From Prevotella sp. (GTDB lineage: Bacteria > Bacteroidota > Bacteroidia > Bacteroidales > Bacteroidaceae), in contig JAFZAH010000003.1 of NCBI GenBank assembly GCA_017548275.1, positions 1-64,000 of the forward strand: a stretch of 64,000 bases of DNA, given 5' to 3'. How positions within the stretch are numbered: the stretch's first letter is position 1; the number at the start of each line of letters is the position of its first letter. Below the pieces are notes generated by a model that saw only the letters and a program-made list of their open reading frames with translations, was not told the origin of the DNA and did not search any database. Of the stretch, positions 1 through 64,000 are shown piece after piece. The translations under genes were made by a program, and so were the position numbers.

Positions 1-57
1 AAACGGAACGGGGATGATGGTCGGGACGAAGATAACGGCTAGCCGGTGGATAAATGT

Positions 58-564
58 CTATTGGATGATTTTGAAACGGATGCGGAAAGAACGGGTCATT
101 TCATCCCAATTGGTGCCAAGCATCTCGAAGCGGCCAATTTGCGCAGTGCTGCGCACATGCTTACCAATGCAGGGGCAGACATCGTAATCGCCAATACGGA
201 CAAGGCGAATGGTGTCGGAAGCATCGTCGGGCAGCCGTTCTAAAGACAAAAGCGCATCGGGTGAGTCTTCTTCCGCCTCCATGATGATGCCGTCGAGTTC
301 AGCACGTGTGACATACTGAAAGGTCACGGGCATATCCTGCCGGATGAGTTCATTCATTTCGCGCTCTATTTCCTTTTCCGCTTTGCGGTCAGGTTTTTGG
401 TCAAGGATGTAACTGATTTTGCTTTTCTTACGCTCGATATGCGCATTGCGCGACCTCTCGCAACCGTATTTGCGCACCATTAACTGGTTGAGCAAATGTT
501 CTGCGGTGTGTGCAGGAGGAAACTCTTCCTTATTGTGGTCGTTTAAGATGTAATCAGATGCCAT
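58..564 (-). CDS. AlaX-like alanyl-tRNA editing domain protein
   Basis: This 168-residue protein matches the second additional (editing) domain of alanyl/threonyl-tRNA synthetases as a free-standing protein, a family that hydrolyses mischarged Ser- or Gly-tRNA(Ala) in the cytoplasm. The zinc ligands are visible: HTAEH (His19, His23) near the start, and CPCIGKH (Cys130 or Cys132 and His136) near the end. No synthetase catalytic domain is attached, and the length fits the short AlaX class. It is the last gene seen of a minus-strand run fabD - GH13 - sanA-like - alaX-like, starting 9 bases after the previous stop, so it is probably co-transcribed. The family is clear; the exact tRNA substrate is inferred. 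Confidence 0.82.
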   Translation of the reverse strand: MASDYILNDHNKEEFPPAHTAEHLLNQLMVRKYGCERSRNAHIERKKSKISYILDQKPDRKAEKEIEREMNELIRQDMPVTFQYVTRAELDGIIMEAEEDSPDALLSLERLPDDASDTIRLVRIGDYDVCPCIGKHVRSTAQIGRFEMLGTNWDEMTRSFRIRFKIIQ

Positions 565-573
565 AACACCATA

Positions 574-1230
574 TTATTTGATTTGTATTTTCTCGCCTAA
601 ATACTTCGGTTCTTTACCAAAGATGAAATCCACAAAGACCTTTGTCCTGGCAAAAAACTCCCGGAAAGACACCTTTTTCGCCCTATGCCCCACAGCATTT
701 TTGGCATTCAAGCCTATAGCCTTTATGCCATAATGCTCAGCGAGATAAATGGCGCGCTCGTTGTGAAACTTCTGACTGACGATGATGATGTCATCCTGTC
801 CGAACACCTTGAGCGCCCTGACAACAGAATCAAGCGTGCGAAACCCCGCATAATCGAGGATTAAGGCCGAGGCGGGTATCCCTTTTGCCCTCAACGCCTT
901 TTGCATCTCAACCGGCTCGTTGTAATCGTTGCGGTGGTTGTCGCCACTGAGCAACAAGTATTTGACCTTACCTGCCTTGTACAATTCCGCAGCAGCCTCG
1001 ATGCGATATTTGAAAAAGACATTTGTATTGCCATCTCTGCCAATTGGCGATGTGCCTAACACAAGGGCCACTTTTTTCTTCGGCATTTGACTGACATCGT
1101 CGTATAACTTGCCCTCGGCATTGCTTGTGATGAGATAATCAAAGAGCCACATCAACAGGATGACGACTGCGAACAAGCCTAACAGCCAAAAGCAAATCCT
1201 TTTCAGCAACAACGATTTCAGCACCATCAT
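574..1230 (-). CDS. SanA/YdcF-like DUF218 membrane protein
   Basis: A protein of about 218 residues with one N-terminal membrane segment (roughly residues 10-30) followed by a DUF218 domain: KVALVLGTSP, then YRIEAAAELYKAGK, LLLSGDN and a late SQKFHNERAIYLA segment. This is the pattern of E. coli SanA, an envelope-integrity protein whose loss causes vancomycin sensitivity at high temperature; its chemistry is not known. A TTG codon directly after the upstream stop could extend it by three residues, but the first ATG (1230) or the next (1227) is more likely. It follows the GH13 gene with only a few bases between, so the two are probably translated from one mRNA. Confidence 0.8.
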   Translation of the reverse strand: MMVLKSLLLKRICFWLLGLFAVVILLMWLFDYLITSNAEGKLYDDVSQMPKKKVALVLGTSPIGRDGNTNVFFKYRIEAAAELYKAGKVKYLLLSGDNHRNDYNEPVEMQKALRAKGIPASALILDYAGFRTLDSVVRALKVFGQDDIIIVSQKFHNERAIYLAEHYGIKAIGLNAKNAVGHRAKKVSFREFFARTKVFVDFIFGKEPKYLGEKIQIK

Positions 1231-1239
1231 TTCCGACAA

Positions 1240-2898
1240 TTATAATATCATTTTCAACACGCATCCGCCATTGGATGGAACTGCGACGGTCAAAGGTGAA
1301 TCAGCGGAGAGGATGCCCTGCGTCTTTTCGCCAGTGAGCAAATCCACTGCATTGAACTGACGCTGAGGAATTTGCAGAAACTCGAAAGCATGGGCGGGAA
1401 TATTGATATTCGCCGAAACGGGCAGGTCATCGAAATTGGCCACGACAAGTATCACGTCAGTACCCGCTTTTCGCAGGAACGCGAACTGCCTGTCAGCCAG
1501 ATGGGGATTGACATACATGAGGTCGAAGGTTGCCCCTTCGCAGAAGCCTTTCTCCTCATTGGCCATCCGCATGACTTTACGATACAAATCCAAGAGTTTG
1601 CGCTCGTCTTGTTTTAATCTCCTTCGGTCAAAGAACTCACGGCGGATGGAGTCAACCGTCCAATAGTCAAAGATGGTGGTCCGTCCGTCAGTTCCGCTGA
1701 ATCCCTCGGCGTCCATGCCTTTCTCCCCCACCTCTTGCCCGGCATAAACCATGAGCGGGTTTTTCATAAGCAGAGCACTGACGAGGAGTCCCGGTAAGCC
1801 TTTCCATGCGTTACCAGCAAAGAAATCGGATGCAATGCGCTGCTCGTCATGATTCTCGAGGAAATAGAGCATGTGGTCGCGAATGTCATCGGTCTGTTGC
1901 CACTGCGCGGTGATATCTGATGCCGGTCTTCTGCCACAGATGACATCGCGGACGCAATCGTACATACCCACTTTGTCATAGAGGTAGTCGAAACCTGCAG
2001 CAAGGTAATTGCGGTATTGCGAAGGGTCATAGACCTCGCCGATGAAGATTTTGTCAGGATAGATAAACTTCACCTTGTCGGTAGCCCAATGCCAAAACGA
2101 CGTAGGCACCATCTCAGCCATGTCGCAACGGAATCCGTCCACCCCTTTTTGTGCCCAAAAGAGCAGGATGTCCGTCATTTTACTCCATGTGTCAGGTATG
2201 GGAGTAAAATGTTCGGAGCGGCCCCCGGCATCGCAATAGTCGATGCCGTAGTTGAGTTTGACGGTTTCGTACCAATCGTTGCGCGAAGGCCGCGCAGAGA
2301 ACTGGTCGTTGCCTGTAGCCTTGGCCGGACACTCCTGATAGGTTGTTTGTGAGGTAATGTCGGCAAGGTCGAGCGGCTGTCCCCAACAATAATAGAAATT
2401 GTTGTTGACGGAGAAGTGCATATCAGCATTGTCGTTCTGCCCCAGGTCATACACGCCTTCGGGTTTGCAAACCGAATGATACTGTCTTGCCACATGGTTT
2501 GGCACAAAATCCATGATAACCTTCATGCCAGCACGATGTGTCCGCCCGATGAGTTGCTCCCACTCCTTCATCCTGTCATCAACATTGACCGCGAGGTCGG
2601 GGTCAACATCATAATAGTCGGTAATGGCGTATGGCGACCCTGCCCTACCCTTCACCACATCAGGATGCTGGCACGGTATGTTATATGCCGAATAGTCAGT
2701 CTGAGAGGCATGGCGTATAATGCCCGTGAACCATATATGGGTGACGCCCATGTCCTTGATACGAGCCAATACCTCCTCATCGAAGTCATTTAACTTCCCG
2801 ACACCATTTTGCTCAATGGAGCCGTTTGCGATACGATTGGTGTTTTGGTTACCAAACAACCTCGTGAAGACCTGATAGACAACGGGCTTTTTCTTCAT
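1240..2898 (-). CDS. GH13 family glycosidase (alpha-amylase-like), no signal peptide
   Basis: A 552-residue TIM-barrel glycosidase of family GH13, acting on alpha-glucans such as starch or maltodextrin. Conserved regions are in order: DFVPNHVA (region I), GFRCDMAE with the likely nucleophile Asp near residue 257, IGEVYD with the acid/base Glu near 286, and ENHDEQR with the third catalytic Asp near 351. It begins MKKKPVVYQVFTRLFG without a signal peptide, so a cytoplasmic place is likely, unlike the exported amylase at 52469-55732. It sits 9 bases after fabD and just before the sanA-like gene. This gene between fabD and sanA is metabolically unrelated, but the tight spacing points to one transcript. 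Substrate is inferred from family only. Confidence 0.88.
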   Translation of the reverse strand: MKKKPVVYQVFTRLFGNQNTNRIANGSIEQNGVGKLNDFDEEVLARIKDMGVTHIWFTGIIRHASQTDYSAYNIPCQHPDVVKGRAGSPYAITDYYDVDPDLAVNVDDRMKEWEQLIGRTHRAGMKVIMDFVPNHVARQYHSVCKPEGVYDLGQNDNADMHFSVNNNFYYCWGQPLDLADITSQTTYQECPAKATGNDQFSARPSRNDWYETVKLNYGIDYCDAGGRSEHFTPIPDTWSKMTDILLFWAQKGVDGFRCDMAEMVPTSFWHWATDKVKFIYPDKIFIGEVYDPSQYRNYLAAGFDYLYDKVGMYDCVRDVICGRRPASDITAQWQQTDDIRDHMLYFLENHDEQRIASDFFAGNAWKGLPGLLVSALLMKNPLMVYAGQEVGEKGMDAEGFSGTDGRTTIFDYWTVDSIRREFFDRRRLKQDERKLLDLYRKVMRMANEEKGFCEGATFDLMYVNPHLADRQFAFLRKAGTDVILVVANFDDLPVSANINIPAHAFEFLQIPQRQFNAVDLLTGEKTQGILSADSPLTVAVPSNGGCVLKMIL

Positions 2899-2907
2899 AA
2901 GAACGAA

Positions 2908-3795
2908 TTATGCGATACCGTGCGCAGAAACTTCGCGGTCGATGCGTGCAATCATGCCTTGGAGGGCTTTGCCGGGACCACACTCAGTGAAGTCGTCTGC
3001 GCCATCAGCAATCATGTTTTGCACACACTGAGTCCAACGTACGGATGATGTGAGTTGTGCGATGAGATTTTGTTTGATTTCAGCGGGGTCGGTATGGGGA
3101 TTACCATCGACATTCTGATAAACGGGGCATTTCGGTGTTTGAATGTCCGTCTTCTCAATGGCAGCCTGCAATTCGTCTTTTGCTGGTTGCATGAGGGGAG
3201 AGTGGAATGCTCCACCCACCTTGAGGGGCAGTGCGCGTTTTGCACCTGCGTTCTTCATTCTCTCGCAAGCCTCGTTGATAGCCTCCACATTACCCGAAAT
3301 GACGAGTTGACCGGGACAGTTGTAATTGGCAGGCACAACGACATTGCCCTCGCGGCTGATTTCTCCACAAATCTCCTCGATTTGGTCATCAGGCAGTCCG
3401 ACGATGGCAGCCATCGTGGAAGGAGCAGCCTCGCATGCTTTTTGCATAGCCATGGCGCGGGCATAGACCAGACGCAAACCATCTTCGAAACTAAGCGCTC
3501 CAGCAGCGACCAATGCAGAGAACTCACCGAGAGAGTGGCCAGCAGTCATAGCGGGTTTGAAGTCATCGCCCATGCAGAGCGCACTAATGACGCTGTGCAG
3601 GAACACTGCGGGCTGTGTCACCTTGGTCTGACGGAGGTCTTCGTCAGTGCCTTCAAACATGATATCGGTAATCCTGTATCCGAGGATGTCGTTGGCTTTC
3701 TCAAAAAGTTCTTTAGCGAGCGGGTTGTTGTCATAGAGATCCTTGCCCATACCCACAAACTGGGCTCCCTGTCCGGGGAAAACAAATGCTTTCAT
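2908..3795 (-). CDS. fabD: Malonyl-CoA:ACP transacylase FabD
   Basis: FabD moves malonyl groups from CoA to acyl carrier protein, the entry step of type II fatty acid synthesis in the cytoplasm. The 295-residue length is typical. The start FVFPGQGAQFVGMG is the family signature, the nucleophile elbow GHSLGEFSAL carries the active serine near residue 93, and GAFHSPLM holds the partner histidine. It is the first gene of the minus-strand operon at the left of the window; a Bacteroidetes -7 box lies at 3830-3837, giving a leader of roughly 30 bases. No Shine-Dalgarno site is seen. Confidence 0.96.
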   Translation of the reverse strand: MKAFVFPGQGAQFVGMGKDLYDNNPLAKELFEKANDILGYRITDIMFEGTDEDLRQTKVTQPAVFLHSVISALCMGDDFKPAMTAGHSLGEFSALVAAGALSFEDGLRLVYARAMAMQKACEAAPSTMAAIVGLPDDQIEEICGEISREGNVVVPANYNCPGQLVISGNVEAINEACERMKNAGAKRALPLKVGGAFHSPLMQPAKDELQAAIEKTDIQTPKCPVYQNVDGNPHTDPAEIKQNLIAQLTSSVRWTQCVQNMIADGADDFTECGPGKALQGMIARIDREVSAHGIA

Positions 3796-3829
3796 TTTTA
3801 CCTTATTATATTTTGATTAAAATCGGATG

Positions 3830-3837
3830 CAAAGGTA
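3830..3837 (-). promoter_or_regulatory. Bacteroidetes -7 box for fabD operon
   Basis: On the minus strand this reads TACCTTTG, an exact match to the phylum's -7 consensus TAnnTTTG. It lies 35 bases before the fabD start. No clear -33 box was found; the upstream bases are a 7-base tandem array. Confidence 0.65.
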
Positions 3838-3849
3838 CTACTTTTTTTT

Positions 3850-3884
3850 GAAATACGAAATATGAAATACGAAATACGAAATTA
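3850..3884. repeat. Heptamer array, unit GAAATAC (5 units)
   Basis: Five head-to-tail 7-base units: GAAATAC, GAAATAT, GAAATAC, GAAATAC, GAAATTA. It lies between the fabD promoter and the terminator of the next minus-strand operon. The sequence differs from the other arrays in the window but the period of seven is the same. Confidence 0.85.
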
Positions 3885-3886
3885 TC

Positions 3887-3915
3887 AAAGAAAAAGGACG
3901 CGAATCATCGCGCCC
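3887..3915 (-). terminator. Rho-independent terminator of the esterase operon
   Basis: On the minus strand an 8-base-pair stem (GGGCGCGA with TCGCGTCC, one G-T pair, loop TGAT) is followed by TTTTTCTTT. It would end transcripts from the esterase gene at 4047-5486, after about 130 bases of 3' sequence that holds a short open stretch described in the findings. Confidence 0.8.
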
Positions 3916-4046
3916 TGCTTGTTTACCCTATCGTGAGAGAAGATCATTCGTCTGCCCAATTGGAATTGACCATTTTGGCATTGACCTTATAGGTCTTTCC
4001 TTTTGAATTACGGAATGTGCCCGTGTTTAATAGATAAACAGTTGAT

Positions 4047-5486
4047 TTATTTTTGATTTTTCACTGCATCAGCAACTATTTCAGCGATGCGCCTCACGCC
4101 TTTGTCATTGGGGTGGATGCCATCGGGTTGCACTTTTTCACTGTCATTTCCGAACAAGGAATGCAGGTCGATAAGATGTAATCCGTATTCATTGGCAACC
4201 TCTTTTTGCAAAGGTATGATTTCATTGGCGATGATTTCTTCGTTGATGTTCCACGACGCTTTGAGCGCAGGAATGGGGGTGCAGATATAGACTTGCGTTT
4301 TTACAGGCACCGCAGCCTTAGCCTTCTTTCCTTTTTTCTTTGCCGGAGTCGTGATACCAGGACAAAGTGTGTTGAGCATCTGCAACAAATCCTGCTTGAA
4401 CTCCGCACCATATTGCCAGTTTTGCGGCTTTGAGTCGTTGGTGCCCAATTTGATGATAACAACGTCGGGATTGAAAGCAATGGCATCTCTCCATGCAGTC
4501 TCATTCATATAAGGCAGGTCGCCCTTGTTGAGCATCGTTCTGCCACTGACACCAAAATTTTTGACCCAATAATCTTTTCCGAGCATCTGTTGCAGGAGTG
4601 CGGGATATCCGTGTTGAGAAGCCACATCAATGCCGTGTCCGTCAGTGATGCTGTTGCCTATGCACGCCACCCTGATGGCATCGGGTTTGGGCGTGTTACG
4701 GTTTTTCAGCCAGTTGCCAAGGTCATTCAACATTTGATCATGGTATTTGAACCAAGGTCCGACGCCCCATCCGTGATCACCCGTAGGATAGATATACATG
4801 GCACACTCATTGCCGGCGTTTCTCATCGCTGAGTAATAAGCCACACCATTGGTCACGGGCGGCACCAATCTGTCGTCGCTCGACATAAGGATGATAGCGG
4901 GAGGCGTGAGATGGCGCTGCACTGAATTGTTGGTGGAATATTTTCTTACGAGTTCGGGATCTTTCTGTCCCTCCTCGCCGAGGAAGTTTTGGCATGAGTA
5001 TTTGTGCGACACACGCTCATCCATCGATATAACAGGATAGAAGAGGATGCTGAAATCGGGCCTTACCTCATAGTCTGACAATGTGGAAATCACCGATGCG
5101 AGGTGTCCGCCTGCCGAGAATCCCATGATACCGACATCGCGCGGATTGATACCCCATACCGCAGCAGAATCCCTGACGATGCGGAAAGTATTCTCTACAT
5201 CACCGATGGGGCGGGTTCTGTCTCCATTTGGCAGGCGGTAGTTGACCACGAAATAGGCTATGCCCTGCTCATTGAGCCAATTGGACCACTGAGTGCCCTC
5301 ATGAGTGTTTGAAAGAACGGAATATCCACCACCGGGAACGCCTACAATGGCTTTTCCTGATGGATTTTGGGGAAGGAACGCCACCATATGCGACTCGTCG
5401 GTGAGATCGATTTTGAAAGTTCTCGCAGTCTGAGCCTGGGCAGTTATTGCCACCAGCAGCAGAACGAATAACAATGTTTTTTTCAT
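4047..5486 (-). CDS. Exported two-domain carbohydrate esterase (alpha/beta hydrolase + SGNH)
   Basis: A 479-residue exported protein with two esterase domains, probably removing acetyl groups from plant polysaccharides such as xylan. The start was placed at ATG 5486, which gives a clean signal peptide MKKTLLFVLLLVAITAQAQ; an upstream ATG 14 codons earlier would bury it. Domain 1 (about residues 30-255) is an alpha/beta hydrolase with GFSAGGH (Ser near 122), SSDDRLVP (Asp near 200) and GDHGWG (His near 235). Domain 2 (about 270-479) is an SGNH hydrolase with GNSITDG, GTNDS and DGIHPN. A lysine-rich insert (KKKGKKAKAA, near 385) interrupts domain 2. Two-domain esterases of this kind occur in Prevotella and relatives. 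Substrate is inferred. Confidence 0.82.
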   Translation of the reverse strand: MKKTLLFVLLLVAITAQAQTARTFKIDLTDESHMVAFLPQNPSGKAIVGVPGGGYSVLSNTHEGTQWSNWLNEQGIAYFVVNYRLPNGDRTRPIGDVENTFRIVRDSAAVWGINPRDVGIMGFSAGGHLASVISTLSDYEVRPDFSILFYPVISMDERVSHKYSCQNFLGEEGQKDPELVRKYSTNNSVQRHLTPPAIILMSSDDRLVPPVTNGVAYYSAMRNAGNECAMYIYPTGDHGWGVGPWFKYHDQMLNDLGNWLKNRNTPKPDAIRVACIGNSITDGHGIDVASQHGYPALLQQMLGKDYWVKNFGVSGRTMLNKGDLPYMNETAWRDAIAFNPDVVIIKLGTNDSKPQNWQYGAEFKQDLLQMLNTLCPGITTPAKKKGKKAKAAVPVKTQVYICTPIPALKASWNINEEIIANEIIPLQKEVANEYGLHLIDLHSLFGNDSEKVQPDGIHPNDKGVRRIAEIVADAVKNQK

Positions 5487-5558
5487 AATAGTTGAAGGGG
5501 AGTTAGTTGGTTTTGATAATGTGAACAACGGAAAAAAGGAGTGATTGTGATATGAAGA

Positions 5559-6116
5559 CTATTGTCGTTTAATGACTTTGCAGGGGTTGCCTGCAGCAAT
5601 GGAGCCGGAAGGGATGTCATTGACAACGACCGCACCTGCGCCGATGGTCACATTGTCGCCGATGGTCACCCCCGGGAGAATGGTGACCCCACCACCTATC
5701 CATACATTATTGCCTATATTGACCGGTTTGGCCCACTCTTTTCTAGAATTTCTTTCAATGGGGTCGGTGCTGTGACATGCGGTGTAAATACCGACATTGG
5801 GACCGATGAAACAATCATCGCCGATAGATACTGGCGCTTCATCGAGTATGGTCAGGTTGAAGTTGGCGAAAAAGCGTTTTCCCACGTGGATTTGTTTGCC
5901 GTAGTCGCAATAGAAGGGTTGGTTGATGATGATTTCATCGTCGCCTATATATCCAAGCAGATTTTTCAACATCTCCCGTTTCTCATCCATCTGCGACGGC
6001 CGCAACTGATTATAGTCAAAAATAATCTCGCGTGTCGCCGCCAGTTCCTCCAACAATTGCCGGTCTTTGGCAGAGTAGATTTCTCCGGCGAGCATTTTCT
6101 CCTTTTCGGTCTTCAT
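5559..6116 (-). CDS. Sugar O-acetyltransferase (maltose/galactoside acetyltransferase family)
   Basis: A 185-residue acetyltransferase made of a short N-terminal mac domain (KMLAGEIYSAKDRQLLEE) and a left-handed beta-helix of hexapeptide repeats (ISIGDDCFIGPNVGIY, VNIGNNVWIGGGVTIL, VTIGDNVTIGAGAVVV). The catalytic histidine is in the ACHSTD segment. Family members move acetyl groups from acetyl-CoA to maltose, galactosides or similar sugars in the cytoplasm; the physiological role is generally thought to be detoxification. It lies between the DUF3857 gene and the esterase gene on the same strand. The exact sugar is not readable from the sequence. Confidence 0.88.
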   Translation of the reverse strand: MKTEKEKMLAGEIYSAKDRQLLEELAATREIIFDYNQLRPSQMDEKREMLKNLLGYIGDDEIIINQPFYCDYGKQIHVGKRFFANFNLTILDEAPVSIGDDCFIGPNVGIYTACHSTDPIERNSRKEWAKPVNIGNNVWIGGGVTILPGVTIGDNVTIGAGAVVVNDIPSGSIAAGNPCKVIKRQ

Positions 6117-6128
6117 ATCTTATTTGAG

Positions 6129-6157
6129 AATGACGGCGACATATTGCCGCCGTCATT
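6129..6157 (-). terminator. Hairpin after the DUF3857 gene (terminator or attenuator)
   Basis: A perfect 10-base-pair stem (AATGACGGCG with its complement) with a 9-base loop lies in the 48-base gap between the DUF3857 stop and the acetyltransferase start. No good T-run follows on the minus strand, so partial termination or mRNA protection is as likely as full termination. Confidence 0.5.
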
Positions 6158-6164
6158 TCGTGTT

Positions 6165-8183
6165 TTATTTGCGTTTGAACTCAAAAGTGCTGTTACTGCA
6201 TTTAGCCAACATCTCGAATATATCTCGAATTTCGGGATAGTTTTTCTCCGAATGGTTGAGTTTATTGACGTTGAACTGATATTGCAGTTGCACCTTGTCG
6301 CCGATGACAGAAGTGAATACACGTCCGTCAAGTCCTTTATCACCAGTGGAGATAATCGTGTTCTGCGGGTCTTGCGCCAATGTGTATCCTTCGGGCATCT
6401 TGATATTAACAATGATATTCTCGGATGAGAGACAGGGGAATTCCACAGGAATAATGCGCTGTTTTTCCGTGAAGGGGTTTTCAGCCAGCGGCGGGTTGTT
6501 GAACGGCGAGATACGGATGACACCGTCTTTCACCTCGCCTTGCCGGGTGAACTCCTCGGTCAACATCTCTTCCGGGGCGAACTGAGTTGTTTTTCCCTGT
6601 TCACTGAGTGCCTGACGATATTTAGCGGCAGCGAGGCCTGTGTAACGAGCCGTTTGTGTGCCAGTCAGTTTACCATCGGTTGAGAGTTCTGCGTCAATCA
6701 TGATAGAGGTTTGTGCCCTCTGCAATTTCTGGAAATTGACCCACTGCCCCTTTTTGCCTTTAATAATTGCACGCGCACGTTCCACGAGCAACGATTCGGG
6801 CAAGATATTGAAATAGCCGTCGGTGGACGAAGCGTCGATAAACATAACCGGTGCACTACCTGGAGCAATTCCGACCACGTATGTTGACAATTTGGCGATA
6901 GAGGGAAAATTATAAGGCAACAGTCCCATGTCTCTGCTTCTAAGGGCAACCGGGTATGCATTCAAACCCACCTGATGCATTGACTGAATGAGCAGCAAGT
7001 TGATGTCAGCATTCGAGCCGGTTCCGTTTTTGAGCGTCTCAGAAGTTTTCTTGGGCCACATCGCATATTTACCGTTCCATTCCACTTTACTCATTACCAA
7101 TTGATAAACAGCAGCAGCGCGCTCAGTCTCATTGGCTATGTCAGCGATTTTCGCCTGATTGATTGCATCTTTGAGAGGGCTCTCATCGTCAAGGTGTTTG
7201 CCCAAATCCTCATCATCGAGCACCATTGCGTCGATTTGATCCCAAGTACGCGCATAGTCAGTTTGCAATGTCCCTCTGAGGCTATAACTCTTCAGGTCTG
7301 CGGTCACTCCTGCGCAATAGTCTCGCACATTCCAAACGTACGAGTCATTAGTTATGGCTTTGAGGTCACGACCGACACAAGTGTAGTGATTGGTGTTGAT
7401 GATGACAGGCGCAGCGATGGCGTCGCTCTCAAGTTTATATCTCATAGTACCCTGCACGCATGTACAGACAAGGCGCTGGATACCATGCTCCTCGACGTTG
7501 AAAATGAGATATCCGGGAATATCAGCATCAAGACAAGCGTATGCTACAGGTATTTCTCTTTGAGCGAACCAGTCGCGCATGAGGAAGAACAACTGACTGT
7601 GAACGGTATATTCATATTCAATGACCGTCCCCTCGCGCACATCGGGTACAGTAAACAACACCACGCCATTCTGGTCGTCAAGTTTCTGGTTTTTGACAGC
7701 ATCCTTCTTCATTACGGATTTAACCGTCTTTCCATTGACCACATTATAGGCAACGGCCTTGATATCTTCCACGCTCTCGGAATTATAATTACCTATGGCG
7801 TCTTCAAGGAATGAGCCTGCAGGGTTCTCAATGTCAAGAGAATTGCCACGACTGGAGAACTTGGAACCTTTAATGTTTGATTTCCCGTTATAATTATGGA
7901 TATAAGGAACGGCCACATTTGCTTTATCGGCTCCCTCGGGTTTAAGCACTTTTATTCTGACTTTCTCGTGATAATCGACCAGATATCCATTGGTCTGTAC
8001 GGTATATTCCACATTGGTCAACCGGCAGAGCACCACTGCCTCGGCTTGAGGATCAAGTGAGTAAGATGTCATTTCCAACTCCTCTTTCGTGGGTTTACCA
8101 AACTTCATGTTCACATTCTGCTGAGCCATGATGCCCAGATGTGACATGATAAACGCAAAAAGTAAAAAACAGACTTTTTTCAT
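6165..8183 (-). CDS. Exported DUF3857 / transglutaminase-like protein lacking the catalytic Cys
   Basis: A 672-residue protein with a signal peptide (MKKVCFLLFAFIMSHLGIMAQ), an N-terminal DUF3857 beta domain (about residues 50-230) and a transglutaminase-like core (about 330-470). In the core, where active members have G-x-C-x-D, this protein has GSNAD (near 391), so Asn stands in the cysteine's place and hydrolase or crosslinking activity is unlikely. The same change is familiar in Bacteroidetes DUF3857 proteins. The role is unknown; a periplasmic peptide- or sugar-binding function is a guess. It leads the minus-strand group with the acetyltransferase and esterase. A weak -7-like box (TACCTTTA) lies about 45 bases upstream. 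Confidence 0.85.
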   Translation of the reverse strand: MKKVCFLLFAFIMSHLGIMAQQNVNMKFGKPTKEELEMTSYSLDPQAEAVVLCRLTNVEYTVQTNGYLVDYHEKVRIKVLKPEGADKANVAVPYIHNYNGKSNIKGSKFSSRGNSLDIENPAGSFLEDAIGNYNSESVEDIKAVAYNVVNGKTVKSVMKKDAVKNQKLDDQNGVVLFTVPDVREGTVIEYEYTVHSQLFFLMRDWFAQREIPVAYACLDADIPGYLIFNVEEHGIQRLVCTCVQGTMRYKLESDAIAAPVIINTNHYTCVGRDLKAITNDSYVWNVRDYCAGVTADLKSYSLRGTLQTDYARTWDQIDAMVLDDEDLGKHLDDESPLKDAINQAKIADIANETERAAAVYQLVMSKVEWNGKYAMWPKKTSETLKNGTGSNADINLLLIQSMHQVGLNAYPVALRSRDMGLLPYNFPSIAKLSTYVVGIAPGSAPVMFIDASSTDGYFNILPESLLVERARAIIKGKKGQWVNFQKLQRAQTSIMIDAELSTDGKLTGTQTARYTGLAAAKYRQALSEQGKTTQFAPEEMLTEEFTRQGEVKDGVIRISPFNNPPLAENPFTEKQRIIPVEFPCLSSENIIVNIKMPEGYTLAQDPQNTIISTGDKGLDGRVFTSVIGDKVQLQYQFNVNKLNHSEKNYPEIRDIFEMLAKCSNSTFEFKRK

Positions 8184-8557
8184 TGTAATACTTATACTGA
8201 TAATTTATTGTCGTTAATTAGAAGGTGTAAAGGTACGTCAAAAAAATGACACATGAAATAAAAACGGAATAAAAAACTGAAAATTGTCTTTTTTTAATAA
8301 AAGGATTCCGAAATGCCGGTTATTGTAACTATCTCTATAAGACCAACAATTTGGTCATGAAAAAGTCCGTTTTTAGCAATTGTCAGTGTTTTTTCATGGA
8401 AATCGACGAATAATTGGCAAAAAAACACTATTTTTGTACCCACCATTCATTATCTATCAAACACCAACCATTCATAGCCGTAAGAAAAATTATTCATTAT
8501 CTGTCAGGTTATGTCACACCGATTGAATATTTATAATTTATAACATAAAAAATACAC
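8184..8557. other. Intergenic region between divergent genes
   Basis: This 374-base AT-rich gap separates the divergent DUF3857 and phosphatase genes. It holds a weak minus-strand -7-like box near 8229-8236 and a good plus-strand -7 box at 8429-8436. No RNA gene, repeat array or coding stretch was seen. Confidence 0.7.
8429..8436 (+). promoter_or_regulatory. Bacteroidetes -7 box for the phosphatase-glycosidase operon
   Basis: TATTTTTG matches TAnnTTTG exactly. It lies 122 bases before the phosphatase start, leaving a long leader in which I see no known riboswitch. Confidence 0.55.
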
Positions 8558-9835
8558 ATGAAAAAGTTTCTAACAACACTTTTGTTTGTGCTGTTCGCAT
8601 TGACGACATGGGCACAAAACCGTTCTGCGCTTGACATCCTCAAATCAGACCCGAGGAGGGCTTACGGCACAGACTACCCTTATCAACTACAGACAAGACC
8701 GCTGACGAAAGCCCCCGGTGGTTATAAGGCATTCTACATCAGTCATTATGCCCGCCACGGTTCACGTTATTATTGGACCGACCGTCTCTACCGTGACCTG
8801 GACCGCCAGTTGACTTCAGCCCACGAGAATCAGATGTTGACCGCTGAAGGTGAGCAGTTTTACACCAAGTTCATGGCCTGCAAGGATGAATTGATGACAG
8901 GCGTAAGCGAACTGACACAACTGGGCTGGGAACAGCATCAGGGCATAGCACGCTCGATGTATAATAATTTCCCCGAAGTGTTTAAGAAAGGCGGCAATGT
9001 GATGGCCATCTCGTCATTGTCGGGCCGTTGTGTCATCAGCATGTCGGCATTCTGTCAGGAACTGGTGCAGTGCAACCCCAAAATAGAAATCCGTGAGCAG
9101 TCGTCTCGCTTTACCCTCGACGGCGTTGTTCCGACCGACCGCCAGAATCCAGTCAAGCATGATTTTCCGAAATCTAAGCCCCGCTTTGAGGCAAATCGCG
9201 ACCAATTCAAATACGACGATACGCTCCCCCAGCGCGTTATCTCACGTGTGCTTCTCCCTGCAGACAGTCTACCTAAAGACATGCGCCGTCTCGGCATCAA
9301 TCTGATAGACTTGTATAAGACTCTTCCGAGCATAGGACATGAAGGTATGATGGGCAACATTCTGAGCGACAATGAGTTGGTAGAAGGTTGGGAGCATTCC
9401 AACCTCGGTTCCTACACCTGGGTCTTCGAACCCCGCTATGACATGATACCCATTCTTGAAGACTTCATCAAGAAAGCCGACGCCGTATTGAACGGTAGCA
9501 GCGACCATATCGCCGACCTGCGTTTCGGCCATGACACCTGCCTTGGTCCGTTGACCGTATTGATGGGTATCAACGGTGCCGACCTTGACCCCGAGAGTCC
9601 ATTCGAGGTGAAGAATTGCTATCAGAACTGGGAAACCTGCAAAGCCTCGAACATCCAGTTGATATTCTACCGCGGCAAGAAAGGCAAAGACGATATTCTC
9701 GTAAAATGTCTTTTGAATGGCGAGGAAGCCACCCTGCCCGTTCCCACTACCCTATATCCTTATTATAAATGGAGTGATTTCCGCAGTTTCTATACCGCCC
9801 GTTGCGACAGCGTTAAGCAATTGAATAAGGAGTGA
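8558..9835 (+). CDS. Exported histidine acid phosphatase (MINPP/phytase-like)
   Basis: A 425-residue exported protein (signal peptide MKKFLTTLLFVLFALTTWAQ) of the branch 2 histidine phosphatase superfamily. The catalytic motif is RHGSR near residue 66 and the proton donor motif is HD in RFGHDT near 323. Such enzymes release phosphate from phytate or other organic phosphates; Bacteroides homologues include the inositol polyphosphate phosphatase type. It is followed by GH29 and GH2 glycosidases on the same strand (37 and 2 bases), so the three exported enzymes probably form one operon. Substrate is inferred. Confidence 0.85.
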   Translation: MKKFLTTLLFVLFALTTWAQNRSALDILKSDPRRAYGTDYPYQLQTRPLTKAPGGYKAFYISHYARHGSRYYWTDRLYRDLDRQLTSAHENQMLTAEGEQFYTKFMACKDELMTGVSELTQLGWEQHQGIARSMYNNFPEVFKKGGNVMAISSLSGRCVISMSAFCQELVQCNPKIEIREQSSRFTLDGVVPTDRQNPVKHDFPKSKPRFEANRDQFKYDDTLPQRVISRVLLPADSLPKDMRRLGINLIDLYKTLPSIGHEGMMGNILSDNELVEGWEHSNLGSYTWVFEPRYDMIPILEDFIKKADAVLNGSSDHIADLRFGHDTCLGPLTVLMGINGADLDPESPFEVKNCYQNWETCKASNIQLIFYRGKKGKDDILVKCLLNGEEATLPVPTTLYPYYKWSDFRSFYTARCDSVKQLNKE

Positions 9836-9872
9836 CTTGAATTAAGCCATTAAGAGCATCCCAATAAATAAC

Positions 9873-14686
<4,814 letters not shown>

Positions 14687-14726
14687 CCCATTGGGATAGG
14701 AACGTCAATGGCAAGAGACAAAAAAT

Positions 14727-14773
14727 AATCGGAAAGAAACAGGAAACGAGTCTTATTTCTTTCCGATTTTTTT
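14727..14773. terminator. Bidirectional terminator between beta-galactosidase and nitroreductase
   Basis: A perfect 13-base-pair stem (AATCGGAAAGAAA and complement, 16-base loop) is followed by a T-run on the plus strand and preceded by an A-run that serves the minus strand. It sits between converging genes. Confidence 0.88.
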
Positions 14774-14810
14774 ATACTTGTTCATCAAAAGAACTTGTAG
14801 GCTGTTCTCA

Positions 14811-15437
14811 TCAGAAGAACTTGGCGATTTCATCCAAGTCTCTTCTTTCAGGGCGTTTGGGTTCTTCAGCCCTATAGCCAAGAGCGATGACAGCCATGAT
14901 GGTCTCGTTGCCGGGAATGGCGAACAATTCTCTGAGTTTATCTGCATCGCGTATGCCCATAATCAGTGTATCAAAACCCATGGCACGGGCTTTGAGAATG
15001 AGATAACAGTTGCTGAGACCATTGTCGTAGGCACCCCATCCGTCGCCCACCTCGTTGGTCTTCTCGCCTTGGAAGAATCCTGACTTGCCCTGCTCGAAGG
15101 TAGATACGATGAGCACCGGGGCATTGGCGATCCTCTCTTTGTTGCCACCAACCATATCTTGTACGGCAGCCAATTTCTCCGGACTCATCGCCACATAATA
15201 TTTCGTGGGTTCCTGATTGGCCCATGACGGAGCCTCTTGTGTGGCTTTAAGCAATTCACGCACTTCAGCCTCTGTGATTTTCTTCGAGGCATCATAATTA
15301 CGAATACTTCTTCTTGAGGAAAGCACTTCATCGAACGATGCTGCCGATGTTTTTTCCGTTTCAGTTGTCTCGCTCTTGTTTGAACAACCAGCCAGTGCCA
15401 TTATGGCTACTGCTGCTACGAATAAATACTTTTTCAT
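14811..15437 (-). CDS. Nitroreductase-family lipoprotein
   Basis: A 208-residue flavin-dependent nitroreductase-fold protein. FMN-contacting segments are visible: RRSIRNYD near residue 43, APSWANQEP, and GFDTLIMGIRD / AVIALGY near the end. An N-terminal lipoprotein signal (MALAGCS, Cys18) means it is secreted and lipid-anchored, which is unusual since most nitroreductases are cytoplasmic, though such lipoproteins do occur in Bacteroidales. The natural electron donor and substrate are unknown. It is monocistronic, ending at the bidirectional terminator. Confidence 0.87.
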   Translation of the reverse strand: MKKYLFVAAVAIMALAGCSNKSETTETEKTSAASFDEVLSSRRSIRNYDASKKITEAEVRELLKATQEAPSWANQEPTKYYVAMSPEKLAAVQDMVGGNKERIANAPVLIVSTFEQGKSGFFQGEKTNEVGDGWGAYDNGLSNCYLILKARAMGFDTLIMGIRDADKLRELFAIPGNETIMAVIALGYRAEEPKRPERRDLDEIAKFF

Positions 15438-15475
15438 AAATCAATAGTTTGTAATGTATGGTGATAAAGATATAT

Positions 15476-15550
15476 AAAAAAAAAGGATTGGCTGGCGCCC
15501 ATCCTCTTTTGAGACAAAAAAAGGATTGGCTGGCGCCCATCCTCTTTTGA
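15476..15550 (-). terminator. Two tandem duplicated terminators after the SRP RNA - tRNA-Thr unit
   Basis: On the minus strand two copies of a hairpin (AGGATGGG, loop, CCAATCCT, one internal mismatch) each run into seven or more T residues. The copies begin at 15484 and 15522, a 38-base offset, and 30 bases are identical. Both lie directly after the tRNA 3' end, the second copy touching it. A duplicated terminator is the simplest reading. Confidence 0.85.
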
Positions 15551-15623
15551 GCCTCTTGTCGGATTCGAACCAACGACCCCGAGATTACAAATCACGTGCT
15601 CTGGCCAACTGAGCTAAAGAGGC
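15551..15623 (-). tRNA. tRNA-Thr (anticodon UGU)
   Basis: The minus strand folds as a full 73-base tRNA: acceptor GCCTCTT with AAGAGGC, D-arm GCTC/GAGC, anticodon loop TTTGTAA giving UGU, and T-arm GTTGG-TTCGAAT-CCAAC. The anticodon stem has one T-T mismatch in the middle. CCA is not encoded. It lies four bases after the SRP RNA, so RNase P must cut between the two. Confidence 0.95.
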
Positions 15624-15627
15624 GGGT

Positions 15628-15723
15628 GGGCAAGCGACTTACATCGCGCCGCTACAACCAACTACCTTTGCTACGTTCCCGTCCTGGAGGATTCGAAGGG
15701 AGCTGGCCGTGTAAGACTTGCCC
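15628..15723 (-). ncRNA. ffs: Signal recognition particle RNA (small, 4.5S type)
   Basis: About 96 bases on the minus strand fold into one long hairpin: the ends GGGCAAG and CTTGCCC pair, as do TCTTAC and GTAAG next to them. The tip has the conserved Ffh-binding core: CCAGGAC, a GGGAAC loop region, then GTAGCAAAGG, the equivalent of the CAGG-GGAA-AGCA core of E. coli 4.5S RNA. It guides membrane and secreted proteins to the Sec system. It is transcribed from the box at 15752-15759 and runs on into tRNA-Thr. Confidence 0.85.
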
Positions 15724-15751
15724 GTCTTACTGCTTTTTTGAAAAGCGACTG

Positions 15752-15759
15752 CAAAGTTA
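15752..15759 (-). promoter_or_regulatory. Bacteroidetes -7 box for SRP RNA - tRNA-Thr
   Basis: Reads TAACTTTG on the minus strand, an exact TAnnTTTG match, about 28 bases before the SRP RNA 5' end. A perfect 7-base-pair hairpin at 15711-15730 overlaps the start of the SRP RNA and could compete with its folding. Confidence 0.65.
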
Positions 15760-15865
15760 GTAAAAAAGCCTTGAACAGCCATCATGGTCTGGGCGTTTTT
15801 AACAATATTTTTCATTCGAAGTGATGAATTATCAAGTAGGGGCAAAAAAATACGAAAAAAATGTC

Positions 15866-15873
15866 TAATTTTG
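15866..15873 (+). promoter_or_regulatory. Bacteroidetes -7 box for the DUF4199 operon
   Basis: TAATTTTG, an exact match, 21 bases before the chosen DUF4199 start. This also argues against the longer open frame that begins upstream at 15784. Confidence 0.7.
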
Positions 15874-15894
15874 CAGACGATAAAGACATCCGAC

Positions 15895-16446
15895 ATGACA
15901 TTTGCTGAGAAATATTCCCAATTACAAGCCTACGCCCGCATCGACGGCGCTATTTTGGGCTTGCTTTGGTTAGTGAGTTTTGCCTGTTTCGTGGGGCAAT
16001 TCCACTACCCTTTTTGCGGTTTGCTATGGATGGCGACCCTCATTGGCACCCCGATATGGGTGGGTTTCCGCACGGCCCGTTTCCGCGACCGCGTACTTGA
16101 AGGGGTGATTTCCTTCCGTCGCGCATACGGTTACTCGATGTTTACCATGTTTTATGCGTCGTTGATACTCGCTATAGGCCAGTTCATATATTTCCAGTTT
16201 CTTGACCATGGATTTGTCATTAACCAATATGTACAGTTGTTGAGCGATCCTGGGGTAAAAGATATTTTGAAGGGGTATGGCATGACTGAAACCGTCATGA
16301 AAGAAGCCATCACCACATTCCAAGAGATGCGCCCCATTGATTTGGCATTAGAATTGCTTTACTCCAATATCACCATTATCGTGATTCTCTGTCTACCGAT
16401 AGCGCTGATTTGCAAAAGGAAGTATCCCCATAACCCCTACAAATAA
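15895..16446 (+). CDS. DUF4199 family membrane protein
   Basis: A 183-residue integral membrane protein with four predicted membrane helices (about residues 17-35, 40-60, 80-100 and 155-175). This layout and its place directly before a GT2 glycosyltransferase and two small exported DUF proteins is the usual setting of DUF4199 in Bacteroidales. Its role is unknown; a partner of the glycosyltransferase is a reasonable guess. The start is ATG 15895 (MTFAEKYSQL), because a strong -7 box lies between this codon and the upstream ATG. Confidence 0.8.
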   Translation: MTFAEKYSQLQAYARIDGAILGLLWLVSFACFVGQFHYPFCGLLWMATLIGTPIWVGFRTARFRDRVLEGVISFRRAYGYSMFTMFYASLILAIGQFIYFQFLDHGFVINQYVQLLSDPGVKDILKGYGMTETVMKEAITTFQEMRPIDLALELLYSNITIIVILCLPIALICKRKYPHNPYK

Positions 16447-16523
16447 GCGTTACTCATAGCCTCTACTTTGAATGAGGACACTAATTGAGAGTTGAAAGAT
16501 TCCTAATATAAAAATCATTACAC

Positions 16524-17486
16524 ATGGATATATCAGTAGTTATACCTTTATATAACGAAGAAGAGTCGCTTCCCGAGTTGTATGACTGGATTGAGCGCGT
16601 CATGCATGAACACCAGTTCAGTTTCGAGGTGTTGTTTATCAACGACGGTTCCACCGACCATTCCTGGGAAGTGATAGAACAACTTGGCACGGAGCATGAA
16701 GAGGTGCGCGGCATCAAGTTCCGTCGTAATTACGGCAAGAGCCCTGCCCTTTATTGCGGTTTCAAGGAGGCACAGGGCGACGTGGTCATTACGATGGACG
16801 CCGATTTGCAAGACTCACCCGACGAGATACCCGAGTTGTACCGCATGATTACGGAAGAAGGCTATGACTTGGTCTCGGGTTACAAGCAGAAGCGTTATGA
16901 CCCGCTGTCGAAAACCATCCCCACCAAATTGTTTAACTGGACTGCCCGTAGAATCAGCGGCATCAAGAACCTGCACGATTTCAACTGCGGTTTGAAAGCC
17001 TATCGCAAAGATGTGGTGAAAAACATCGAGGTATATGGCGAGATGCACCGCTACATCCCCTATTTGGCCAAGAATGCCGGTTTTGACAAGATTGGCGAGA
17101 AAGTGGTTCAACATCAAGCACGTAAATACGGCAAATCGAAATTCGGTCTGAACCGTTTCATCAACGGTTATCTGGATCTTCTCACGTTGTGGTTCCTGAG
17201 CACGTTTGGGCGCAAGCCGATGCACGTGTTCGGTTTCTTGGGCAGCATCATGTTCCTCATCGGTTTCATCGCCGTGGTGATACTCGGCGCAGACAAACTC
17301 ATCGCATTGGCACGCCATGTACCCATGCGTCTGATTACCGACTCGCCCTATTTCTATCTTGCCCTGACGATGATGATTATCGGCACACAATTGTTCCTCG
17401 CAGGATTCTTGGGCGACTTGATCAGCCGCAACTCCTCCGGTCGCAATGACTATCAAATAGAGAAAGTGATTCGATGCGAAAAATAA
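16524..17486 (+). CDS. GT2 glycosyltransferase, polyprenyl-phosphate sugar transferase type
   Basis: A 320-residue membrane-bound family 2 glycosyltransferase resembling dolichyl/undecaprenyl-phosphate mannosyl- or glucosyltransferases. The N-terminal domain shows SVVIPLYNEEESLPEL, FINDGSTD and the metal-binding MDADLQDSPDE; HDFNCGLKAYR follows. Two C-terminal membrane helices (about 235-258 and 270-292) anchor it. It would load a sugar onto a lipid phosphate at the inner membrane, but donor and pathway are not known. It overlaps the next gene by 13 bases, implying translational coupling. Confidence 0.88.
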   Translation: MDISVVIPLYNEEESLPELYDWIERVMHEHQFSFEVLFINDGSTDHSWEVIEQLGTEHEEVRGIKFRRNYGKSPALYCGFKEAQGDVVITMDADLQDSPDEIPELYRMITEEGYDLVSGYKQKRYDPLSKTIPTKLFNWTARRISGIKNLHDFNCGLKAYRKDVVKNIEVYGEMHRYIPYLAKNAGFDKIGEKVVQHQARKYGKSKFGLNRFINGYLDLLTLWFLSTFGRKPMHVFGFLGSIMFLIGFIAVVILGADKLIALARHVPMRLITDSPYFYLALTMMIIGTQLFLAGFLGDLISRNSSGRNDYQIEKVIRCEK

Positions 17487-17950
17487 TCCCTCTGTTGGTC
17501 TTTTTGTCGCTGTTGGGCGCCTGCTCCTCAGTCGATTGCCCGTTGAACAACACTGTCTATGCAGTGTATTCGCTCAGCGGTGACGTGCTGACTTTGCCTG
17601 ACTCGCTCACCATCAGCACGAAACGCCATGACGGTCGTGACACTGTCCTGCTCAACAAGAGCGTGAACACACAGAATTTCAAGTTGCAGATGAGTTATAG
17701 TGGCGACCAAGACATGTATATATTGTCGATGACCGATACCCTTCATGTGACTCGAACCGACACCATTACTGTCAATAAGACCAACGAACCTCATTTCGAG
17801 TCAGTGGATTGCGCACCAGTCTATTTCCATACTCTCACAGGCGTCAGTTATACAACGCATACCATCTCCGAGGTGACCATCTCAAAACCGCTTGTCAATT
17901 ATGAAACGACGGAAACGAACCTGTATATTGTCTTTAAGCCTCGCGATTAG
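17474..17950 (+). CDS. DUF6452 lipoprotein
   Basis: A 158-residue lipoprotein (lipobox LLGACS, Cys17) matching the DUF6452 family, found in Bacteroidales beside DUF6048. The mature part is beta-rich with a conserved VDCPLNNTVYAVYSL start, reminiscent of a calcium- or pilus-type beta-sandwich, though that is only an impression. It overlaps both neighbours (13 bases before, 50 after), so the four genes from DUF4199 to DUF6048 probably act together, perhaps at the envelope. Confidence 0.78.
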   Translation: MRKIIPLLVFLSLLGACSSVDCPLNNTVYAVYSLSGDVLTLPDSLTISTKRHDGRDTVLLNKSVNTQNFKLQMSYSGDQDMYILSMTDTLHVTRTDTITVNKTNEPHFESVDCAPVYFHTLTGVSYTTHTISEVTISKPLVNYETTETNLYIVFKPRD

Positions 17951-18674
17951 CCTGTTGTTTCTGTGTCCAGTGCATACAATTGCACAAAACGAGGAATCAC
18001 AGCCCAAGAGAACGGGAAAGACACCAGTCAAGGTCACAGAATCACTCCCCAACAAAACGGGCAAGAGGTCTGTAAAGGTTTCGGACTTTGATGCCAAAGA
18101 CAGTGTGTCATGGTTCAACGGCATCGCCGTATCGATTGATGCTGTGGGACTTTTGCAACTGGGCTTGAGCGATTACGGTCAGTATGAAGCGGCATTGCGC
18201 ATACATGTGAAAGACCGTTATTTCCCCATTCTTGAATTAGGTTACGGCCAGGCATCTCATGATGATGACGTGACACTTCTCTCCTACCGCTCGAAAGCAC
18301 CTTACGGACGTATAGGCTTAGACATCAACGTTTTGAAGAACAAATTTGACGATTACCGTGTCTATGCGGGTCTTCGTTATGCTTTCACGTCCTTCAAGTA
18401 TGACTTGTGGCATCCGGGCGTTGAAGACCCATTTTGGGGCGGCACGTCTGAATATAGCGCATACGGTGTGAAATGTCATCAACACTGGGCTGAACTGGTT
18501 TTCGGAGTTGATGCCAAAATTATAGGACCGGTTCATCTGGGCTGGTCGTTACGTTATCGCCGCCGTCTCTCCTCAGATGAAGGCCCGTTGGGCAATGCTT
18601 GGTATGTGCCAGGCTATGGCCTTTCCGACAGCAGCAATTTGGGAGGGACGTTTAATGTTATCTTTGAGATTTGA
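17901..18674 (+). CDS. DUF6048 exported protein, probable outer membrane beta-barrel
   Basis: A 257-residue exported protein with a signal peptide (CILSLSLAISLLFLCPVHTIAQ). The mature part has alternating beta strands and ends in a hydrophobic-aromatic strand (GGTFNVIFEI), as outer membrane barrels do. It belongs with DUF6048. The start was set at ATG 17901; a TTG three codons upstream is less likely. It overlaps DUF6452 by 50 bases. Its last codons and stop lie inside a heptamer repeat array. Confidence 0.75.
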   Translation: MKRRKRTCILSLSLAISLLFLCPVHTIAQNEESQPKRTGKTPVKVTESLPNKTGKRSVKVSDFDAKDSVSWFNGIAVSIDAVGLLQLGLSDYGQYEAALRIHVKDRYFPILELGYGQASHDDDVTLLSYRSKAPYGRIGLDINVLKNKFDDYRVYAGLRYAFTSFKYDLWHPGVEDPFWGGTSEYSAYGVKCHQHWAELVFGVDAKIIGPVHLGWSLRYRRRLSSDEGPLGNAWYVPGYGLSDSSNLGGTFNVIFEI

Positions 18675-18687
18675 GGTTTGAGGTTTA
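18663..18687. repeat. Heptamer array GATTTGA/GGTTTGA at the DUF6048 stop
   Basis: About three and a half 7-base units (TTTGAGA, TTTGAGG, TTTGAGG, TTTA). The array covers the last codons and the TGA stop of DUF6048. A shorter relative lies at the stop of the Crp-like gene (20409-20434). Confidence 0.75.
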
Positions 18688-18705
18688 TTTGATTGAAGAC
18701 GTATC

Positions 18706-19743
18706 ATGGAAAAAACAGACCGTAAGAAACAACTGATATGGCAATTGCCATTTTTATTGTTTTTGGTGATAGGCACGATATGGATAGTGAAACAGCATCG
18801 TGACATGCCCTATCATCAAGACGAGGGAATGGTATTTGGTACCGTTTATCATATCACCTACCAAAACGACAAGTCATTGAAGGAGGAGATAGAGGCAGAA
18901 TTGAAGAAAGTGGATATGGCATTGTCGCCATTCAACAAAGAATCGACCATCACGCATGTGAACAACAATGACGATGTGAAAGCCGGTGACGACAAGATGT
19001 TTCGCGAGGTGTTTGAATTGGCGCAGAGCATTTCACGAGCCACTAACGGTGCTTTCGACATCACCGTAGCCCCATTGGTCAACGCCTGGGGGTTCGGTTT
19101 TAGGAACGGCATTGAGCCTGACGCGAAACAAGTGGACAGTCTGAGAGCACTGATCGGCTATGAGAAGGTGTCCATGGGAAGCGACGGAAAGGTAAAGAAA
19201 GCCGACCCACGAATAATGCTTGATTGCAGCGCCATCGCCAAAGGTTACGGTTGCGACGCCGTGGGCCGTCTGCTGCGTTATCATGATGTGGAGAATTACA
19301 TCGTGGAAATAGGCGGTGAGGTGGTGTCGCGCGGCAAGAACAGCCAAGGCAATCCGTGGCGAGTAGGCGTGATTAAACCCACTGATGACACCTTGGCTGT
19401 GAACAACGAGCGCGAAGCCATCATCAATGTGACAGATATGGCATTAGCCACCAGCGGCAACTACCGCAATTTCTACTACAAAGACGGCAAAAAATACGCC
19501 CACACCATCGACCCGAAGACAGGTTATCCCGTACAGCATAACATCCTCTCAGCCACGGTCTTAGCCAAGAATTGTGCCACTGCCGACGCGTATGCTACCT
19601 CGTTTATGGTCATGGGACTTGATAAGGCGAAGGAGGTGCTTGCCTCTCATTCTGAACTGATGGCATACCTTATCTATACCGATGATAAAGGTCAATATGC
19701 CGTATGGTACTCGCCTTCGTTGGAGAAGAAAATCACCCATTAA
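18706..19743 (+). CDS. apbE: FAD:protein FMN transferase ApbE
   Basis: ApbE attaches FMN covalently to threonines of target proteins such as the NqrB/C and RnfG/D subunits of ion pumps, in the periplasm. This 345-residue protein has an N-terminal signal anchor (about residues 12-28) and typical segments: SPFNKESTITHVNN, GAFDITVAPLVNAWGFG, LDCSAIAKGYGCDAVGR, YIVEIGGEVVSRG and the YAHTIDPKTGYP motif. No target flavoprotein gene is in the window. Confidence 0.93.
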   Translation: MEKTDRKKQLIWQLPFLLFLVIGTIWIVKQHRDMPYHQDEGMVFGTVYHITYQNDKSLKEEIEAELKKVDMALSPFNKESTITHVNNNDDVKAGDDKMFREVFELAQSISRATNGAFDITVAPLVNAWGFGFRNGIEPDAKQVDSLRALIGYEKVSMGSDGKVKKADPRIMLDCSAIAKGYGCDAVGRLLRYHDVENYIVEIGGEVVSRGKNSQGNPWRVGVIKPTDDTLAVNNEREAIINVTDMALATSGNYRNFYYKDGKKYAHTIDPKTGYPVQHNILSATVLAKNCATADAYATSFMVMGLDKAKEVLASHSELMAYLIYTDDKGQYAVWYSPSLEKKITH

Positions 19744-19754
19744 CCATAAGTGCC

Positions 19755-20423
19755 ATGCCTGTTGACGGTCAGATATTCAACCGACTGCTCATACTCCCAT
19801 TATTTCAGGGCATGAGCCGCAGCCATTTACAAGAAGTGGTGGCTCACACCCGGTTGGGCTTTTCCCAACATGATGAGGGAACAGTGATTGTGCGTCGAGG
19901 CGACCGCTGCACGCACCAGCGGTTTCTCGTGGGCGGTAGTCTTATGGCAGAAAGCGAGTCCGATACGGGTGATTACAGCATGCGTGAGATTATCACAGCC
20001 CCCTATCTACTGCAACCGGAGCGACTGTTTGGTCTGACTCAAAATTACACCTATACCTTCACCGCCCATAGTCATTGCCAGATATTGGAAATCAGCAAAG
20101 ACGAGATGGTGCGCCTATGTGCCAAATTTGACATTTTCCGTACCAATCTGCTCAATATTCTCACTACGCAGAGTCAGCGCGCAGCCGACGAGGCATGGCA
20201 TGAGCCCGCCCGTCAATTGCCGGAGAAAATAAAACGGTTTATCATGTCTCACAGTCTTCAACCCTCAGGTGATAAATGGTTGCATATCAAGATGGAGACC
20301 CTCGCCCGCCACATCAGCGAGAGCCGTCTAAACGTATCACAACAATTGCGCCAGTGGGAACGCGACGGACTTATCCATTTAAGCCGGAATAACATTTATT
20401 TCTTAGACGGGTTTGAGATTTGA
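19755..20423 (+). CDS. Crp/Fnr-family transcription regulator
   Basis: A 222-residue regulator with an N-terminal cyclic-nucleotide-binding-like beta-roll (about residues 10-120) and a C-terminal helix-turn-helix (about 155-215, KMETLARHISESRLNVSQQLRQWE). The beta-roll lacks an obvious cAMP-binding RxS pocket and there are no iron-sulfur cysteines, so the signal is unknown. The start was set at ATG 19755 (MPVDGQIF), 11 bases after apbE; upstream codons in the same frame lie inside apbE. It may form an operon with apbE. The gene ends GFEI-stop inside a heptamer repeat, as DUF6048 does. Confidence 0.8.
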   Translation: MPVDGQIFNRLLILPLFQGMSRSHLQEVVAHTRLGFSQHDEGTVIVRRGDRCTHQRFLVGGSLMAESESDTGDYSMREIITAPYLLQPERLFGLTQNYTYTFTAHSHCQILEISKDEMVRLCAKFDIFRTNLLNILTTQSQRAADEAWHEPARQLPEKIKRFIMSHSLQPSGDKWLHIKMETLARHISESRLNVSQQLRQWERDGLIHLSRNNIYFLDGFEI

Positions 20424-20493
20424 GGGCTGAGATTTATGAATAGATGTCGTTAACGCATAAAGGGCGATAAGTTCTATTATTTCAACATTTTTT

Positions 20494-21411
20494 TTATTTG
20501 CTGCCTATATAAAGCAGGAGCATGCTGAGGAGTACCAGAGCCAGGTCGAGGGCTTTGGCACGGAGGTTTTTCTCATGAAAGACCATTGCGCCGAACATGA
20601 AGGAGACGACGACACTGCCTCGGCGAATCATGGACACGATGGAAATCATAGCCCCGGGAAGACTGAGCGAATAAAAATAGAGGAAATCGGCGGCAGAGAG
20701 GAAGACACTGATAAAGATGATGGACCAATTCCATCGGAACGGCGTGGTGTGATGACGTTTCGGCCACCATAGCAGCAAGAGCATGGCTCCCATCATGACA
20801 CATTGGTAGATGTTGTACCATGATTGCACCATCACGCGGTCGAGCCCAACCCCGCCGTTTTCAGGCGCCGCCATGAGATATTTGTCATAAAGCCCGCTCA
20901 CCGCTCCTAATAGGGCAGCCAAGACGACGAAATAAATCCATCGGTCGTGTTTGAAATCAATCCCTTCTTTTTTCCCGGCCTTACTCAACAGGAAAAAAGA
21001 GATGACGGCAATAATCACACCCGCCCATTGCCACAAGTTGAGCCGTTCGCCAAAAACCAACAAGGCACCAACCAACACCATGACGGGTCTAGTGGCATTG
21101 ATGGGTCCGACGATGGTCAGCGGCAGATGTTTGAGGCCAAAATAGCCAAATAGCCATGATGAGAGCACGATGACACTTTTAAGCAGAATATAACGGTGTT
21201 CATGCCATCCTCCATGTGCCATGCTGAAAACAGAACCTTGCAACGCATCCGACTGGCTGTTGATTATAATAAATGGCAAGAATATGAGCGAACAAAACAA
21301 CGTATTGAGAAACAATACAGGGATGACAGCATTGTCCTTCAACGCTATTTTTTTGAAAGTGTCATAACACCCTAAAAGCGCGGCAGACAAAAATGCTAAA
21401 ACAAGCCACAT
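20494..21411 (-). CDS. EamA/DMT-family transporter
   Basis: A 305-residue inner membrane protein with about ten predicted helices in two EamA repeats, the drug/metabolite transporter superfamily. The second repeat begins near residue 155 (WIYFVVLAALLGAVSGLYDKYL). Substrates in this family are diverse (amino acids, nucleosides, others) and cannot be predicted. It lies 83 bases downstream of truA on the same strand; no clear promoter of its own was seen. Confidence 0.85.
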   Translation of the reverse strand: MWLVLAFLSAALLGCYDTFKKIALKDNAVIPVLFLNTLFCSLIFLPFIIINSQSDALQGSVFSMAHGGWHEHRYILLKSVIVLSSWLFGYFGLKHLPLTIVGPINATRPVMVLVGALLVFGERLNLWQWAGVIIAVISFFLLSKAGKKEGIDFKHDRWIYFVVLAALLGAVSGLYDKYLMAAPENGGVGLDRVMVQSWYNIYQCVMMGAMLLLLWWPKRHHTTPFRWNWSIIFISVFLSAADFLYFYSLSLPGAMISIVSMIRRGSVVVSFMFGAMVFHEKNLRAKALDLALVLLSMLLLYIGSK

Positions 21412-21494
21412 TCTTCGCTATGAGATTTGAACATTGAACTTTATGATTATAGACGGGGCTGTCTTTTCGGAGTATCCTGATTTTGGGGCAGTTC

Positions 21495-22250
21495 CTATTT
21501 TTGGAGGGGTCGTAAGTTATCATAAGATACGCTTTCAAGGAAAAGGGCATGGGGAGGCATACTCTCGCCAGCATCGGTGCGACGGCGAGACTCTACTATA
21601 ACACGGAAATCATCCACAGAGATACGACCGCGCCCCACATCGATGAGTGTGCCAGTGACTGCACGCACCATATTTCTCAAAAAGCGGTTGGCGGTAATCA
21701 CGAAATACCATTGATGATCAGACACTTGCACCCACTCTGCTCGAGACACTTTACAGAGGGTGGTTTTCACATCCGTGTGACTCTTGCAAAAAGCAGCGAA
21801 ATCATCATACTCAAGCAATGTAGCCGCTGCCTCGTTCATCTTTTGAAAATCGAGGTCATAATGTATCTCAAAGGAAAAATGCCTTAGGAAGGGGTTTTTG
21901 CTCGTATGGATGTAATAATGATAAGTGCGGGCTGTGGCACTGAAGCGTGCATGAATATCATCCGGCACTTCCCATATTGTCGCCACAGAAATGTCGCGTG
22001 GTAAAAACCGATTGAGTTTATAAGCCAACTGATGAGCGTCGAGCGGTTGTTCCACATCGAAATGCGCCACCATCTGACGCGCATGCACGCCAGCATCAGT
22101 CCGCCCCGCTCCCGTCACCTCAATATCTGCGCGGAGTATGGTGGAAAGAGCCTGTTGCAACCGCTCCTGCACAGACATGCCATTAGGTTGGATTTGCCAC
22201 CCATGATAATTGGTTCCGTCGAATGACAAATCTATGAAATACCTTTTCAT
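21495..22250 (-). CDS. truA: tRNA pseudouridine(38-40) synthase TruA
   Basis: TruA makes pseudouridine at positions 38-40 of the tRNA anticodon arm. The catalytic Asp is in [11 protein letters not shown] (near residue 52), and the [15 protein letters not shown] start and NRFLRNMVR segment are typical. The start was set at ATG 22250 ([10 protein letters not shown]), giving 251 residues; a longer open frame upstream reads through the promoter. The -7 box ends only five bases before this ATG, so the mRNA is probably leaderless. Confidence 0.93.
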
Positions 22251-22255
22251 GGGTG

Positions 22256-22263
22256 CAAAGGTA
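22256..22263 (-). promoter_or_regulatory. Bacteroidetes -7 box directly before truA
   Basis: TACCTTTG on the minus strand, then CACCC and the ATG. With the usual distance of about 5-8 bases from -7 box to start, transcription would begin at or next to the A of the start codon. Confidence 0.65.
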
Positions 22264-22421
22264 GGGAATAAATACGAAATATGACACACTAGATATAAAA
22301 AATACCCACCCCGACCCTCCCAAGGGTGAGGGAAGAGGCTGACTAAAGACATTAATCCCATAAAAAGTGGAGGCAAAGTGCTTACGATTGCTGAATAATT
22401 CTTAAAAATCGGGGGCAAGTG

Positions 22422-22452
22422 TTGGTAAGACTGAATAATTATGCTAATTTTG
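22422..22452 (+). promoter_or_regulatory. Full Bacteroidetes promoter for the M3 peptidase gene
   Basis: TTGG at 22422-22425, a 19-base spacer, then TAATTTTG at 22445-22452. This is one of the two best matches in the window to the phylum's -33/-7 pair. Confidence 0.75.
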
Positions 22453-22501
22453 CATTTTGATAATAAGAAAAATCATTTGATTGAAGAGCGATAACGTTAG
22501 T

Positions 22502-24595
22502 ATGAACGAGCATACCATTATGTCAGAAGAGAAAGAGAAAAGAATTAACCCGTTTTTTGAGCCTTATCAGACACCGCATGACACGGTGCCCTTTGACCGT
22601 ATCCGTCTGGAAGATTATGAGGAAGCCATGATGGAGGGCATCCGTCGTGACAAGGAGTATATGGAAAAGACGGTGACGAATCCCGCCAAGCCCACATTTG
22701 ACAACACAATGATTTCCGACCCAAAAGACCCGGAAGGCTATTATGACCTGCTGGAGCGTGTGACGACCGTGTTTTTCAATATGCTGAGCGCCGAAACCAA
22801 TGACGAGATGGACGCTCTGGCTCAAAAGATGCAACCCATTCTGACCAAACATGCCAATGACATGAGGCTTGACAAACGGTTGTTTGAGCGCGTGAAAGCC
22901 GTTCATCTGCATCACCGCCGTCTGACATTAGAGGAGAAAAAACTGCTCGACAACTCATACGAGGGATTTGTCCGCTCAGGCGCTTTGCTCAGCGACGAGG
23001 ACAAGGAACATTTGCGTCAACTTACCGAAGAGGCAAGTATGATGACCCTTCAATTCTCGCAAAACCTGTTGAAAGACCGTAAGGCATACACCCTCCACAT
23101 CACCGACGAGTCACAGTTGGACGGTCTGCCTGACACTGCCTGCGAAGCGGCTGCTCTGGCAGCCCAAGAAGCGGAGAAAGAGGGTTGGCTGTTCACGCTC
23201 GACGCTCCAAGCATGGGGCCGTTTATGAAATACTCCACCCAGCGCGAGTTGCGCCGTGAGATGTACATGGCGTACAACACTCTCTGCACGCACGCCAACA
23301 GCGAGAACAACCTTGACATCTGCAAACGCATCGTCAACCTTCGACGCGAGGTTGCCCAACTGCTGGGTTATCGCACCTACGCCGACTATGTGCTGAAACG
23401 GCGCATGGCGACAAATAAGCGCAATGTATATCATCTGCTCGATGAATTGATTGACACCTATAAACCCACAGCCGTTAAAGAAATGGCGGAGATAGAGAAA
23501 ATGGCGAAAAAGATGGAGGGAAAAAACTTTCAGTTGGAGCCTTGGGATTTCGCCTTCTACTCTCACAAACTCCAGATGAAAAAATATGACTTGGACGCTG
23601 AGATGTTGCGTCCGTATTTTGAGTTGTCGCGCGTGATAGACGGTGTTTTCGGGTTAGCCAACCGTCTGTACGGCATCACGTTCAAGGAGAACAAAGAGAT
23701 ACCCGTGTATCATCCCGATGTGAAAGCATACGAAGTGTTTGACCGCGACGGCAGTTATCTGGCAGTGTTCTACGCCGATTTCCATCCGCGCAAAGGTAAA
23801 CAAGGCGGCGCGTGGATGACCGAATATCAAGGACAATGGATAGACCATAAAGGCGTGAATGTACGTCCCCATGTCAGCGTGGTGATGAACCTAACTAAGC
23901 CCACAGCCGAGAAGCCCGCGCTACTGACTTTGGGCGAGGTGGAGACCTTCCTGCATGAATTCGGCCACGCCTTGCACGGTATGTTTGCCAACACCCGTTT
24001 TGAGAGTTTGTCAGGCACCAACGTGTTATGGGATTTTGTGGAATTGCCATCGCAGTTCATGGAGAATTACTCCATAGAGAAAGAGTTTCTCCGCACCTTT
24101 GCCTTTCATTTCGAGACAGGCGAGCCTTTACCCGATGAACTTATCAGGCGCATTGTAAAAAGCCGCAACTTCATGACCGCCTACGCATGTATGCGCCAAG
24201 TGAGTTTCTGCTTGTTGGATATGGCCTATTACACGAAGAGCAAGCCATTTGACGAGGATATCATCGCGTTTGAGAAAGCCGCTTGGCGCAAAGCCATTGT
24301 CACAAAGCAAATGCCCGGGACATGCATGACCACGCAATTTTCGCACATCATGGCAGGCGGCTACGCCTCAGGATACTACAGTTACAAATGGGCAGAGGTG
24401 CTTGACGCTGACGCATTCAGCGTATTCAAACGCGAAGGCATCTTTAACCAGAAGACCGCTCAACGTTTCCGTGACGAAGTGTTGTCGCGCGGTGGCACAG
24501 AGCATCCGATGACCCTATACAAACGCTTCCGCCGTGGTGAGCCCACCATCGACGCATTGCTGAAAAGGAACGGGATTAAGAGGCGTAAGGCTTGA
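22502..24595 (+). CDS. M3-family zinc metallopeptidase (oligopeptidase A / Dcp type)
   Basis: A 697-residue cytoplasmic peptidase of family M3 that degrades short peptides. The zinc site is FLHEFGHALHGMF (near residue 485), with the third ligand Glu about 25 residues later in the NVLWDFVELPSQFMEN segment, a Dcp/OpdA hallmark. The helical N-terminal half is intact. No signal peptide is seen. The start may be ATG 22502 or ATG 22520 (MSEEKEKR). Its stop codon overlaps the first unit of a heptamer repeat array. Confidence 0.93.
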   Translation: MNEHTIMSEEKEKRINPFFEPYQTPHDTVPFDRIRLEDYEEAMMEGIRRDKEYMEKTVTNPAKPTFDNTMISDPKDPEGYYDLLERVTTVFFNMLSAETNDEMDALAQKMQPILTKHANDMRLDKRLFERVKAVHLHHRRLTLEEKKLLDNSYEGFVRSGALLSDEDKEHLRQLTEEASMMTLQFSQNLLKDRKAYTLHITDESQLDGLPDTACEAAALAAQEAEKEGWLFTLDAPSMGPFMKYSTQRELRREMYMAYNTLCTHANSENNLDICKRIVNLRREVAQLLGYRTYADYVLKRRMATNKRNVYHLLDELIDTYKPTAVKEMAEIEKMAKKMEGKNFQLEPWDFAFYSHKLQMKKYDLDAEMLRPYFELSRVIDGVFGLANRLYGITFKENKEIPVYHPDVKAYEVFDRDGSYLAVFYADFHPRKGKQGGAWMTEYQGQWIDHKGVNVRPHVSVVMNLTKPTAEKPALLTLGEVETFLHEFGHALHGMFANTRFESLSGTNVLWDFVELPSQFMENYSIEKEFLRTFAFHFETGEPLPDELIRRIVKSRNFMTAYACMRQVSFCLLDMAYYTKSKPFDEDIIAFEKAAWRKAIVTKQMPGTCMTTQFSHIMAGGYASGYYSYKWAEVLDADAFSVFKREGIFNQKTAQRFRDEVLSRGGTEHPMTLYKRFRRGEPTIDALLKRNGIKRRKA

Positions 24596-24628
24596 GGTTT
24601 GAGATTTGAGGTTTGAGATTTGAGATTT
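24594..24628. repeat. Heptamer array GAGGTTT/GAGATTT (5 units) at the M3 peptidase stop
   Basis: Five exact 7-base units alternate between GAGGTTT and GAGATTT. The first unit begins inside the TGA stop of the peptidase gene, and the array ends 19 bases before the deaminase gene. Confidence 0.85.
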
Positions 24629-24647
24629 GTTATTTTAATACGGAATA

Positions 24648-25085
24648 ATGGATAAGCAGGAATTATTAGACCATCGCTATCTGCGCATGGCACAGATATG
24701 GGCAGAGAACAGTTACTGCCAACGCCGACAGGTAGGCGCGTTGGTGGTGAAGGATAAGATGATTATCAGCGATGGTTATAACGGCACCCCGAGTGGTTTT
24801 GAAAATGTTTGTGAGGACGAGAACAATGTGACGAAACCCTACGTGCTTCACGCAGAGGCAAACGCCATCACCAAACTGGCCCGCAGCAACAACAACAGCG
24901 ACGGTTCGACCCTGTATGTGACCGCCTCGCCCTGCATCGAATGCGCCAAACTCATCATCCAATCGGGCATCCGTCGTGTGGTCTATGGTGAGAAATACCG
25001 CCTGGAAGACGGCATCAACCTGCTGAAGAGAGCAAACATCGAAGTGAAATATATCAACTTGAACGAAGATGCAAAAGGAGAATAA
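24648..25085 (+). CDS. dCMP deaminase family protein
   Basis: A 145-residue zinc deaminase. The zinc and proton-shuttle motifs are HAEANAI (near residue 70) and SPCIECAK (near 96), and WAENSYCQRRQVGALVVKD is the usual start of the dCMP/ComEB-type family. It probably converts dCMP to dUMP for thymidylate synthesis. It overlaps the protease gene downstream by 17 bases, a coupling often seen in Bacteroidales. Confidence 0.9.
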   Translation: MDKQELLDHRYLRMAQIWAENSYCQRRQVGALVVKDKMIISDGYNGTPSGFENVCEDENNVTKPYVLHAEANAITKLARSNNNSDGSTLYVTASPCIECAKLIIQSGIRRVVYGEKYRLEDGINLLKRANIEVKYINLNEDAKGE

Positions 25086-26799
25086 CAAGAAATGGCTGCC
25101 ATTGATGATGGCTGGTTGCGTCATATTGGGCGTAATTATCGGCACCTTTTATGCCAAGCGCGCTGTGGGCAATCGTCTGCAGATAGCCGGTGAAGGTCCG
25201 AGCCGCATCAACAGTTTGTTGAAAGTCATCAATGACCAGTACGTTGACGAGGTGGACATCAATGACCTTGTGGAGCGTTCCATGCCTAATATCATCGCAG
25301 AGTTGGACCCCCACTCGGTGTACATCAGCGCAAAAGACGTGCAGTCAGCCACCGACGATTTGCGTGGTTCGTTCTCTGGTGTCGGCATCGAGTTCGTGAT
25401 ACGTAAAGATACCGTCCGTGTGCAGAATGTGATCAGCGACGGTCCTGCCGAGCAAGCCGGAATTATCGCCGGCGACAAGATAGTGAGCATCGACGGCGAA
25501 CCCTTCGTGGGCGAGATAGTGACCAATGACGAGGCCGTCCGCCGATTAAAAGGTCCTTGGGGTACGGTGGTGAAAATCGGTGTGTTGCGCTATGGCAGCA
25601 ACAAACCCAAAGAATATGAGGTGACCCGTGACGACATTGTGGTGAACAGCATCAACACATCGTATATGCTGGACAACACTACCGGCTATATGCGCATCAA
25701 GAACTTCGGTGAGAACACATACCAAGAGATGCTTCGCGAACTGTCCATATTGTCGAACAAAGGCATGGAGAATCTGGTCATCGACCTTCGCGACAACAGC
25801 GGCGGTTATATGGACAGTGCCATCCAAATGGTGAACGAATTTTTGCCCGGTGACCGTATGATTGTCTATACCGAGGGGCGCAAATCGCCACGTAAAGACT
25901 ATACCAGCACCGGTTCCGGTCATTTCAAGACATTGCCATTAGTGGTTCTCATCAATGAGATGTCGGCCTCTGCGGCAGAAATCTTTGCCGGAGCCATCCA
26001 AGACAACGACCGCGGCACCATCATCGGCCGCCGCTCGTTTGGCAAAGGCCTGGTGCAACAACAGATACCCTTCAGCGACGGCAGTCTGCTCCGTCTGACC
26101 ATTGCCCGCTACTACACCCCCTCTGGCCGTTGTATCCAAAAGCCCTACAAGCCCGGTCGCGGTTTGGAATATGAGGAGGACCTGATACTGCGCTATCAAC
26201 ATGGTGAGTTCTTCTCGCAAGACAGCATCAAGAACGAAGGTCCCGCTTATAAGACCTCCATCGGTCGTGAGGTATATGGCGGCGGTGGTATCACACCCGA
26301 TATCTTCATCGGTGAAGACACCACCAGCGTGACATCCTATTATTCTGAAGCAGCCATGAAAGGTCTTTTCTTTCAGTATTCGTATGATTATACCGACAAC
26401 AACCGTAACGCTTTGAGCAAATACAAGACGAGTCAGGATTTGATACGTTATCTGAAGAGTCAGAACCTGGTGGAGCGATTCGCCCAATATGGTGAAGCCA
26501 ACGGTCTGAAACGCCGTAACCTGATGATAGAACAGTCGCACCAGTTAATCGAACGGTTTATCATCAGCCGCATCATCTATAACACTCTGGACGAGCAGGC
26601 ATGGATGGAATATCTCAACGCCGATGATCCGACCATCCTCAAAGCGCTGGAGATATTCAAGAAAAAATTGTGGAATCCCGTGAAGAACGCACAGGAAGAG
26701 CAGAAGAAAGAGATAGTGGCAAGCAGAGGAAAAGGCCATGTGTCGCCACCGGGCATCAGCCGCCAAGACAGGAACTGTCTGTTGGTCAGATTAACCTGA
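25069..26799 (+). CDS. S41 C-terminal processing protease (CtpA type) with PDZ domain
   Basis: A 576-residue periplasmic protease with an N-terminal membrane anchor (about residues 9-25), a PDZ domain (about 85-170) and an S41 catalytic domain. The catalytic Ser is in EMSASAAE (near 300) and the Lys in SFGKGLVQQ (near 325). These enzymes trim or degrade exported proteins from a C-terminal tail. It overlaps the deaminase gene at the front and converges on the DciA-like gene at the end with a 14-base overlap. The last 20 residues look unconserved. Confidence 0.92.
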   Translation: MQKENNKKWLPLMMAGCVILGVIIGTFYAKRAVGNRLQIAGEGPSRINSLLKVINDQYVDEVDINDLVERSMPNIIAELDPHSVYISAKDVQSATDDLRGSFSGVGIEFVIRKDTVRVQNVISDGPAEQAGIIAGDKIVSIDGEPFVGEIVTNDEAVRRLKGPWGTVVKIGVLRYGSNKPKEYEVTRDDIVVNSINTSYMLDNTTGYMRIKNFGENTYQEMLRELSILSNKGMENLVIDLRDNSGGYMDSAIQMVNEFLPGDRMIVYTEGRKSPRKDYTSTGSGHFKTLPLVVLINEMSASAAEIFAGAIQDNDRGTIIGRRSFGKGLVQQQIPFSDGSLLRLTIARYYTPSGRCIQKPYKPGRGLEYEEDLILRYQHGEFFSQDSIKNEGPAYKTSIGREVYGGGGITPDIFIGEDTTSVTSYYSEAAMKGLFFQYSYDYTDNNRNALSKYKTSQDLIRYLKSQNLVERFAQYGEANGLKRRNLMIEQSHQLIERFIISRIIYNTLDEQAWMEYLNADDPTILKALEIFKKKLWNPVKNAQEEQKKEIVASRGKGHVSPPGISRQDRNCLLVRLT

Positions 26800-27076
26800 C
26801 ATCTGTGATAACCATGCTGCCGACGGCCTCGTTGAGGCGTCTCACCAATTGTGAGCGCATCATCGAGAGGTCGGCCCTCAGTGCGGGGTTAGAGATATGC
26901 ACGAAGAGCGTCTGATTGCGGATGTATTTCTCGCCAGTGTATTTTGCCACAACATTTCCAGTGACCGTATCCCACGCGTCGATAAGCCGCCGCTGCAGCA
27001 ACGGTGTCTCCAACCCGTTTTCACGTATCACTCGCGGAAGGAGTTCGTCGATAGACAGGACTTTTCTCTTAAACAT
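26786..27076 (-). CDS. DUF721 (DciA-like) protein
   Basis: A 96-residue protein with the DUF721 fold: a helical start (SIDELLPRVIREN), WDTVTGNVVAKYT and beta strands LFVHISNPALRADLS. The family includes DciA, the ancestral loader of DnaB helicase, although these short forms lack DciA's disordered tail. It overlaps recF by 8 bases on the same strand, the usual recF neighbour in Bacteroidetes, which supports a role in replication or repair. Confidence 0.82.
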   Translation of the reverse strand: MFKRKVLSIDELLPRVIRENGLETPLLQRRLIDAWDTVTGNVVAKYTGEKYIRNQTLFVHISNPALRADLSMMRSQLVRRLNEAVGSMVITDVRLI

Positions 27077-28187
27077 CTTTTTCTCCTTTCTTTTCAGTTA
27101 TGACGCCATCGTTCACCTCGAACAGTTTGTAATCGAAATTGCCATTGCCAAGTATTTGGTCAAGATGGTCGCGGTTGGTGTCGGTGATGAAGATTTGCCC
27201 GTATTCATCGCTCGCCACAAGGCGGACTATTTGTTCCACTCTCCGTGCATCGAGTTTATCAAAGATGTCATCGAGCAACAGCATGGGCGTGGTACGGCTG
27301 TTGGTTCGTTTAAGAAAATCAAACTGCGCCAGTTTGAGTGCGATGACAAACGTCTTGTTCTGTCCCTGGCTGCCCTCACGCTTCATGGGGTATCCTCCAA
27401 GCATCATCTCCAAATCATCGCGATGAATACCATGTAAAGAATAACCCACAGCGCGGTCTTTAGCACGGTCGCGCTGTATGACATGCAACAAATCGCCACG
27501 CTGTCCGTGTGACAAGTATTGCAACGCCACCGTCTCGCGCTGGTCGGAGATAGTCTGGTAAATGCGTTGGAAAACCGGTTCCAATTCCTTGACGAACTCC
27601 TCGCGTTTGAGGTAAATCTTCGTACCCTCTTCAGCCATTTGTCTTTCCCAAATATCAAGGAGCAACGGGTCGGGTTCTTCTTCCATTTTCAGCAACGCGT
27701 TGCGTTGTTGCAACGCTTTGTTGTAATTATTGAGCGCCTCGATATAGGTATTGTCGTATTGTGAGATAACCACATCCATCAGTTTGCGTCTTTCCTCGGC
27801 AGCCCCCTCAATGAGAATACTGTCAGAAGGAGAGACAAAGATGAGCGGGAAAAGCCCGATGTGCTCGGACAGACGCTTGTATTCTTTTTTATTGCGTTTG
27901 AAATGTTTTTTCTGCCCACGTTTCATGCCACAATAGACATTCTCTGTGTCGCCCGCCTCGCTAAAATATGCGCCCTCGAGCATAAAAAACTCCTCTCCAT
28001 GGCTGATGACCTGCGAATCAACAGAATGGTATGCACTGCGGCAGAATGACAAGAAATAAACGGCATCGAGAAAATTGGTCTTCCCCACCCCGTTGTGTCC
28101 AATGAGACAGTTGATTTTAGGCGACAAATCGAGTGTCGCCGCCAAAATGTTTTTATAGTTGACTATGGATATTTGAGAGAGGAGCAT
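27069..28187 (-). CDS. recF: DNA replication and repair protein RecF
   Basis: RecF is an SMC-like ATPase that helps load RecA at gaps, with RecO and RecR. The 372-residue length is typical. Walker A is GHNGVGKTN (near residue 30), the signature motif lies in the SQGQNKTFVIALKLAQ segment, and Walker B is LLLDDIFDKLD (near 305). It leads a two-gene minus-strand operon with the DUF721 gene, from a -7 box at 28312-28319. No dnaA or dnaN is nearby. Confidence 0.95.
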   Translation of the reverse strand: MLLSQISIVNYKNILAATLDLSPKINCLIGHNGVGKTNFLDAVYFLSFCRSAYHSVDSQVISHGEEFFMLEGAYFSEAGDTENVYCGMKRGQKKHFKRNKKEYKRLSEHIGLFPLIFVSPSDSILIEGAAEERRKLMDVVISQYDNTYIEALNNYNKALQQRNALLKMEEEPDPLLLDIWERQMAEEGTKIYLKREEFVKELEPVFQRIYQTISDQRETVALQYLSHGQRGDLLHVIQRDRAKDRAVGYSLHGIHRDDLEMMLGGYPMKREGSQGQNKTFVIALKLAQFDFLKRTNSRTTPMLLLDDIFDKLDARRVEQIVRLVASDEYGQIFITDTNRDHLDQILGNGNFDYKLFEVNDGVITEKKGEKDV

Positions 28188-28311
28188 TTCTAAAAGGGAA
28201 GTTAAAGGGGAGATAGAAGGGAGAAAAGGGGGAGATAAAGGACAATTGTCGAATTATAGGAGTTATGAGAGTTATGGGAGCATTGGGAGAATGAGAATTC
28301 CTATTTTTGTG

Positions 28312-28319
28312 CAAAGGTA
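28312..28319 (-). promoter_or_regulatory. Bacteroidetes -7 box for recF
   Basis: TACCTTTG on the minus strand, 125 bases before recF. The leader contains the purine-rich repeat. Confidence 0.6.
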
Positions 28320-28393
28320 AGTTATTTTTCGGGTTTATCCGCCCTAAAACGAAAAAAAAGGGCAATAAATTTCACTATGTGGGAAAATATAAG

Positions 28394-28401
28394 TAATTTT
28401 G
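28394..28401 (+). promoter_or_regulatory. Bacteroidetes -7 box for the TPR-ribH operon
   Basis: TAATTTTG, an exact match, 97 bases before the TPR gene. No FMN riboswitch is visible in the leader although ribH is in the operon. Confidence 0.65.
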
Positions 28402-28497
28402 CCACGCAAAAAATGGGCGCACCTCCCTGACGGTCATTTTCCGGCAAAATCGGAATGCGTCTTATGACAAGAAAATTCAAAAAAAACAACAAAAATA

Positions 28498-29178
28498 ATG
28501 GCAAAAAAGAACCAGAAAGCGACCCAGACCGAAGCGGCTAAGGTAGCAAACAAATCGGAAGAGTTTTTCAACAAACACAAGAAATTGATCCTTGGCGGTC
28601 TCGGCGCCATCCTCCTTATCATCGTGGCAATCATCGGCTACAAGCAGTTTATTGTTAAGCCACGCGAGTTGAAGGCAAACAATGCCCTGGCTAAAGGTCA
28701 GAACATGTTTGGCAATCCGACAGACAGCGTGAGTCTGAAGACATTCTTGTCAGTAGCAGACGAATACAGCAGCACCGACGCCGGCAACCTTGCCAACCTG
28801 TACAGTGGTTTGGAGTATGCCCGTCAGGAGAAATGGGACGAGGCAGCGAAGTATCTCGAGGCTTACAAGCCCGGTGATGACCTGATGGTCAGCCCGATGG
28901 CTATCGTTGCTCTGGGCGATGTTTATGCCAACCAGAAAAAGATGGACGAAGCCGTGAGCACATTCAAGCGCGCTGCTGATTTGGCCAACAAAGCCAATTC
29001 TGAGGGCAAGAGCAACAGTGTGGCTCCGATAGCCCTACGCAAGGCAGGTATCATCCTGTTGGAGCAAGGCAAGAAAGACGAGGCACTCGCAATCTTCGAA
29101 GACATTAAGGCCAATTATCCGCAGAGTCCTCTCTACAACGAGATGGATAAGTTTATTGAATACGCCTCTGTGAAATAA
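28498..29178 (+). CDS. TPR membrane protein, YfgM-like
   Basis: A 226-residue protein with a charged N-terminus, one membrane helix (about residues 33-52) and a periplasmic part made of tetratricopeptide repeats (for example [19 protein letters not shown] and [19 protein letters not shown]). The layout matches YfgM, a companion of the SecYEG translocon and periplasmic chaperones in E. coli. It shares one base with ribH (TAATG), so the two are translationally coupled. Confidence 0.85.
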
Positions 29179-29654
29179 TGGCTACCTCGATGCACAACCT
29201 GTCGGAGTACGACTTCTCGAAAGTGCCCGACGCCAGCAACATGTGTTTCGGCATAGTCGTGTCGGAATGGAATCCCAGCATCACAGGCGCATTGCTTGAC
29301 GGTGCCGTTCAGACGCTGGAGCGACACGGTGCACTGCCTGAGAATATTCATGTGAAGACCGTCCCGGGCAGTTTCGAACTGGTTTACGGTGCCCATCAGA
29401 TGACCAAGCGCAATGATTACGACGCCATCATCATCTTAGGCAGTGTGATACGCGGCGAGACACCTCACTTCGACTATATCTGTCAGGGAGTGACCTACGG
29501 CATCGCACGTCTGAACGCAGAGAGCGATATCCCCGTGATTTACGGTCTGCTGACGACCGACACACTGGAACAGGCTCAGGAGCGTAGCGGAGGCCGTTTA
29601 GGTAACAAAGGCGACGAGTGTGCCATCGATGCCATCAAAATGGCGAAATTCTGA
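29178..29654 (+). CDS. ribH: 6,7-dimethyl-8-ribityllumazine synthase
   Basis: RibH condenses the pyrimidine from GTP with dihydroxybutanone phosphate, the next-to-last step of riboflavin synthesis. At 158 residues it is of normal size. Typical segments are [44 protein letters not shown] with the catalytic His, and [17 protein letters not shown]. It ends the two-gene operon and is followed by a strong terminator. Confidence 0.96.
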
Positions 29655-29679
29655 CATTACAGAAGAAAAGATAATTATT

Positions 29680-29730
29680 CCACGGATTTTACGAACTACT
29701 TTTATTCGTAGAATCCGTGGATTTCTTTTT
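29680..29730 (+). terminator. Terminator after ribH
   Basis: A long stem pairs CCACGGATT-TTACGAA with TTCGTAG-AATCCGTGG and runs into ATTTCTTTTT. It shuts the TPR-ribH operon. Confidence 0.88.
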
Positions 29731-29798
29731 GTGGGCGGCGGCTATACCGCCGCATACTGAACGGGACGGAGGAAAGATTATTTACCCATCAATAAAGT

Positions 29799-30419
29799 TT
29801 ACAGATTTGATTTGTTTTTAATGCGGTCTTCCTCGTCTTTGAGGTAACTGTCGTCGATGAAAGTTGTGTCGGCACGATCGTTATGGGTGTCAATTTCATC
29901 CACTTTATAGGAATACTTTCCGTAACGGTCAACAATGAGTTTGAGGGGTATCATCTCATCGCTGAGTTCATCGGGGTCACCCACGCTGCCGGCAAAGAAG
30001 AGGTGGTCATTGTCGGAACCGTCATAGACGAGATTGAGCAATGCGCCTTCTTTTTGGAACTGTGGCGTCAGAATGTCCTTGAAACTATTTTTTGTGAATG
30101 CCTGATTGAAGAACACACTACTGTCGCGCCGCAAAATCTTGATGCGTATGCGATTGTCCTTGTATTTGACACCCTCGCTGGTATGAACAACAGGCATGGA
30201 GTCGATGGCCACGCGATGGATGGAGAGGTGGTACTGCGAATTATTCCACGCCACCACCTCCTCGTAATCATGAACCTCCATGGCATGAACAGCGGTGTCT
30301 GCCGGTGTTTCCGCCTGTTTGGGTATCTTATAGTATTCGCTGTCTTTTTTCTCTTTCGAGCATCCCGCCGTCAGTGTTATGGCGGCAGCGGTGAGTATCA
30401 GTGTGTAAATTCGTTTCAT
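29799..30419 (-). CDS. DUF4738 lipoprotein
   Basis: A 206-residue lipoprotein (lipobox LTAGCS, Cys20) of the Bacteroidales DUF4738 family. The mature part is charged and beta-rich, with Asp/Lys-rich C-terminal residues; function is unknown. It stands alone on the minus strand with its own -7 box at 30443-30450, leaving a leader of about 20 bases. Confidence 0.8.
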   Translation of the reverse strand: MKRIYTLILTAAAITLTAGCSKEKKDSEYYKIPKQAETPADTAVHAMEVHDYEEVVAWNNSQYHLSIHRVAIDSMPVVHTSEGVKYKDNRIRIKILRRDSSVFFNQAFTKNSFKDILTPQFQKEGALLNLVYDGSDNDHLFFAGSVGDPDELSDEMIPLKLIVDRYGKYSYKVDEIDTHNDRADTTFIDDSYLKDEEDRIKNKSNL

Positions 30420-30442
30420 ATAGATTTGATGGTTTATTAGTG

Positions 30443-30450
30443 CAAAAGTA
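30443..30450 (-). promoter_or_regulatory. Bacteroidetes -7 box for the DUF4738 gene
   Basis: TACTTTTG on the minus strand, an exact match, 23 bases before the start codon. Confidence 0.68.
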
Positions 30451-30555
30451 CAAAAAAAGGTTGTAATAGCAAATATTTGACGTATTCTTTCACAGAATTG
30501 TGTTTCGGGTTGAAAGTTTTTCGCGTGTTTTTCTTATAAAATCAGAATAAATGAG

Positions 30556-30563
30556 TATATTTG
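30556..30563 (+). promoter_or_regulatory. Bacteroidetes -7 box directly before the first DUF4230 gene
   Basis: TATATTTG, an exact match, followed by seven bases and the ATG at 30571. Transcription should start at or within a few bases of the start codon. Confidence 0.68.
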
Positions 30564-30570
30564 CAAGCAA

Positions 30571-31236
30571 ATGAGAAAAATTCTGTATTTTCTGTTCACA
30601 TTCGGTCTGTTGACAGCAGCATGTTCAGGCCGTTCGTCTGAGCCAGAGGAATCAACCAAAGACTCCCTGCCCATCCTTGTGTCGAAAATACAGAAGTGCT
30701 CTCGGCTCTATACAACTGAGTATCAGGTGCATAAGATAGTGACACACAATGACCAAAAGTCATTTGAAGGCAGTATCTTCGGTCACAAGTTCAGTTGGAA
30801 TATACCCGCTACGACGCGCAAAGTAGCCATCCCGATATATGCCACACTGAAGGGTTATGTGGATTTTAGCGATTTTTCCGCAGCCAATGTACGTCGCGAC
30901 AGCAACCGCATCGAGATTATCCTACCCGACCCTCAGGTGATTCTGACGAGCAGCCGTATCGACCACAAACGCGTTAAAGACCGCGTGTCGTTCTTCCGTT
31001 CCAATTTCTCTGACGAAGAACTGAGCAGTTTTGAGCGACAGGGCCGACAGAGCATCATTAACAGCATTCCCAAGTTGGATATTCAGGAGCGGACACGTGT
31101 GAGTGCCACACGTCTGCTCATCCCCATTGTCGAGAAATTCGGCTACAGTCCCGATGCCATTACCGTCTCGTTCCGCAAGGAGTTCACGCCCGACTCGCTC
31201 ATCATTATTGACCAATCAGAGAAGCACGGCCTATGA
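30571..31236 (+). CDS. DUF4230 lipoprotein
   Basis: A 221-residue exported protein (lipobox LLTAACS, Cys18) of the DUF4230 family. The mature part has the family core: RLYTTEYQVHKIV, a VAIPIYATLKGYVDFS strand and a long helical C-terminal region (DRVSFFRSNFSDEELSSFE onward). The function of the family is unknown. It overlaps a second DUF4230 gene by four bases (ATGA), and such tandem pairs are usual in Bacteroidales, suggesting a two-part envelope complex. Confidence 0.83.
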   Translation: MRKILYFLFTFGLLTAACSGRSSEPEESTKDSLPILVSKIQKCSRLYTTEYQVHKIVTHNDQKSFEGSIFGHKFSWNIPATTRKVAIPIYATLKGYVDFSDFSAANVRRDSNRIEIILPDPQVILTSSRIDHKRVKDRVSFFRSNFSDEELSSFERQGRQSIINSIPKLDIQERTRVSATRLLIPIVEKFGYSPDAITVSFRKEFTPDSLIIIDQSEKHGL

Positions 31237-31835
31237 GACGCAACCGACAAGAGAAGAACTTCGGCATCAAGTTGCTGGGCGACATCACCGCCATGATACT
31301 CATCGGTATGGTGATAACCCTAATTATCACCGGCACGGAGACATCATTCCGCATCTCGAAGAGCGAACGCATCAATATCACCCCCATCCGTGTACAAGAC
31401 ATCCGCGAGATTGGCCAGTGGGAGTTTCTCTCTGTCGCTGACGAGGAACTGGTCGATACCCTACATGAGCATTGGTGGCGCGACAAGGAACTGATTCGCA
31501 TCTACCGTGGCACACTGCGTTTAGGCATCGACTTGGGCAAGGCCAAGGAACAATGGATACATTTGCAAGGCGACACAGCCATAGTGGAGTTGCCAGGCAT
31601 TGAGTTGCTCGATGATGATTTCATCGACGAGGCCAACAGCGAGGCATTTTTCGAGACGGGCTCATGGGACCAGGACGCCCGCGAAGCGCTTTACCAAAAG
31701 GCCAAACGACAGATGTACGAACGCTGCTATACGCGAGAGAACATCCTTCAAGCAGAAGAGAACGCCAAGGAACAATTGGCACAATTTGTCAAGGCGATGG
31801 GATTCGAGCATGCGGTGGTGAAATTGGAGAAATAA
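31233..31835 (+). CDS. DUF4230 protein with membrane anchor
   Basis: A 200-residue paralogue of the gene before it, carrying one N-terminal membrane helix (about residues 14-35) instead of a lipobox. Shared features are an IGQWEFLSVADEELVDT strand, YRGTLRLGIDLGKA, and a long helical C-terminal half. One DUF4230 member tied to the inner membrane and one lipidated suggests a pair that spans or tethers parts of the envelope; this is inference. Confidence 0.8.
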   Translation: MRRNRQEKNFGIKLLGDITAMILIGMVITLIITGTETSFRISKSERINITPIRVQDIREIGQWEFLSVADEELVDTLHEHWWRDKELIRIYRGTLRLGIDLGKAKEQWIHLQGDTAIVELPGIELLDDDFIDEANSEAFFETGSWDQDAREALYQKAKRQMYERCYTRENILQAEENAKEQLAQFVKAMGFEHAVVKLEK

Positions 31836-31950
31836 AGCCTGCTCTAACTCCGCCTGGGGAGAATAATGGAGTTAAAGGAGAGAAAAAGGGATGTTAAGGG
31901 GAAAAAGGACAATACTATGCTAATCACGTTGATGGGGGATGTTTATTTGC

Positions 31951-33297
31951 ATGGAATCGATTAACAATATATTCAGCGAGTTGAGCGGGATATTATGGGG
32001 TTGGCCCATGATTATCCTGTTGTTAGGTACCCACCTATATCTGACTATCCGCTTGCGTTTTCCGCAGCGGAAAGTGTTCACTGCCATCCGTCTGTCAGTG
32101 AAGCGTGACAAAGGCGCTGCGGGGGATGTGTCGCAGTTTGGCGCCTTGGCAACGGCTTTGGCGGCAACGATTGGTACGGGTAATATTATCGGAGTGGCCA
32201 CGGCCATTGCATTGGGCGGTCCTGGAGCGGTGTTGTGGTGCTGGTTAACGGGAGTCTTCGGCATGGCGACGAAATACGCTGAAGGATTGCTTGCCATCAA
32301 ATACCGTGAGAAGACGAGCGACGGGCGCATGCTCGGGGGTCCGATGTATGCGCTGGAGAAGGGACTCGGTTGGAAATGGATGGCCGTACTGTTTGCGCTG
32401 TTCACAGCACTGGCATCGTTCGGTATCGGCAACACGGTACAGGCTAACGCCATTGCCACTATCGCTGACGAGACATATAACATCTCGCCCTATCTGACAG
32501 GGGGTGTGGTATGCGCGCTGACGGCTCTGGTCGTGCTTGGCGGCGTGAAGAGCATTGCCCGCGTGTGCGGGATGCTGGTGCCGTTTATGGCATTTTTCTA
32601 TGTGGCGGGATGTATTTATATCCTGATAGTTAACAGCCAGTACGTTTGGCCTGCCATCCAGTTGATTTGCGAATCAGCGTTCCGTCCTGAGGCTGCCGGC
32701 GGTGGTTTTGTTGGCGCGACGGTGATGATGGCGGCGCGTTTCGGTATCGCGCGCGGACTGTTCTCGAATGAATCGGGTTTAGGTTCCGCACCTATCGTGG
32801 CAGCCGCGGCACAAACACGCAACCCTGTTCGTCAGGCGCTTGTGTCGAGCACGGGCACGTTCTGGGACACCGTGGTCATCTGCGCACTGACGGGCATCGT
32901 GGTGGTAAGCAGTATCATCGCCTACCCTGACATCAGTTACGACAACGGTGCGACGCTGACGAAGATGGCGTTTAGCAAGATACCCTACGTGGGTGCGCCG
33001 CTGCTCAGTTTCGGTCTGCTCACCTTTGCCTTCAGCACCATACTCGGATGGAGTTATTACGGTGAACGCGCCGTAGAATACATGAAAGGACGTCGCTGGA
33101 TGCTCGTCTATCGGGTGCTGTATATCATAGCGGTGTTCGTGGGCAGCATTGTCAATCTGGCGGTGGTGTGGAACTTCGCCGACTGCATGAACGCCTTGAT
33201 GGCTATTCCTAACCTGCTGGCACTGCTGTTCCTTAGCCGTATCCTCGTCAGCGAGACGCGGAAATATCTTTGGAGCGGACGGCTTGATGAGGAATGA
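31951..33297 (+). CDS. Alanine/glycine:cation symporter (AGCS family)
   Basis: A 448-residue inner membrane symporter of the AGCS family, which takes up alanine or glycine with sodium. Family motifs are visible: ATALAATIGTGNIIGVA, GGPGAVLWCWLTGVFGMATKYAEG and FGIARGLFSNESGLGSAPI. About eleven membrane helices are predicted. ATG 31951 (MESINNIF) was chosen; an in-frame ATG four codons upstream is possible. A heptamer repeat array begins 5 bases after the stop. Confidence 0.92.
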   Translation: MESINNIFSELSGILWGWPMIILLLGTHLYLTIRLRFPQRKVFTAIRLSVKRDKGAAGDVSQFGALATALAATIGTGNIIGVATAIALGGPGAVLWCWLTGVFGMATKYAEGLLAIKYREKTSDGRMLGGPMYALEKGLGWKWMAVLFALFTALASFGIGNTVQANAIATIADETYNISPYLTGGVVCALTALVVLGGVKSIARVCGMLVPFMAFFYVAGCIYILIVNSQYVWPAIQLICESAFRPEAAGGGFVGATVMMAARFGIARGLFSNESGLGSAPIVAAAAQTRNPVRQALVSSTGTFWDTVVICALTGIVVVSSIIAYPDISYDNGATLTKMAFSKIPYVGAPLLSFGLLTFAFSTILGWSYYGERAVEYMKGRRWMLVYRVLYIIAVFVGSIVNLAVVWNFADCMNALMAIPNLLALLFLSRILVSETRKYLWSGRLDEE

Positions 33298-33302
33298 ATT
33301 AC

Positions 33303-33400
33303 GTGGAACGTTGAACGTTGAAGGTTGAAGGTTGAACGTTGAAGGTTGAACGTTGAACATGGAACGTTGAACGTGGAACATTGAACGTGGAACGTTGAAC
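33303..33400. repeat. Heptamer array GTTGAAC/GTGGAAC (14 units)
   Basis: Fourteen head-to-tail 7-base units (GTTGAAC, GTTGAAG, GTGGAAC, ATGGAAC, ATTGAAC), 98 bases with no length change. Variation sits only at fixed positions 1, 3 and 7 of the unit. A second array of the same family and the same number of units is at 39466-39563. Confidence 0.92.
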
Positions 33401-33517
33401 GTTTGCCGTAATCATAAACTCTTAGACAGCCACCTCCCTAACCTACCCCGAAGGGAGGGAACAGATAGAATACTAAACACTCACCCCTAAACCCTAAACA
33501 ATTAACATTCAACCCAA

Positions 33518-34372
33518 ATGAAAAAAGCACTCTTCACGCTGTTGGCCGCTATAATGATTGTAGCAGGATGTACCATAAAAGCGGAAAAACAAAATGCTGT
33601 CGGGCAAGGAAGCGCCGACCCTACGACGCTCAACACTCAATCCACCACAACGAATGTGACAGATTCAAAATCTCAACCCTCAAATCTCAATTCTCAAACC
33701 AAATCTATGGATACATTTAAGACAAAATCGGGTAAGGAAGTGACATTCCACCCCATCAAACACGCAAGCATGGCTATCTCTTACGACGGCCGCGAAATTC
33801 AAGTTGACCCCGTGATCAAAGGGGCACAACCTGTGACAGACTATACAAAATGGCCGAAAGCCGACTATATTTTCATCACGCACGAGCATTTCGACCATTT
33901 GGACAAAGATGCCGTGGCTCAGTTGTCAAAGGCTTCGACGGTGATAGTGACGAACCCCAACAGTGCGGAGATTCTGGGCAAAGGAAAGGTGATGAAAAAC
34001 GGCGACGAACTGCGTCTTGCCGACGATATCATGGTATATGCCGTACCTGCCTATAACACGACGGAGGGACACCTGCAGTTCCACCCTAAAGGTCGAGACA
34101 ACGGGTTCATCCTCGAGATAGACGGTTTGCGCATCTATATCGCGGGCGATACAGAGGACATTCCTGAGATGGCTGACATCAGCAACATCGACGTGGCGTT
34201 CATGCCCTGCAACCAGCCTTACACGATGACCCCTGCACAATTGCGCCGCGCCGCCGACATGGTGAGCCCGAAAGTGCTCTATCCCTACCACTTCGGACAA
34301 ACGCCTGTGGATGAGATGGTACGCGCCATCGACGGAACAGGTATCGACGTCCGCATCAGGGACTTCCAATAA
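33518..34372 (+). CDS. UlaG-like MBL-fold metallo-hydrolase, lipoprotein
   Basis: A 284-residue protein with a lipoprotein signal (IMIVAGCT, Cys18), a Ser/Thr/Asn/Gln-rich linker (about residues 25-65) and a metallo-beta-lactamase domain: metal site HEHFDHLDKD (near 127), AGDTED and a late LYPYHFG. UlaG-type hydrolases act on lactones, but in Bacteroides the family's substrates are mostly unknown. Part of the linker (33663-33707) is written by heptamer repeat DNA. An internal ATG at 33709 (MDTFKTKSG) begins just after that stretch and would give a cytoplasmic form of normal UlaG size. Confidence 0.85.
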   Translation: MKKALFTLLAAIMIVAGCTIKAEKQNAVGQGSADPTTLNTQSTTTNVTDSKSQPSNLNSQTKSMDTFKTKSGKEVTFHPIKHASMAISYDGREIQVDPVIKGAQPVTDYTKWPKADYIFITHEHFDHLDKDAVAQLSKASTVIVTNPNSAEILGKGKVMKNGDELRLADDIMVYAVPAYNTTEGHLQFHPKGRDNGFILEIDGLRIYIAGDTEDIPEMADISNIDVAFMPCNQPYTMTPAQLRRAADMVSPKVLYPYHFGQTPVDEMVRAIDGTGIDVRIRDFQ

Positions 34373-34730
34373 AAGGGGCAAGGAGCAAGGAGCAGGGGGT
34401 AAGAGATTACCCCAGAGGTGAGAGGTGAGAGGTTAGAACACTCAACACTAAACCCTAAACCTTTATCCATGTAATAGGGGCAGCACCTGAGCCTTGACTC
34501 AAATGCTGCCCCCAAGCAATCTTAATCCTGAAACAATGAATTGTTACCTTACTAAATACCTATCTATTAACTAACTAACCTAAAAACATATTATCTAACT
34601 ATATACCTATGTATTTCTTTTACCGATGCAAAGGTACGGCGATTCTACACCATGTGCCAACTTTTTTCAACAAAACGGGCGTTTTGTTCAGTCAATCGTT
34701 TGCATAAAGCAAAGAAGATGAGCACTAATA

Positions 34731-34830
34731 CTTATGTCAAAGGAATTTAGGAAATAAAGGGATATCGGCTGACGCCAAGGGTTTTCGGAAAGAAATTGGA
34801 ATAATTAGAATAATTAGGCCATGAATTATT
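34731..34830. repeat. Interspersed repeat family, copy 1
   Basis: Begins near GTCAAAGGAATTTAGGAA and contains the common core GGCTGACGCC, TTTCGGAAAGAAATT and a tail of GGAATAATT units. Relatives lie at 39599-39960, 45367-45560 and 47099-47580. Confidence 0.8.
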
Positions 34831-34990
34831 AAACATGAATGATCATGAATTTTAATGGCCATGAATTTTAATGAATATTTTGATGATTTATGGGGTTTAT
34901 ATGGGAATTGATGTTAGATACCCCGCCCCTGCTCCCGCCCCTTGAGGGGTGGGGAACTGGCTGACGCCCTTGAGACGATTACCAACCACT

Positions 34991-35054
34991 AAACCACCAA
35001 ACAACTAAATGACCAAATGACTAAACGACCAGATGACTAAACGACTAAACGACC
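34991..35054. repeat. Octamer array AAACGACC/AAATGACT (8 units)
   Basis: Eight 8-base units: AAACCACC, AAACAACT, AAATGACC, AAATGACT, AAACGACC, AGATGACT, AAACGACT, AAACGACC. It lies just beyond the terminator of the first small gene; a sister array of the same size lies in the same place beside the second (40113-40176). Confidence 0.88.
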
Positions 35055-35061
35055 AAGGGAT

Positions 35062-35099
35062 GACGGAAAAAGCGGGAAACGACTCACGTCGCCTCCCGC
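35062..35099 (-). terminator. Terminator of surface cassette 1
   Basis: On the minus strand GCGGGA pairs with TCCCGC and CGAC with GTCG around a small loop, followed by TTTTTCC. It lies 56 bases after the small gene's stop and matches the terminator of cassette 2 in position while differing in stem sequence. Confidence 0.8.
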
Positions 35100-35154
35100 A
35101 AACAAACGAATGATATAGTTATTATTGATTCTTTTCTAATTGTTTTTTGCTGAT

Positions 35155-35421
35155 TTATTCCTCCCAGAGGGCGGAGTTAGCGCGGCTGTCCATGGTGCCG
35201 TCATCCTCGCCTATTCCGATAGCCCCGGCTATGCCTATGCCGTCAATCTCAGCGTATCCTTCATCCACCCATGCGGCATTACCATGGTCAGAAACGTCTA
35301 AGTCAGATCCGAATCGTGTTAAAGGTTCAAGTACTCTTCTCTCACCTGAGGCAGCACAAAGGTGTGCCTCTATCTGAACATGTGTGATTTCAACTTGCGG
35401 TGTAATATATGCTTGTTTCAT
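35155..35421 (-). CDS. Small protein following a leucine-rich surface protein (family unknown), member 1
   Basis: An 88-residue protein I cannot assign to a named family. It begins MKQAYITPQVEITHVQIEAHLCAASGE and ends NSALWEE. It is clearly related to the product of 40266-40535: both have YI/YV-x-PE or PQ near residue 5, a Cys-Ala pair near residue 23, a W-(V/I)-(D/N)-EGY segment mid-way and SR-x-N-x-x-LWE-(D/E) at the end. It has no signal peptide of the usual kind and is acidic. It starts 18 bases after the surface protein's stop, behind a strong ribosome-binding site (AAAGGAGG, 8 bases before ATG). A RiPP-like precursor, chaperone or regulator are all possible. Confidence 0.75.
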   Translation of the reverse strand: MKQAYITPQVEITHVQIEAHLCAASGERRVLEPLTRFGSDLDVSDHGNAAWVDEGYAEIDGIGIAGAIGIGEDDGTMDSRANSALWEE

Positions 35422-35439
35422 CTTTTCGTCCTCCTTTCT

Positions 35440-38400
35440 TTATCTGACCATGTATTTTTTTCCGTTGACAATATAGATGCCTTTTGGCAATCCGAGGAGT
35501 GACGTTCCTTCGCGTACTACTTGTCCGTTGATGTTAATCACCATGTCGATGTGCTTGACTGGTTTGTTCTCGGCTTTGGCCTCATTGATGATTTCCTGAA
35601 TCTCGTCGGCGGTCACCTCCTCAAATTCACCGAGGGCGAATGAGAATCCGTTAGCCTGTCCTTGATAGTGAATTTCGTCATGTCCGTTCTCCCATGCAGC
35701 AGCCTCATCGTTGGGCTGAATGATGGCAGTGTACTGCATCCAGTAGCCTCCACCGTTGTTTTTCGAGGTGTCGCGGCGATAAAATTTAGGCCATTTCTGC
35801 TCATCGCTCAATTGGCTGACAGCCTGCTCTATCTCCGCATCGGTCATATTTTCCGTATCGATATTGTTACCTTTGAGCCCGAGGAAATATGCGCCATTAG
35901 GAATCTTTTCTCCAGAGGTCACTTTACCGTTGGCATTCTTTTCGTTGGGCACAGGAGTACCTACGAACGTGTATTGGTATTTGCCGTCCTCAACTGGTTG
36001 CAGATAAACCGTCCGGTCTTTCAGGTTGATAACGTCATTGTCAGCAGCCGACCTTCTGACGGTAGACAACTTACATGTGACGGTGTTGGCCGCATATCCG
36101 GCTTTTACCTCTTCTAAAGCGTCCGGATCAACAGTGCCGTTGCTCTTGTAGAACTTCTTTTTGTATTCGACCTTAGGAATGTAGCAAGTGGAATATTTGC
36201 GTCTGTACGAGGGGCCTTCCACGTGTTTCGGGTGAAGCATATAAGGATGGTATGCACGCGCAAGGATACCTGCTATCTCGTTGTACTTGATTTTCTCGTC
36301 ATTGGTCGTTATGGTCTGCTTGTTAAACCATCCGCCTCCTTCGCCCTCGTATGTGGTGGTATGGTTGGAATCAAGCCAATCGGGCCATCCTTCTTCGCCC
36401 GGATTCACGCGCTGCAACTGGTCGTGTCCGAACTCGTCTTTCACGATTTTTGCGGGATGATACCATCTCTGCTCGACAGTCACGTTGATGCCGTTGATTG
36501 TCTCTTGGCCTAAAACCCGAACTTGGTCAAAGTAAGCCCCCGCCTTATCCATATAATAGGTATTGGCGATATTGGTAAAGAGGAAAAGCATTTTATCGGT
36601 GATGACACCGTTTTCGTCCATTTCCCCCTCCTCGAGAGCCACACCGCTGAATTCGCAGACATTAAAATCGGCATTGAAAGCAGACTTGAGTTGCTCTTCT
36701 GTACAGTTGAAGGGGAAGCAGATGGTGTACCATGTGTCGTCGAACACCTTGCTGAAGATTTCCTCATGGGGATCATAACTGTCCATATAGACGAACTGGC
36801 GCCATGCGAGGTTGGAATAATTACCGTCTTGCACCACTTGGTATTTGCCGTTGTTGATAGCCTTTTCGACAAGCCCCATGATATAACGCATCTCGTTTTC
36901 CTTGAGGTTGTGGCTGGGCCAGCGGCGGCCGTCTTGATCAGGATAAGCATAACAATCGGTAAAGAGCGGTTCGTCGTAAATACGCTGAACAACATTGACC
37001 CAATCGTCATCATTGCCGAACTCACCTGTGATTTCGACGCCTAAGATATTTTGAGCGGCAGATTTGTCTTTATTTTGGATAGCCGTCAAGAGGTCAGCGT
37101 TATGATACCAGGGATTACCTTTGAGGAAATAATCCATGGTGTCGATTTGCTTGTCACCGACTGTCACGGTCTGACCACTTGCGGGGTAATGGATTTCAAC
37201 GATGCTGTTATTTCCAACAACCACGCTGCGGAAGAAATCGTCGGCCTCATCAGAAGTCATGTTTGCCATGAGACTTCCTTCATTGGGATTGACAAGACTG
37301 GTGTTGGCATTGAGCGCATATTGTCCGAACGAACTGTCATCTGTGTTACCCGTCAGAGGTTTGATCAACGGAAGATTAGTCGGGTCGTTCTGTGTGAGAT
37401 AGAGGTCGCGGATGCCAGAGTTTCTGAAAGCCGACTCGCCAATCCACGTCACGCCCTCCGGAATGACAATCAATGGGAGCGACACACAGTTTTCAAACGA
37501 GCCCTCCGGGATGCTGGTCAGCGAGTTCGGCAGTCGCACCGACTCGAGCATGTGGCAGTTGTAGAACATCTTCACACCGATATTCTCCAGTCCCTCGGGC
37601 AAGATAGCGGTTTTCAAGGCTCTGCACTCCTCGAAAATGCTTGCTCCGAAATCGAGGTGTGTGATACCTCTCGCGAACTCAACGGAAGTCAGCGCATCGC
37701 ATGACATGAACGCTCCGTCGCCGATGCTTGTGACATTCGCGTCAATCTCGACCATCTGCAGGTTATCACAATTTTTGAAGGCTTCGCTACCGATACTTGT
37801 GATGTTATTGGGGAAATCGATATTCTCCACTTCGCATCCCTTTGCGAAATCGCCGGGTATCTTGTCGTAACTGCTGTCTGTGGGCAGTATCAGGGTACGC
37901 ACATGTTTGAATTTGCTTGAGAGTTTGACACCCCCACCAAAAGCATCAGCATCGCTGATTTTTGCCTCCGACAGGTCGAGTTCTCTGAGTGAGGTTGTTT
38001 GGTCATTATTGCCCTCTCCGGCATGACCATCGAGTCCGCTCCAGTCAGAGTCAGAGATTGTGTTTTTGAGTTTCAGTCTGACCACGTTGAGCAACGCCTG
38101 TTTCTCGGCAGCGGAGAGTTTATTATTACCTGTGAGGTTGCTACCGATAACATCGGTCTCGTCATGAGAGTCGAAGACGACGACATCACCTTTCTCATTA
38201 TCACACTCGATGGTGACGTAATTGCCGAGCACAATCTTATTGACCGTGAAACCGGCAGCAATGAGTTGCTGTTTGATTTCATTGTAGTCAACAGAAGCGC
38301 CTGTGACGGTCAGTGTACCGGTTGCCTTGTCATAGGTATAACCGGGGCCGTTGACGGTTTGCACGTTGGCGGCAGTGATGCCATAACCACTCATCACCTG

Positions 38401-39174
38401 GCTGATGGTTTTCGACTCAGTGGTACCCATGGTGAGCACGGGCGACTCCCAAGAAGTGGGGGTGTCAGGAATATCTGCAACCCACTGTCCGTTTTCCACA
38501 TACCAATAGACACCGCCCACCGCGATGAACTGGTTATCACCGGAAGGTGCGGCGGGCATCTCATCGGAAGTGGAATAATATGTCAGGTTTTCCTTTCTTT
38601 CACCATTATTATACCCTATTTCATTCCAAACGCGGTCTTTTCTGAAATAACTATAGGTGTATTTCAATACCTTAAAATAATAGGTGCCTTGATTTAGATG
38701 TTGGTTTCCAATCTGTTCGGCGCCAACTAGGTGGATATCCTCCTCATCTACTCCTTGGGGTGCGGTAGTGGATGGGCCTGTTGTGGTTCCGTTGCCTCCA
38801 AATTCGTCTTCCACTACTGTGATGTAATACTCATAATAGGTGCCAGTTGGAATGCCGACCACATCACCAGCACTTCCTTCATTGGCATGGGCGGTGTTAA
38901 TGTTTTCCGTCGTCCATCCCTCGTTGTTTTTATAACTGACATTGTTGCCAGCCTCGCTTTGTGATATGGGATTCCATTTTGTACCTGACTGATACAATGT
39001 GGCACCGACGAGCGCCTGATACCCCCCATTGGCGTTCTCCGTTGGAGTCCCGCTATGATACAAGAAGAATGTACCAGAAGCACCTTTCTGAAGAGCGTGT
39101 TTTGGACCTTGATTTTGTGCGTTTGCGCTCATGGCAAACAGTGCTGTCACCAACAGCAACAAAATTTTTCGCAT
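35440..39174 (-). CDS. BspA-like leucine-rich repeat surface protein with C-terminal sorting-like tail
   Basis: A 1244-residue exported protein. Order: signal peptide (MRKILLLLVTALFAMSANAQ); a variable beta region; a stretch with LRELDLSEAKI near residue 400; five to seven LRR_5 (BspA-type) repeats at about 395-590 (patterns like ITSIGSEAFKNCDNLQ and VTSIGDGAFMSCDALT); a central module with DDTWYTICFPFNCTEEQ; and a tail VVREGTSLLGLPKGIYIVNGKKYMVR shortened here to its end GIYIVNGKKYMVR, which resembles the type A tail of type IX secretion cargo. BspA proteins bind host proteins or other bacteria, but this one's partner is unknown. It is followed by the small gene at 35155-35421. Confidence 0.85.
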   Translation of the reverse strand: MRKILLLLVTALFAMSANAQNQGPKHALQKGASGTFFLYHSGTPTENANGGYQALVGATLYQSGTKWNPISQSEAGNNVSYKNNEGWTTENINTAHANEGSAGDVVGIPTGTYYEYYITVVEDEFGGNGTTTGPSTTAPQGVDEEDIHLVGAEQIGNQHLNQGTYYFKVLKYTYSYFRKDRVWNEIGYNNGERKENLTYYSTSDEMPAAPSGDNQFIAVGGVYWYVENGQWVADIPDTPTSWESPVLTMGTTESKTISQVMSGYGITAANVQTVNGPGYTYDKATGTLTVTGASVDYNEIKQQLIAAGFTVNKIVLGNYVTIECDNEKGDVVVFDSHDETDVIGSNLTGNNKLSAAEKQALLNVVRLKLKNTISDSDWSGLDGHAGEGNNDQTTSLRELDLSEAKISDADAFGGGVKLSSKFKHVRTLILPTDSSYDKIPGDFAKGCEVENIDFPNNITSIGSEAFKNCDNLQMVEIDANVTSIGDGAFMSCDALTSVEFARGITHLDFGASIFEECRALKTAILPEGLENIGVKMFYNCHMLESVRLPNSLTSIPEGSFENCVSLPLIVIPEGVTWIGESAFRNSGIRDLYLTQNDPTNLPLIKPLTGNTDDSSFGQYALNANTSLVNPNEGSLMANMTSDEADDFFRSVVVGNNSIVEIHYPASGQTVTVGDKQIDTMDYFLKGNPWYHNADLLTAIQNKDKSAAQNILGVEITGEFGNDDDWVNVVQRIYDEPLFTDCYAYPDQDGRRWPSHNLKENEMRYIMGLVEKAINNGKYQVVQDGNYSNLAWRQFVYMDSYDPHEEIFSKVFDDTWYTICFPFNCTEEQLKSAFNADFNVCEFSGVALEEGEMDENGVITDKMLFLFTNIANTYYMDKAGAYFDQVRVLGQETINGINVTVEQRWYHPAKIVKDEFGHDQLQRVNPGEEGWPDWLDSNHTTTYEGEGGGWFNKQTITTNDEKIKYNEIAGILARAYHPYMLHPKHVEGPSYRRKYSTCYIPKVEYKKKFYKSNGTVDPDALEEVKAGYAANTVTCKLSTVRRSAADNDVINLKDRTVYLQPVEDGKYQYTFVGTPVPNEKNANGKVTSGEKIPNGAYFLGLKGNNIDTENMTDAEIEQAVSQLSDEQKWPKFYRRDTSKNNGGGYWMQYTAIIQPNDEAAAWENGHDEIHYQGQANGFSFALGEFEEVTADEIQEIINEAKAENKPVKHIDMVININGQVVREGTSLLGLPKGIYIVNGKKYMVR

Positions 39175-39262
39175 GTTAAAAAAGAGTAGAATAAATGAGT
39201 TAATAATAAGCCAATCCTATATCGTTCTATCACCCCGAAGGGTGATTCCTGAAAATTTTGTG

Positions 39263-39292
39263 CAAAAGTAGTACTTTTTATTTAATTACCAA
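39263..39292 (-). promoter_or_regulatory. Full Bacteroidetes promoter for surface protein 1
   Basis: On the minus strand TTGG (39289-39292), an 18-base spacer, then TACTTTTG (39263-39270). The leader to the start codon is about 85 bases. Confidence 0.75.
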
Positions 39293-39465
39293 GACGGAAT
39301 AAGTGTAAAAATACACCGTGAAAACTATATTTAACGTATCAAATCGTAACAAGAATTACAAAAAAATGATTTAGAACACTGTATGACAGTTTATTAAGCT
39401 GTAAGCAGGTTAAATGTAACGTGGTCAAAATTTAGGATTTGTTAACGCACACAGGAGAAAATCAC

Positions 39466-39563
39466 GTGGAAGGTGGAAGGTGGAACGTGGAACGTGGAAC
39501 ATGGAACGTTGAACATGGAACGTTGAACGTTGAACATGGAACGTGGAAGGTGGAACGTGGAGG
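39466..39563. repeat. Heptamer array GTGGAAC/GTTGAAC (14 units)
   Basis: Fourteen 7-base units of the same family as 33303-33400 (GTGGAAG, GTGGAAC, ATGGAAC, GTTGAAC), again 98 bases. The last unit is GTGGAGG. Confidence 0.92.
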
Positions 39564-39598
39564 ATGAGCAACAACGGATTGAACGGATTAAACGAATT

Positions 39599-39960
39599 TT
39601 ATGTCTAAGGAATTTAGGAAGAAAGGAATGACGGCTGACGCCGGGTGATTTCGGAAAGAAATTGAAATGAAACGAACACAGATCATGCGAATCGACACGA
39701 ATAATTGGGTCTAAGGAATTTAGGAAGAAAGGAATGACGGCTGACGTCTAGAACTTTCGGAAAGAAATTAGAATAATTGGAATAATTAACTAAAGAATTA
39801 TTTAAGTGGTTCCTCAATTCCTTGATTCCGTAGAATGAAACGAACACAAATCACACGAATCGACACGAATAATTGGGTCTAAGGAATTTAGGAGAAAAGG
39901 AATATCGGCTGACACCGGGATTTTGGAAAGAATTTGGAATAATTGGAATAATTAGGCCAT
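39599..39960. repeat. Interspersed repeat family, copies 2-4
   Basis: Three partial copies begin at about 39599, 39710 and 39876 with GTCTAAGGAATTTAGGA, then GGCTGAC-type core and GGAAAGAAATT. Copies end in one of two ways: an ATGAAACGAACACA...GACACGAATAATT tail or a run of GGAATAATT units. Copy 4 continues into the segment shared with 34731-35105. Confidence 0.85.
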
Positions 39961-40112
39961 GAATTATTTAACATGAATGACCATGAATTTTACATGAATA
40001 TTTTGATGATTAATGGGATTATATGGGAATTGATGTTAGATACCCCGCCCCTACCCCGCCCCTTAAAGGGGTGGGGAACTGGCTGACGCCCTTGAAATGA
40101 TTACCAACTACC

Positions 40113-40176
40113 AGACGACCAAATGATCAAACAACTAAATGACCAAACGACCAAACGACTAAACGACCAAATGACC
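40113..40176. repeat. Octamer array AAACGACC/AAATGACC (8 units)
   Basis: Eight 8-base units: AGACGACC, AAATGATC, AAACAACT, AAATGACC, AAACGACC, AAACGACT, AAACGACC, AAATGACC. Sister of the array at 34991-35054. Confidence 0.88.
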
Positions 40177-40180
40177 CAAA

Positions 40181-40221
40181 AGGGACAAAAGAAGCGGGAT
40201 GTGACTCACGCCACATCCCGC
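40181..40221 (-). terminator. Terminator of surface cassette 2
   Basis: On the minus strand a perfect 10-base-pair stem GCGGGATGTG / CACATCCCGC with an 8-base loop is followed by TTCTTTTGT. It lies 44 bases after the small gene's stop. Confidence 0.85.
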
Positions 40222-40265
40222 TTGCAAAAAAATGATATTGTTATTATTGATTTACATCCGACTTT

Positions 40266-40535
40266 TTAGTCTTCCCAGAGGCTGGTGTTACCACGGCTGG
40301 GGAGATCCCAATTGTCATCACCGGCCACGGGTACAACAGTACCTTGTGAGAAGCCCACATTGGTGCCACTATACCCCTCGTTAATCCAATCGTTGTTGGA
40401 GAACTGGTTCTGATCCACTTTCTCGCCCCAGTATGCGTTGGGTTTGACGACGACTCTCTCATTACTGGCGCAAACCATGCTGATGAGTTCAGCCTGAATC
40501 AGTTCTATCTCGGGTCTTACATATATCTGTTTCAT
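40266..40535 (-). CDS. Small protein following a leucine-rich surface protein (family unknown), member 2
   Basis: An 89-residue protein, homologous to 35155-35421. It begins MKQIYVRPEIELIQAELISMVCASNE and ends NTSLWED. Conserved with member 1: the first six residues in pattern, a CA pair, WINEGY versus WVDEGY, and the C-terminal SRxNxxLWE block, while the middle varies. It starts 18 bases after the surface protein's stop, with the same intercistronic sequence carrying AAAGGAGG. No known family is recognised. The same order, spacing and ribosome site in both cassettes argue strongly that it is a real gene. Confidence 0.75.
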   Translation of the reverse strand: MKQIYVRPEIELIQAELISMVCASNERVVVKPNAYWGEKVDQNQFSNNDWINEGYSGTNVGFSQGTVVPVAGDDNWDLPSRGNTSLWED

Positions 40536-40553
40536 ATCTGTGTCCTCCTTTCT

Positions 40554-43500
40554 TTATTTCACCATATATTTCTTACCATTCACGATATAGAGACCCTTTG
40601 GAAGTCCTTCGAGAGAGGTTGAGCCGTTGCGCACGACTTGACCTTTGATGTTATAGACCACATTGAGGTGTATCTTCTGCACGGGCTCGTTGCGCTGTTC
40701 TGCCTCTTCCACAATCTTCTTGATGGCGGTCGTAGTTACCTCCTCCCACTCACCGAAGGAGACATTGAAACCATTGGCTTGAGCCTGCTGATAGTTGAGG
40801 TAATTCTCAATATTAGTAATAGCATTGGCATCGGGCTTGATAATGGCAGAGTATTTCGACCACTTATTACCCGTAGTTTGCTTCTTGCGATAGAACTTCG
40901 GATATGTGCCATAGACAGGAACTTCTTTTTGGCCTACTAGGACCTGCTCGATCCGAGTCTTCTGCACGTACACATAAGAGCCTTCACCCTCTGCTGTCTG
41001 AACATACTCGACGACTTCAGGATGATACAAGTATTCTCCACCTTCCTGAGGAGTATAGCCAGAAACCACATAGTCCTGCCCGCCTTCACTATGGTAAACA
41101 TAATTATCTATATAGTTTACTTCACCGCCAGACTGTTCAGCAAAGGCAGTAGCTTCATAATCGCCTCCGCCCGAAGCACCAGCATAGGTGTAAATTGGTA
41201 CGTTATATTGGCCACCGACATTATACCCCCATTCTCCTCCTGACCTTTGTTCGAATTCTACATTCCAACTACCTTGTCCTGGACCGCGGAAAACGAAGAT
41301 ATATTTTACTGTGCCATTTCGGTCAAATTCTACCTTATCATATAAGCCATTATTTTCACCCACATTTTGTCCCTCGTCCTTAGGAAAATAGGTACCATAA
41401 TATCCACCACTTCCTAATTCATAATAATCCTTTTGGGTGGTGCCTTGGTTATAATGCCCTTCACCTGCTGTCTCTGCCAGCGTCCATGCTGTTGCGGTAT
41501 GCGTGCCTTCTCCAGCATTTACATATACTATGGTAGGATCCGTCTTCTGATAGTAACCAGAACCAGCAGGATCGGCCTCAGTCCATGCTGAAGCAGTATA
41601 GTCACCATTTGTGCCGACGTATTCATAATACGCAGGAGTGATGACTTTATTATAATTTCCACCTTCTTGGGGTTTATACTCCATCACTGGAGTCACTCCA
41701 TCATCCTCAAAAACAGGTACTGATTGATCCTCATAGACATCTTCCATTGTTGTACCAACTTGCGGGACGGCAAGGAAGTATGCGGGTGTAGGCATGACTT
41801 TGTTGCCGTCGCTATCATATTCACTTGACGTAGATGAGCCACCGTTTGAGCCTGAACCTGTTCCAGTCTCTTCTTCACCCAACAATTTGCTTACGTCGCC
41901 AACATTTCCGATGAAGGTGTATGAGCCACCTGCATGGGTGATGGGGTTCTCGAAAGGAACAATACCAGATTCGTTTTGTATGGATGAATTGTATTCATTA
42001 CCATATTGTGTTTTATCCCAGTTGGGGTCATCAACTGTAGCGGGTTTGGTCACTGCCTGGTTTTCCGGAGTCCATTGTTCACCCGTTCTGGGGGTAGCAT
42101 TGATATAGACCGTAGCAGGATTACCCGGATTGGCACCGATTGACGGGTGTATCATATAAGGATGACCTGCAAGAGAGAGTATATTTTGTATGGTAAGGTA
42201 TTTACCATAAGCCTCACGCAGGGCCTGTTGCTCAGCAGAGGGATTAAGGTCTGTTGTAATGATTTTATCTGCGTTCTGGACTTGATTATTAAGATCTGTA
42301 TATTTCAACGGATACTCTACCACTGTGTTATTTCCGTCCTTTGATGTATAACGATATACATTACGTACCTCGCCGTTAATCTCACGCGTGCCTATTTTAA
42401 CACGATCATATTCCACATCATTATTATCTCGATAGGTTGTGACAGCTACATCGTCGAAGTGCATGACCATTTCGTAGGTAAAGTCATTGTTCGCGACGTT
42501 CGTATCATGGTCACCTTGCTCTATCATTTCGACACCGACAAACTCGACAATCTCCATTTGCTGGTTGAAAGCCTCGAAGAGTTCTTCGTCGGTCATGTGC
42601 CATGGGAAGCACATGGTGTACCATGTGTCGTCGTAGAGTTTATCGAACGGCACCTTACCCATATCTCCGATAGAGTAAGCCAACGGGAACTGACGCCAGC
42701 CCCATGCTGAGGGACACTGTCCGACACCGTTATCTGTGGCACCAGCGGCCAATCTCATCACATAATCGGTCTGGTTGGGATAATAAACATTGTCTTTATC
42801 TGGTCCCATTCTCGGGCCCGACGACTCCCATTCCCAAGGATTCACGGAGTAGGCCTGCGGCAAATACTGCAGGATATCATCACCAGTAGCATTATTAGTA
42901 CCGTTGTAATTGCTCTCTCCATATTTACCATTTACCAACCATTTAGAGACATTTTGGAAATTATTACCTTGATAATTCGATGACGCCATTTCAATCCAAC
43001 CTCCGGTTGTGCCGTCTCTTCCAGAGTCTCTCCATCCGTACACGTATTGATTCAAATCGCCTTCAGGGAAGAAATCACTTACGTCGATACCCTCGTAGAA
43101 TCCTTTCATCTCATCAGGGTAGTGGAGTGCGACAAGCGCATTACCAGTCCCGACACCTCTCTCGTCTGACAGTTCTTCCTGGTACCAAGTGACCACATCT
43201 TCATAACCAACATCCCAATGGTGAGGGTTATTTGATGTAAAGTCTTCATCTTGCAGGTGAGCAGTAGGCACAGTGTTGTTACCCGAGGTACGTTGATATG
43301 TGAACGAGGCTCCACTCTGATTAGACTGATTATATGTAGGATCCATGGAAAAAATCTTAGGCAAGGTGGCGAGGCTTGTAGCCATAATATACAGGTCAGT
43401 CAGTCCACCCAACTCGAAAGCCTTCTCCAAGATATATTCGACGCCTTCAGGTATGGTAACGCTGTGCAAGTCGAATGTCTCATAGAAAGACAATACACCA

Positions 43501-44960
43501 ATCACTCTACAAGTAGAAGGAATACGAATAGACTCTAAGAGGTAACACTGGTTGAACATATAGTCACTGATATTGGTGACGCCCTCAGAGAGTGTGACGT
43601 GTTTGAGCATGAAGTTTCTCATGAATACAGCTTCACCGAAAGTACATGTCCCCTGAAGAGGCTTCATGGTCACATCGGTAAGTTGTGACTGTGTTTTAAC
43701 ATCACGAAAAGCGCCAGCCTCCACCACTTGTAATGTACTCGGGAGTTCCAAAGTCAAGAGATCATGGCCATAGAATGCTTCGAAACCAATACGGGTATAA
43801 CCTTCGGGGATAGTGATGTTACGGATAGGTCCCGTACCACTGGAACTAGCGAAAGTGTGTGGGGGAATCTCAGTGTTGCCCTCTGGCAGCACACAAGTCA
43901 CCAGACTATAGTTACTCAGATAATAGAGTGCATTGCTTGTAATAGTTTCTCCAGGCCAACGTGTGACAGTGTCATGAGTAATAACGTCACCGCATTCTGT
44001 CGTGACGGTACTTTTTCGTGTATAATCCCCACCACTGTCATTCTGTCCAAAGGCACCAGGCACAGTGATTTCACAGGATTCAAACGTGCTATGGAGGAGA
44101 TCCATCTCATTGAGACTTGAGGATGGAAATAAAGAATTTTGACCATTATTTCTTGATATGTCAGAGACTGCAATTTGACCGCCGAGGGTAAGTTTCTCTA
44201 AAACATCTGTATGGTTGTCGCCTGTCAACTCACAACCACTACTGGCATTGTTGGGGTCATTGGGAAAGAATCTTACGCAGAAATCATTGAGATTCCCCTT
44301 TTGGAAGGAATAAGCAGCGAAATGAGTTTTGTCCACTTCGCCTGTCTCGGTTGCATCGTATGCTCCGGCAATTTTAAGGTTAGGATTATGACCATCTGTG
44401 GTGAGATTAGCCATTGCAGCCACATCGGTTACACCATTTGGCAGGCGGATAAATTCAGCGCCGGAACCGGATATAGTTTCAACGCGCTCAAGTTCGTCAC
44501 TATTTGGTTTGTAATGATTCTTATTCCATGAAGCACTGTCGAAAATCATCGCCATAACCTGTGCTTGGGTCACACCTGCAGCCAATGTCACTTCACTGAG
44601 ATCGATGTATTTGAATTTCGAAAAGCCCTTACACTTTAAGGTTGAAAGTGCGGCGAAGTCAGCAGCATTGAGTTGACCAACAATTTTCAAAGTTTGGGCA
44701 TCATTCTGCTCGCCCAATCCATTGAATGGTTCACGTAAATCTACAGGATCCCCATTAGAATCAGCGACAGCAGCCACAAAGGCGGCAATGGCCCCAGGGC
44801 CACTCACTGTTAGAGTTTGCGTTTGATTATTCTCTTGTTTAGGAGAGTCACCCGTGATAGTGTAAGTGCCATCTGTCCATGGGTGATTCGCATCAAACGG
44901 TGCCGCATTGGCTCCTATAGAAACCAATGCCATTGTAAATAACAATAATAACTTTTTCAT
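40554..44960 (-). CDS. BspA-like leucine-rich repeat surface protein with Tyr/Gly-rich insert
   Basis: A 1468-residue exported paralogue of the protein at 35440-39174. Order: signal peptide (LLLLFTMALVSIGANA); an N-terminal region; LRR_5 repeats at about residues 355-525 (ITIPEGYTRIGFEAFYG and similar); a shared module with DDTWYTMCFPWHMTDEE; then, unlike its paralogue, an insert of roughly 270 residues (about 1070-1345) rich in Tyr, Gly and Glu with repeated PQEGG-Y, AGSGYY and AGEGHY blocks; then KFYRKKQTT and the sorting-like tail ending GLYIVNGKKYMVK. Likely outer-surface adhesin. It is followed by the small gene at 40266-40535. Confidence 0.85.
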   Translation of the reverse strand: MKKLLLLFTMALVSIGANAAPFDANHPWTDGTYTITGDSPKQENNQTQTLTVSGPGAIAAFVAAVADSNGDPVDLREPFNGLGEQNDAQTLKIVGQLNAADFAALSTLKCKGFSKFKYIDLSEVTLAAGVTQAQVMAMIFDSASWNKNHYKPNSDELERVETISGSGAEFIRLPNGVTDVAAMANLTTDGHNPNLKIAGAYDATETGEVDKTHFAAYSFQKGNLNDFCVRFFPNDPNNASSGCELTGDNHTDVLEKLTLGGQIAVSDISRNNGQNSLFPSSSLNEMDLLHSTFESCEITVPGAFGQNDSGGDYTRKSTVTTECGDVITHDTVTRWPGETITSNALYYLSNYSLVTCVLPEGNTEIPPHTFASSSGTGPIRNITIPEGYTRIGFEAFYGHDLLTLELPSTLQVVEAGAFRDVKTQSQLTDVTMKPLQGTCTFGEAVFMRNFMLKHVTLSEGVTNISDYMFNQCYLLESIRIPSTCRVIGVLSFYETFDLHSVTIPEGVEYILEKAFELGGLTDLYIMATSLATLPKIFSMDPTYNQSNQSGASFTYQRTSGNNTVPTAHLQDEDFTSNNPHHWDVGYEDVVTWYQEELSDERGVGTGNALVALHYPDEMKGFYEGIDVSDFFPEGDLNQYVYGWRDSGRDGTTGGWIEMASSNYQGNNFQNVSKWLVNGKYGESNYNGTNNATGDDILQYLPQAYSVNPWEWESSGPRMGPDKDNVYYPNQTDYVMRLAAGATDNGVGQCPSAWGWRQFPLAYSIGDMGKVPFDKLYDDTWYTMCFPWHMTDEELFEAFNQQMEIVEFVGVEMIEQGDHDTNVANNDFTYEMVMHFDDVAVTTYRDNNDVEYDRVKIGTREINGEVRNVYRYTSKDGNNTVVEYPLKYTDLNNQVQNADKIITTDLNPSAEQQALREAYGKYLTIQNILSLAGHPYMIHPSIGANPGNPATVYINATPRTGEQWTPENQAVTKPATVDDPNWDKTQYGNEYNSSIQNESGIVPFENPITHAGGSYTFIGNVGDVSKLLGEEETGTGSGSNGGSSTSSEYDSDGNKVMPTPAYFLAVPQVGTTMEDVYEDQSVPVFEDDGVTPVMEYKPQEGGNYNKVITPAYYEYVGTNGDYTASAWTEADPAGSGYYQKTDPTIVYVNAGEGTHTATAWTLAETAGEGHYNQGTTQKDYYELGSGGYYGTYFPKDEGQNVGENNGLYDKVEFDRNGTVKYIFVFRGPGQGSWNVEFEQRSGGEWGYNVGGQYNVPIYTYAGASGGGDYEATAFAEQSGGEVNYIDNYVYHSEGGQDYVVSGYTPQEGGEYLYHPEVVEYVQTAEGEGSYVYVQKTRIEQVLVGQKEVPVYGTYPKFYRKKQTTGNKWSKYSAIIKPDANAITNIENYLNYQQAQANGFNVSFGEWEEVTTTAIKKIVEEAEQRNEPVQKIHLNVVYNIKGQVVRNGSTSLEGLPKGLYIVNGKKYMVK

Positions 44961-44990
44961 TGTGTATAGATAAGTATTTATATATTTTCG

Positions 44991-45036
44991 TTATAGTTAG
45001 TCGCAAAGTGTACTTATAGTTAGTCGCAGAGTATAT
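44991..45036. repeat. Two-unit 23-base tandem repeat in the surface protein 2 leader
   Basis: Units at 44991-45013 and 45014-45036 share TTATAGTTAGTCGCA and differ at a few end bases. They lie about 30 bases before the start codon, inside the likely 5' leader. Confidence 0.75.
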
Positions 45037-45261
45037 TACTCATTGATTTAATGAGTTTTGAGTGTTGATAACAATGTCGGCGTTGATTTGTCAGTCTATC
45101 CGTTTTTGTGGTTGACAAGCGCCTATTGTTAGTTTTTGTCAGGTTAAAAAGGTGGCATCTTTGCGCAATAGAGTGCGCCTTGTATGTTGCGCCTTGGTCC
45201 TGTTTTGTCCTTTTTGTCGGTTTTTTTGGACCACTGGCTTTAGTTAGTGAAAAATCGCGGG

Positions 45262-45269
45262 CAAAGATA
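45262..45269 (-). promoter_or_regulatory. Bacteroidetes -7 box for surface protein 2
   Basis: TATCTTTG on the minus strand, an exact match, giving a leader of about 295 bases, which is long for this genome. Confidence 0.55.
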
Positions 45270-45366
45270 CGAAAATTTATTTGAATACGAAAGCAAAAAG
45301 GTCATCAATATTTCAGTTTAACGTTTGTTAATGAGGGAATTTTGACAAAATAAAAGCCCCCACCCC

Positions 45367-45560
45367 CTAAGGAATTTAGGAAGAAAGGAATATCGGCTGA
45401 CGCCGGGCTTTCGGAAAGAAATCGAATGAAACGAACACAGATTACGCGAATCGACACGAATAATTTGGTCTAAGGAATATAGGAAGAAAGGAATGACGGC
45501 TGACGCCGGGATTTCGGAAAGAAATTGGAATAATTGGAATAATTAGGACAAGAATAATTG
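45367..45560. repeat. Interspersed repeat family, copies 5-6
   Basis: Two adjacent copies, the first with the ATGAAACGAACACA-type tail and the second with the GGAATAATT-type tail. The same order recurs at 39599-39800 and 47099-47290. Confidence 0.85.
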
Positions 45561-45917
45561 AACCATAGGTTATGGTGTTCGGAAGAAAAAAAAGGACACA
45601 AATCGACACAAATCTGTCGGAAATTTCTGAATTCCTTGATTACTAAGGTGAGTATCTGGAAATTCATTGAACTCACGTTAAGCCTTAAACACTTAACCCT
45701 CAACACCCAACCTTAATCTCTGTTGTATTAAACGTTTTTAACTATTGTGGGGTGCGTTTTTTGAGGGAAAAGTTCGTGATTGTCGATTTTTTTGAGTTAT
45801 TTTGCAACGCACATCAGAGGTGAGAGATTGCCTCAAAGGTGTGTGTCCCGTTAAATTGGGAATTACGAGATACTTCATACAAATTACGAAATACTAAACA
45901 ACCAATACATTATTATT

Positions 45918-46997
45918 ATGGTAGAAACAGAAAATCTTTGTGGCCTGAGAAAAGAAGATTTCCAGACCACAGTGAACGGTAAACAAACGGATTTGTACAT
46001 CTTGAAGAACGCGGAGGGCAATGAGGTAGCCATCACCAACTACGGTGGTGGTATTGTAGCCATTATGGTACCCGACCGTGACGGTAATTACGCCAATGTG
46101 ATTCAAGGTCATGCCAACATCAAAGAAGCCATGCAAGCGGAGCCTTACCTGAGCACGCTGATCGGCCGCTTTGGCAACCGCATCTGCAAGGGTAAGTTCC
46201 AACTCAAAGGCAAAGAATATCAGTTGGCCATCAACGACGGTCCGAACGCGCTGCACGGCGGTCCGAAAGGATTCCACGCACGTGTATGGGAGGCTCTGCA
46301 GATGAACGATTACACACTGGTGCTGAACCTGGTGTCGGCCTACGGCGAAGAGGGTTACACGGGTGAGTTGAAGGTGACGGTGGTTTATACGTGGACCAAC
46401 GAGAACGAGTTGATCATCGACTACATGGCCACGACGAACAAGAAGACCATCATCAACCTGACCCACCATGGATTCTTCTCATTAACAGGCATCGCCGACC
46501 CCACCCCGACGATTGAAGACCTGGAGTGTGAGATAAATGCCGACTTCTATCTGCCCATCGACGAGACGAGCATCCCCACTGGCGAGATACTGAAGGTGGA
46601 GGGCACCCCGTTTGATTTCCGCCAGCCTAAGACTTTCGGCCAAGACATCAACGCCGACAACGAGCAAATCAAGAACGGTTCAGGATATGACCATTGTTAT
46701 GTGCTGAACAAACACGAGGAAGGCGAGTTGAGTTTCGCCGCCCGTATTTACGACCCCAAGAGCGGTCGCACGATGGATGTGTTCACCACTGAACCCGGTG
46801 TGCAACTTTACACCGACAACTTCGGTAACGGTTACAAAGGTCAGTACGGTGCCACCTTCCCCCGCCGCAGTTCTGTGTGCTTCGAGGCTCAGCACTTCCC
46901 CGACAGTCCTAACCGCCCGTACTTCCCCTCGGTGGTGCTGAAACCCGGCCGTAAATACAAACAGAAGACGATTTATAAGTTTGGAGTGAGGAAATAA
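45918..46997 (+). CDS. galM: Aldose 1-epimerase (galactose mutarotase)
   Basis: GalM interconverts alpha and beta anomers of galactose so galactokinase can use them. This 359-residue protein has no signal peptide, so it is cytoplasmic. The catalytic His and Glu regions are LTHHGFFSLTG (near residue 180) and the C-terminal SSVCFEAQHFPDSPN; LHGGPKGFHARVW and GYDHCYVLN are typical. With the MFS transporter and galK downstream it forms the galactose cluster familiar in Bacteroides, here stretched apart by repeats. A second, lipoprotein mutarotase lies at 56197-57372. Confidence 0.93.
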   Translation: MVETENLCGLRKEDFQTTVNGKQTDLYILKNAEGNEVAITNYGGGIVAIMVPDRDGNYANVIQGHANIKEAMQAEPYLSTLIGRFGNRICKGKFQLKGKEYQLAINDGPNALHGGPKGFHARVWEALQMNDYTLVLNLVSAYGEEGYTGELKVTVVYTWTNENELIIDYMATTNKKTIINLTHHGFFSLTGIADPTPTIEDLECEINADFYLPIDETSIPTGEILKVEGTPFDFRQPKTFGQDINADNEQIKNGSGYDHCYVLNKHEEGELSFAARIYDPKSGRTMDVFTTEPGVQLYTDNFGNGYKGQYGATFPRRSSVCFEAQHFPDSPNRPYFPSVVLKPGRKYKQKTIYKFGVRK

Positions 46998-47653
46998 AGA
47001 CCCATACCCCAACAAGGAAAAAAGCCCCCATCCCAACCCTCCCCGAGGGGAGGGAGGGGGTTACAGGACTACGAATTTCACGAACGACACGAATGATCGT
47101 CTAAGGAATAAAGGAAGAGGGGAATGACGGCTTACGCCGGGCTTTCGGAAAGAAATTGAATGAAACGAACACAGATTACGCGAATCGACACGAATAATTT
47201 GGTCTAAGGAATATAGGAGAAAAGGAATATCGACTGACGCCGGGCTTTCGGAAAGAAATTGGAATAATTAGAATAATTTGACCAAGAAACAATTAACAAC
47301 AGGCTATGGCGTTCGAAAGAAAAAAGGACGCAAAACGGCACAAATCTGTCGATAATTCCTCAATTCCTTGATTCCCCAAAATGAGACGAACATTTATGTC
47401 TAAAGAAAAAAGGAATTGACTGACGCCGGGCTTTCGGAAAGAAATTGGAATAATTAGAATAATTAGACCAAGAAACAATTAACCGCAGGCTATGGCGTTC
47501 GAAAGAAAAAAGGACGCAAAACGGCACAAATCTGTCGATAATTCCTCAATTCCTTGATTCCCCAAAATGAGACGAACACTAATTTTACAAATATCCCGAA
47601 TGAAGGAGAAGGTGGAGAACACTAATCCTTAAACACTAAACCTAAAAAATTAT
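46998..47653. other. Gene-free repeat region between galM and the MFS transporter
   Basis: 656 bases without a gene: a GC palindrome (47024-47060) and at least three interspersed repeat copies (47099-47580). The last two copies share a further block (47288-47396 and 47469-47579) that is almost identical. If galM and the transporter share one transcript, it must cross all of this. Confidence 0.75.
47099..47580. repeat. Interspersed repeat family, copies 7-9
   Basis: Copies begin near 47099, 47203 and 47398. Copies 8 and 9 are followed by a nearly identical block of about 110 bases (GGCTATGGCGTTCGAAAG through CCTTGATTCCCCAAAATG), which points to recent duplication. Confidence 0.87.
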
Positions 47654-48937
47654 ATGACTGAACAAAAGAATAACGGAAAACTGATAGCCATCATCACGAT
47701 GTGCTTCATCTTCGCGATGATCAGTTTTGTGACGAACATGGGTGCTCCCTTCGGCAATATCTGGGGCGAGCATTTCCCCTTCGCTAAGGCTTGGGGTAAC
47801 CTGATGAACTTCGCCGCTTACCTGTTTATGGGTATTCCGGCCGGTAAGATGCTCATCAAATACGGTTATAAGAAGACGGCTCTGATAGCCCTGATTGTGG
47901 GTATCGTGGGCTTGGCTTTCCAATATCTTTCGAGTCTGGTGGGCGCGAAGACAGGCCTGTTCCAGTATGAAGGAGTGACGGTGACGCTGAATCTGATTAT
48001 CTATCTGCTGGGCGCATTTATCTGCGGTTTCTGCGTGTGTATGCTGAATACCGTGGTGAACCCGATGCTGAACCTTTTGGGCGGCGGCGGCAACAAAGGC
48101 AACCAGTACATTCAGATTGGTGGTACGCTGAACTCACTGGCCGGCACCTTGACCCCGTTGCTGACGGGTATTCTGGTGGGCACTGTGACGAAAGACACCC
48201 ACATGAGTGACGTGTCGCCGTTGCTGTTCATCGGCATGGCAGTGTTTGCCATCTCATTCCTGATTATCAGCCGTGTGAACATTCCCGAGCCGACCTTGGG
48301 CAAAGAACAGCCGAAATATGAGCGCAGTCCGCTGGCCTTCCGCCACTGTCTGCTGGGTGTGATTGCCATCTTCTTCTATGTAGGTATCGAGATTGGCATC
48401 CCCATGCAGTTGAACTTCTACCTGACGGATCTCGGTTTCGAGGGAGCCGCTGTGGTGGGTGGTGCCTACGCAGCCGCTTACTGGTTCCTGATGATGGTGG
48501 GACGTTTCTGCTCAAGTTTCATCTCGGGCAAGGTATCGACCCGCACCCAGTTGACCGTTGTGTCGTCTGTGGCCATCCTGTTGCTGGTGATAGCCATCTT
48601 CATGCCTGAGACCTCGACGATGAAGATATCTCTGATTAGCGACAATCCCGTGCCGACAAAGAGTGTGCTGATAGCCGTCTGCGGTCTTTGCACCTCGATT
48701 ATGTGGGGCGGTATCTTCAACCTAAGCGTGGAAGGACTGGGCAAATACACCGAGGCTGCTTCGGGTCTCTTTATGACAATGGTGGTCGGTGGCGGTATCA
48801 TGCCGTTGATACAGGAGGCCATCGCTAAGAAAGCCGGCATCATGAACAGTTACTGGCTTGTGATTGCCATGTTGGCCTATATCCTGTTCTACGCGCTGAT
48901 AGGCTCACGAAACGTGAACAAGGATATTGAAGTGTAA
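47654..48937 (+). CDS. MFS sugar transporter (glucose/galactose type)
   Basis: A 427-residue inner membrane transporter with about twelve predicted helices. It resembles the GluP/FucP group of sugar:proton symporters. Between galM and galK the most likely cargo is galactose, as in related Bacteroidales clusters. The VKTSYGYKK-like loop after helix 2 (LIKYGYKKTALIAL) is the MFS loop. A four-helix-bundle gene bracketed by repeats stands between it and galK. Confidence 0.88.
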   Translation: MTEQKNNGKLIAIITMCFIFAMISFVTNMGAPFGNIWGEHFPFAKAWGNLMNFAAYLFMGIPAGKMLIKYGYKKTALIALIVGIVGLAFQYLSSLVGAKTGLFQYEGVTVTLNLIIYLLGAFICGFCVCMLNTVVNPMLNLLGGGGNKGNQYIQIGGTLNSLAGTLTPLLTGILVGTVTKDTHMSDVSPLLFIGMAVFAISFLIISRVNIPEPTLGKEQPKYERSPLAFRHCLLGVIAIFFYVGIEIGIPMQLNFYLTDLGFEGAAVVGGAYAAAYWFLMMVGRFCSSFISGKVSTRTQLTVVSSVAILLLVIAIFMPETSTMKISLISDNPVPTKSVLIAVCGLCTSIMWGGIFNLSVEGLGKYTEAASGLFMTMVVGGGIMPLIQEAIAKKAGIMNSYWLVIAMLAYILFYALIGSRNVNKDIEV

Positions 48938-48938
48938 T

Positions 48939-48973
48939 AGGTTTGAGGTTTGAGATTTGAGGTTTGAGGTTTA
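48939..48973. repeat. Heptamer array GTTTGAG, left flank of four-helix-bundle gene 1
   Basis: Five 7-base units starting two bases after the transporter's stop. Bases 48949-48972 are a perfect inverted match of 24 bases to 49486-49509 on the other side of the four-helix-bundle gene. Confidence 0.88.
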
Positions 48974-49001
48974 GGATATGTGATTTGGGCATAAATTAAA
49001 A

Positions 49002-49397
49002 ATGTGTAAAGATATGGCTCAAGCGATTGAAAACAATATCTATGAGATAGCCAGCGATTTTGCCATCCGTATCGTAAAACTTTATAAATACCTCACCGAA
49101 TCAAAGAACGAGCATGTTATGTCCAAACAACTGCTTCGCGCAGGAACCAGCATTGGCGCCAATGCTTTTGAAGGGAAAAACGCTTATAGTAGAGACGATT
49201 TTGCTTTCAAGATGAGCATAGCACTGAAAGAGGCGGGCGAGGCAGGCTTTTGGATAGATCTTCTACATCGTTCTCAATATCTTGACGACACACAATATGA
49301 GTCACTTTTCCAGGATTGGAATCGTCTCTATGCTGTGTTGACCAAGATAGTGAAATCGACTAAGCCCCAGATATTCAAACATCAAACAAGCGATTAG
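49002..49397 (+). CDS. Four-helix-bundle protein (S23 / Avd-like family), copy 1
   Basis: A 131-residue, all-helical protein of the four-helix-bundle family first seen as the product of 23S rRNA intervening sequences and related to Avd, the helper of diversity-generating retroelements. Typical motifs: FAIRIVKLYKYL, SKQLLRAGTSIGANAFEG and FKMSIALKEAGEAGFWIDLLHRS. Function of free-standing copies is unknown; binding to nucleic acid is likely. No rRNA or reverse transcriptase is near. It sits inside the galactose cluster, bracketed by inverted heptamer arrays, and its last codons blend into one array. A paralogue is at 59929-60324. Confidence 0.85.
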   Translation: MCKDMAQAIENNIYEIASDFAIRIVKLYKYLTESKNEHVMSKQLLRAGTSIGANAFEGKNAYSRDDFAFKMSIALKEAGEAGFWIDLLHRSQYLDDTQYESLFQDWNRLYAVLTKIVKSTKPQIFKHQTSD

Positions 49398-49402
49398 TCA
49401 AT

Positions 49403-49511
49403 AAATCTCAAACATCAAACCTCAAATCTATAATCTCAAACCAATAGAAATAGTTTCTGAGGTGCGAGGCAATTAAAAAAACCTCAAACCTCAAACCTCA
49501 AATCTCAAATC
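49403..49511. repeat. Heptamer arrays CTCAAAC/CTCAAAT, right flank of four-helix-bundle gene 1
   Basis: Two runs (49403-49442 and 49480-49511) of 7-base units in the orientation opposite to the left flank. The second ends 8 bases before galK. The transcript could fold the two flanks together around the gene. Confidence 0.88.
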
Positions 49512-49519
49512 ATAAAGAT

Positions 49520-50680
49520 ATGAACATCGAACATGTAAGAAGTCGCTTTATCAAGCATTTTGATGGTAAGACCGGAAATATCTATCATTCACCGGGCCGT
49601 ATTAACCTGATAGGTGAGCACACCGACTATAATGGCGGATTCGTATTCCCCGGCGCCGTGGATTGCGGCATTATGGCCGAGGTGCGCCCGAATGGCCTGA
49701 ACACGGTGATTTGCTATGCCATCGACCTGAAAGACAAGGTGGAATTCAAGGTTGACGACCCTGTTGGTCCGCGCACATCGTGGGCACGTTACATCTACGG
49801 CATTGTGCAAGAGATGCGCAAACGTGGCGTGGATGTGAAAGGATTCAACACGGCATTTTCGGGTGATGTTCCCCTTGGTGCGGGTATGTCGTCGTCGGCA
49901 GCGCTGGAGAGTTGTTTCGCTTTCGCACTGAACGACCTGTTCGGCGACAACAAGGTGTCGAAATGGGATATGGCTTTGGCCGGTCAAGCCACCGAGCATA
50001 ACTACTGCGGCGTGAACTGCGGCATCATGGACCAGTTCGCAAGCGTGTTCGGCCAGGCCGGCAAACTGATGCGCCTGGACTGCCGTAGCCGCGAGTTTGA
50101 ATATTTCCCGTTCAATCCTGAGGGTTATAAACTGGTATTGCTCAATTCGTGCGTGAAACATGAGTTGGCAGGTTCTCCTTATAACGACCGCCGCAACTCT
50201 TGTGAGAACGTAGTGAAGCACATCGCCGCGAAACATCCAGAAGGCAAGTTTGAGACATTGCGTGACTGCACTTGGGAGCAGTTAGAAGAAGTTCGCGCCG
50301 AAGTAGGCGAAGAGGACTACAAGCGTGCTCACTTCGTGTTGGGCGAGAAAGACCGCGTATTGGCCGTTTGCGACGCACTGGTGGCAGGCGACTACGAGAC
50401 TGTGGGTCAGAAGATGTACGAGACACACGAGGGACTGTCGAAGGAGTATGAGGTAAGTTGCGAAGAACTTGACTTCCTGAACGACATCGCCCGCGAGAAC
50501 GGTGTGACAGGCAGCCGTATCATGGGCGGCGGCTTCGGCGGCTGCACCATCAACCTGGTGAAAGACGAGTTGTACGAGCCCTTCATCACTGACGCGAAAA
50601 AACGCTATGCCGAGAAATACGGCAAAGAGCCTCAGGTCATCGACGTGGTGATTGGCGACGGTTCGAGGAGGATTCTGTAA
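49520..50680 (+). CDS. galK: Galactokinase
   Basis: GalK phosphorylates galactose to galactose 1-phosphate with ATP, the first committed step of the Leloir pathway. This 386-residue GHMP kinase has the signature GRINLIGEHTDYNGG (near residue 27), the ATP loop PLGAGMSSSAALE (near 118) and the C-terminal GSRIMGGGFGGCTIN motif. It is the last gene of the galactose cluster; galT and galE are not in the window. A perfect terminator follows. Confidence 0.96.
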   Translation: MNIEHVRSRFIKHFDGKTGNIYHSPGRINLIGEHTDYNGGFVFPGAVDCGIMAEVRPNGLNTVICYAIDLKDKVEFKVDDPVGPRTSWARYIYGIVQEMRKRGVDVKGFNTAFSGDVPLGAGMSSSAALESCFAFALNDLFGDNKVSKWDMALAGQATEHNYCGVNCGIMDQFASVFGQAGKLMRLDCRSREFEYFPFNPEGYKLVLLNSCVKHELAGSPYNDRRNSCENVVKHIAAKHPEGKFETLRDCTWEQLEEVRAEVGEEDYKRAHFVLGEKDRVLAVCDALVAGDYETVGQKMYETHEGLSKEYEVSCEELDFLNDIARENGVTGSRIMGGGFGGCTINLVKDELYEPFITDAKKRYAEKYGKEPQVIDVVIGDGSRRIL

Positions 50681-50708
50681 TAAAGCCCTCACCCTGGCCA
50701 TCCCTGAA

Positions 50709-50740
50709 GCCCCTATCCCAACCCTCCCCGAGGGGAGGGC
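50709..50740. repeat. GC palindrome between galK and its terminator
   Basis: CCCTCCCCGAGGGGAGGG is a near-perfect palindrome. Relatives lie at 47024-47060, 61069-61098, 61151-61195, 62744-62860 and weaker ones at 22305-22335, 33427-33465, 34922-34955 and 40043-40075. Confidence 0.75.
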
Positions 50741-50775
50741 GTGGTTAGTCGGACGGTAAGCAAGAAAACTATAAG

Positions 50776-50817
50776 AAAAAGACACCCGGTCTGTGAAAGG
50801 AGACCGGGTGTCTTTTT
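50776..50817. terminator. Bidirectional terminator after galK
   Basis: A perfect 17-base-pair stem (AAAAAGACACCCGGTCT and complement) with an 8-base loop between converging genes. The A- and T-runs at its ends serve both strands. Confidence 0.92.
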
Positions 50818-50852
50818 TGATGATAGGCTATTCTTTAAAGTCTATATGAGAC

Positions 50853-51362
50853 TCAACAACAGTTGGTGAGGGGATTGCCGCAGAGCCATTCAAGTTCAAT
50901 CCAACCAGTGTGCTTGCCGTCGGTGGTGGTGACTTTGACCCAATCGCCCTTGATGTCGATGGGGCGAAGGACCAACTCCTCTTTGAAGGAATAGACCACC
51001 TTGGCACGAGCGGAGGGAGTGGCGCGGAGGTAGAGCGTCTGTCCGCCGTAATTGCGTGTGCCTACACCGATGCAGGAATAGTGGATGTAATATTTGCGTG
51101 CGCCTGTTAACTTGTACATTCCACCGTCGGGAACATAATAGTTGTTGTCGCAGATAACCCACCAGCCGTTGACAGGCGATTCCACATTGAGCATGCCATC
51201 GATGGACGTGGAGACTTTTTGCACGATTTTTCCATTTGGCGCATTGCGGATGTTGGTGTATTTTCCTACTGTGTCCCAGAAGAACACATCAAGGCTCTGA
51301 GCCTTCACTCCGATGGCCGCAAACATGAGCAGCGCCATCATTATCAATTTCCTTGTTTTCAT
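50853..51362 (-). CDS. Exported SH3-like domain protein
   Basis: A 169-residue exported protein with a signal peptide (IMMALLMFAAIGVKAQ) and two bacterial SH3-like domains: residues about 25-75 (TNIRNAPNGKIV, WWVICDNNYYV) and about 100-160 (LYLRATPSARAKVVYSF, WVKVTTTDGKHTGWIE). Such domains often bind peptidoglycan or mediate protein contacts. It ends in NCC. Converges on galK; function unknown. Confidence 0.8.
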   Translation of the reverse strand: MKTRKLIMMALLMFAAIGVKAQSLDVFFWDTVGKYTNIRNAPNGKIVQKVSTSIDGMLNVESPVNGWWVICDNNYYVPDGGMYKLTGARKYYIHYSCIGVGTRNYGGQTLYLRATPSARAKVVYSFKEELVLRPIDIKGDWVKVTTTDGKHTGWIELEWLCGNPLTNCC

Positions 51363-51461
51363 AATGGTTAAAAATGATTATAGCAGAAATAAAGATTAAG
51401 GGAGATAAAAGGAGATAAAAGACAATACAATGCTGTTTGCCTGTTATCTCCTATTTACTCA

Positions 51462-52214
51462 TTATTTGTTAATTGTTTTCAAGATGTTTTGCCACTCTTC
51501 GGGCATGTCTTTGAGGTTGTTGGAGGCTTTTACGAGTTTTTTGGCAGCATCGTAAAGCTTATACTCCTTTTTGGACGTTTCATTCGTATAGCAGAAAAGT
51601 GTTTCGGCGGTTTTCAACTGTCCGTTTTTCCAGACATCCTTCGTAAACTCCTCCTCCGAAGCACTGTTTGACCCTCCGTTGTAGATGGCTTTATCAGCAG
51701 CAGAGAACACGGGATTTTGAAGTGAGGGCTCGCCCAGCGATCCATAGCGCTCAAAGCATTTTTTGTCGGGTTTCCACAGCAGGATGGTGCTGTAGGTGCG
51801 CGATTCGCCTGCTCCGAGGAAGATGTCGGTGTTGCCGTCGAAATCAGCATCCACAAAGTGGATGAACTCATCAGGCTGCTGGTCATACCAGTCGGTGAAG
51901 AGTTCGTCAGTGATGGTCTGAATAACTTTGCCGTCGAGGGAGATTTCCGCCTTCTGCCCGTCATCGAGTTTTGACAATTTCACGCTGATGTGTTTGTCTT
52001 TCCCCGGACAATCAGCGAGCGGCATAGGTTTGGCAACGGGAGCAGCCTCTGCCACTTCTTTCGATTCGGCGGCGGTGGTGTCAGTTGCGTCCTTCTGGTC
52101 ATTCTCAGCAACTTCTGTAGTAGCATTTTCGGATGTTTGAGCAGCCTCGTTCGGCTTGTTTGTACAAGCGCATATCAGAGCGCCTGCGAGCAAAAATAAA
52201 TACGTTTTTTTCAT
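51462..52214 (-). CDS. Lipoprotein with Asp-rich repeat-like domain, function unknown
   Basis: A 250-residue lipoprotein; the start at ATG 52214 gives MKKTYLFLLAGALICAC with Cys17 as lipid site. A disordered Glu/Ala/Thr-rich linker (about 20-65) leads to a beta domain with FVDADFDGNTDIFLG, a calcium-binding FG-GAP/VCBS-like motif. No closer family is recognised. An upstream ATG would put a second hydrophobic stretch before the signal and is unlikely; a -7 box at 52244-52251 lies between the two. Confidence 0.75.
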   Translation of the reverse strand: MKKTYLFLLAGALICACTNKPNEAAQTSENATTEVAENDQKDATDTTAAESKEVAEAAPVAKPMPLADCPGKDKHISVKLSKLDDGQKAEISLDGKVIQTITDELFTDWYDQQPDEFIHFVDADFDGNTDIFLGAGESRTYSTILLWKPDKKCFERYGSLGEPSLQNPVFSAADKAIYNGGSNSASEEEFTKDVWKNGQLKTAETLFCYTNETSKKEYKLYDAAKKLVKASNNLKDMPEEWQNILKTINK

Positions 52215-52243
52215 ATAAATAATGGTTATAATTATTTTGATTG

Positions 52244-52251
52244 CAAAAATA
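52244..52251 (-). promoter_or_regulatory. Bacteroidetes -7 box for the lipoprotein gene
   Basis: TATTTTTG on the minus strand, 30 bases before the chosen start. Confidence 0.62.
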
Positions 52252-52419
52252 AGAAATAATGCGGACACGGCAAACATTTTGTATGATATTTTTGAAAAAT
52301 CGGTTTATCTGGCGGAAGCAAGTTTTTGATGCTGACGGAATCTGAATGTTATGCAAACGATTGCACATACCTATTTATAAAATATGTGAAAATAGAGTCC
52401 ATTGATAGACGGAAATGGT

Positions 52420-52427
52420 TATTTTTG
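52420..52427 (+). promoter_or_regulatory. Bacteroidetes -7 box for the exported amylase
   Basis: TATTTTTG, an exact match, 42 bases before the amylase start. Confidence 0.65.
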
Positions 52428-52468
52428 CATCATCTTTCCCTTGAAAAATCAATAAATCATCCATTTAT

Positions 52469-55400
52469 ATGAAACGAAGCATTACCTTAGTACTGATGTG
52501 CCTCATGGCCGTACTCACCATGTCGGCACAAGGTTGGCCAGCCAATTACGGCGGAGTCATGTTGCAAGGATTCTATTGGGACTCATTTGAGGACACCAAG
52601 TGGAACACGCTCACCACCCAGGCCGACGAATTATCCTCTTATTATGATTTGATATGGGTACCCAACTCTGGCCAGACGAAAGCCGACCAATGGAACTCTC
52701 CTGGCAACTGGGGTTATGAGAACATGGGTTACAGTCCTGTTTATTGGCTGCGTCACAACTCCTGCTTCGGCACGCAAGAGGAGTTGATGAACATGATTCA
52801 GACCTTCAAGGCCAAGGGAACCAAATTTATCGAGGACGTTGTGATTAACCACAAAAACGGACTGACCAACTGGGCCGACTTCCCCGATGAGACGGTGACG
52901 GGTCCCACGACAAACGCGACCTACACCGTAACATGGGCACAAGACATGCAAGCATTATGGGGTATCTGCTCGAACGACGAGATTTACAGCAACGGCGGAG
53001 AGCATGACGGTGTGACCTATGTCAGTGACGGCAGTGCCGCCGCAGACGAGGCCGACAATTTTGATGGTTGCCGCGATTTGGACCACACCGACGCCCGTGT
53101 ACAGCAGAACGTCTATACCTATCTGGACTTTCTCATCAAAGAGTTGGGTTACGCCGGATTCCGTTACGACATGGTGAAGGGCTACAAGGCTTATTACACC
53201 GGACTGTATAACCTGCATGCCCAACCTGAGTTCAGCGTTGGCGAGTACTGGGACGGCAATTACGACAATGTGGCCGGTTACTGGATAACAGAGACGGGCA
53301 TCCCCGCAGACGGTGTCATCCAGTCAGCCGCTTTCGATTTCCCTTTGAAAGACCGTATCAACGAAGCCTTTAACAACGAAAACTGGTCGGCCTTGTCGAA
53401 CAAAGGTGTGGCAGGCGACCCGAACATGAGCCGTTACTCGGTGACCTTCGTTGACAACCACGACACATATCGCGAGGAGTTTTACCGTGTGAACAGCAAT
53501 GTGCTGGCCGCTAACGCGTTCATTCTCGCCATGCCCGGTACGCCTTGTATCTTCCTTCCCCACTGGAAGCAACATAAGGCAGCATTGAAGAAGATGATAG
53601 CCGCCCGTAAAGCCGCCGGCATCACTAACCAAAGCCCCATCACAGCACAGTACGAATTGGACGGCGGTTACTACCTGAAAGTGACCGGTGAGACAGGCTC
53701 CGTCATTCTAACCTGCGGTAAGCCCTCGGGCGACATCGACCTGGACCAGCACACCCTCGTGGTGAGTGGCGAGAATTTCGCATTCTACCTTTGGGATGGC
53801 GTTTACGACCAAGAGACGTACGATGAGATTGAAGCCGAAAGTGCCCAAGACATCTGCATCTACGTGAGAGACAACGGTCAGGGCGCGCCTTACCTCTATG
53901 CCTGGAACGGCGGCACCGAAATAAACGGTGGCTGGCCAGGTAAACTGATGAGCGACAAGGTGACCTTGGGTGACGGAACCACTTGGTATAAGCAGTCGTT
54001 CAAGAGTTCAGAGTTGAATGTCATCGTGACCTACAACAATGGCAAACAGACTCAAAATATCGAGAATATCACAGAAGACAAATATATCGTCTATTACAAG
54101 GACGACGACCGCAAATATGCCGATTACAGCGGATTGTACAACGGCGACCGCAACAGCGATTTTGTCTATGGTTATTTCGACGCGCCATCGGGTTGGAACA
54201 AAGCCTGGGCATGGAACGACCTGTTCTATGACATTGAGAACAAGAACTATACTGGCGGTGAATGGCCGGGTGCTACCATGACGAAAGTAGGCGTATCAAG
54301 CACCGGCAATGACATCTACCGTTGGCGCATCGACAAGGATTTGAACGAGGGTGCCCCCAACCACATCATCTTCAACAACGGCAACGGCGGACAAACCACT
54401 ACCCTGCCCTTCATCAACGGCGCTTACAATGACCAGAACGGGATCGCCTCGGAGAATATGCTGTCGTTCATGCCTGTAGCTCTTGACGGCGGCACCATGG
54501 TGACAGCATCCAACTGGAATGGCAACGAGGAGCAAGTGGCACAAGGCTCCGCCAACAATCCTGTAACCCTGCGTCTGTATTATCCCGCCGGCACCTATAC
54601 AGCACAAGCCATTGTGCGCGGCACCGACGGCGGCAGTGTAACCCTGACCGCCGGTACCTCGACCGCCTCGGTCAGCCTGACAGGCATGTCCGCCGACTCG
54701 CCTTCAAGCGTGACGACCGACGGTGTCGTGGAACAGAGTGTCGAAGTGTTGAACAACGGTTGGCAGAAAGTGCAGACCACCTTCACCACCACCGAAGATG
54801 AACCGTTGGTGATACGACTCACTTCTGAAGCCTCGTCATGGCAAGTGGGCACTGTCACCCTGTTGAAAGACGCAGACACCCCGAGCGGAGATAAATACCA
54901 GACGACCGCCACAACGAAAGTGACCGAGACAAGCGTCGATGTGACCGACCTGAGCCGCTTCAGTTTCTTCGGCCGCGGTACAAACAAGAACGCTTTGGTC
55001 ATCGCATCAGCCGGTCAGGCTGCAGCCGCCCTGCCCTGTAACGCCATAGTTGACGGGCAGTGCAGCCAGTTGGTGCTCACCGACGGAGCACACGACTTCG
55101 CCGCCCCAACCGATTTCACAGCAGAGAGCGTAACCTATGACCGCAGCATCGCCGCCGACAAGAAAGTGACCGTTTGTCTGCCCTTTGACATTACCACTGA
55201 AGAGATGGCATCGGCAGGCATCACCGCCTACGAGATGGATCGTGTGAGCGCAGAAGGCTCATTCCATTTCCGCCCTGTCAGTGAGATGAGCGCAAACACG
55301 CCCTACGTCGTCGTACTGTCGGCCGCCGGCAATCCCTTCGCCTCATTAAGCGGCAAGAACATCAGCGCCACCCCGGAAGAGATTGCCAAAGACTTCGACG

Positions 55401-55732
55401 GCATACAATTCACTGGAACCATGAAGCGCGTGGTGCTCAATTCGGGCGACGGCACTGTGTATTACGGTTATAAAGACGGCACATTCGTGAAGGTGGGCAA
55501 TAATATAGGCGTGAACCCGTTCAGGGCTTACATCAAGAGCAACCGCGAACTGGGCAACGCCGTGAAAGCGGTATTTGACGTGTCAGCCATCCGCACCGTG
55601 ACAGCAGAAGAGGAAAACGCCTCAGATGCCATCTACAGTATTGACGGACGCTTGGTGAGCCGCGACGGCAAGACCTCGGGCCTTCACAAAGGCGTTTATA
55701 TTCAAAACGGCAAGAAAATGGTTGTGAAATAA
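52469..55732 (+). CDS. Exported GH13 alpha-amylase with CBM26-like domains and sorting-like tail
   Basis: A 1087-residue exported starch-degrading enzyme. Order: signal peptide (LVLMCLMAVLTMSAQ); GH13 barrel (about 25-400) with VVINHK, GFRYDMVKGY (nucleophile Asp near 233), SVGEYWDG (Glu near 258) and FVDNHDT (Asp near 330); two starch-binding modules of CBM26 type (about 465-550 and 560-660, with YAWNGGTEINGGWPG and WAWNDLFYDIENKNYTGGEWPG shortened here to GGEWPG); a beta region; a module with TVCLPFDITTEEM, like that in the two leucine-rich proteins; and a tail ending GVYIQNGKKMVVK. A small gene follows 19-25 bases later. No SusC/SusD pair is near. Confidence 0.9.
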   Translation: MKRSITLVLMCLMAVLTMSAQGWPANYGGVMLQGFYWDSFEDTKWNTLTTQADELSSYYDLIWVPNSGQTKADQWNSPGNWGYENMGYSPVYWLRHNSCFGTQEELMNMIQTFKAKGTKFIEDVVINHKNGLTNWADFPDETVTGPTTNATYTVTWAQDMQALWGICSNDEIYSNGGEHDGVTYVSDGSAAADEADNFDGCRDLDHTDARVQQNVYTYLDFLIKELGYAGFRYDMVKGYKAYYTGLYNLHAQPEFSVGEYWDGNYDNVAGYWITETGIPADGVIQSAAFDFPLKDRINEAFNNENWSALSNKGVAGDPNMSRYSVTFVDNHDTYREEFYRVNSNVLAANAFILAMPGTPCIFLPHWKQHKAALKKMIAARKAAGITNQSPITAQYELDGGYYLKVTGETGSVILTCGKPSGDIDLDQHTLVVSGENFAFYLWDGVYDQETYDEIEAESAQDICIYVRDNGQGAPYLYAWNGGTEINGGWPGKLMSDKVTLGDGTTWYKQSFKSSELNVIVTYNNGKQTQNIENITEDKYIVYYKDDDRKYADYSGLYNGDRNSDFVYGYFDAPSGWNKAWAWNDLFYDIENKNYTGGEWPGATMTKVGVSSTGNDIYRWRIDKDLNEGAPNHIIFNNGNGGQTTTLPFINGAYNDQNGIASENMLSFMPVALDGGTMVTASNWNGNEEQVAQGSANNPVTLRLYYPAGTYTAQAIVRGTDGGSVTLTAGTSTASVSLTGMSADSPSSVTTDGVVEQSVEVLNNGWQKVQTTFTTTEDEPLVIRLTSEASSWQVGTVTLLKDADTPSGDKYQTTATTKVTETSVDVTDLSRFSFFGRGTNKNALVIASAGQAAAALPCNAIVDGQCSQLVLTDGAHDFAAPTDFTAESVTYDRSIAADKKVTVCLPFDITTEEMASAGITAYEMDRVSAEGSFHFRPVSEMSANTPYVVVLSAAGNPFASLSGKNISATPEEIAKDFDGIQFTGTMKRVVLNSGDGTVYYGYKDGTFVKVGNNIGVNPFRAYIKSNRELGNAVKAVFDVSAIRTVTAEEENASDAIYSIDGRLVSRDGKTSGLHKGVYIQNGKKMVVK

Positions 55733-55757
55733 AAAGAATCATAAAGATAACATGACA

Positions 55758-55949
55758 ATGGAAAAGACTTTATATATACGACCGGAAATACGATGGGTGG
55801 AATTAGATTCCTATGCATTGCTGGAAGACGGTTTCAGTGAGACACCCAGCAGTGAAACCCCTGAAGTGAACGATACAGAACTCGACTCCAACCGAGGTTA
55901 CTTTGAGAGCGACGAATACAATACCCCAAAAGTGAATGTTTGGGATTGA
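55758..55949 (+). CDS. Small protein following the exported amylase (family unknown), member 3
   Basis: A protein of 63-65 residues (ATG at 55752 or 55758; the second fits the other members better). It begins MEKTLYIRPEIRWVELDSYA and ends NVWD. The YIRPEI start and the Trp-Asp end match members 1 and 2, while the middle is shorter and acidic, with no Cys. There is no signal peptide. Unlike its two relatives it lacks a Shine-Dalgarno site. It follows a large exported protein with the same C-terminal module and tail, and precedes a strong terminator. Confidence 0.68.
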   Translation: MEKTLYIRPEIRWVELDSYALLEDGFSETPSSETPEVNDTELDSNRGYFESDEYNTPKVNVWD

Positions 55950-55964
55950 ACCGACAAAATGATG

Positions 55965-56002
55965 AAAAAGAGGGCACGCACAATGATGCGTGCCCTCTTT
56001 TT
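55965..56002. terminator. Terminator of the amylase cassette
   Basis: A perfect 16-base-pair stem (AAAAAGAGGGCACGCA and complement) with a 6-base loop and T-run, 16 bases after the small gene's stop. Confidence 0.92.
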
Positions 56003-56196
56003 TAGTATGATGGAAGTTGGAGGAAGTTGATGGTAGAGATGGCAATAACCATGAAAATCAGGCGATTTGGAGGCAGAAATTACTAAAAAGTGTAAAAATA
56101 ACACTTTTCTCGAAAATTATCGGGATAAAATTTGGAAGTTAAAGAGAATAATTGTAATTTTACACCCAAAATCATATTATCTATCAATAACAAACT

Positions 56197-57372
56197 ATGA
56201 ACAACAAAATGAAGCACCTGTTTTGGGTAATTGGAATGGCAGCAATTGTTGTCTTTTCCGCATGCAGCAGTGAGAAAAAGGGTCCGAAAATCACGGAGTC
56301 AGGATTAGACCCGTTGGCATTTGACTCTATTGTGAACAACAAGGAGGTGAAACTCTACACCCTGACAAATGCGAAGGGCATGGAGGTTTGCATCACCAAC
56401 TTCGGTGGCCGTGTGGTCTCAATCATGGTTCCTGACAAGGACGGCAACCTGACCGACGTGGTTTTGGGTTATGACAACCTAAAACAATACACCGACTCTG
56501 TGAACAGCCCGAGCGATTTCGGTTCGACCGTAGGCCGCTACGCCAACCGCATCAAAGACGGCAAGATCACCGTCGGCGACAGCACATATCAATTGCCCCG
56601 CAATAATTTCGGCCATTGCCTGCACGGCGGCACGAGCGGATGGATGTATCAGGTGTATGACGCTGAGCAGCCCAACGACTCTACACTCGTTCTGAAGTTG
56701 ACCTCTCCCGACGGTGACAACGGATTCCCCGGAAAGGTGGACGTGACCGCCACTTACTCCCTGACCGCTGACAACGCCCTCGATTGCAAATATGAGGCTG
56801 TGACTGACAAGGAGACTGTCATCAACATGACCAACCACAGTTACTTCAACCTGAACGGCGATCCCATGAATGAAGGCATGGACATGGAACTGTATATCAA
56901 CGCTGACAATTGGACACCCGCCGATGCCACTTACATGACCACCGGTGAAATCAAGTCTGTGGAAGGTACCCCGATGGATTTCCGCACCGCTCACGCCATC
57001 AACGAGCATGTGAATGACAGCACCTTCGACCAGATTAAGAACGCCACAGGTTATGACCACAACTGGTGTCTGAACACTTATAAGGACGGTAAAGGCGACG
57101 ACACTCAGGTGGCCGTTTCGCTGTATTCTCCGAGAACCGGCATCCTGTTGGAGGTTTACACCAACGAACCCGGCATGCAAGTTTACACCGGCAACTTCCA
57201 GGGTACAGGCATTTCGTGCAAAAACGGTATTCAGTATCCGAAACACGTGAGCGTATGTCTTGAGAGTCAGAAATATCCCGACTCACCCAACAAGAAAGAC
57301 TGGCCCTCACCCTATCTGAAACCCGGAGAGAAATATTACAGCCATCTGGTTTACAAGTTCTCGGTGAAATAA
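56197..57372 (+). CDS. Lipoprotein aldose 1-epimerase of the arabinose cluster
   Basis: A 391-residue mutarotase with a lipoprotein signal (VVFSACSS, Cys near 23), so it works in the periplasm, unlike GalM at 45918-46997. Typical segments are YANRIKDG, HCLHGGTSGW, INMTNHSYFNLNG with the catalytic His, and SVCLESQKYPDSPNK with the catalytic Glu region. In Bacteroides arabinose clusters such an epimerase stands beside the symporter; it likely prepares arabinose anomers for uptake. Start could also be ATG 56209 (MKHLFW). Confidence 0.9.
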   Translation: MNNKMKHLFWVIGMAAIVVFSACSSEKKGPKITESGLDPLAFDSIVNNKEVKLYTLTNAKGMEVCITNFGGRVVSIMVPDKDGNLTDVVLGYDNLKQYTDSVNSPSDFGSTVGRYANRIKDGKITVGDSTYQLPRNNFGHCLHGGTSGWMYQVYDAEQPNDSTLVLKLTSPDGDNGFPGKVDVTATYSLTADNALDCKYEAVTDKETVINMTNHSYFNLNGDPMNEGMDMELYINADNWTPADATYMTTGEIKSVEGTPMDFRTAHAINEHVNDSTFDQIKNATGYDHNWCLNTYKDGKGDDTQVAVSLYSPRTGILLEVYTNEPGMQVYTGNFQGTGISCKNGIQYPKHVSVCLESQKYPDSPNKKDWPSPYLKPGEKYYSHLVYKFSVK

Positions 57373-57378
57373 GAAAGG

Positions 57379-57405
57379 GGCAAGGAGCAAGGAGCAAGGA
57401 GCAAG
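57379..57405. repeat. Heptamer array GCAAGGA (about 4 units) after the epimerase
   Basis: Units GCAAGGA repeat three to four times starting 7 bases after the stop. A shorter version lies 4 bases after the MBL-fold gene stop (34377-34396). Confidence 0.8.
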
Positions 57406-57475
57406 AGATTTCCTTGCCAATTGCTTGTCAAAAAACTTATCAACTCGTCAATCAAAAACCTATAAATAACAAATT

Positions 57476-59152
57476 ATGCAGACATTAGACTGGATCGTCA
57501 TTGGTGTGTTTTGCTGCGCACTTATTGGCATCGTGCTTTGGGTTGTCAGTCAGAAGAACAACAACTCCGCAGACTATTTCTTGGGTGGCCGTGACGCCAC
57601 ATGGATAGCAATTGGTGCGTCAATTTTCGCATCAAACATTGGTAGTGAGCACTTGATTGGTTTGGCCGGCGCCGGTGCATCATCAGGTATGGCCATGGCC
57701 CATTGGGAGATACAAGGCTGGATGATATTGATACTCGGTTGGGTATTCGTTCCGTTCTATTCACGGTCGATGGTCTATACCATGCCAGAATTCCTGGAGC
57801 GCCGTTACAATACGCAGAGCCGCACCATCCTGTCGGTCATCTCACTGATTAGTTATGTGCTGACGAAAGTGGCCGTTACGGTATATGCTGGTGGTCTGGT
57901 GTTCCAACAGGTGTTCGGCATCAAGGAACTGTGGGGTATCGACTTCTTCTGGATTGCCGCTATCGGCCTGGTGCTGATTACCGCGCTCTATACCATCTTC
58001 GGCGGCATGAAGAGCGTTCTTTACACCTCAGTGCTTCAAACCCCGATATTGTTGCTGGGTTCGCTCATCATCCTCGTGTTGGGTCTTCGTGCCTTAGGCG
58101 GTTGGGACGACCTGCTTGCCACCTGTGGCGCAGTGACGACCAATGACTACGGTGATCACATGACCAGCCTGATACGCGACCTCAGAGACCCTGATTATCC
58201 TTGGCTCGGCGCCTTGGTAGGTTCGGCTGTCATCGGTTTCTGGTATTGGTGTACTGACCAGTACATCGTACAACGTGTGTTGTCGGGTAAGAACGAGCGC
58301 GAGGCTCGCCGCGGTACCATCTTCGGTGCTTATCTGAAACTGTTGCCCGTGTTCATCTTCCTGATTCCCGGTATGATTGCCTTTGCTTTGAGCAAGAACG
58401 GCGTGGAAGTGAATGGTGAAGTGTTCAACCTGAGCACACCCGACGCCGCCTTCCCCACCCTTGTAGCCAAGTTACTGCCTGCAGGTGTCAAAGGTCTTGT
58501 TGTCTGCGGTATTCTCGCTGCTCTGATGAGTTCACTGGCATCTCTGTTCAACTCTTCATCGATGCTGTTCACGATTGACTTCTGGAAGCGTCTGAAGCCT
58601 GAGACCTCAGAGAAACAGTTGGTCCGTATCGGTCAGATAGCCACTGTGGTGATTGTGGTACTCGGTATCCTTTGGATTCCCATCATGCGCTCTGTAGGTA
58701 ATGTGCTTTACAACTACCTGCAAGATGTGCAGAGTGTGTTGGCTCCCGGTATCGCCGCCGCGTTCCTTTTGGGTATCTGCTGGAAACGAGCATCCGCAAA
58801 AGGCGGTATGTGGGGTTTGCTCTCCGGTATCATCATCGGTCTGACCCGTCTTGGCGCCAAAGTCTATTACAGCAATGCCACAGATGCCCCGGACAGTTGG
58901 TTCAAAGCCATTTTCTATGACTTCAACTGGCTCTATTTCTGCGGTGTGATGTTGATATTCTGCTGCTTGGTTGTGATTGTGGTGAGTCTGATGACACCTG
59001 CTCCTGACCAGCAAAAGATACAGGGTCTGGTGTTTGGCACTTCTACCCCCGAGCAAAAAGCAGCCACCCGTGCCTCTTGGACAAAGTGGGATGTGTTCCA
59101 CACATGCATTATCGTGGCACTGACAATCGCATTCTATATTTACTTCTGGTAA
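57476..59152 (+). CDS. Sodium:sugar symporter (SSS family), probable L-arabinose uptake
   Basis: A 558-residue inner membrane symporter of the SGLT-like solute:sodium family with about 14 helices. Family motifs: DYFLGGRDATWIAIGASIFASNIGSEHL near residue 35 (cut here to GGRDATWIAIGASIFASN), and WYWCTDQYIVQRVLSGKN near 265. Placed before araR-araD-araA-araB and after a mutarotase, it most likely brings in L-arabinose, matching Bacteroides clusters. Confidence 0.9.
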   Translation: MQTLDWIVIGVFCCALIGIVLWVVSQKNNNSADYFLGGRDATWIAIGASIFASNIGSEHLIGLAGAGASSGMAMAHWEIQGWMILILGWVFVPFYSRSMVYTMPEFLERRYNTQSRTILSVISLISYVLTKVAVTVYAGGLVFQQVFGIKELWGIDFFWIAAIGLVLITALYTIFGGMKSVLYTSVLQTPILLLGSLIILVLGLRALGGWDDLLATCGAVTTNDYGDHMTSLIRDLRDPDYPWLGALVGSAVIGFWYWCTDQYIVQRVLSGKNEREARRGTIFGAYLKLLPVFIFLIPGMIAFALSKNGVEVNGEVFNLSTPDAAFPTLVAKLLPAGVKGLVVCGILAALMSSLASLFNSSSMLFTIDFWKRLKPETSEKQLVRIGQIATVVIVVLGILWIPIMRSVGNVLYNYLQDVQSVLAPGIAAAFLLGICWKRASAKGGMWGLLSGIIIGLTRLGAKVYYSNATDAPDSWFKAIFYDFNWLYFCGVMLIFCCLVVIVVSLMTPAPDQQKIQGLVFGTSTPEQKAATRASWTKWDVFHTCIIVALTIAFYIYFW

Positions 59153-59158
59153 TATCAG

Positions 59159-59192
59159 GTGAGCAGAGCGGCATGAATACCGCTCTGCTCAC
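59159..59192 (+). promoter_or_regulatory. Perfect 13-base-pair hairpin between the symporter and araR
   Basis: GTGAGCAGAGCGG pairs perfectly with its complement around the 8-base loop CATGAATA... (59172-59179). It starts 6 bases after the symporter's stop and ends 15 bases before araR. No T-run follows, so it may protect the upstream mRNA, act as an attenuator or reduce readthrough into araR. Confidence 0.7.
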
Positions 59193-59207
59193 TTACACAT
59201 ACAAACA

Positions 59208-59885
59208 ATGACAAGATTTTATTCAGAACACACCAAGTATTTTGTGTCTGTTGACTGTATCGTCTTCGGTTTCGACGAAGGGAAACTGAAGCTTCTTATC
59301 GGTCGCCGTCAGATGGACCCGGGGCGTGGTGAATGGTCGCTCTATGGCGGTTTCGTTCGCGATGACGAGGGTTTGGAAGAAGCGGCTCACCGTACGTTGC
59401 AAGAGTTGACGGGTTTGAAGAAGATGTACCTGAAACAGGTGGGAGCCTTCGGTGCTATCGACCGCGACCCCGGAGAGCGTGTGATTACCGTTGCGTACTG
59501 CGCGCTCATCAATGTGAAGGACTATGACGTGCGTCTATTGGAAGAGCACCAAGTGAAATGGGTGAGCCTAGACGAGATGCCCTCGCTCTACTCCGACCAC
59601 AGCGAGATGGTGCGCAAGGCGCTTAATCTGCTTCGACGCCGCATCACTACCGAGCCGCTGAGTTTCAACCTTCTGCCCGACCTGTTCACCTTGACACAGT
59701 TGCAGAAAGTGTATGAGGGCATCCTCGGCACAGAGATAGACAAGCGCAATTTCCGCAAGCGCATCAAAGCCTTCGATTTCATCGAGAAGACTGAACTGAT
59801 AGACAAGTTGACCTCGAAACGAGGCGCCGCCCTCTACCGTTTCAACAAGAAGGCATACGGTACAGACACTGCTTTCAAACTTTAG
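59208..59885 (+). CDS. araR: NUDIX-family transcription regulator AraR of arabinose use
   Basis: A 225-residue regulator with an N-terminal NUDIX-like domain (about 10-145) and a C-terminal winged helix (about 150-225, RKRIKAFDFIEKTELIDKL shortened). The same architecture and place in the cluster are those of the AraR of Bacteroides thetaiotaomicron, a repressor relieved by L-arabinose. The NUDIX box is degenerate: GGFVRDDEGLEEAAHRTLQE has RT where the hydrolase has RE and Gln in place of a metal-binding Glu, fitting a sugar sensor and not an enzyme. It probably controls the cluster around it. A four-helix-bundle gene follows. Confidence 0.88.
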   Translation: MTRFYSEHTKYFVSVDCIVFGFDEGKLKLLIGRRQMDPGRGEWSLYGGFVRDDEGLEEAAHRTLQELTGLKKMYLKQVGAFGAIDRDPGERVITVAYCALINVKDYDVRLLEEHQVKWVSLDEMPSLYSDHSEMVRKALNLLRRRITTEPLSFNLLPDLFTLTQLQKVYEGILGTEIDKRNFRKRIKAFDFIEKTELIDKLTSKRGAALYRFNKKAYGTDTAFKL

Positions 59886-59886
59886 A

Positions 59887-59920
59887 AAATTCCAAATTAC
59901 GAATTACGAATTATAATTTG
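59887..59920. repeat. AT-rich array, left flank of four-helix-bundle gene 2
   Basis: Starts one base after the araR stop with AAATTCCAAATTA and GAATTAC units of seven. The AAATTCCAAATT part is the inverse complement of a 12-base part of the right flank (60328-60362). Confidence 0.7.
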
Positions 59921-59928
59921 AATCAGGA

Positions 59929-60324
59929 ATGAAAGACAACATCATTAAGGATAAGTCGATTGAGTTTGCCATTAGAATAGTCAACCTATATAAATATTTA
60001 TTAGAAAGATCTGAGTTCGTTCTAAGCAAACAAGTGTTACGTTCTGGAACTTCCATTGGTGCCAATATTTCAGAAGCAGTCAGAGCAGAGTCGGATAAGG
60101 ATTTCATCCATAAACTTTCTATCTCTCGAAAAGAATGTTCGGAAACACTTTATTGGATAGAATTACTTCATCGATCTGAATACATTACCGCTGTGCAATA
60201 CGAATCTATCAAGAATGACTGTGAAGAACTTCTAAAGATATTGACAGCCATCATTCTCTCTTCGAAAAAAAGGCGGAAACTAAAACACTTGATTAGACGA
60301 GACTCCAAAATATGTAAAATGTAA
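59929..60324 (+). CDS. Four-helix-bundle protein (S23 / Avd-like family), copy 2
   Basis: A 131-residue paralogue of 49002-49397 with identical length. Shared pattern: [30 protein letters not shown] and the [21 protein letters not shown] stretch, while other parts have diverged strongly, so the two copies are not a recent duplication. It sits between araR and araD and is bracketed by arrays of opposite orientation, like copy 1 inside the galactose cluster. Base use is AT-richer than that of neighbours, a sign of transfer. Confidence 0.85.
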
Positions 60325-60327
60325 ATT

Positions 60328-60362
60328 GGAATTTGGAATTTGGAATTTGGAATTAAGAATTA
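60328..60362. repeat. Heptamer array GGAATTT (5 units), right flank of four-helix-bundle gene 2
   Basis: Units GGAATTT three times, then GGAATTA and AGAATTA. It begins 3 bases after the four-helix-bundle gene stop and ends 5 bases before the araD ATG. Confidence 0.88.
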
Positions 60363-60367
60363 AAAAA

Positions 60368-61066
60368 ATGTTAGAAGAACTCAAAGAAAAAGTATTTCGT
60401 GCGAACCTCGACTTGGTGAAGCACAACCTGGTCATTTTTACATGGGGAAATGTTTCCGGCATTGACCGCGAAAAAGGTCTCGTGGTGATTAAGCCCTCCG
60501 GCGTGGATTATGACGTGATGAAAGCCTCGGACATGGTCGTCGTTGACCTGCAGACAGGCAAAGTGGTAGAAGGCGATCTGAACCCTTCAAGCGACACCCC
60601 CACCCACCTTGTATTATATAGAGAGTTTCCCGAATTGGGCGGTATCGTGCATACACATAGCACCTATGCCACCGCTTGGGCACAAGCCGGCATGGACATC
60701 CCCAACATCGGCACAACCCACGCAGACTATTTCCATGACTGCATCCCCTGCACCGACGCGATGACCGAGGAACAGATGCCCGAATATGAGAAAGAGACGG
60801 GTGTGGTGATTGTGAACCGTTTCCGCCGCGATAACATCAACCCCGTTCACACCCCTGCCGTGCTGGTAAAAAACCATGGTCCTTTCTCATGGGGTAAGAA
60901 CCCCGACCAGGCCGTGTATCACGCCGTAGTGGCAGAGCAGGTGGCAAAGATGGCATTCATCTCGTTTACTGTCAACCCTGACACGAAGATGAACCCGCTG
61001 CTTATTGAAAAACACTTCAGTCGCAAGCACGGGCCGAATGCGTATTATGGGCAGAAGAAGAAGTAA
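60368..61066 (+). CDS. araD: L-ribulose-5-phosphate 4-epimerase
   Basis: AraD turns L-ribulose 5-phosphate into D-xylulose 5-phosphate, the last step of bacterial arabinose breakdown. This class II aldolase-fold protein of 232 residues has the zinc site [12 protein letters not shown] (near residue 95) with further His in the C-terminal half, and the [12 protein letters not shown] start. ATG 60368 (MLEELKEKV) was chosen because the in-frame codons upstream are only the heptamer array. Followed by araA. Confidence 0.94.
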
Positions 61067-61068
61067 CA

Positions 61069-61195
61069 GCCCCCTCCCTACCTCCCCAAGGGGAGGAGTC
61101 AACACCTGCAATATTCAAAGACAAATATTAAAAACTTAATAACTAAGACCCTTGCCCCTGTACCGGTCTTCCCCCTCGGGGGATAAAAGGGGGGC
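61069..61195. repeat. GC palindromes between araD and araA
   Basis: Two GC-rich palindromes (61069-61098 and 61151-61195) occupy much of the 138-base gap. The second has CCCCCTCGGGGG and a G-run near araA that could look like a ribosome site. Confidence 0.72.
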
Positions 61196-61204
61196 TAATA
61201 ATTC

Positions 61205-62743
61205 ATGAAACAATTTGAAAACTTAGAGATTTGGTGGGTGACTGGTGCACAGTTGCTCTATGGAGGCGACGCCGTGGTACAAGTGGACGGTCACTCAAAA
61301 GAAATGGTTAAAGGGCTGAACGAGAGCGGCATCATTCCCATCAAAGTAGTGTATAAGGGCACAGCAAACAGCAGCAAAGAGGTGGAAGACGTGATGAAAG
61401 CCGCCAACAACGAAGAGAAATGCGCAGGTATCATCACCTGGATGCACACCTTCTCTCCCGCTAAGATGTGGATTAAAGGATTGCAGGCTTTGCAGAAACC
61501 CCTACTCCACTTCCATACACAATACAACGCCGAGATTCCCTGGGAGACGATGGACATGGATTTCATGAACCTGAACCAGAGTGCTCACGGCGACATCGAG
61601 TTCGGACACATCTGCACCCGCATGCGTGTACCCCGCAAAGTGGTCTGCGGTTATTGGAAGAATGAGGAAGCCCAGAAGAAGATTGCTGTTTGGGCACGCG
61701 TAGCAGCCGGTGTTGCCGATGCTAAGAACGTGCGTTGCCTGATGTTCGGTATGAACATGAACAACGTGGCCGTGACCGACGGCGACCGTGTGGAGTTTGA
61801 ACAGCGCATGGGCTATCATGTAGATTATTATCCAGTGAGCAGCCTGATGGAATACTTCAAGAAAGTGACCGACACCGAGGCCGACGCTTTGGTAGAGGAG
61901 TACAAGAAACTGTACACCATCAAGATTGACGAGAGCGGTGAAGAAGTATATTGGGAGAAGGTGAAGAACTCCGCCAAGGCAGAGATTGCCCTCCGCCGCG
62001 TGCTGAAAGATGAAGGAGCCACCGCTTTCACGACCAACTTCGATGATCTGGGTGATGCAGATATCAACGACCCCAACTTCGTAGGTTTCGACCAGATTCC
62101 GGGTCTTGCCTCACAGCGACTCATGGAAGAGGGTTACGGTTTTGGCGCGGAAGGCGACTGGAAGACCGCTTGTCTGTATCGCACACTGTGGGTTATCCAG
62201 CAAGGCATGCCCACCGGATGCTCGTTCCTTGAGGATTACACGCTGAACTTCGCCGGCGACCGCAGTTCATGCCTTCAGAGCCACATGCTCGAGGTGTGTC
62301 CACTCATCGCCGTGGATAAGCCCAAACTCGAGGTACACTTCCTCGGCATCGGTATCCGCAAGCAGCAGACCGCCCGTCTGGTGTTCACGTCAAAGGTAGG
62401 CCGCGGTATCAAAGCCACCGTTGTTGACCTTGGCAACCGTTTCCGCCTGATTTCACAGGAAGTGGAGTGCATCGAGCCGAAACCCATGCCTAATCTGCCC
62501 GTGGCATCTGCCCTGTGGGTTCCCCAGCCTACCTTCGAGATTGGCGCTGGCGCATGGATTCTTGCCGGCGGTACACACCACAGCGCTTTCTCATATGACA
62601 TCACCGAGGAATATTGGGAAGACTTCGCAGAGATGCTCGGCATTGAGTATGTGAGAATCAACAAAGACACCAAGATCAGTGAGTTCAAACATGACTTGCA
62701 GATGAACGAGGTGTATTACATGCTGAATAAGGCTTTGAAGTAA
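61205..62743 (+). CDS. araA: L-arabinose isomerase
   Basis: AraA converts L-arabinose to L-ribulose with a manganese-dependent hydride shift. The 512-residue length is near the usual 500. Typical regions are the start LEIWWVTGAQLLYGGDA, HTFSPAKMWI, HSAFSYDIT near the end, and the segments DWKTACLYRTLWV and SFLEDYTLNF near the metal site. It is the first catabolic step after uptake and precedes araB. Confidence 0.96.
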   Translation: MKQFENLEIWWVTGAQLLYGGDAVVQVDGHSKEMVKGLNESGIIPIKVVYKGTANSSKEVEDVMKAANNEEKCAGIITWMHTFSPAKMWIKGLQALQKPLLHFHTQYNAEIPWETMDMDFMNLNQSAHGDIEFGHICTRMRVPRKVVCGYWKNEEAQKKIAVWARVAAGVADAKNVRCLMFGMNMNNVAVTDGDRVEFEQRMGYHVDYYPVSSLMEYFKKVTDTEADALVEEYKKLYTIKIDESGEEVYWEKVKNSAKAEIALRRVLKDEGATAFTTNFDDLGDADINDPNFVGFDQIPGLASQRLMEEGYGFGAEGDWKTACLYRTLWVIQQGMPTGCSFLEDYTLNFAGDRSSCLQSHMLEVCPLIAVDKPKLEVHFLGIGIRKQQTARLVFTSKVGRGIKATVVDLGNRFRLISQEVECIEPKPMPNLPVASALWVPQPTFEIGAGAWILAGGTHHSAFSYDITEEYWEDFAEMLGIEYVRINKDTKISEFKHDLQMNEVYYMLNKALK

Positions 62744-62867
62744 GCCCCCATTCTATCCCTCCCCCAGGGGAGGGCCTAATTACATTGTTTAACTATAAAA
62801 AAGATTGCCCCTATAACCTCTCAACACACCTCCCCCCTCGGGGGAGGAAGGAGGGGGGCTTATTACC
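62744..62867. repeat. GC palindrome pair between araA and araB
   Basis: Two palindromes (62744-62775 and 62821-62860). The outer ends AAGCCCCC and GGGGGGCTT are inverse complements, so the whole gap can also form one long fold that ends just before the araB ATG. Confidence 0.72.
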
Positions 62868-64000
62868 ATGACTCCAAAACAAACGATAGAATCTGGGAAA
62901 GCCATCCTCGGTATAGAGTTTGGTTCGACCCGCATTAAGGCTGTGCTCATTGACGAGGAGAACAAGCCCATCGCCCAAGGTTCCCACGAATGGGAGAACC
63001 AATTGGTTGACGGTCTTTGGACCTACAGCATCGAGGCCATCTGGTATGGTCTGCAAGACTGCTACGCCGAACTGCGCAAGGATGTGCTCCGTCAATACGA
63101 CTGTGAGATTGAGACCTTGGCCGCCATCGGTTTCAGTGCGATGATGCACGGTTATATGGCATTTGACGAAGAGCAGAAGATACTCGTTCCGTTCCGCACA
63201 TGGCGCAACACTAACACCGGCAAGGCTGCTGCAGAACTTTCCGCTCTTTTCAATTACAACATCCCCCTGCGCTGGAGCATCAGCCACCTGTATCAGTGCA
63301 TTCTCGACAATGAGGAGCATGTGAATGACATCAAATATCTTACCACACTGGCAGGTTATGTTCACTGGCAGGTGACAGGTCAGTTTGTGTTGGGTGTAGG
63401 CGACGCTTCAGGAATGATACCCGTTGACCCTAAGACGAAGACCTACGACGCTGAGATGGTACGTAAGTTCGACGAATTGGTCGCACCGAAGGGATTCTCA
63501 TGGAAATTGCTCGACATTCTGCCGAAATCGCTGAACGCTGGCGAGAACGCCGGTTTCCTCACGCCCGAGGGTGCCCAGCGATTGGATGTGAGCGGCCATC
63601 TGAAGGCAGGCATCCCCGTCTGTCCTCCCGAGGGTGACGCAGGCACCGGCATGGTGGCCACCAACGCTGTGAAGCAGCGCACAGGTAACGTGTCGGCCGG
63701 CACCTCATCATTCTCGATGATTGTGCTGGAGAAAGAACTGAGCAAGCCCTACGAGATGATAGACATGGTGACCACCCCCGACGGTTCACTTGTAGCCATG
63801 GTGCACTGCAACAACTGCACGAGCGACCTGAACGCCTGGGTGAACCTGTTCAAAGAATATCAGCAATTACTGGGAGTGCCCGTAGATATGAACGAGGTGT
63901 TCGGCAAGCTCTACAACAATGCCCTCAACGGCGATGCAGACTGCGGCGGACTCATCTCTTACAACTATATCTCCGGTGAGCCTGTGACTGGTCTGGAAGA
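62868..64000 (+). CDS. araB: Ribulokinase (partial, cut by the right edge)
   Basis: The start [20 protein letters not shown] is that of an FGGY-family sugar kinase, and 377 codons are open to the end of the window. [14 protein letters not shown] is the phosphate-1-like ATP loop, and [11 protein letters not shown] and the later [12 protein letters not shown] fit the family. As the third enzyme of the arabinose group it phosphorylates L-ribulose. The gene runs off the edge, so its end, usually near residue 530, is not seen. Confidence 0.92.

Follow-up and report, generated by a model that had tools for sequence, protein, structure and literature searches.

The window, the whole 64,000-nucleotide stretch of Prevotella sp. 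DNA that was analysed, carries three large genes for exported proteins, each followed by a small gene and a terminator-like stem-loop:

35072-35099, minus strand: terminator-like stem-loop 3' of small gene 1, 12 pairs (scan)
35155-35421, minus strand: small gene 1 (P0004), 88 aa; YITP leader, LCAAS motif, C-terminal LWEE
35440-39174, minus strand: large gene P0001, 1244 aa; exported BspA-type LRR protein; tail GIYIVNGKKYMVR
40192-40223, minus strand: terminator-like stem-loop 3' of small gene 2, 14 pairs (scan)
40266-40535, minus strand: small gene 2 (P0005), 89 aa; YVRP leader, MVCAS motif, C-terminal LWED
40554-44960, minus strand: large gene P0002, 1468 aa; exported BspA-type LRR protein; tail GLYIVNGKKYMVK
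52469-55732, plus strand: large gene P0003, 1087 aa; exported alpha-amylase/CBM26 protein; tail GVYIQNGKKMVVK
55752-55949, plus strand: small gene 3 (P0006), 65 aa; YIRP leader, C-terminal VWD; a divergent LLEDGFS replaces the small-x-S motif found in other members
55965-56002, no strand assigned: terminator-like stem-loop 3' of small gene 3, 17 pairs; the scan gives it on the minus strand only

All six frames are present where the preliminary description had placed them. It had put each small gene 18-25 bases behind its large gene; from large-gene stop to small-gene ATG we measured 18, 18 and 19 nt, and the terminator scan listed no stem-loop within these gaps. The small products start with MKQAYITP (P0004), MKQIYVRP (P0005) and (MT)MEKTLYIRP (P0006), in keeping with the YI-x-P start and W-plus-acidic end ascribed to them, and small genes 1 and 2 have a GGAGG 8 nt upstream of the ATG. 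The terminator said to follow each small gene was likewise found; for the third, inspection by eye shows the plus-strand T-run to be formed by the end of the stem. When the window was scanned for frames of 35-110 aa with YxxP near the start and no overlap with a long ORF, only the three small genes matched, plus one short out-of-frame fragment overlapping small gene 2.

Large proteins and their tails

Pfam finds BspA-type LRRs in P0001 and P0002, and an alpha-amylase together with a CBM26 domain in P0003, which agrees with the two BspA-like proteins and one amylase originally described. The further claim that all three share a module holds in part: P0001 and P0002 are homologues, at 28% across 627 aa and 53% across the final 121 aa, but what P0001 and P0003 have in common is limited to a tail of 35 aa (43%, E 7e-5) and a C-(F/L)-PF stretch of 16 aa (E 0.021). 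The tails had also been said to resemble type IX secretion signals. Like type IX cargo with the type A sorting domain (TIGR04183), the tails carry L-x-x-G-x-Y and a basic C-terminus, and the source genome encodes SprA, PorU (a partial frame) and PorV. Unlike such cargo, P0001-P0003 gave no match to the sorting-domain models TIGR04183 and PF18962, and their common stretch is only about 35 aa long. An hhalign comparison with classical type IX tails covered 13 columns at a weak probability of 34%, and the predicted structure of the C-terminal domain of P0001/P0002 had a pLDDT of 31.7.

We rejected a strict link of the small protein to type IX secretion, as SprA was unmatched in two of 24 small-bearing genomes (G407 and G517). 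The small gene read in these two sits before a lipoprotein-like gene, a layout also present in the SprA-positive G204 and G475.

The small-protein family and its genomic placement

Searches of P0004-P0006 against Pfam, NCBIfam and PHROGs returned no family above cut-off. The family consensus opens with an MKKxY(I/V)xP leader and has a hydrophobic-small-x-S motif around residue 22. The middle is acidic and variable, and the C-terminus has a W together with acidic residues. We examined 71 distinct small genes, one of which (L342) has a wrong start; Y and P are present in all of them because they were selected for, and the flanking pattern around YxxP is also conserved. Hydrophobic-small-x-S/T occurs 11-22 residues after the Y in 49 of the 71 (shuffle mean 9.0, maximum 18; P0006 lacks small-x-S), and a W within the last eight residues in 60 (shuffle mean 14.8, maximum 24). 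The middle is very variable, and mean net charge after residue 8 is -9.1. Ribosome-site enrichment was also recorded (19/71 small genes vs 19/776). The usable pairs of small genes show purifying selection, the lack of which had been named beforehand as refuting the initial proposal: dN/dS was below 1 in all of them (0.08-0.55 in 9 of 17 pairs, with dS near or above 1 in most of these and members shared between pairs).

Two other readings of the N-terminus were discarded. A lipobox would call for a hydrophobic signal segment ahead of the Cys, and none was seen by eye. Double-glycine leaders end in GG, GA or GS and show an L-x4-E-L-x2-I pattern. The small family resembles these substrates of C39 transporters in having a short leader at the N-terminus that closes with small residues, but the GG consensus is absent from the 71 genes, whose consensus ends in (A/C)(A/G)S, with a few members coming near (e.g. 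ILAGG). For the three cassette ABC exporters that were scanned, the best-matching models were those of MsbA, type I secretion or CydD.

The three-fold cassette observation is confirmed and reaches beyond the window. Within the genus set, 130 of 150 genomes have a small-family match, with 1-22 per positive genome. Among the 23 best-scoring genus members outside the profile, taken at most one per genome, 20 sit behind a gene with a G-x-Y-I-x-N-G-K-K type tail, against 9/1016 background genes (Fisher 2e-32; the distance for L343 was taken from a wrong start). Placement is thus non-random, and the family follows the tail independently of the domain type of the large protein, as had been suggested.

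The source genome has 21 members, 17 of which adjoin a tail gene (two, L095 and L096, being cut by contig ends), a proportion that is partly circular because profiles A3/A4 include, besides the window's three, 12 source-genome small genes found by looking behind tail genes. Non-circular searches gave 5/5 with profile A1, three being the window's own, and 12/12 with P0005, for which 12 of 13 matches were real. Two source-genome small genes precede their tail gene instead of trailing it. Conversely, the tail search yielded 60 matches, of which 50 were examined: 35 had no small gene behind, two of these having one directly in front (L033 and L042), and among the remaining ten two have a small gene (L095 and L096). 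The profiles may under-detect other YxxP subfamilies. One orphan small gene neighbours an NTP_transf_5 gene; a capsule role was considered and dropped, the neighbour belonging by eye to a run of sugar-transferase genes.

PqqD and the HprK/S26 cassette

The source genome has one PqqD-family RiPP recognition element that we could find (G000:C56:18693-18908), and all four genes of the corresponding cassette (hyp, HprK, S26 and PqqD). In 80 Prevotellaceae-type PqqD loci, HprK and S26 were present in 75, and the order hyp-HprK-S26-PqqD on a single strand in 71. The HPr-kinase-like enzyme retains H, GxGKS and DD. Modelling of a PqqD 94% identical to that of the source genome (pLDDT 85.7) gave lasso B1-leader entries (6jx3, 5v1u and 5v1v) as the six best PDB matches, and TfuB1 was the only PDB match of the PqqD sequence profile at E<=1. 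No ABC exporter was seen in the 80 loci at E<=1e-30 or beside the source-genome PqqD, although several other families carry one in their cassette. In Prevotella the small genes do not cluster with the cassette: the 1.38 Mb around the 80 cassettes held four of them.

Nonetheless, PqqD and the small family tend to occur together. PqqD was present in 23 of 24 small-bearing genomes; across the order set of 393 genomes the proportions were 17/18 small-bearing vs 225/375 others (p 0.0023, kinship ignored), PqqD being widespread in the order regardless (242/393). Within the genus set they were 118/130 vs 9/20 (p 7e-6, kinship ignored; three PqqD-negative genomes assigned by elimination), and among the 68 genus genomes of good quality 57/58 vs 3/10 (p 9.5e-7, kinship again ignored). 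Twelve small-bearing genus genomes thus had no PqqD match, among them one good-quality genome (G130); G442, with 89% completeness, had seven small matches and none to PqqD.

Outside the genus, small genes can be found in PqqD operons. Of 71 loci given, 17 were dropped since the model did not recover PqqD. In the 54 used, same-strand YxxP small ORFs numbered seven in the 106 kb within 1 kb of PqqD and six in the 842 kb further out (p 2e-4); an eighth inner match lay inside PqqD and was dropped, and L282 is doubtful (with six, p 0.001). The clear cases are L280, L281, L305, L309, L314 and L316, plus L132, a frame without ATG that lies outside the counted seven. Of the 54 loci, 46 had no same-strand YxxP ORF inside 1 kb. 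On the opposite strand, three matches in the inner kilobase compared with three further out; by eye they are not family-like, and at least some inner ones are antisense to PqqD, a region outside the mask. Related-locus searches with the small family and with 15 PqqDs failed, the sequences being too divergent.

Proposed maturation in trans and competing explanations

On balance, we lean towards the view that the products of the small genes are RiPP-like precursor peptides that mature in trans and are co-expressed with surface proteins. The preliminary description had offered a peptide with a leader-like start as one of its alternatives, and this fits the YxxP leader, the PqqD co-occurrence and the operon linkage. 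YxxP is reported as a recognition sequence that has been characterised for lasso-peptide RREs (PMC12710340).

Under this proposal, the large surface protein would share one predicted transcript with the small protein encoded behind it, given the 18-19 nt gap and a terminator only after the small gene. A PqqD-family element would then bind the N-terminal YxxP, as the motif, the co-occurrence, the operons of other Bacteroidales and the fold suggest. The HPr-kinase-like enzyme may act on the PqqD-presented peptide, most likely by Ser/Thr phosphorylation, judging from its conserved catalytic residues and from what is reported of BsfK (PMC10368454). The S26-like peptidase might cut near (L/I/M)-(A/C)-x-S, at about residue 22, releasing the acidic W-ended part; alternatively, the Ser of this motif could be the phosphosite. 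Finally, and this is the weakest step, the product may exit via an ABC exporter and act on, or together with, the surface protein it is paired with. It follows from these steps that one machine would serve many dispersed precursors; the small proteins probably share a single peptide-processing apparatus whose genes lie at another place in the genome.

The closest known systems are lasso precursors with discrete B1 elements (TfuB1, TbiB1), among them those of kinase-bearing clusters like bsf (BsfK, BsfB1; PMC10368454). They share with the small family and its cassette a YxxP leader, a PqqD-fold element, an HPr-kinase-like enzyme with H/GxGKS/DD and an NTP_transf_5 gene, which we found beside one PqqD cassette (L188; others by eye). 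Unlike in lasso systems, the precursors here are dispersed and mostly lie beside surface-protein genes, the peptidase is S26-like, and inspection by eye of 19 kb around the source-genome PqqD showed neither an asparagine-synthetase-like lasso cyclase nor a B2 protease. Lasso peptides have a conserved Thr at leader position -2, whereas column counts over the 71 small genes gave (A/C)-(A/G)-S at 17-19 after the Y and no fixed Thr, the leader end being a guess. Since YxxP is short, part of the resemblance to lasso leaders could be convergence.

The pairing of kinase and PqqD also recalls the NCBIfam cassettes TIGR04352 (HprK_rel_A), TIGR04355 (HprK_rel_B), TIGR04249 (ScmC) and TIGR04248 (ScmD), but all matches fell far below the curated cut-offs: TIGR04352 and TIGR04249 for the source-genome kinase, and in G278 TIGR04355 and TIGR04249 for the kinase and TIGR04248 for PqqD. 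SynChlorMet cassettes differ further in containing radical SAM enzymes.

The tight linkage to tail genes (20/23 genus loci, and the partly circular 17/21) would also be expected if the small protein were unmodified and served the large one as a tail-specific chaperone or escort, with PqqD unrelated; an acidic small protein opposite a basic GKK tail would suit such a role. We nevertheless consider this unlikely, since it leaves the PqqD correlation unexplained, several small genes belong to PqqD operons or lie ahead of lipoprotein-like genes, most examined tail genes (35/50, two of them with a small gene directly in front) have no small gene behind, and the middle of the protein varies so strongly. 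The layout of a leader with a variable core would suit a secreted signalling or antimicrobial peptide that hitch-hikes in surface-protein operons and is processed by the PqqD cassette, and the subfamily beside terminase-like genes described below points the same way. The tail linkage is strong for mere hitch-hiking, and incidental reading of the neighbouring genes revealed no immunity gene; we regard this possibility as distinctly improbable. Lastly, a regulatory short ORF, whose translation or mRNA would matter by attenuating the large gene or stabilising it at the 3' end, could account for the 3'-end position ahead of a strong terminator in the window, but it is very hard to reconcile with two conserved protein ends, dN/dS below 1 and small genes lying before as well as after their partners and in PqqD operons.

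Returning to precursor peptides matured in trans, this explanation, if true, would place an unnamed family of small proteins, present in 130/150 genus genomes, in a functional class, link RiPP-type maturation to surface proteins, provide an example of a single machine acting in trans on many dispersed precursors, and supply a substrate set for the HprK/S26/PqqD cassette conserved around PqqD in Prevotellaceae. In open-licence full texts, preprints excluded, we found no paper on such a link. A broader version, which we put forward only tentatively and hold to be rather doubtful, is a system that tags the Bacteroidales surface with peptides on a genome-wide scale, where one PqqD-kinase-peptidase machine would mature up to about 20 different co-transcribed precursors, each modified peptide becoming the partner of its cognate surface protein, or an anchor or tag for it.

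As a separate observation, a subfamily of the small genes lies next to terminase-like genes in the source genome and also at L347 (by eye), and these genes may therefore travel.

Small genes and the surface-protein genes ahead of them

The preliminary description had correctly placed three cassettes in the window, and we located the reading frames of all of them: two BspA-type proteins and one alpha-amylase (P0001, P0002 and P0003), each followed by the gene of a small protein (P0004, P0005 and P0006, respectively) after a gap of 18, 18 and 19 nt. Our scan also found the terminator-like stem-loop expected after each small gene, and listed none in the gaps between large and small gene. GGAGG stands 8 nt ahead of the ATG in two of the three small genes (gaps 35421-35440 and 40535-40554). 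Among 71 small genes, 19 carry an AGGAG or GGAGG ribosome site, compared with 19 of 776 long genes taken from related loci, and this excess speaks for their translation. In P0004-P0006, no Pfam, NCBIfam or PHROGs family scored above cut-off; a single DUF2173 match stayed below threshold (E 0.08).

A search with a single small protein returned 13 matches in other genomes of the genus, 12 of them genuine; the match at locus L018 was rejected as lying inside another protein. All 12 are placed 12-207 nt behind a gene whose product ends in a tail of the G-x-Y-I-x-N-G-K-K type or in a near variant of it (hereafter, tail gene). The profile built from these 12 (A1) has five members in this genome (3.2 Mb, 87% complete, member of a large genus), three being the window's own, and all five stand behind tail genes. 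A wider small-family profile gave 22 matches in the same genome, of which L097 is false. Seventeen stand behind tail genes, L093 and L094 directly ahead of one, L091 at the edge of a contig and L098 flanked by terminase-like genes. The tail profile matched 60 times in this genome, and a small gene follows 15 of the 50 tail genes examined, so the partner is optional.

The cleanest test of the proposed linkage comes from the 23 best-scoring genus loci left out of profile building. A tail gene lies directly upstream in 20 of them, as against 9 of 1016 background genes (at least 150 aa, from 80 loci of the PqqD-family RiPP recognition element, RRE, discussed below; Fisher 2e-32), and the association is real. 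Of the other three, L349 has its small gene ahead of a lipoprotein-like gene, and the remaining two, L347 and L353, resemble L098.

Two adjoining, very large tail genes of this genome (C39:16323-22543; L038, L046, L090, L092), with frames of 1661 and 1850 aa, each have a small gene, and the small pair is 85% identical (dN/dS 0.17). At L140:3405-11082, in genome G260, two large genes share the same tail end and the small genes behind them are 90% identical; judging from this second pair, the tail and the small gene appear to be duplicated as a unit.

The earlier suggestion that the tails resemble type IX secretion signals stands in part. The genome carries SprA, PorU (read as a partial frame) and PorV, but type IX models leave the window tails unmatched, and these tails align weakly with classical ones. 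SprA is present in 22 of 24 small-bearing genomes and was not found in G407 and G517, where the small gene read stands ahead of a lipoprotein-like gene; small genes are placed likewise in the SprA-positive genomes G204 and G475. Of 27 order-level loci read and judged by eye, 13 follow, at no more than 85 nt, a gene bearing one of several tail types, and 5 stand ahead of lipoprotein-like genes. Considering the SprA-less genomes, the lipoprotein-like neighbours and the unmatched tails, the partners are most suitably described as surface proteins, many of them ending in a type IX-like tail.

Constraint and anatomy of the small family

The small genes, proposed earlier to be a family, show purifying selection in the usable pairs. 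Among 71 distinct genes, 17 pairs are 50-97% identical, and the nine with computable dS gave dN/dS values of 0.08, 0.10, 0.13, 0.17, 0.17, 0.19, 0.28, 0.29 and 0.55, with dS near or above 1 in most of the nine and saturated in the other eight pairs. The column consensus of the 71 is MKKxY(I/V)xPx(I/T/L/V)E(I/V)(V/I)x(V/I/L)Exxx(I/M/L)(L/I)(A/C)(A/G)S, after which come a middle part that is acidic and variable and, at the C-terminus, W with acidic residues. Compared with 500 shuffles of each sequence downstream of YxxP, a hydrophobic-small-x-S/T motif occurs in 49/71 genes (shuffles: mean 9.0, maximum 18) and a late W in 60/71 (mean 14.8, maximum 24), the selecting profile itself favouring both motifs. 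Inspection of the small proteins by eye showed no stretch resembling a signal peptide.

The PqqD cassette

YxxP is among the characterised RRE recognition sequences, for lasso peptides, in the part of PMC12710340 consulted. Of 24 small-bearing genomes, 23 carry a PqqD-family gene, with one copy in this genome:

L169, about 8220-9921: HPr-kinase-like (HprK) gene, S26-like peptidase gene, then PqqD

Across 393 genomes of the order, PqqD occurs in 17/18 small-bearing genomes versus 225/375 others (p 0.0023). Within the genus the counts are 118/130 versus 9/20 (150 genomes, p 7e-6), 57/58 versus 3/10 (68 of good quality, p 9.5e-7) and 38/38 versus 2/7 (45 at least 97% complete, p 1.7e-5), all p values being uncorrected for phylogeny.

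Among 237 PqqD relatives from the named genome collection, the best 80 (up to 94% identical) are titled Prevotella, Prevotellaceae or a split-off genus, with the single exception of one titled only bacterium UBA3734, and include many rumen MAGs, Prevotella denticola, Hoylesella marshii, H. oralis, Hallella seregens, Xylanibacter caecicola and Segatella albensis. Of these 80 loci, 75 contain both HprK and S26 genes, and 71 have the order hyp-HprK-S26-PqqD on a single strand. The first gene (L169:7621-8214; 73/80 loci, L189-L268) encodes a conserved exported-looking protein of 152-197 aa in those read, and the family match of the copy in this genome is one weak CDC45.

The peptidase conserves G.SM.PFL, HRI and GDGN, which we take to indicate a Ser/His S26 type; it resembles known families weakly, Pfam S24 scoring below cut-off and NCBIfam signal peptidase I exceeding its own solely for the G278 protein. 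The HprK consensus has a His 18 residues ahead of GxGKS and DD after it, a pattern that 10 of 11 cassettes, drawn from seven families, share and that is absent from the frame taken for G394. The same catalytic residues are listed, in the part of PMC10368454 consulted, for BsfK, a kinase of precursor peptides that its RRE helps to act. The Prevotella kinase consensus has Ala for one P-loop Gly.

A close PqqD (L189, 94% identical to that of this genome; modelled with pLDDT 85.7) has a predicted fold most like that of leader-binding proteins: its six best PDB matches are leader-bound lasso B1 proteins 6jx3, 5v1u and 5v1v (E 5e-4 to 4e-3, TM 0.70-0.76), followed by PqqD 5sxy. In the PDB, the PqqD sequence profile has TfuB1 as its sole match at E<=1 (E 0.0044). 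Reading by eye the 19 kb around the PqqD of this genome revealed neither a lasso cyclase nor a B2 gene. Another member of the genus, G476, has a separate lasso-like cluster at L178:8180-14803, where PqqD, asparagine-synthetase-like, HprK-like and ABC genes were noted by eye.

Prevotella cassette surroundings hold 4 small genes in 1.38 Mb; the cassette is thus distant from the small genes, and any action there would be in trans. Outside the genus, we read 71 PqqD loci (60 plus 11 earlier) and recovered PqqD in 54. Same-strand YxxP small ORFs numbered 7 in the 106 kb within 1 kb of PqqD versus 6 in 842 kb farther out (p 2e-4, or 0.001 without the doubtful L282; one additional inner match, inside PqqD, was dropped), and 46 of the 54 loci have none within 1 kb. 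On the opposite strand, 3 inner and 3 outer matches were found, the inner ones resembling antisense frames by eye. Small genes are operon members in seven other loci. The order is PqqD, small gene, HprK, S26 in L281, L305, L309 and L316, with an ABC exporter gene farther down in the first three. In L132, PqqD, a small frame, HprK, S26 and ABC come after a type IX cargo gene that passes the TIGR04183 cut-off; the small frame lacks an ATG and its start is therefore uncertain. One region of G407 (L137/L188) has PqqD, NTP_transf_5 and HprK, and later a small gene ahead of a lipoprotein-like gene, S26 and ABC.

A proposed precursor role

We are moderately inclined to regard the small genes as encoding precursor peptides, slightly less so than initially given the many PqqD loci with no linked ORF and the opposite-strand matches. 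Large and small gene would share one transcript, and PqqD would bind the leader of the small protein; the peptide may then be phosphorylated, cut near the (A/C)xS motif and exported, to act jointly with its partner protein.

RRE-kinase peptide systems are already known, bsf among them (PMC10368454, in part). As far as the literature searched shows, a single machine with many dispersed precursors, mostly in surface-protein operons, would be new. The term YxxP is absent from a Bacteroidales RiPP survey (PMC10352776) and a rumen lasso survey (PMC7533575), and the examined parts of both give no description of such an arrangement.

At L348:1659-352 (minus strand) and L110:1501-2610, no stop separates the small ORF from the signal peptide of an exported protein, with which it is in frame; this would be a natural fusion or a lost stop. 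At L099:554-4005 (contig C5 of this genome), a small gene is flanked on one side by a short gene matching phrog_22323 (unknown) and on the other by a terminase-large-like gene matching phrog_2 (E 2e-17); L347 has a like layout by eye and L353 a similar small protein. A mobile element may carry a precursor of its own.
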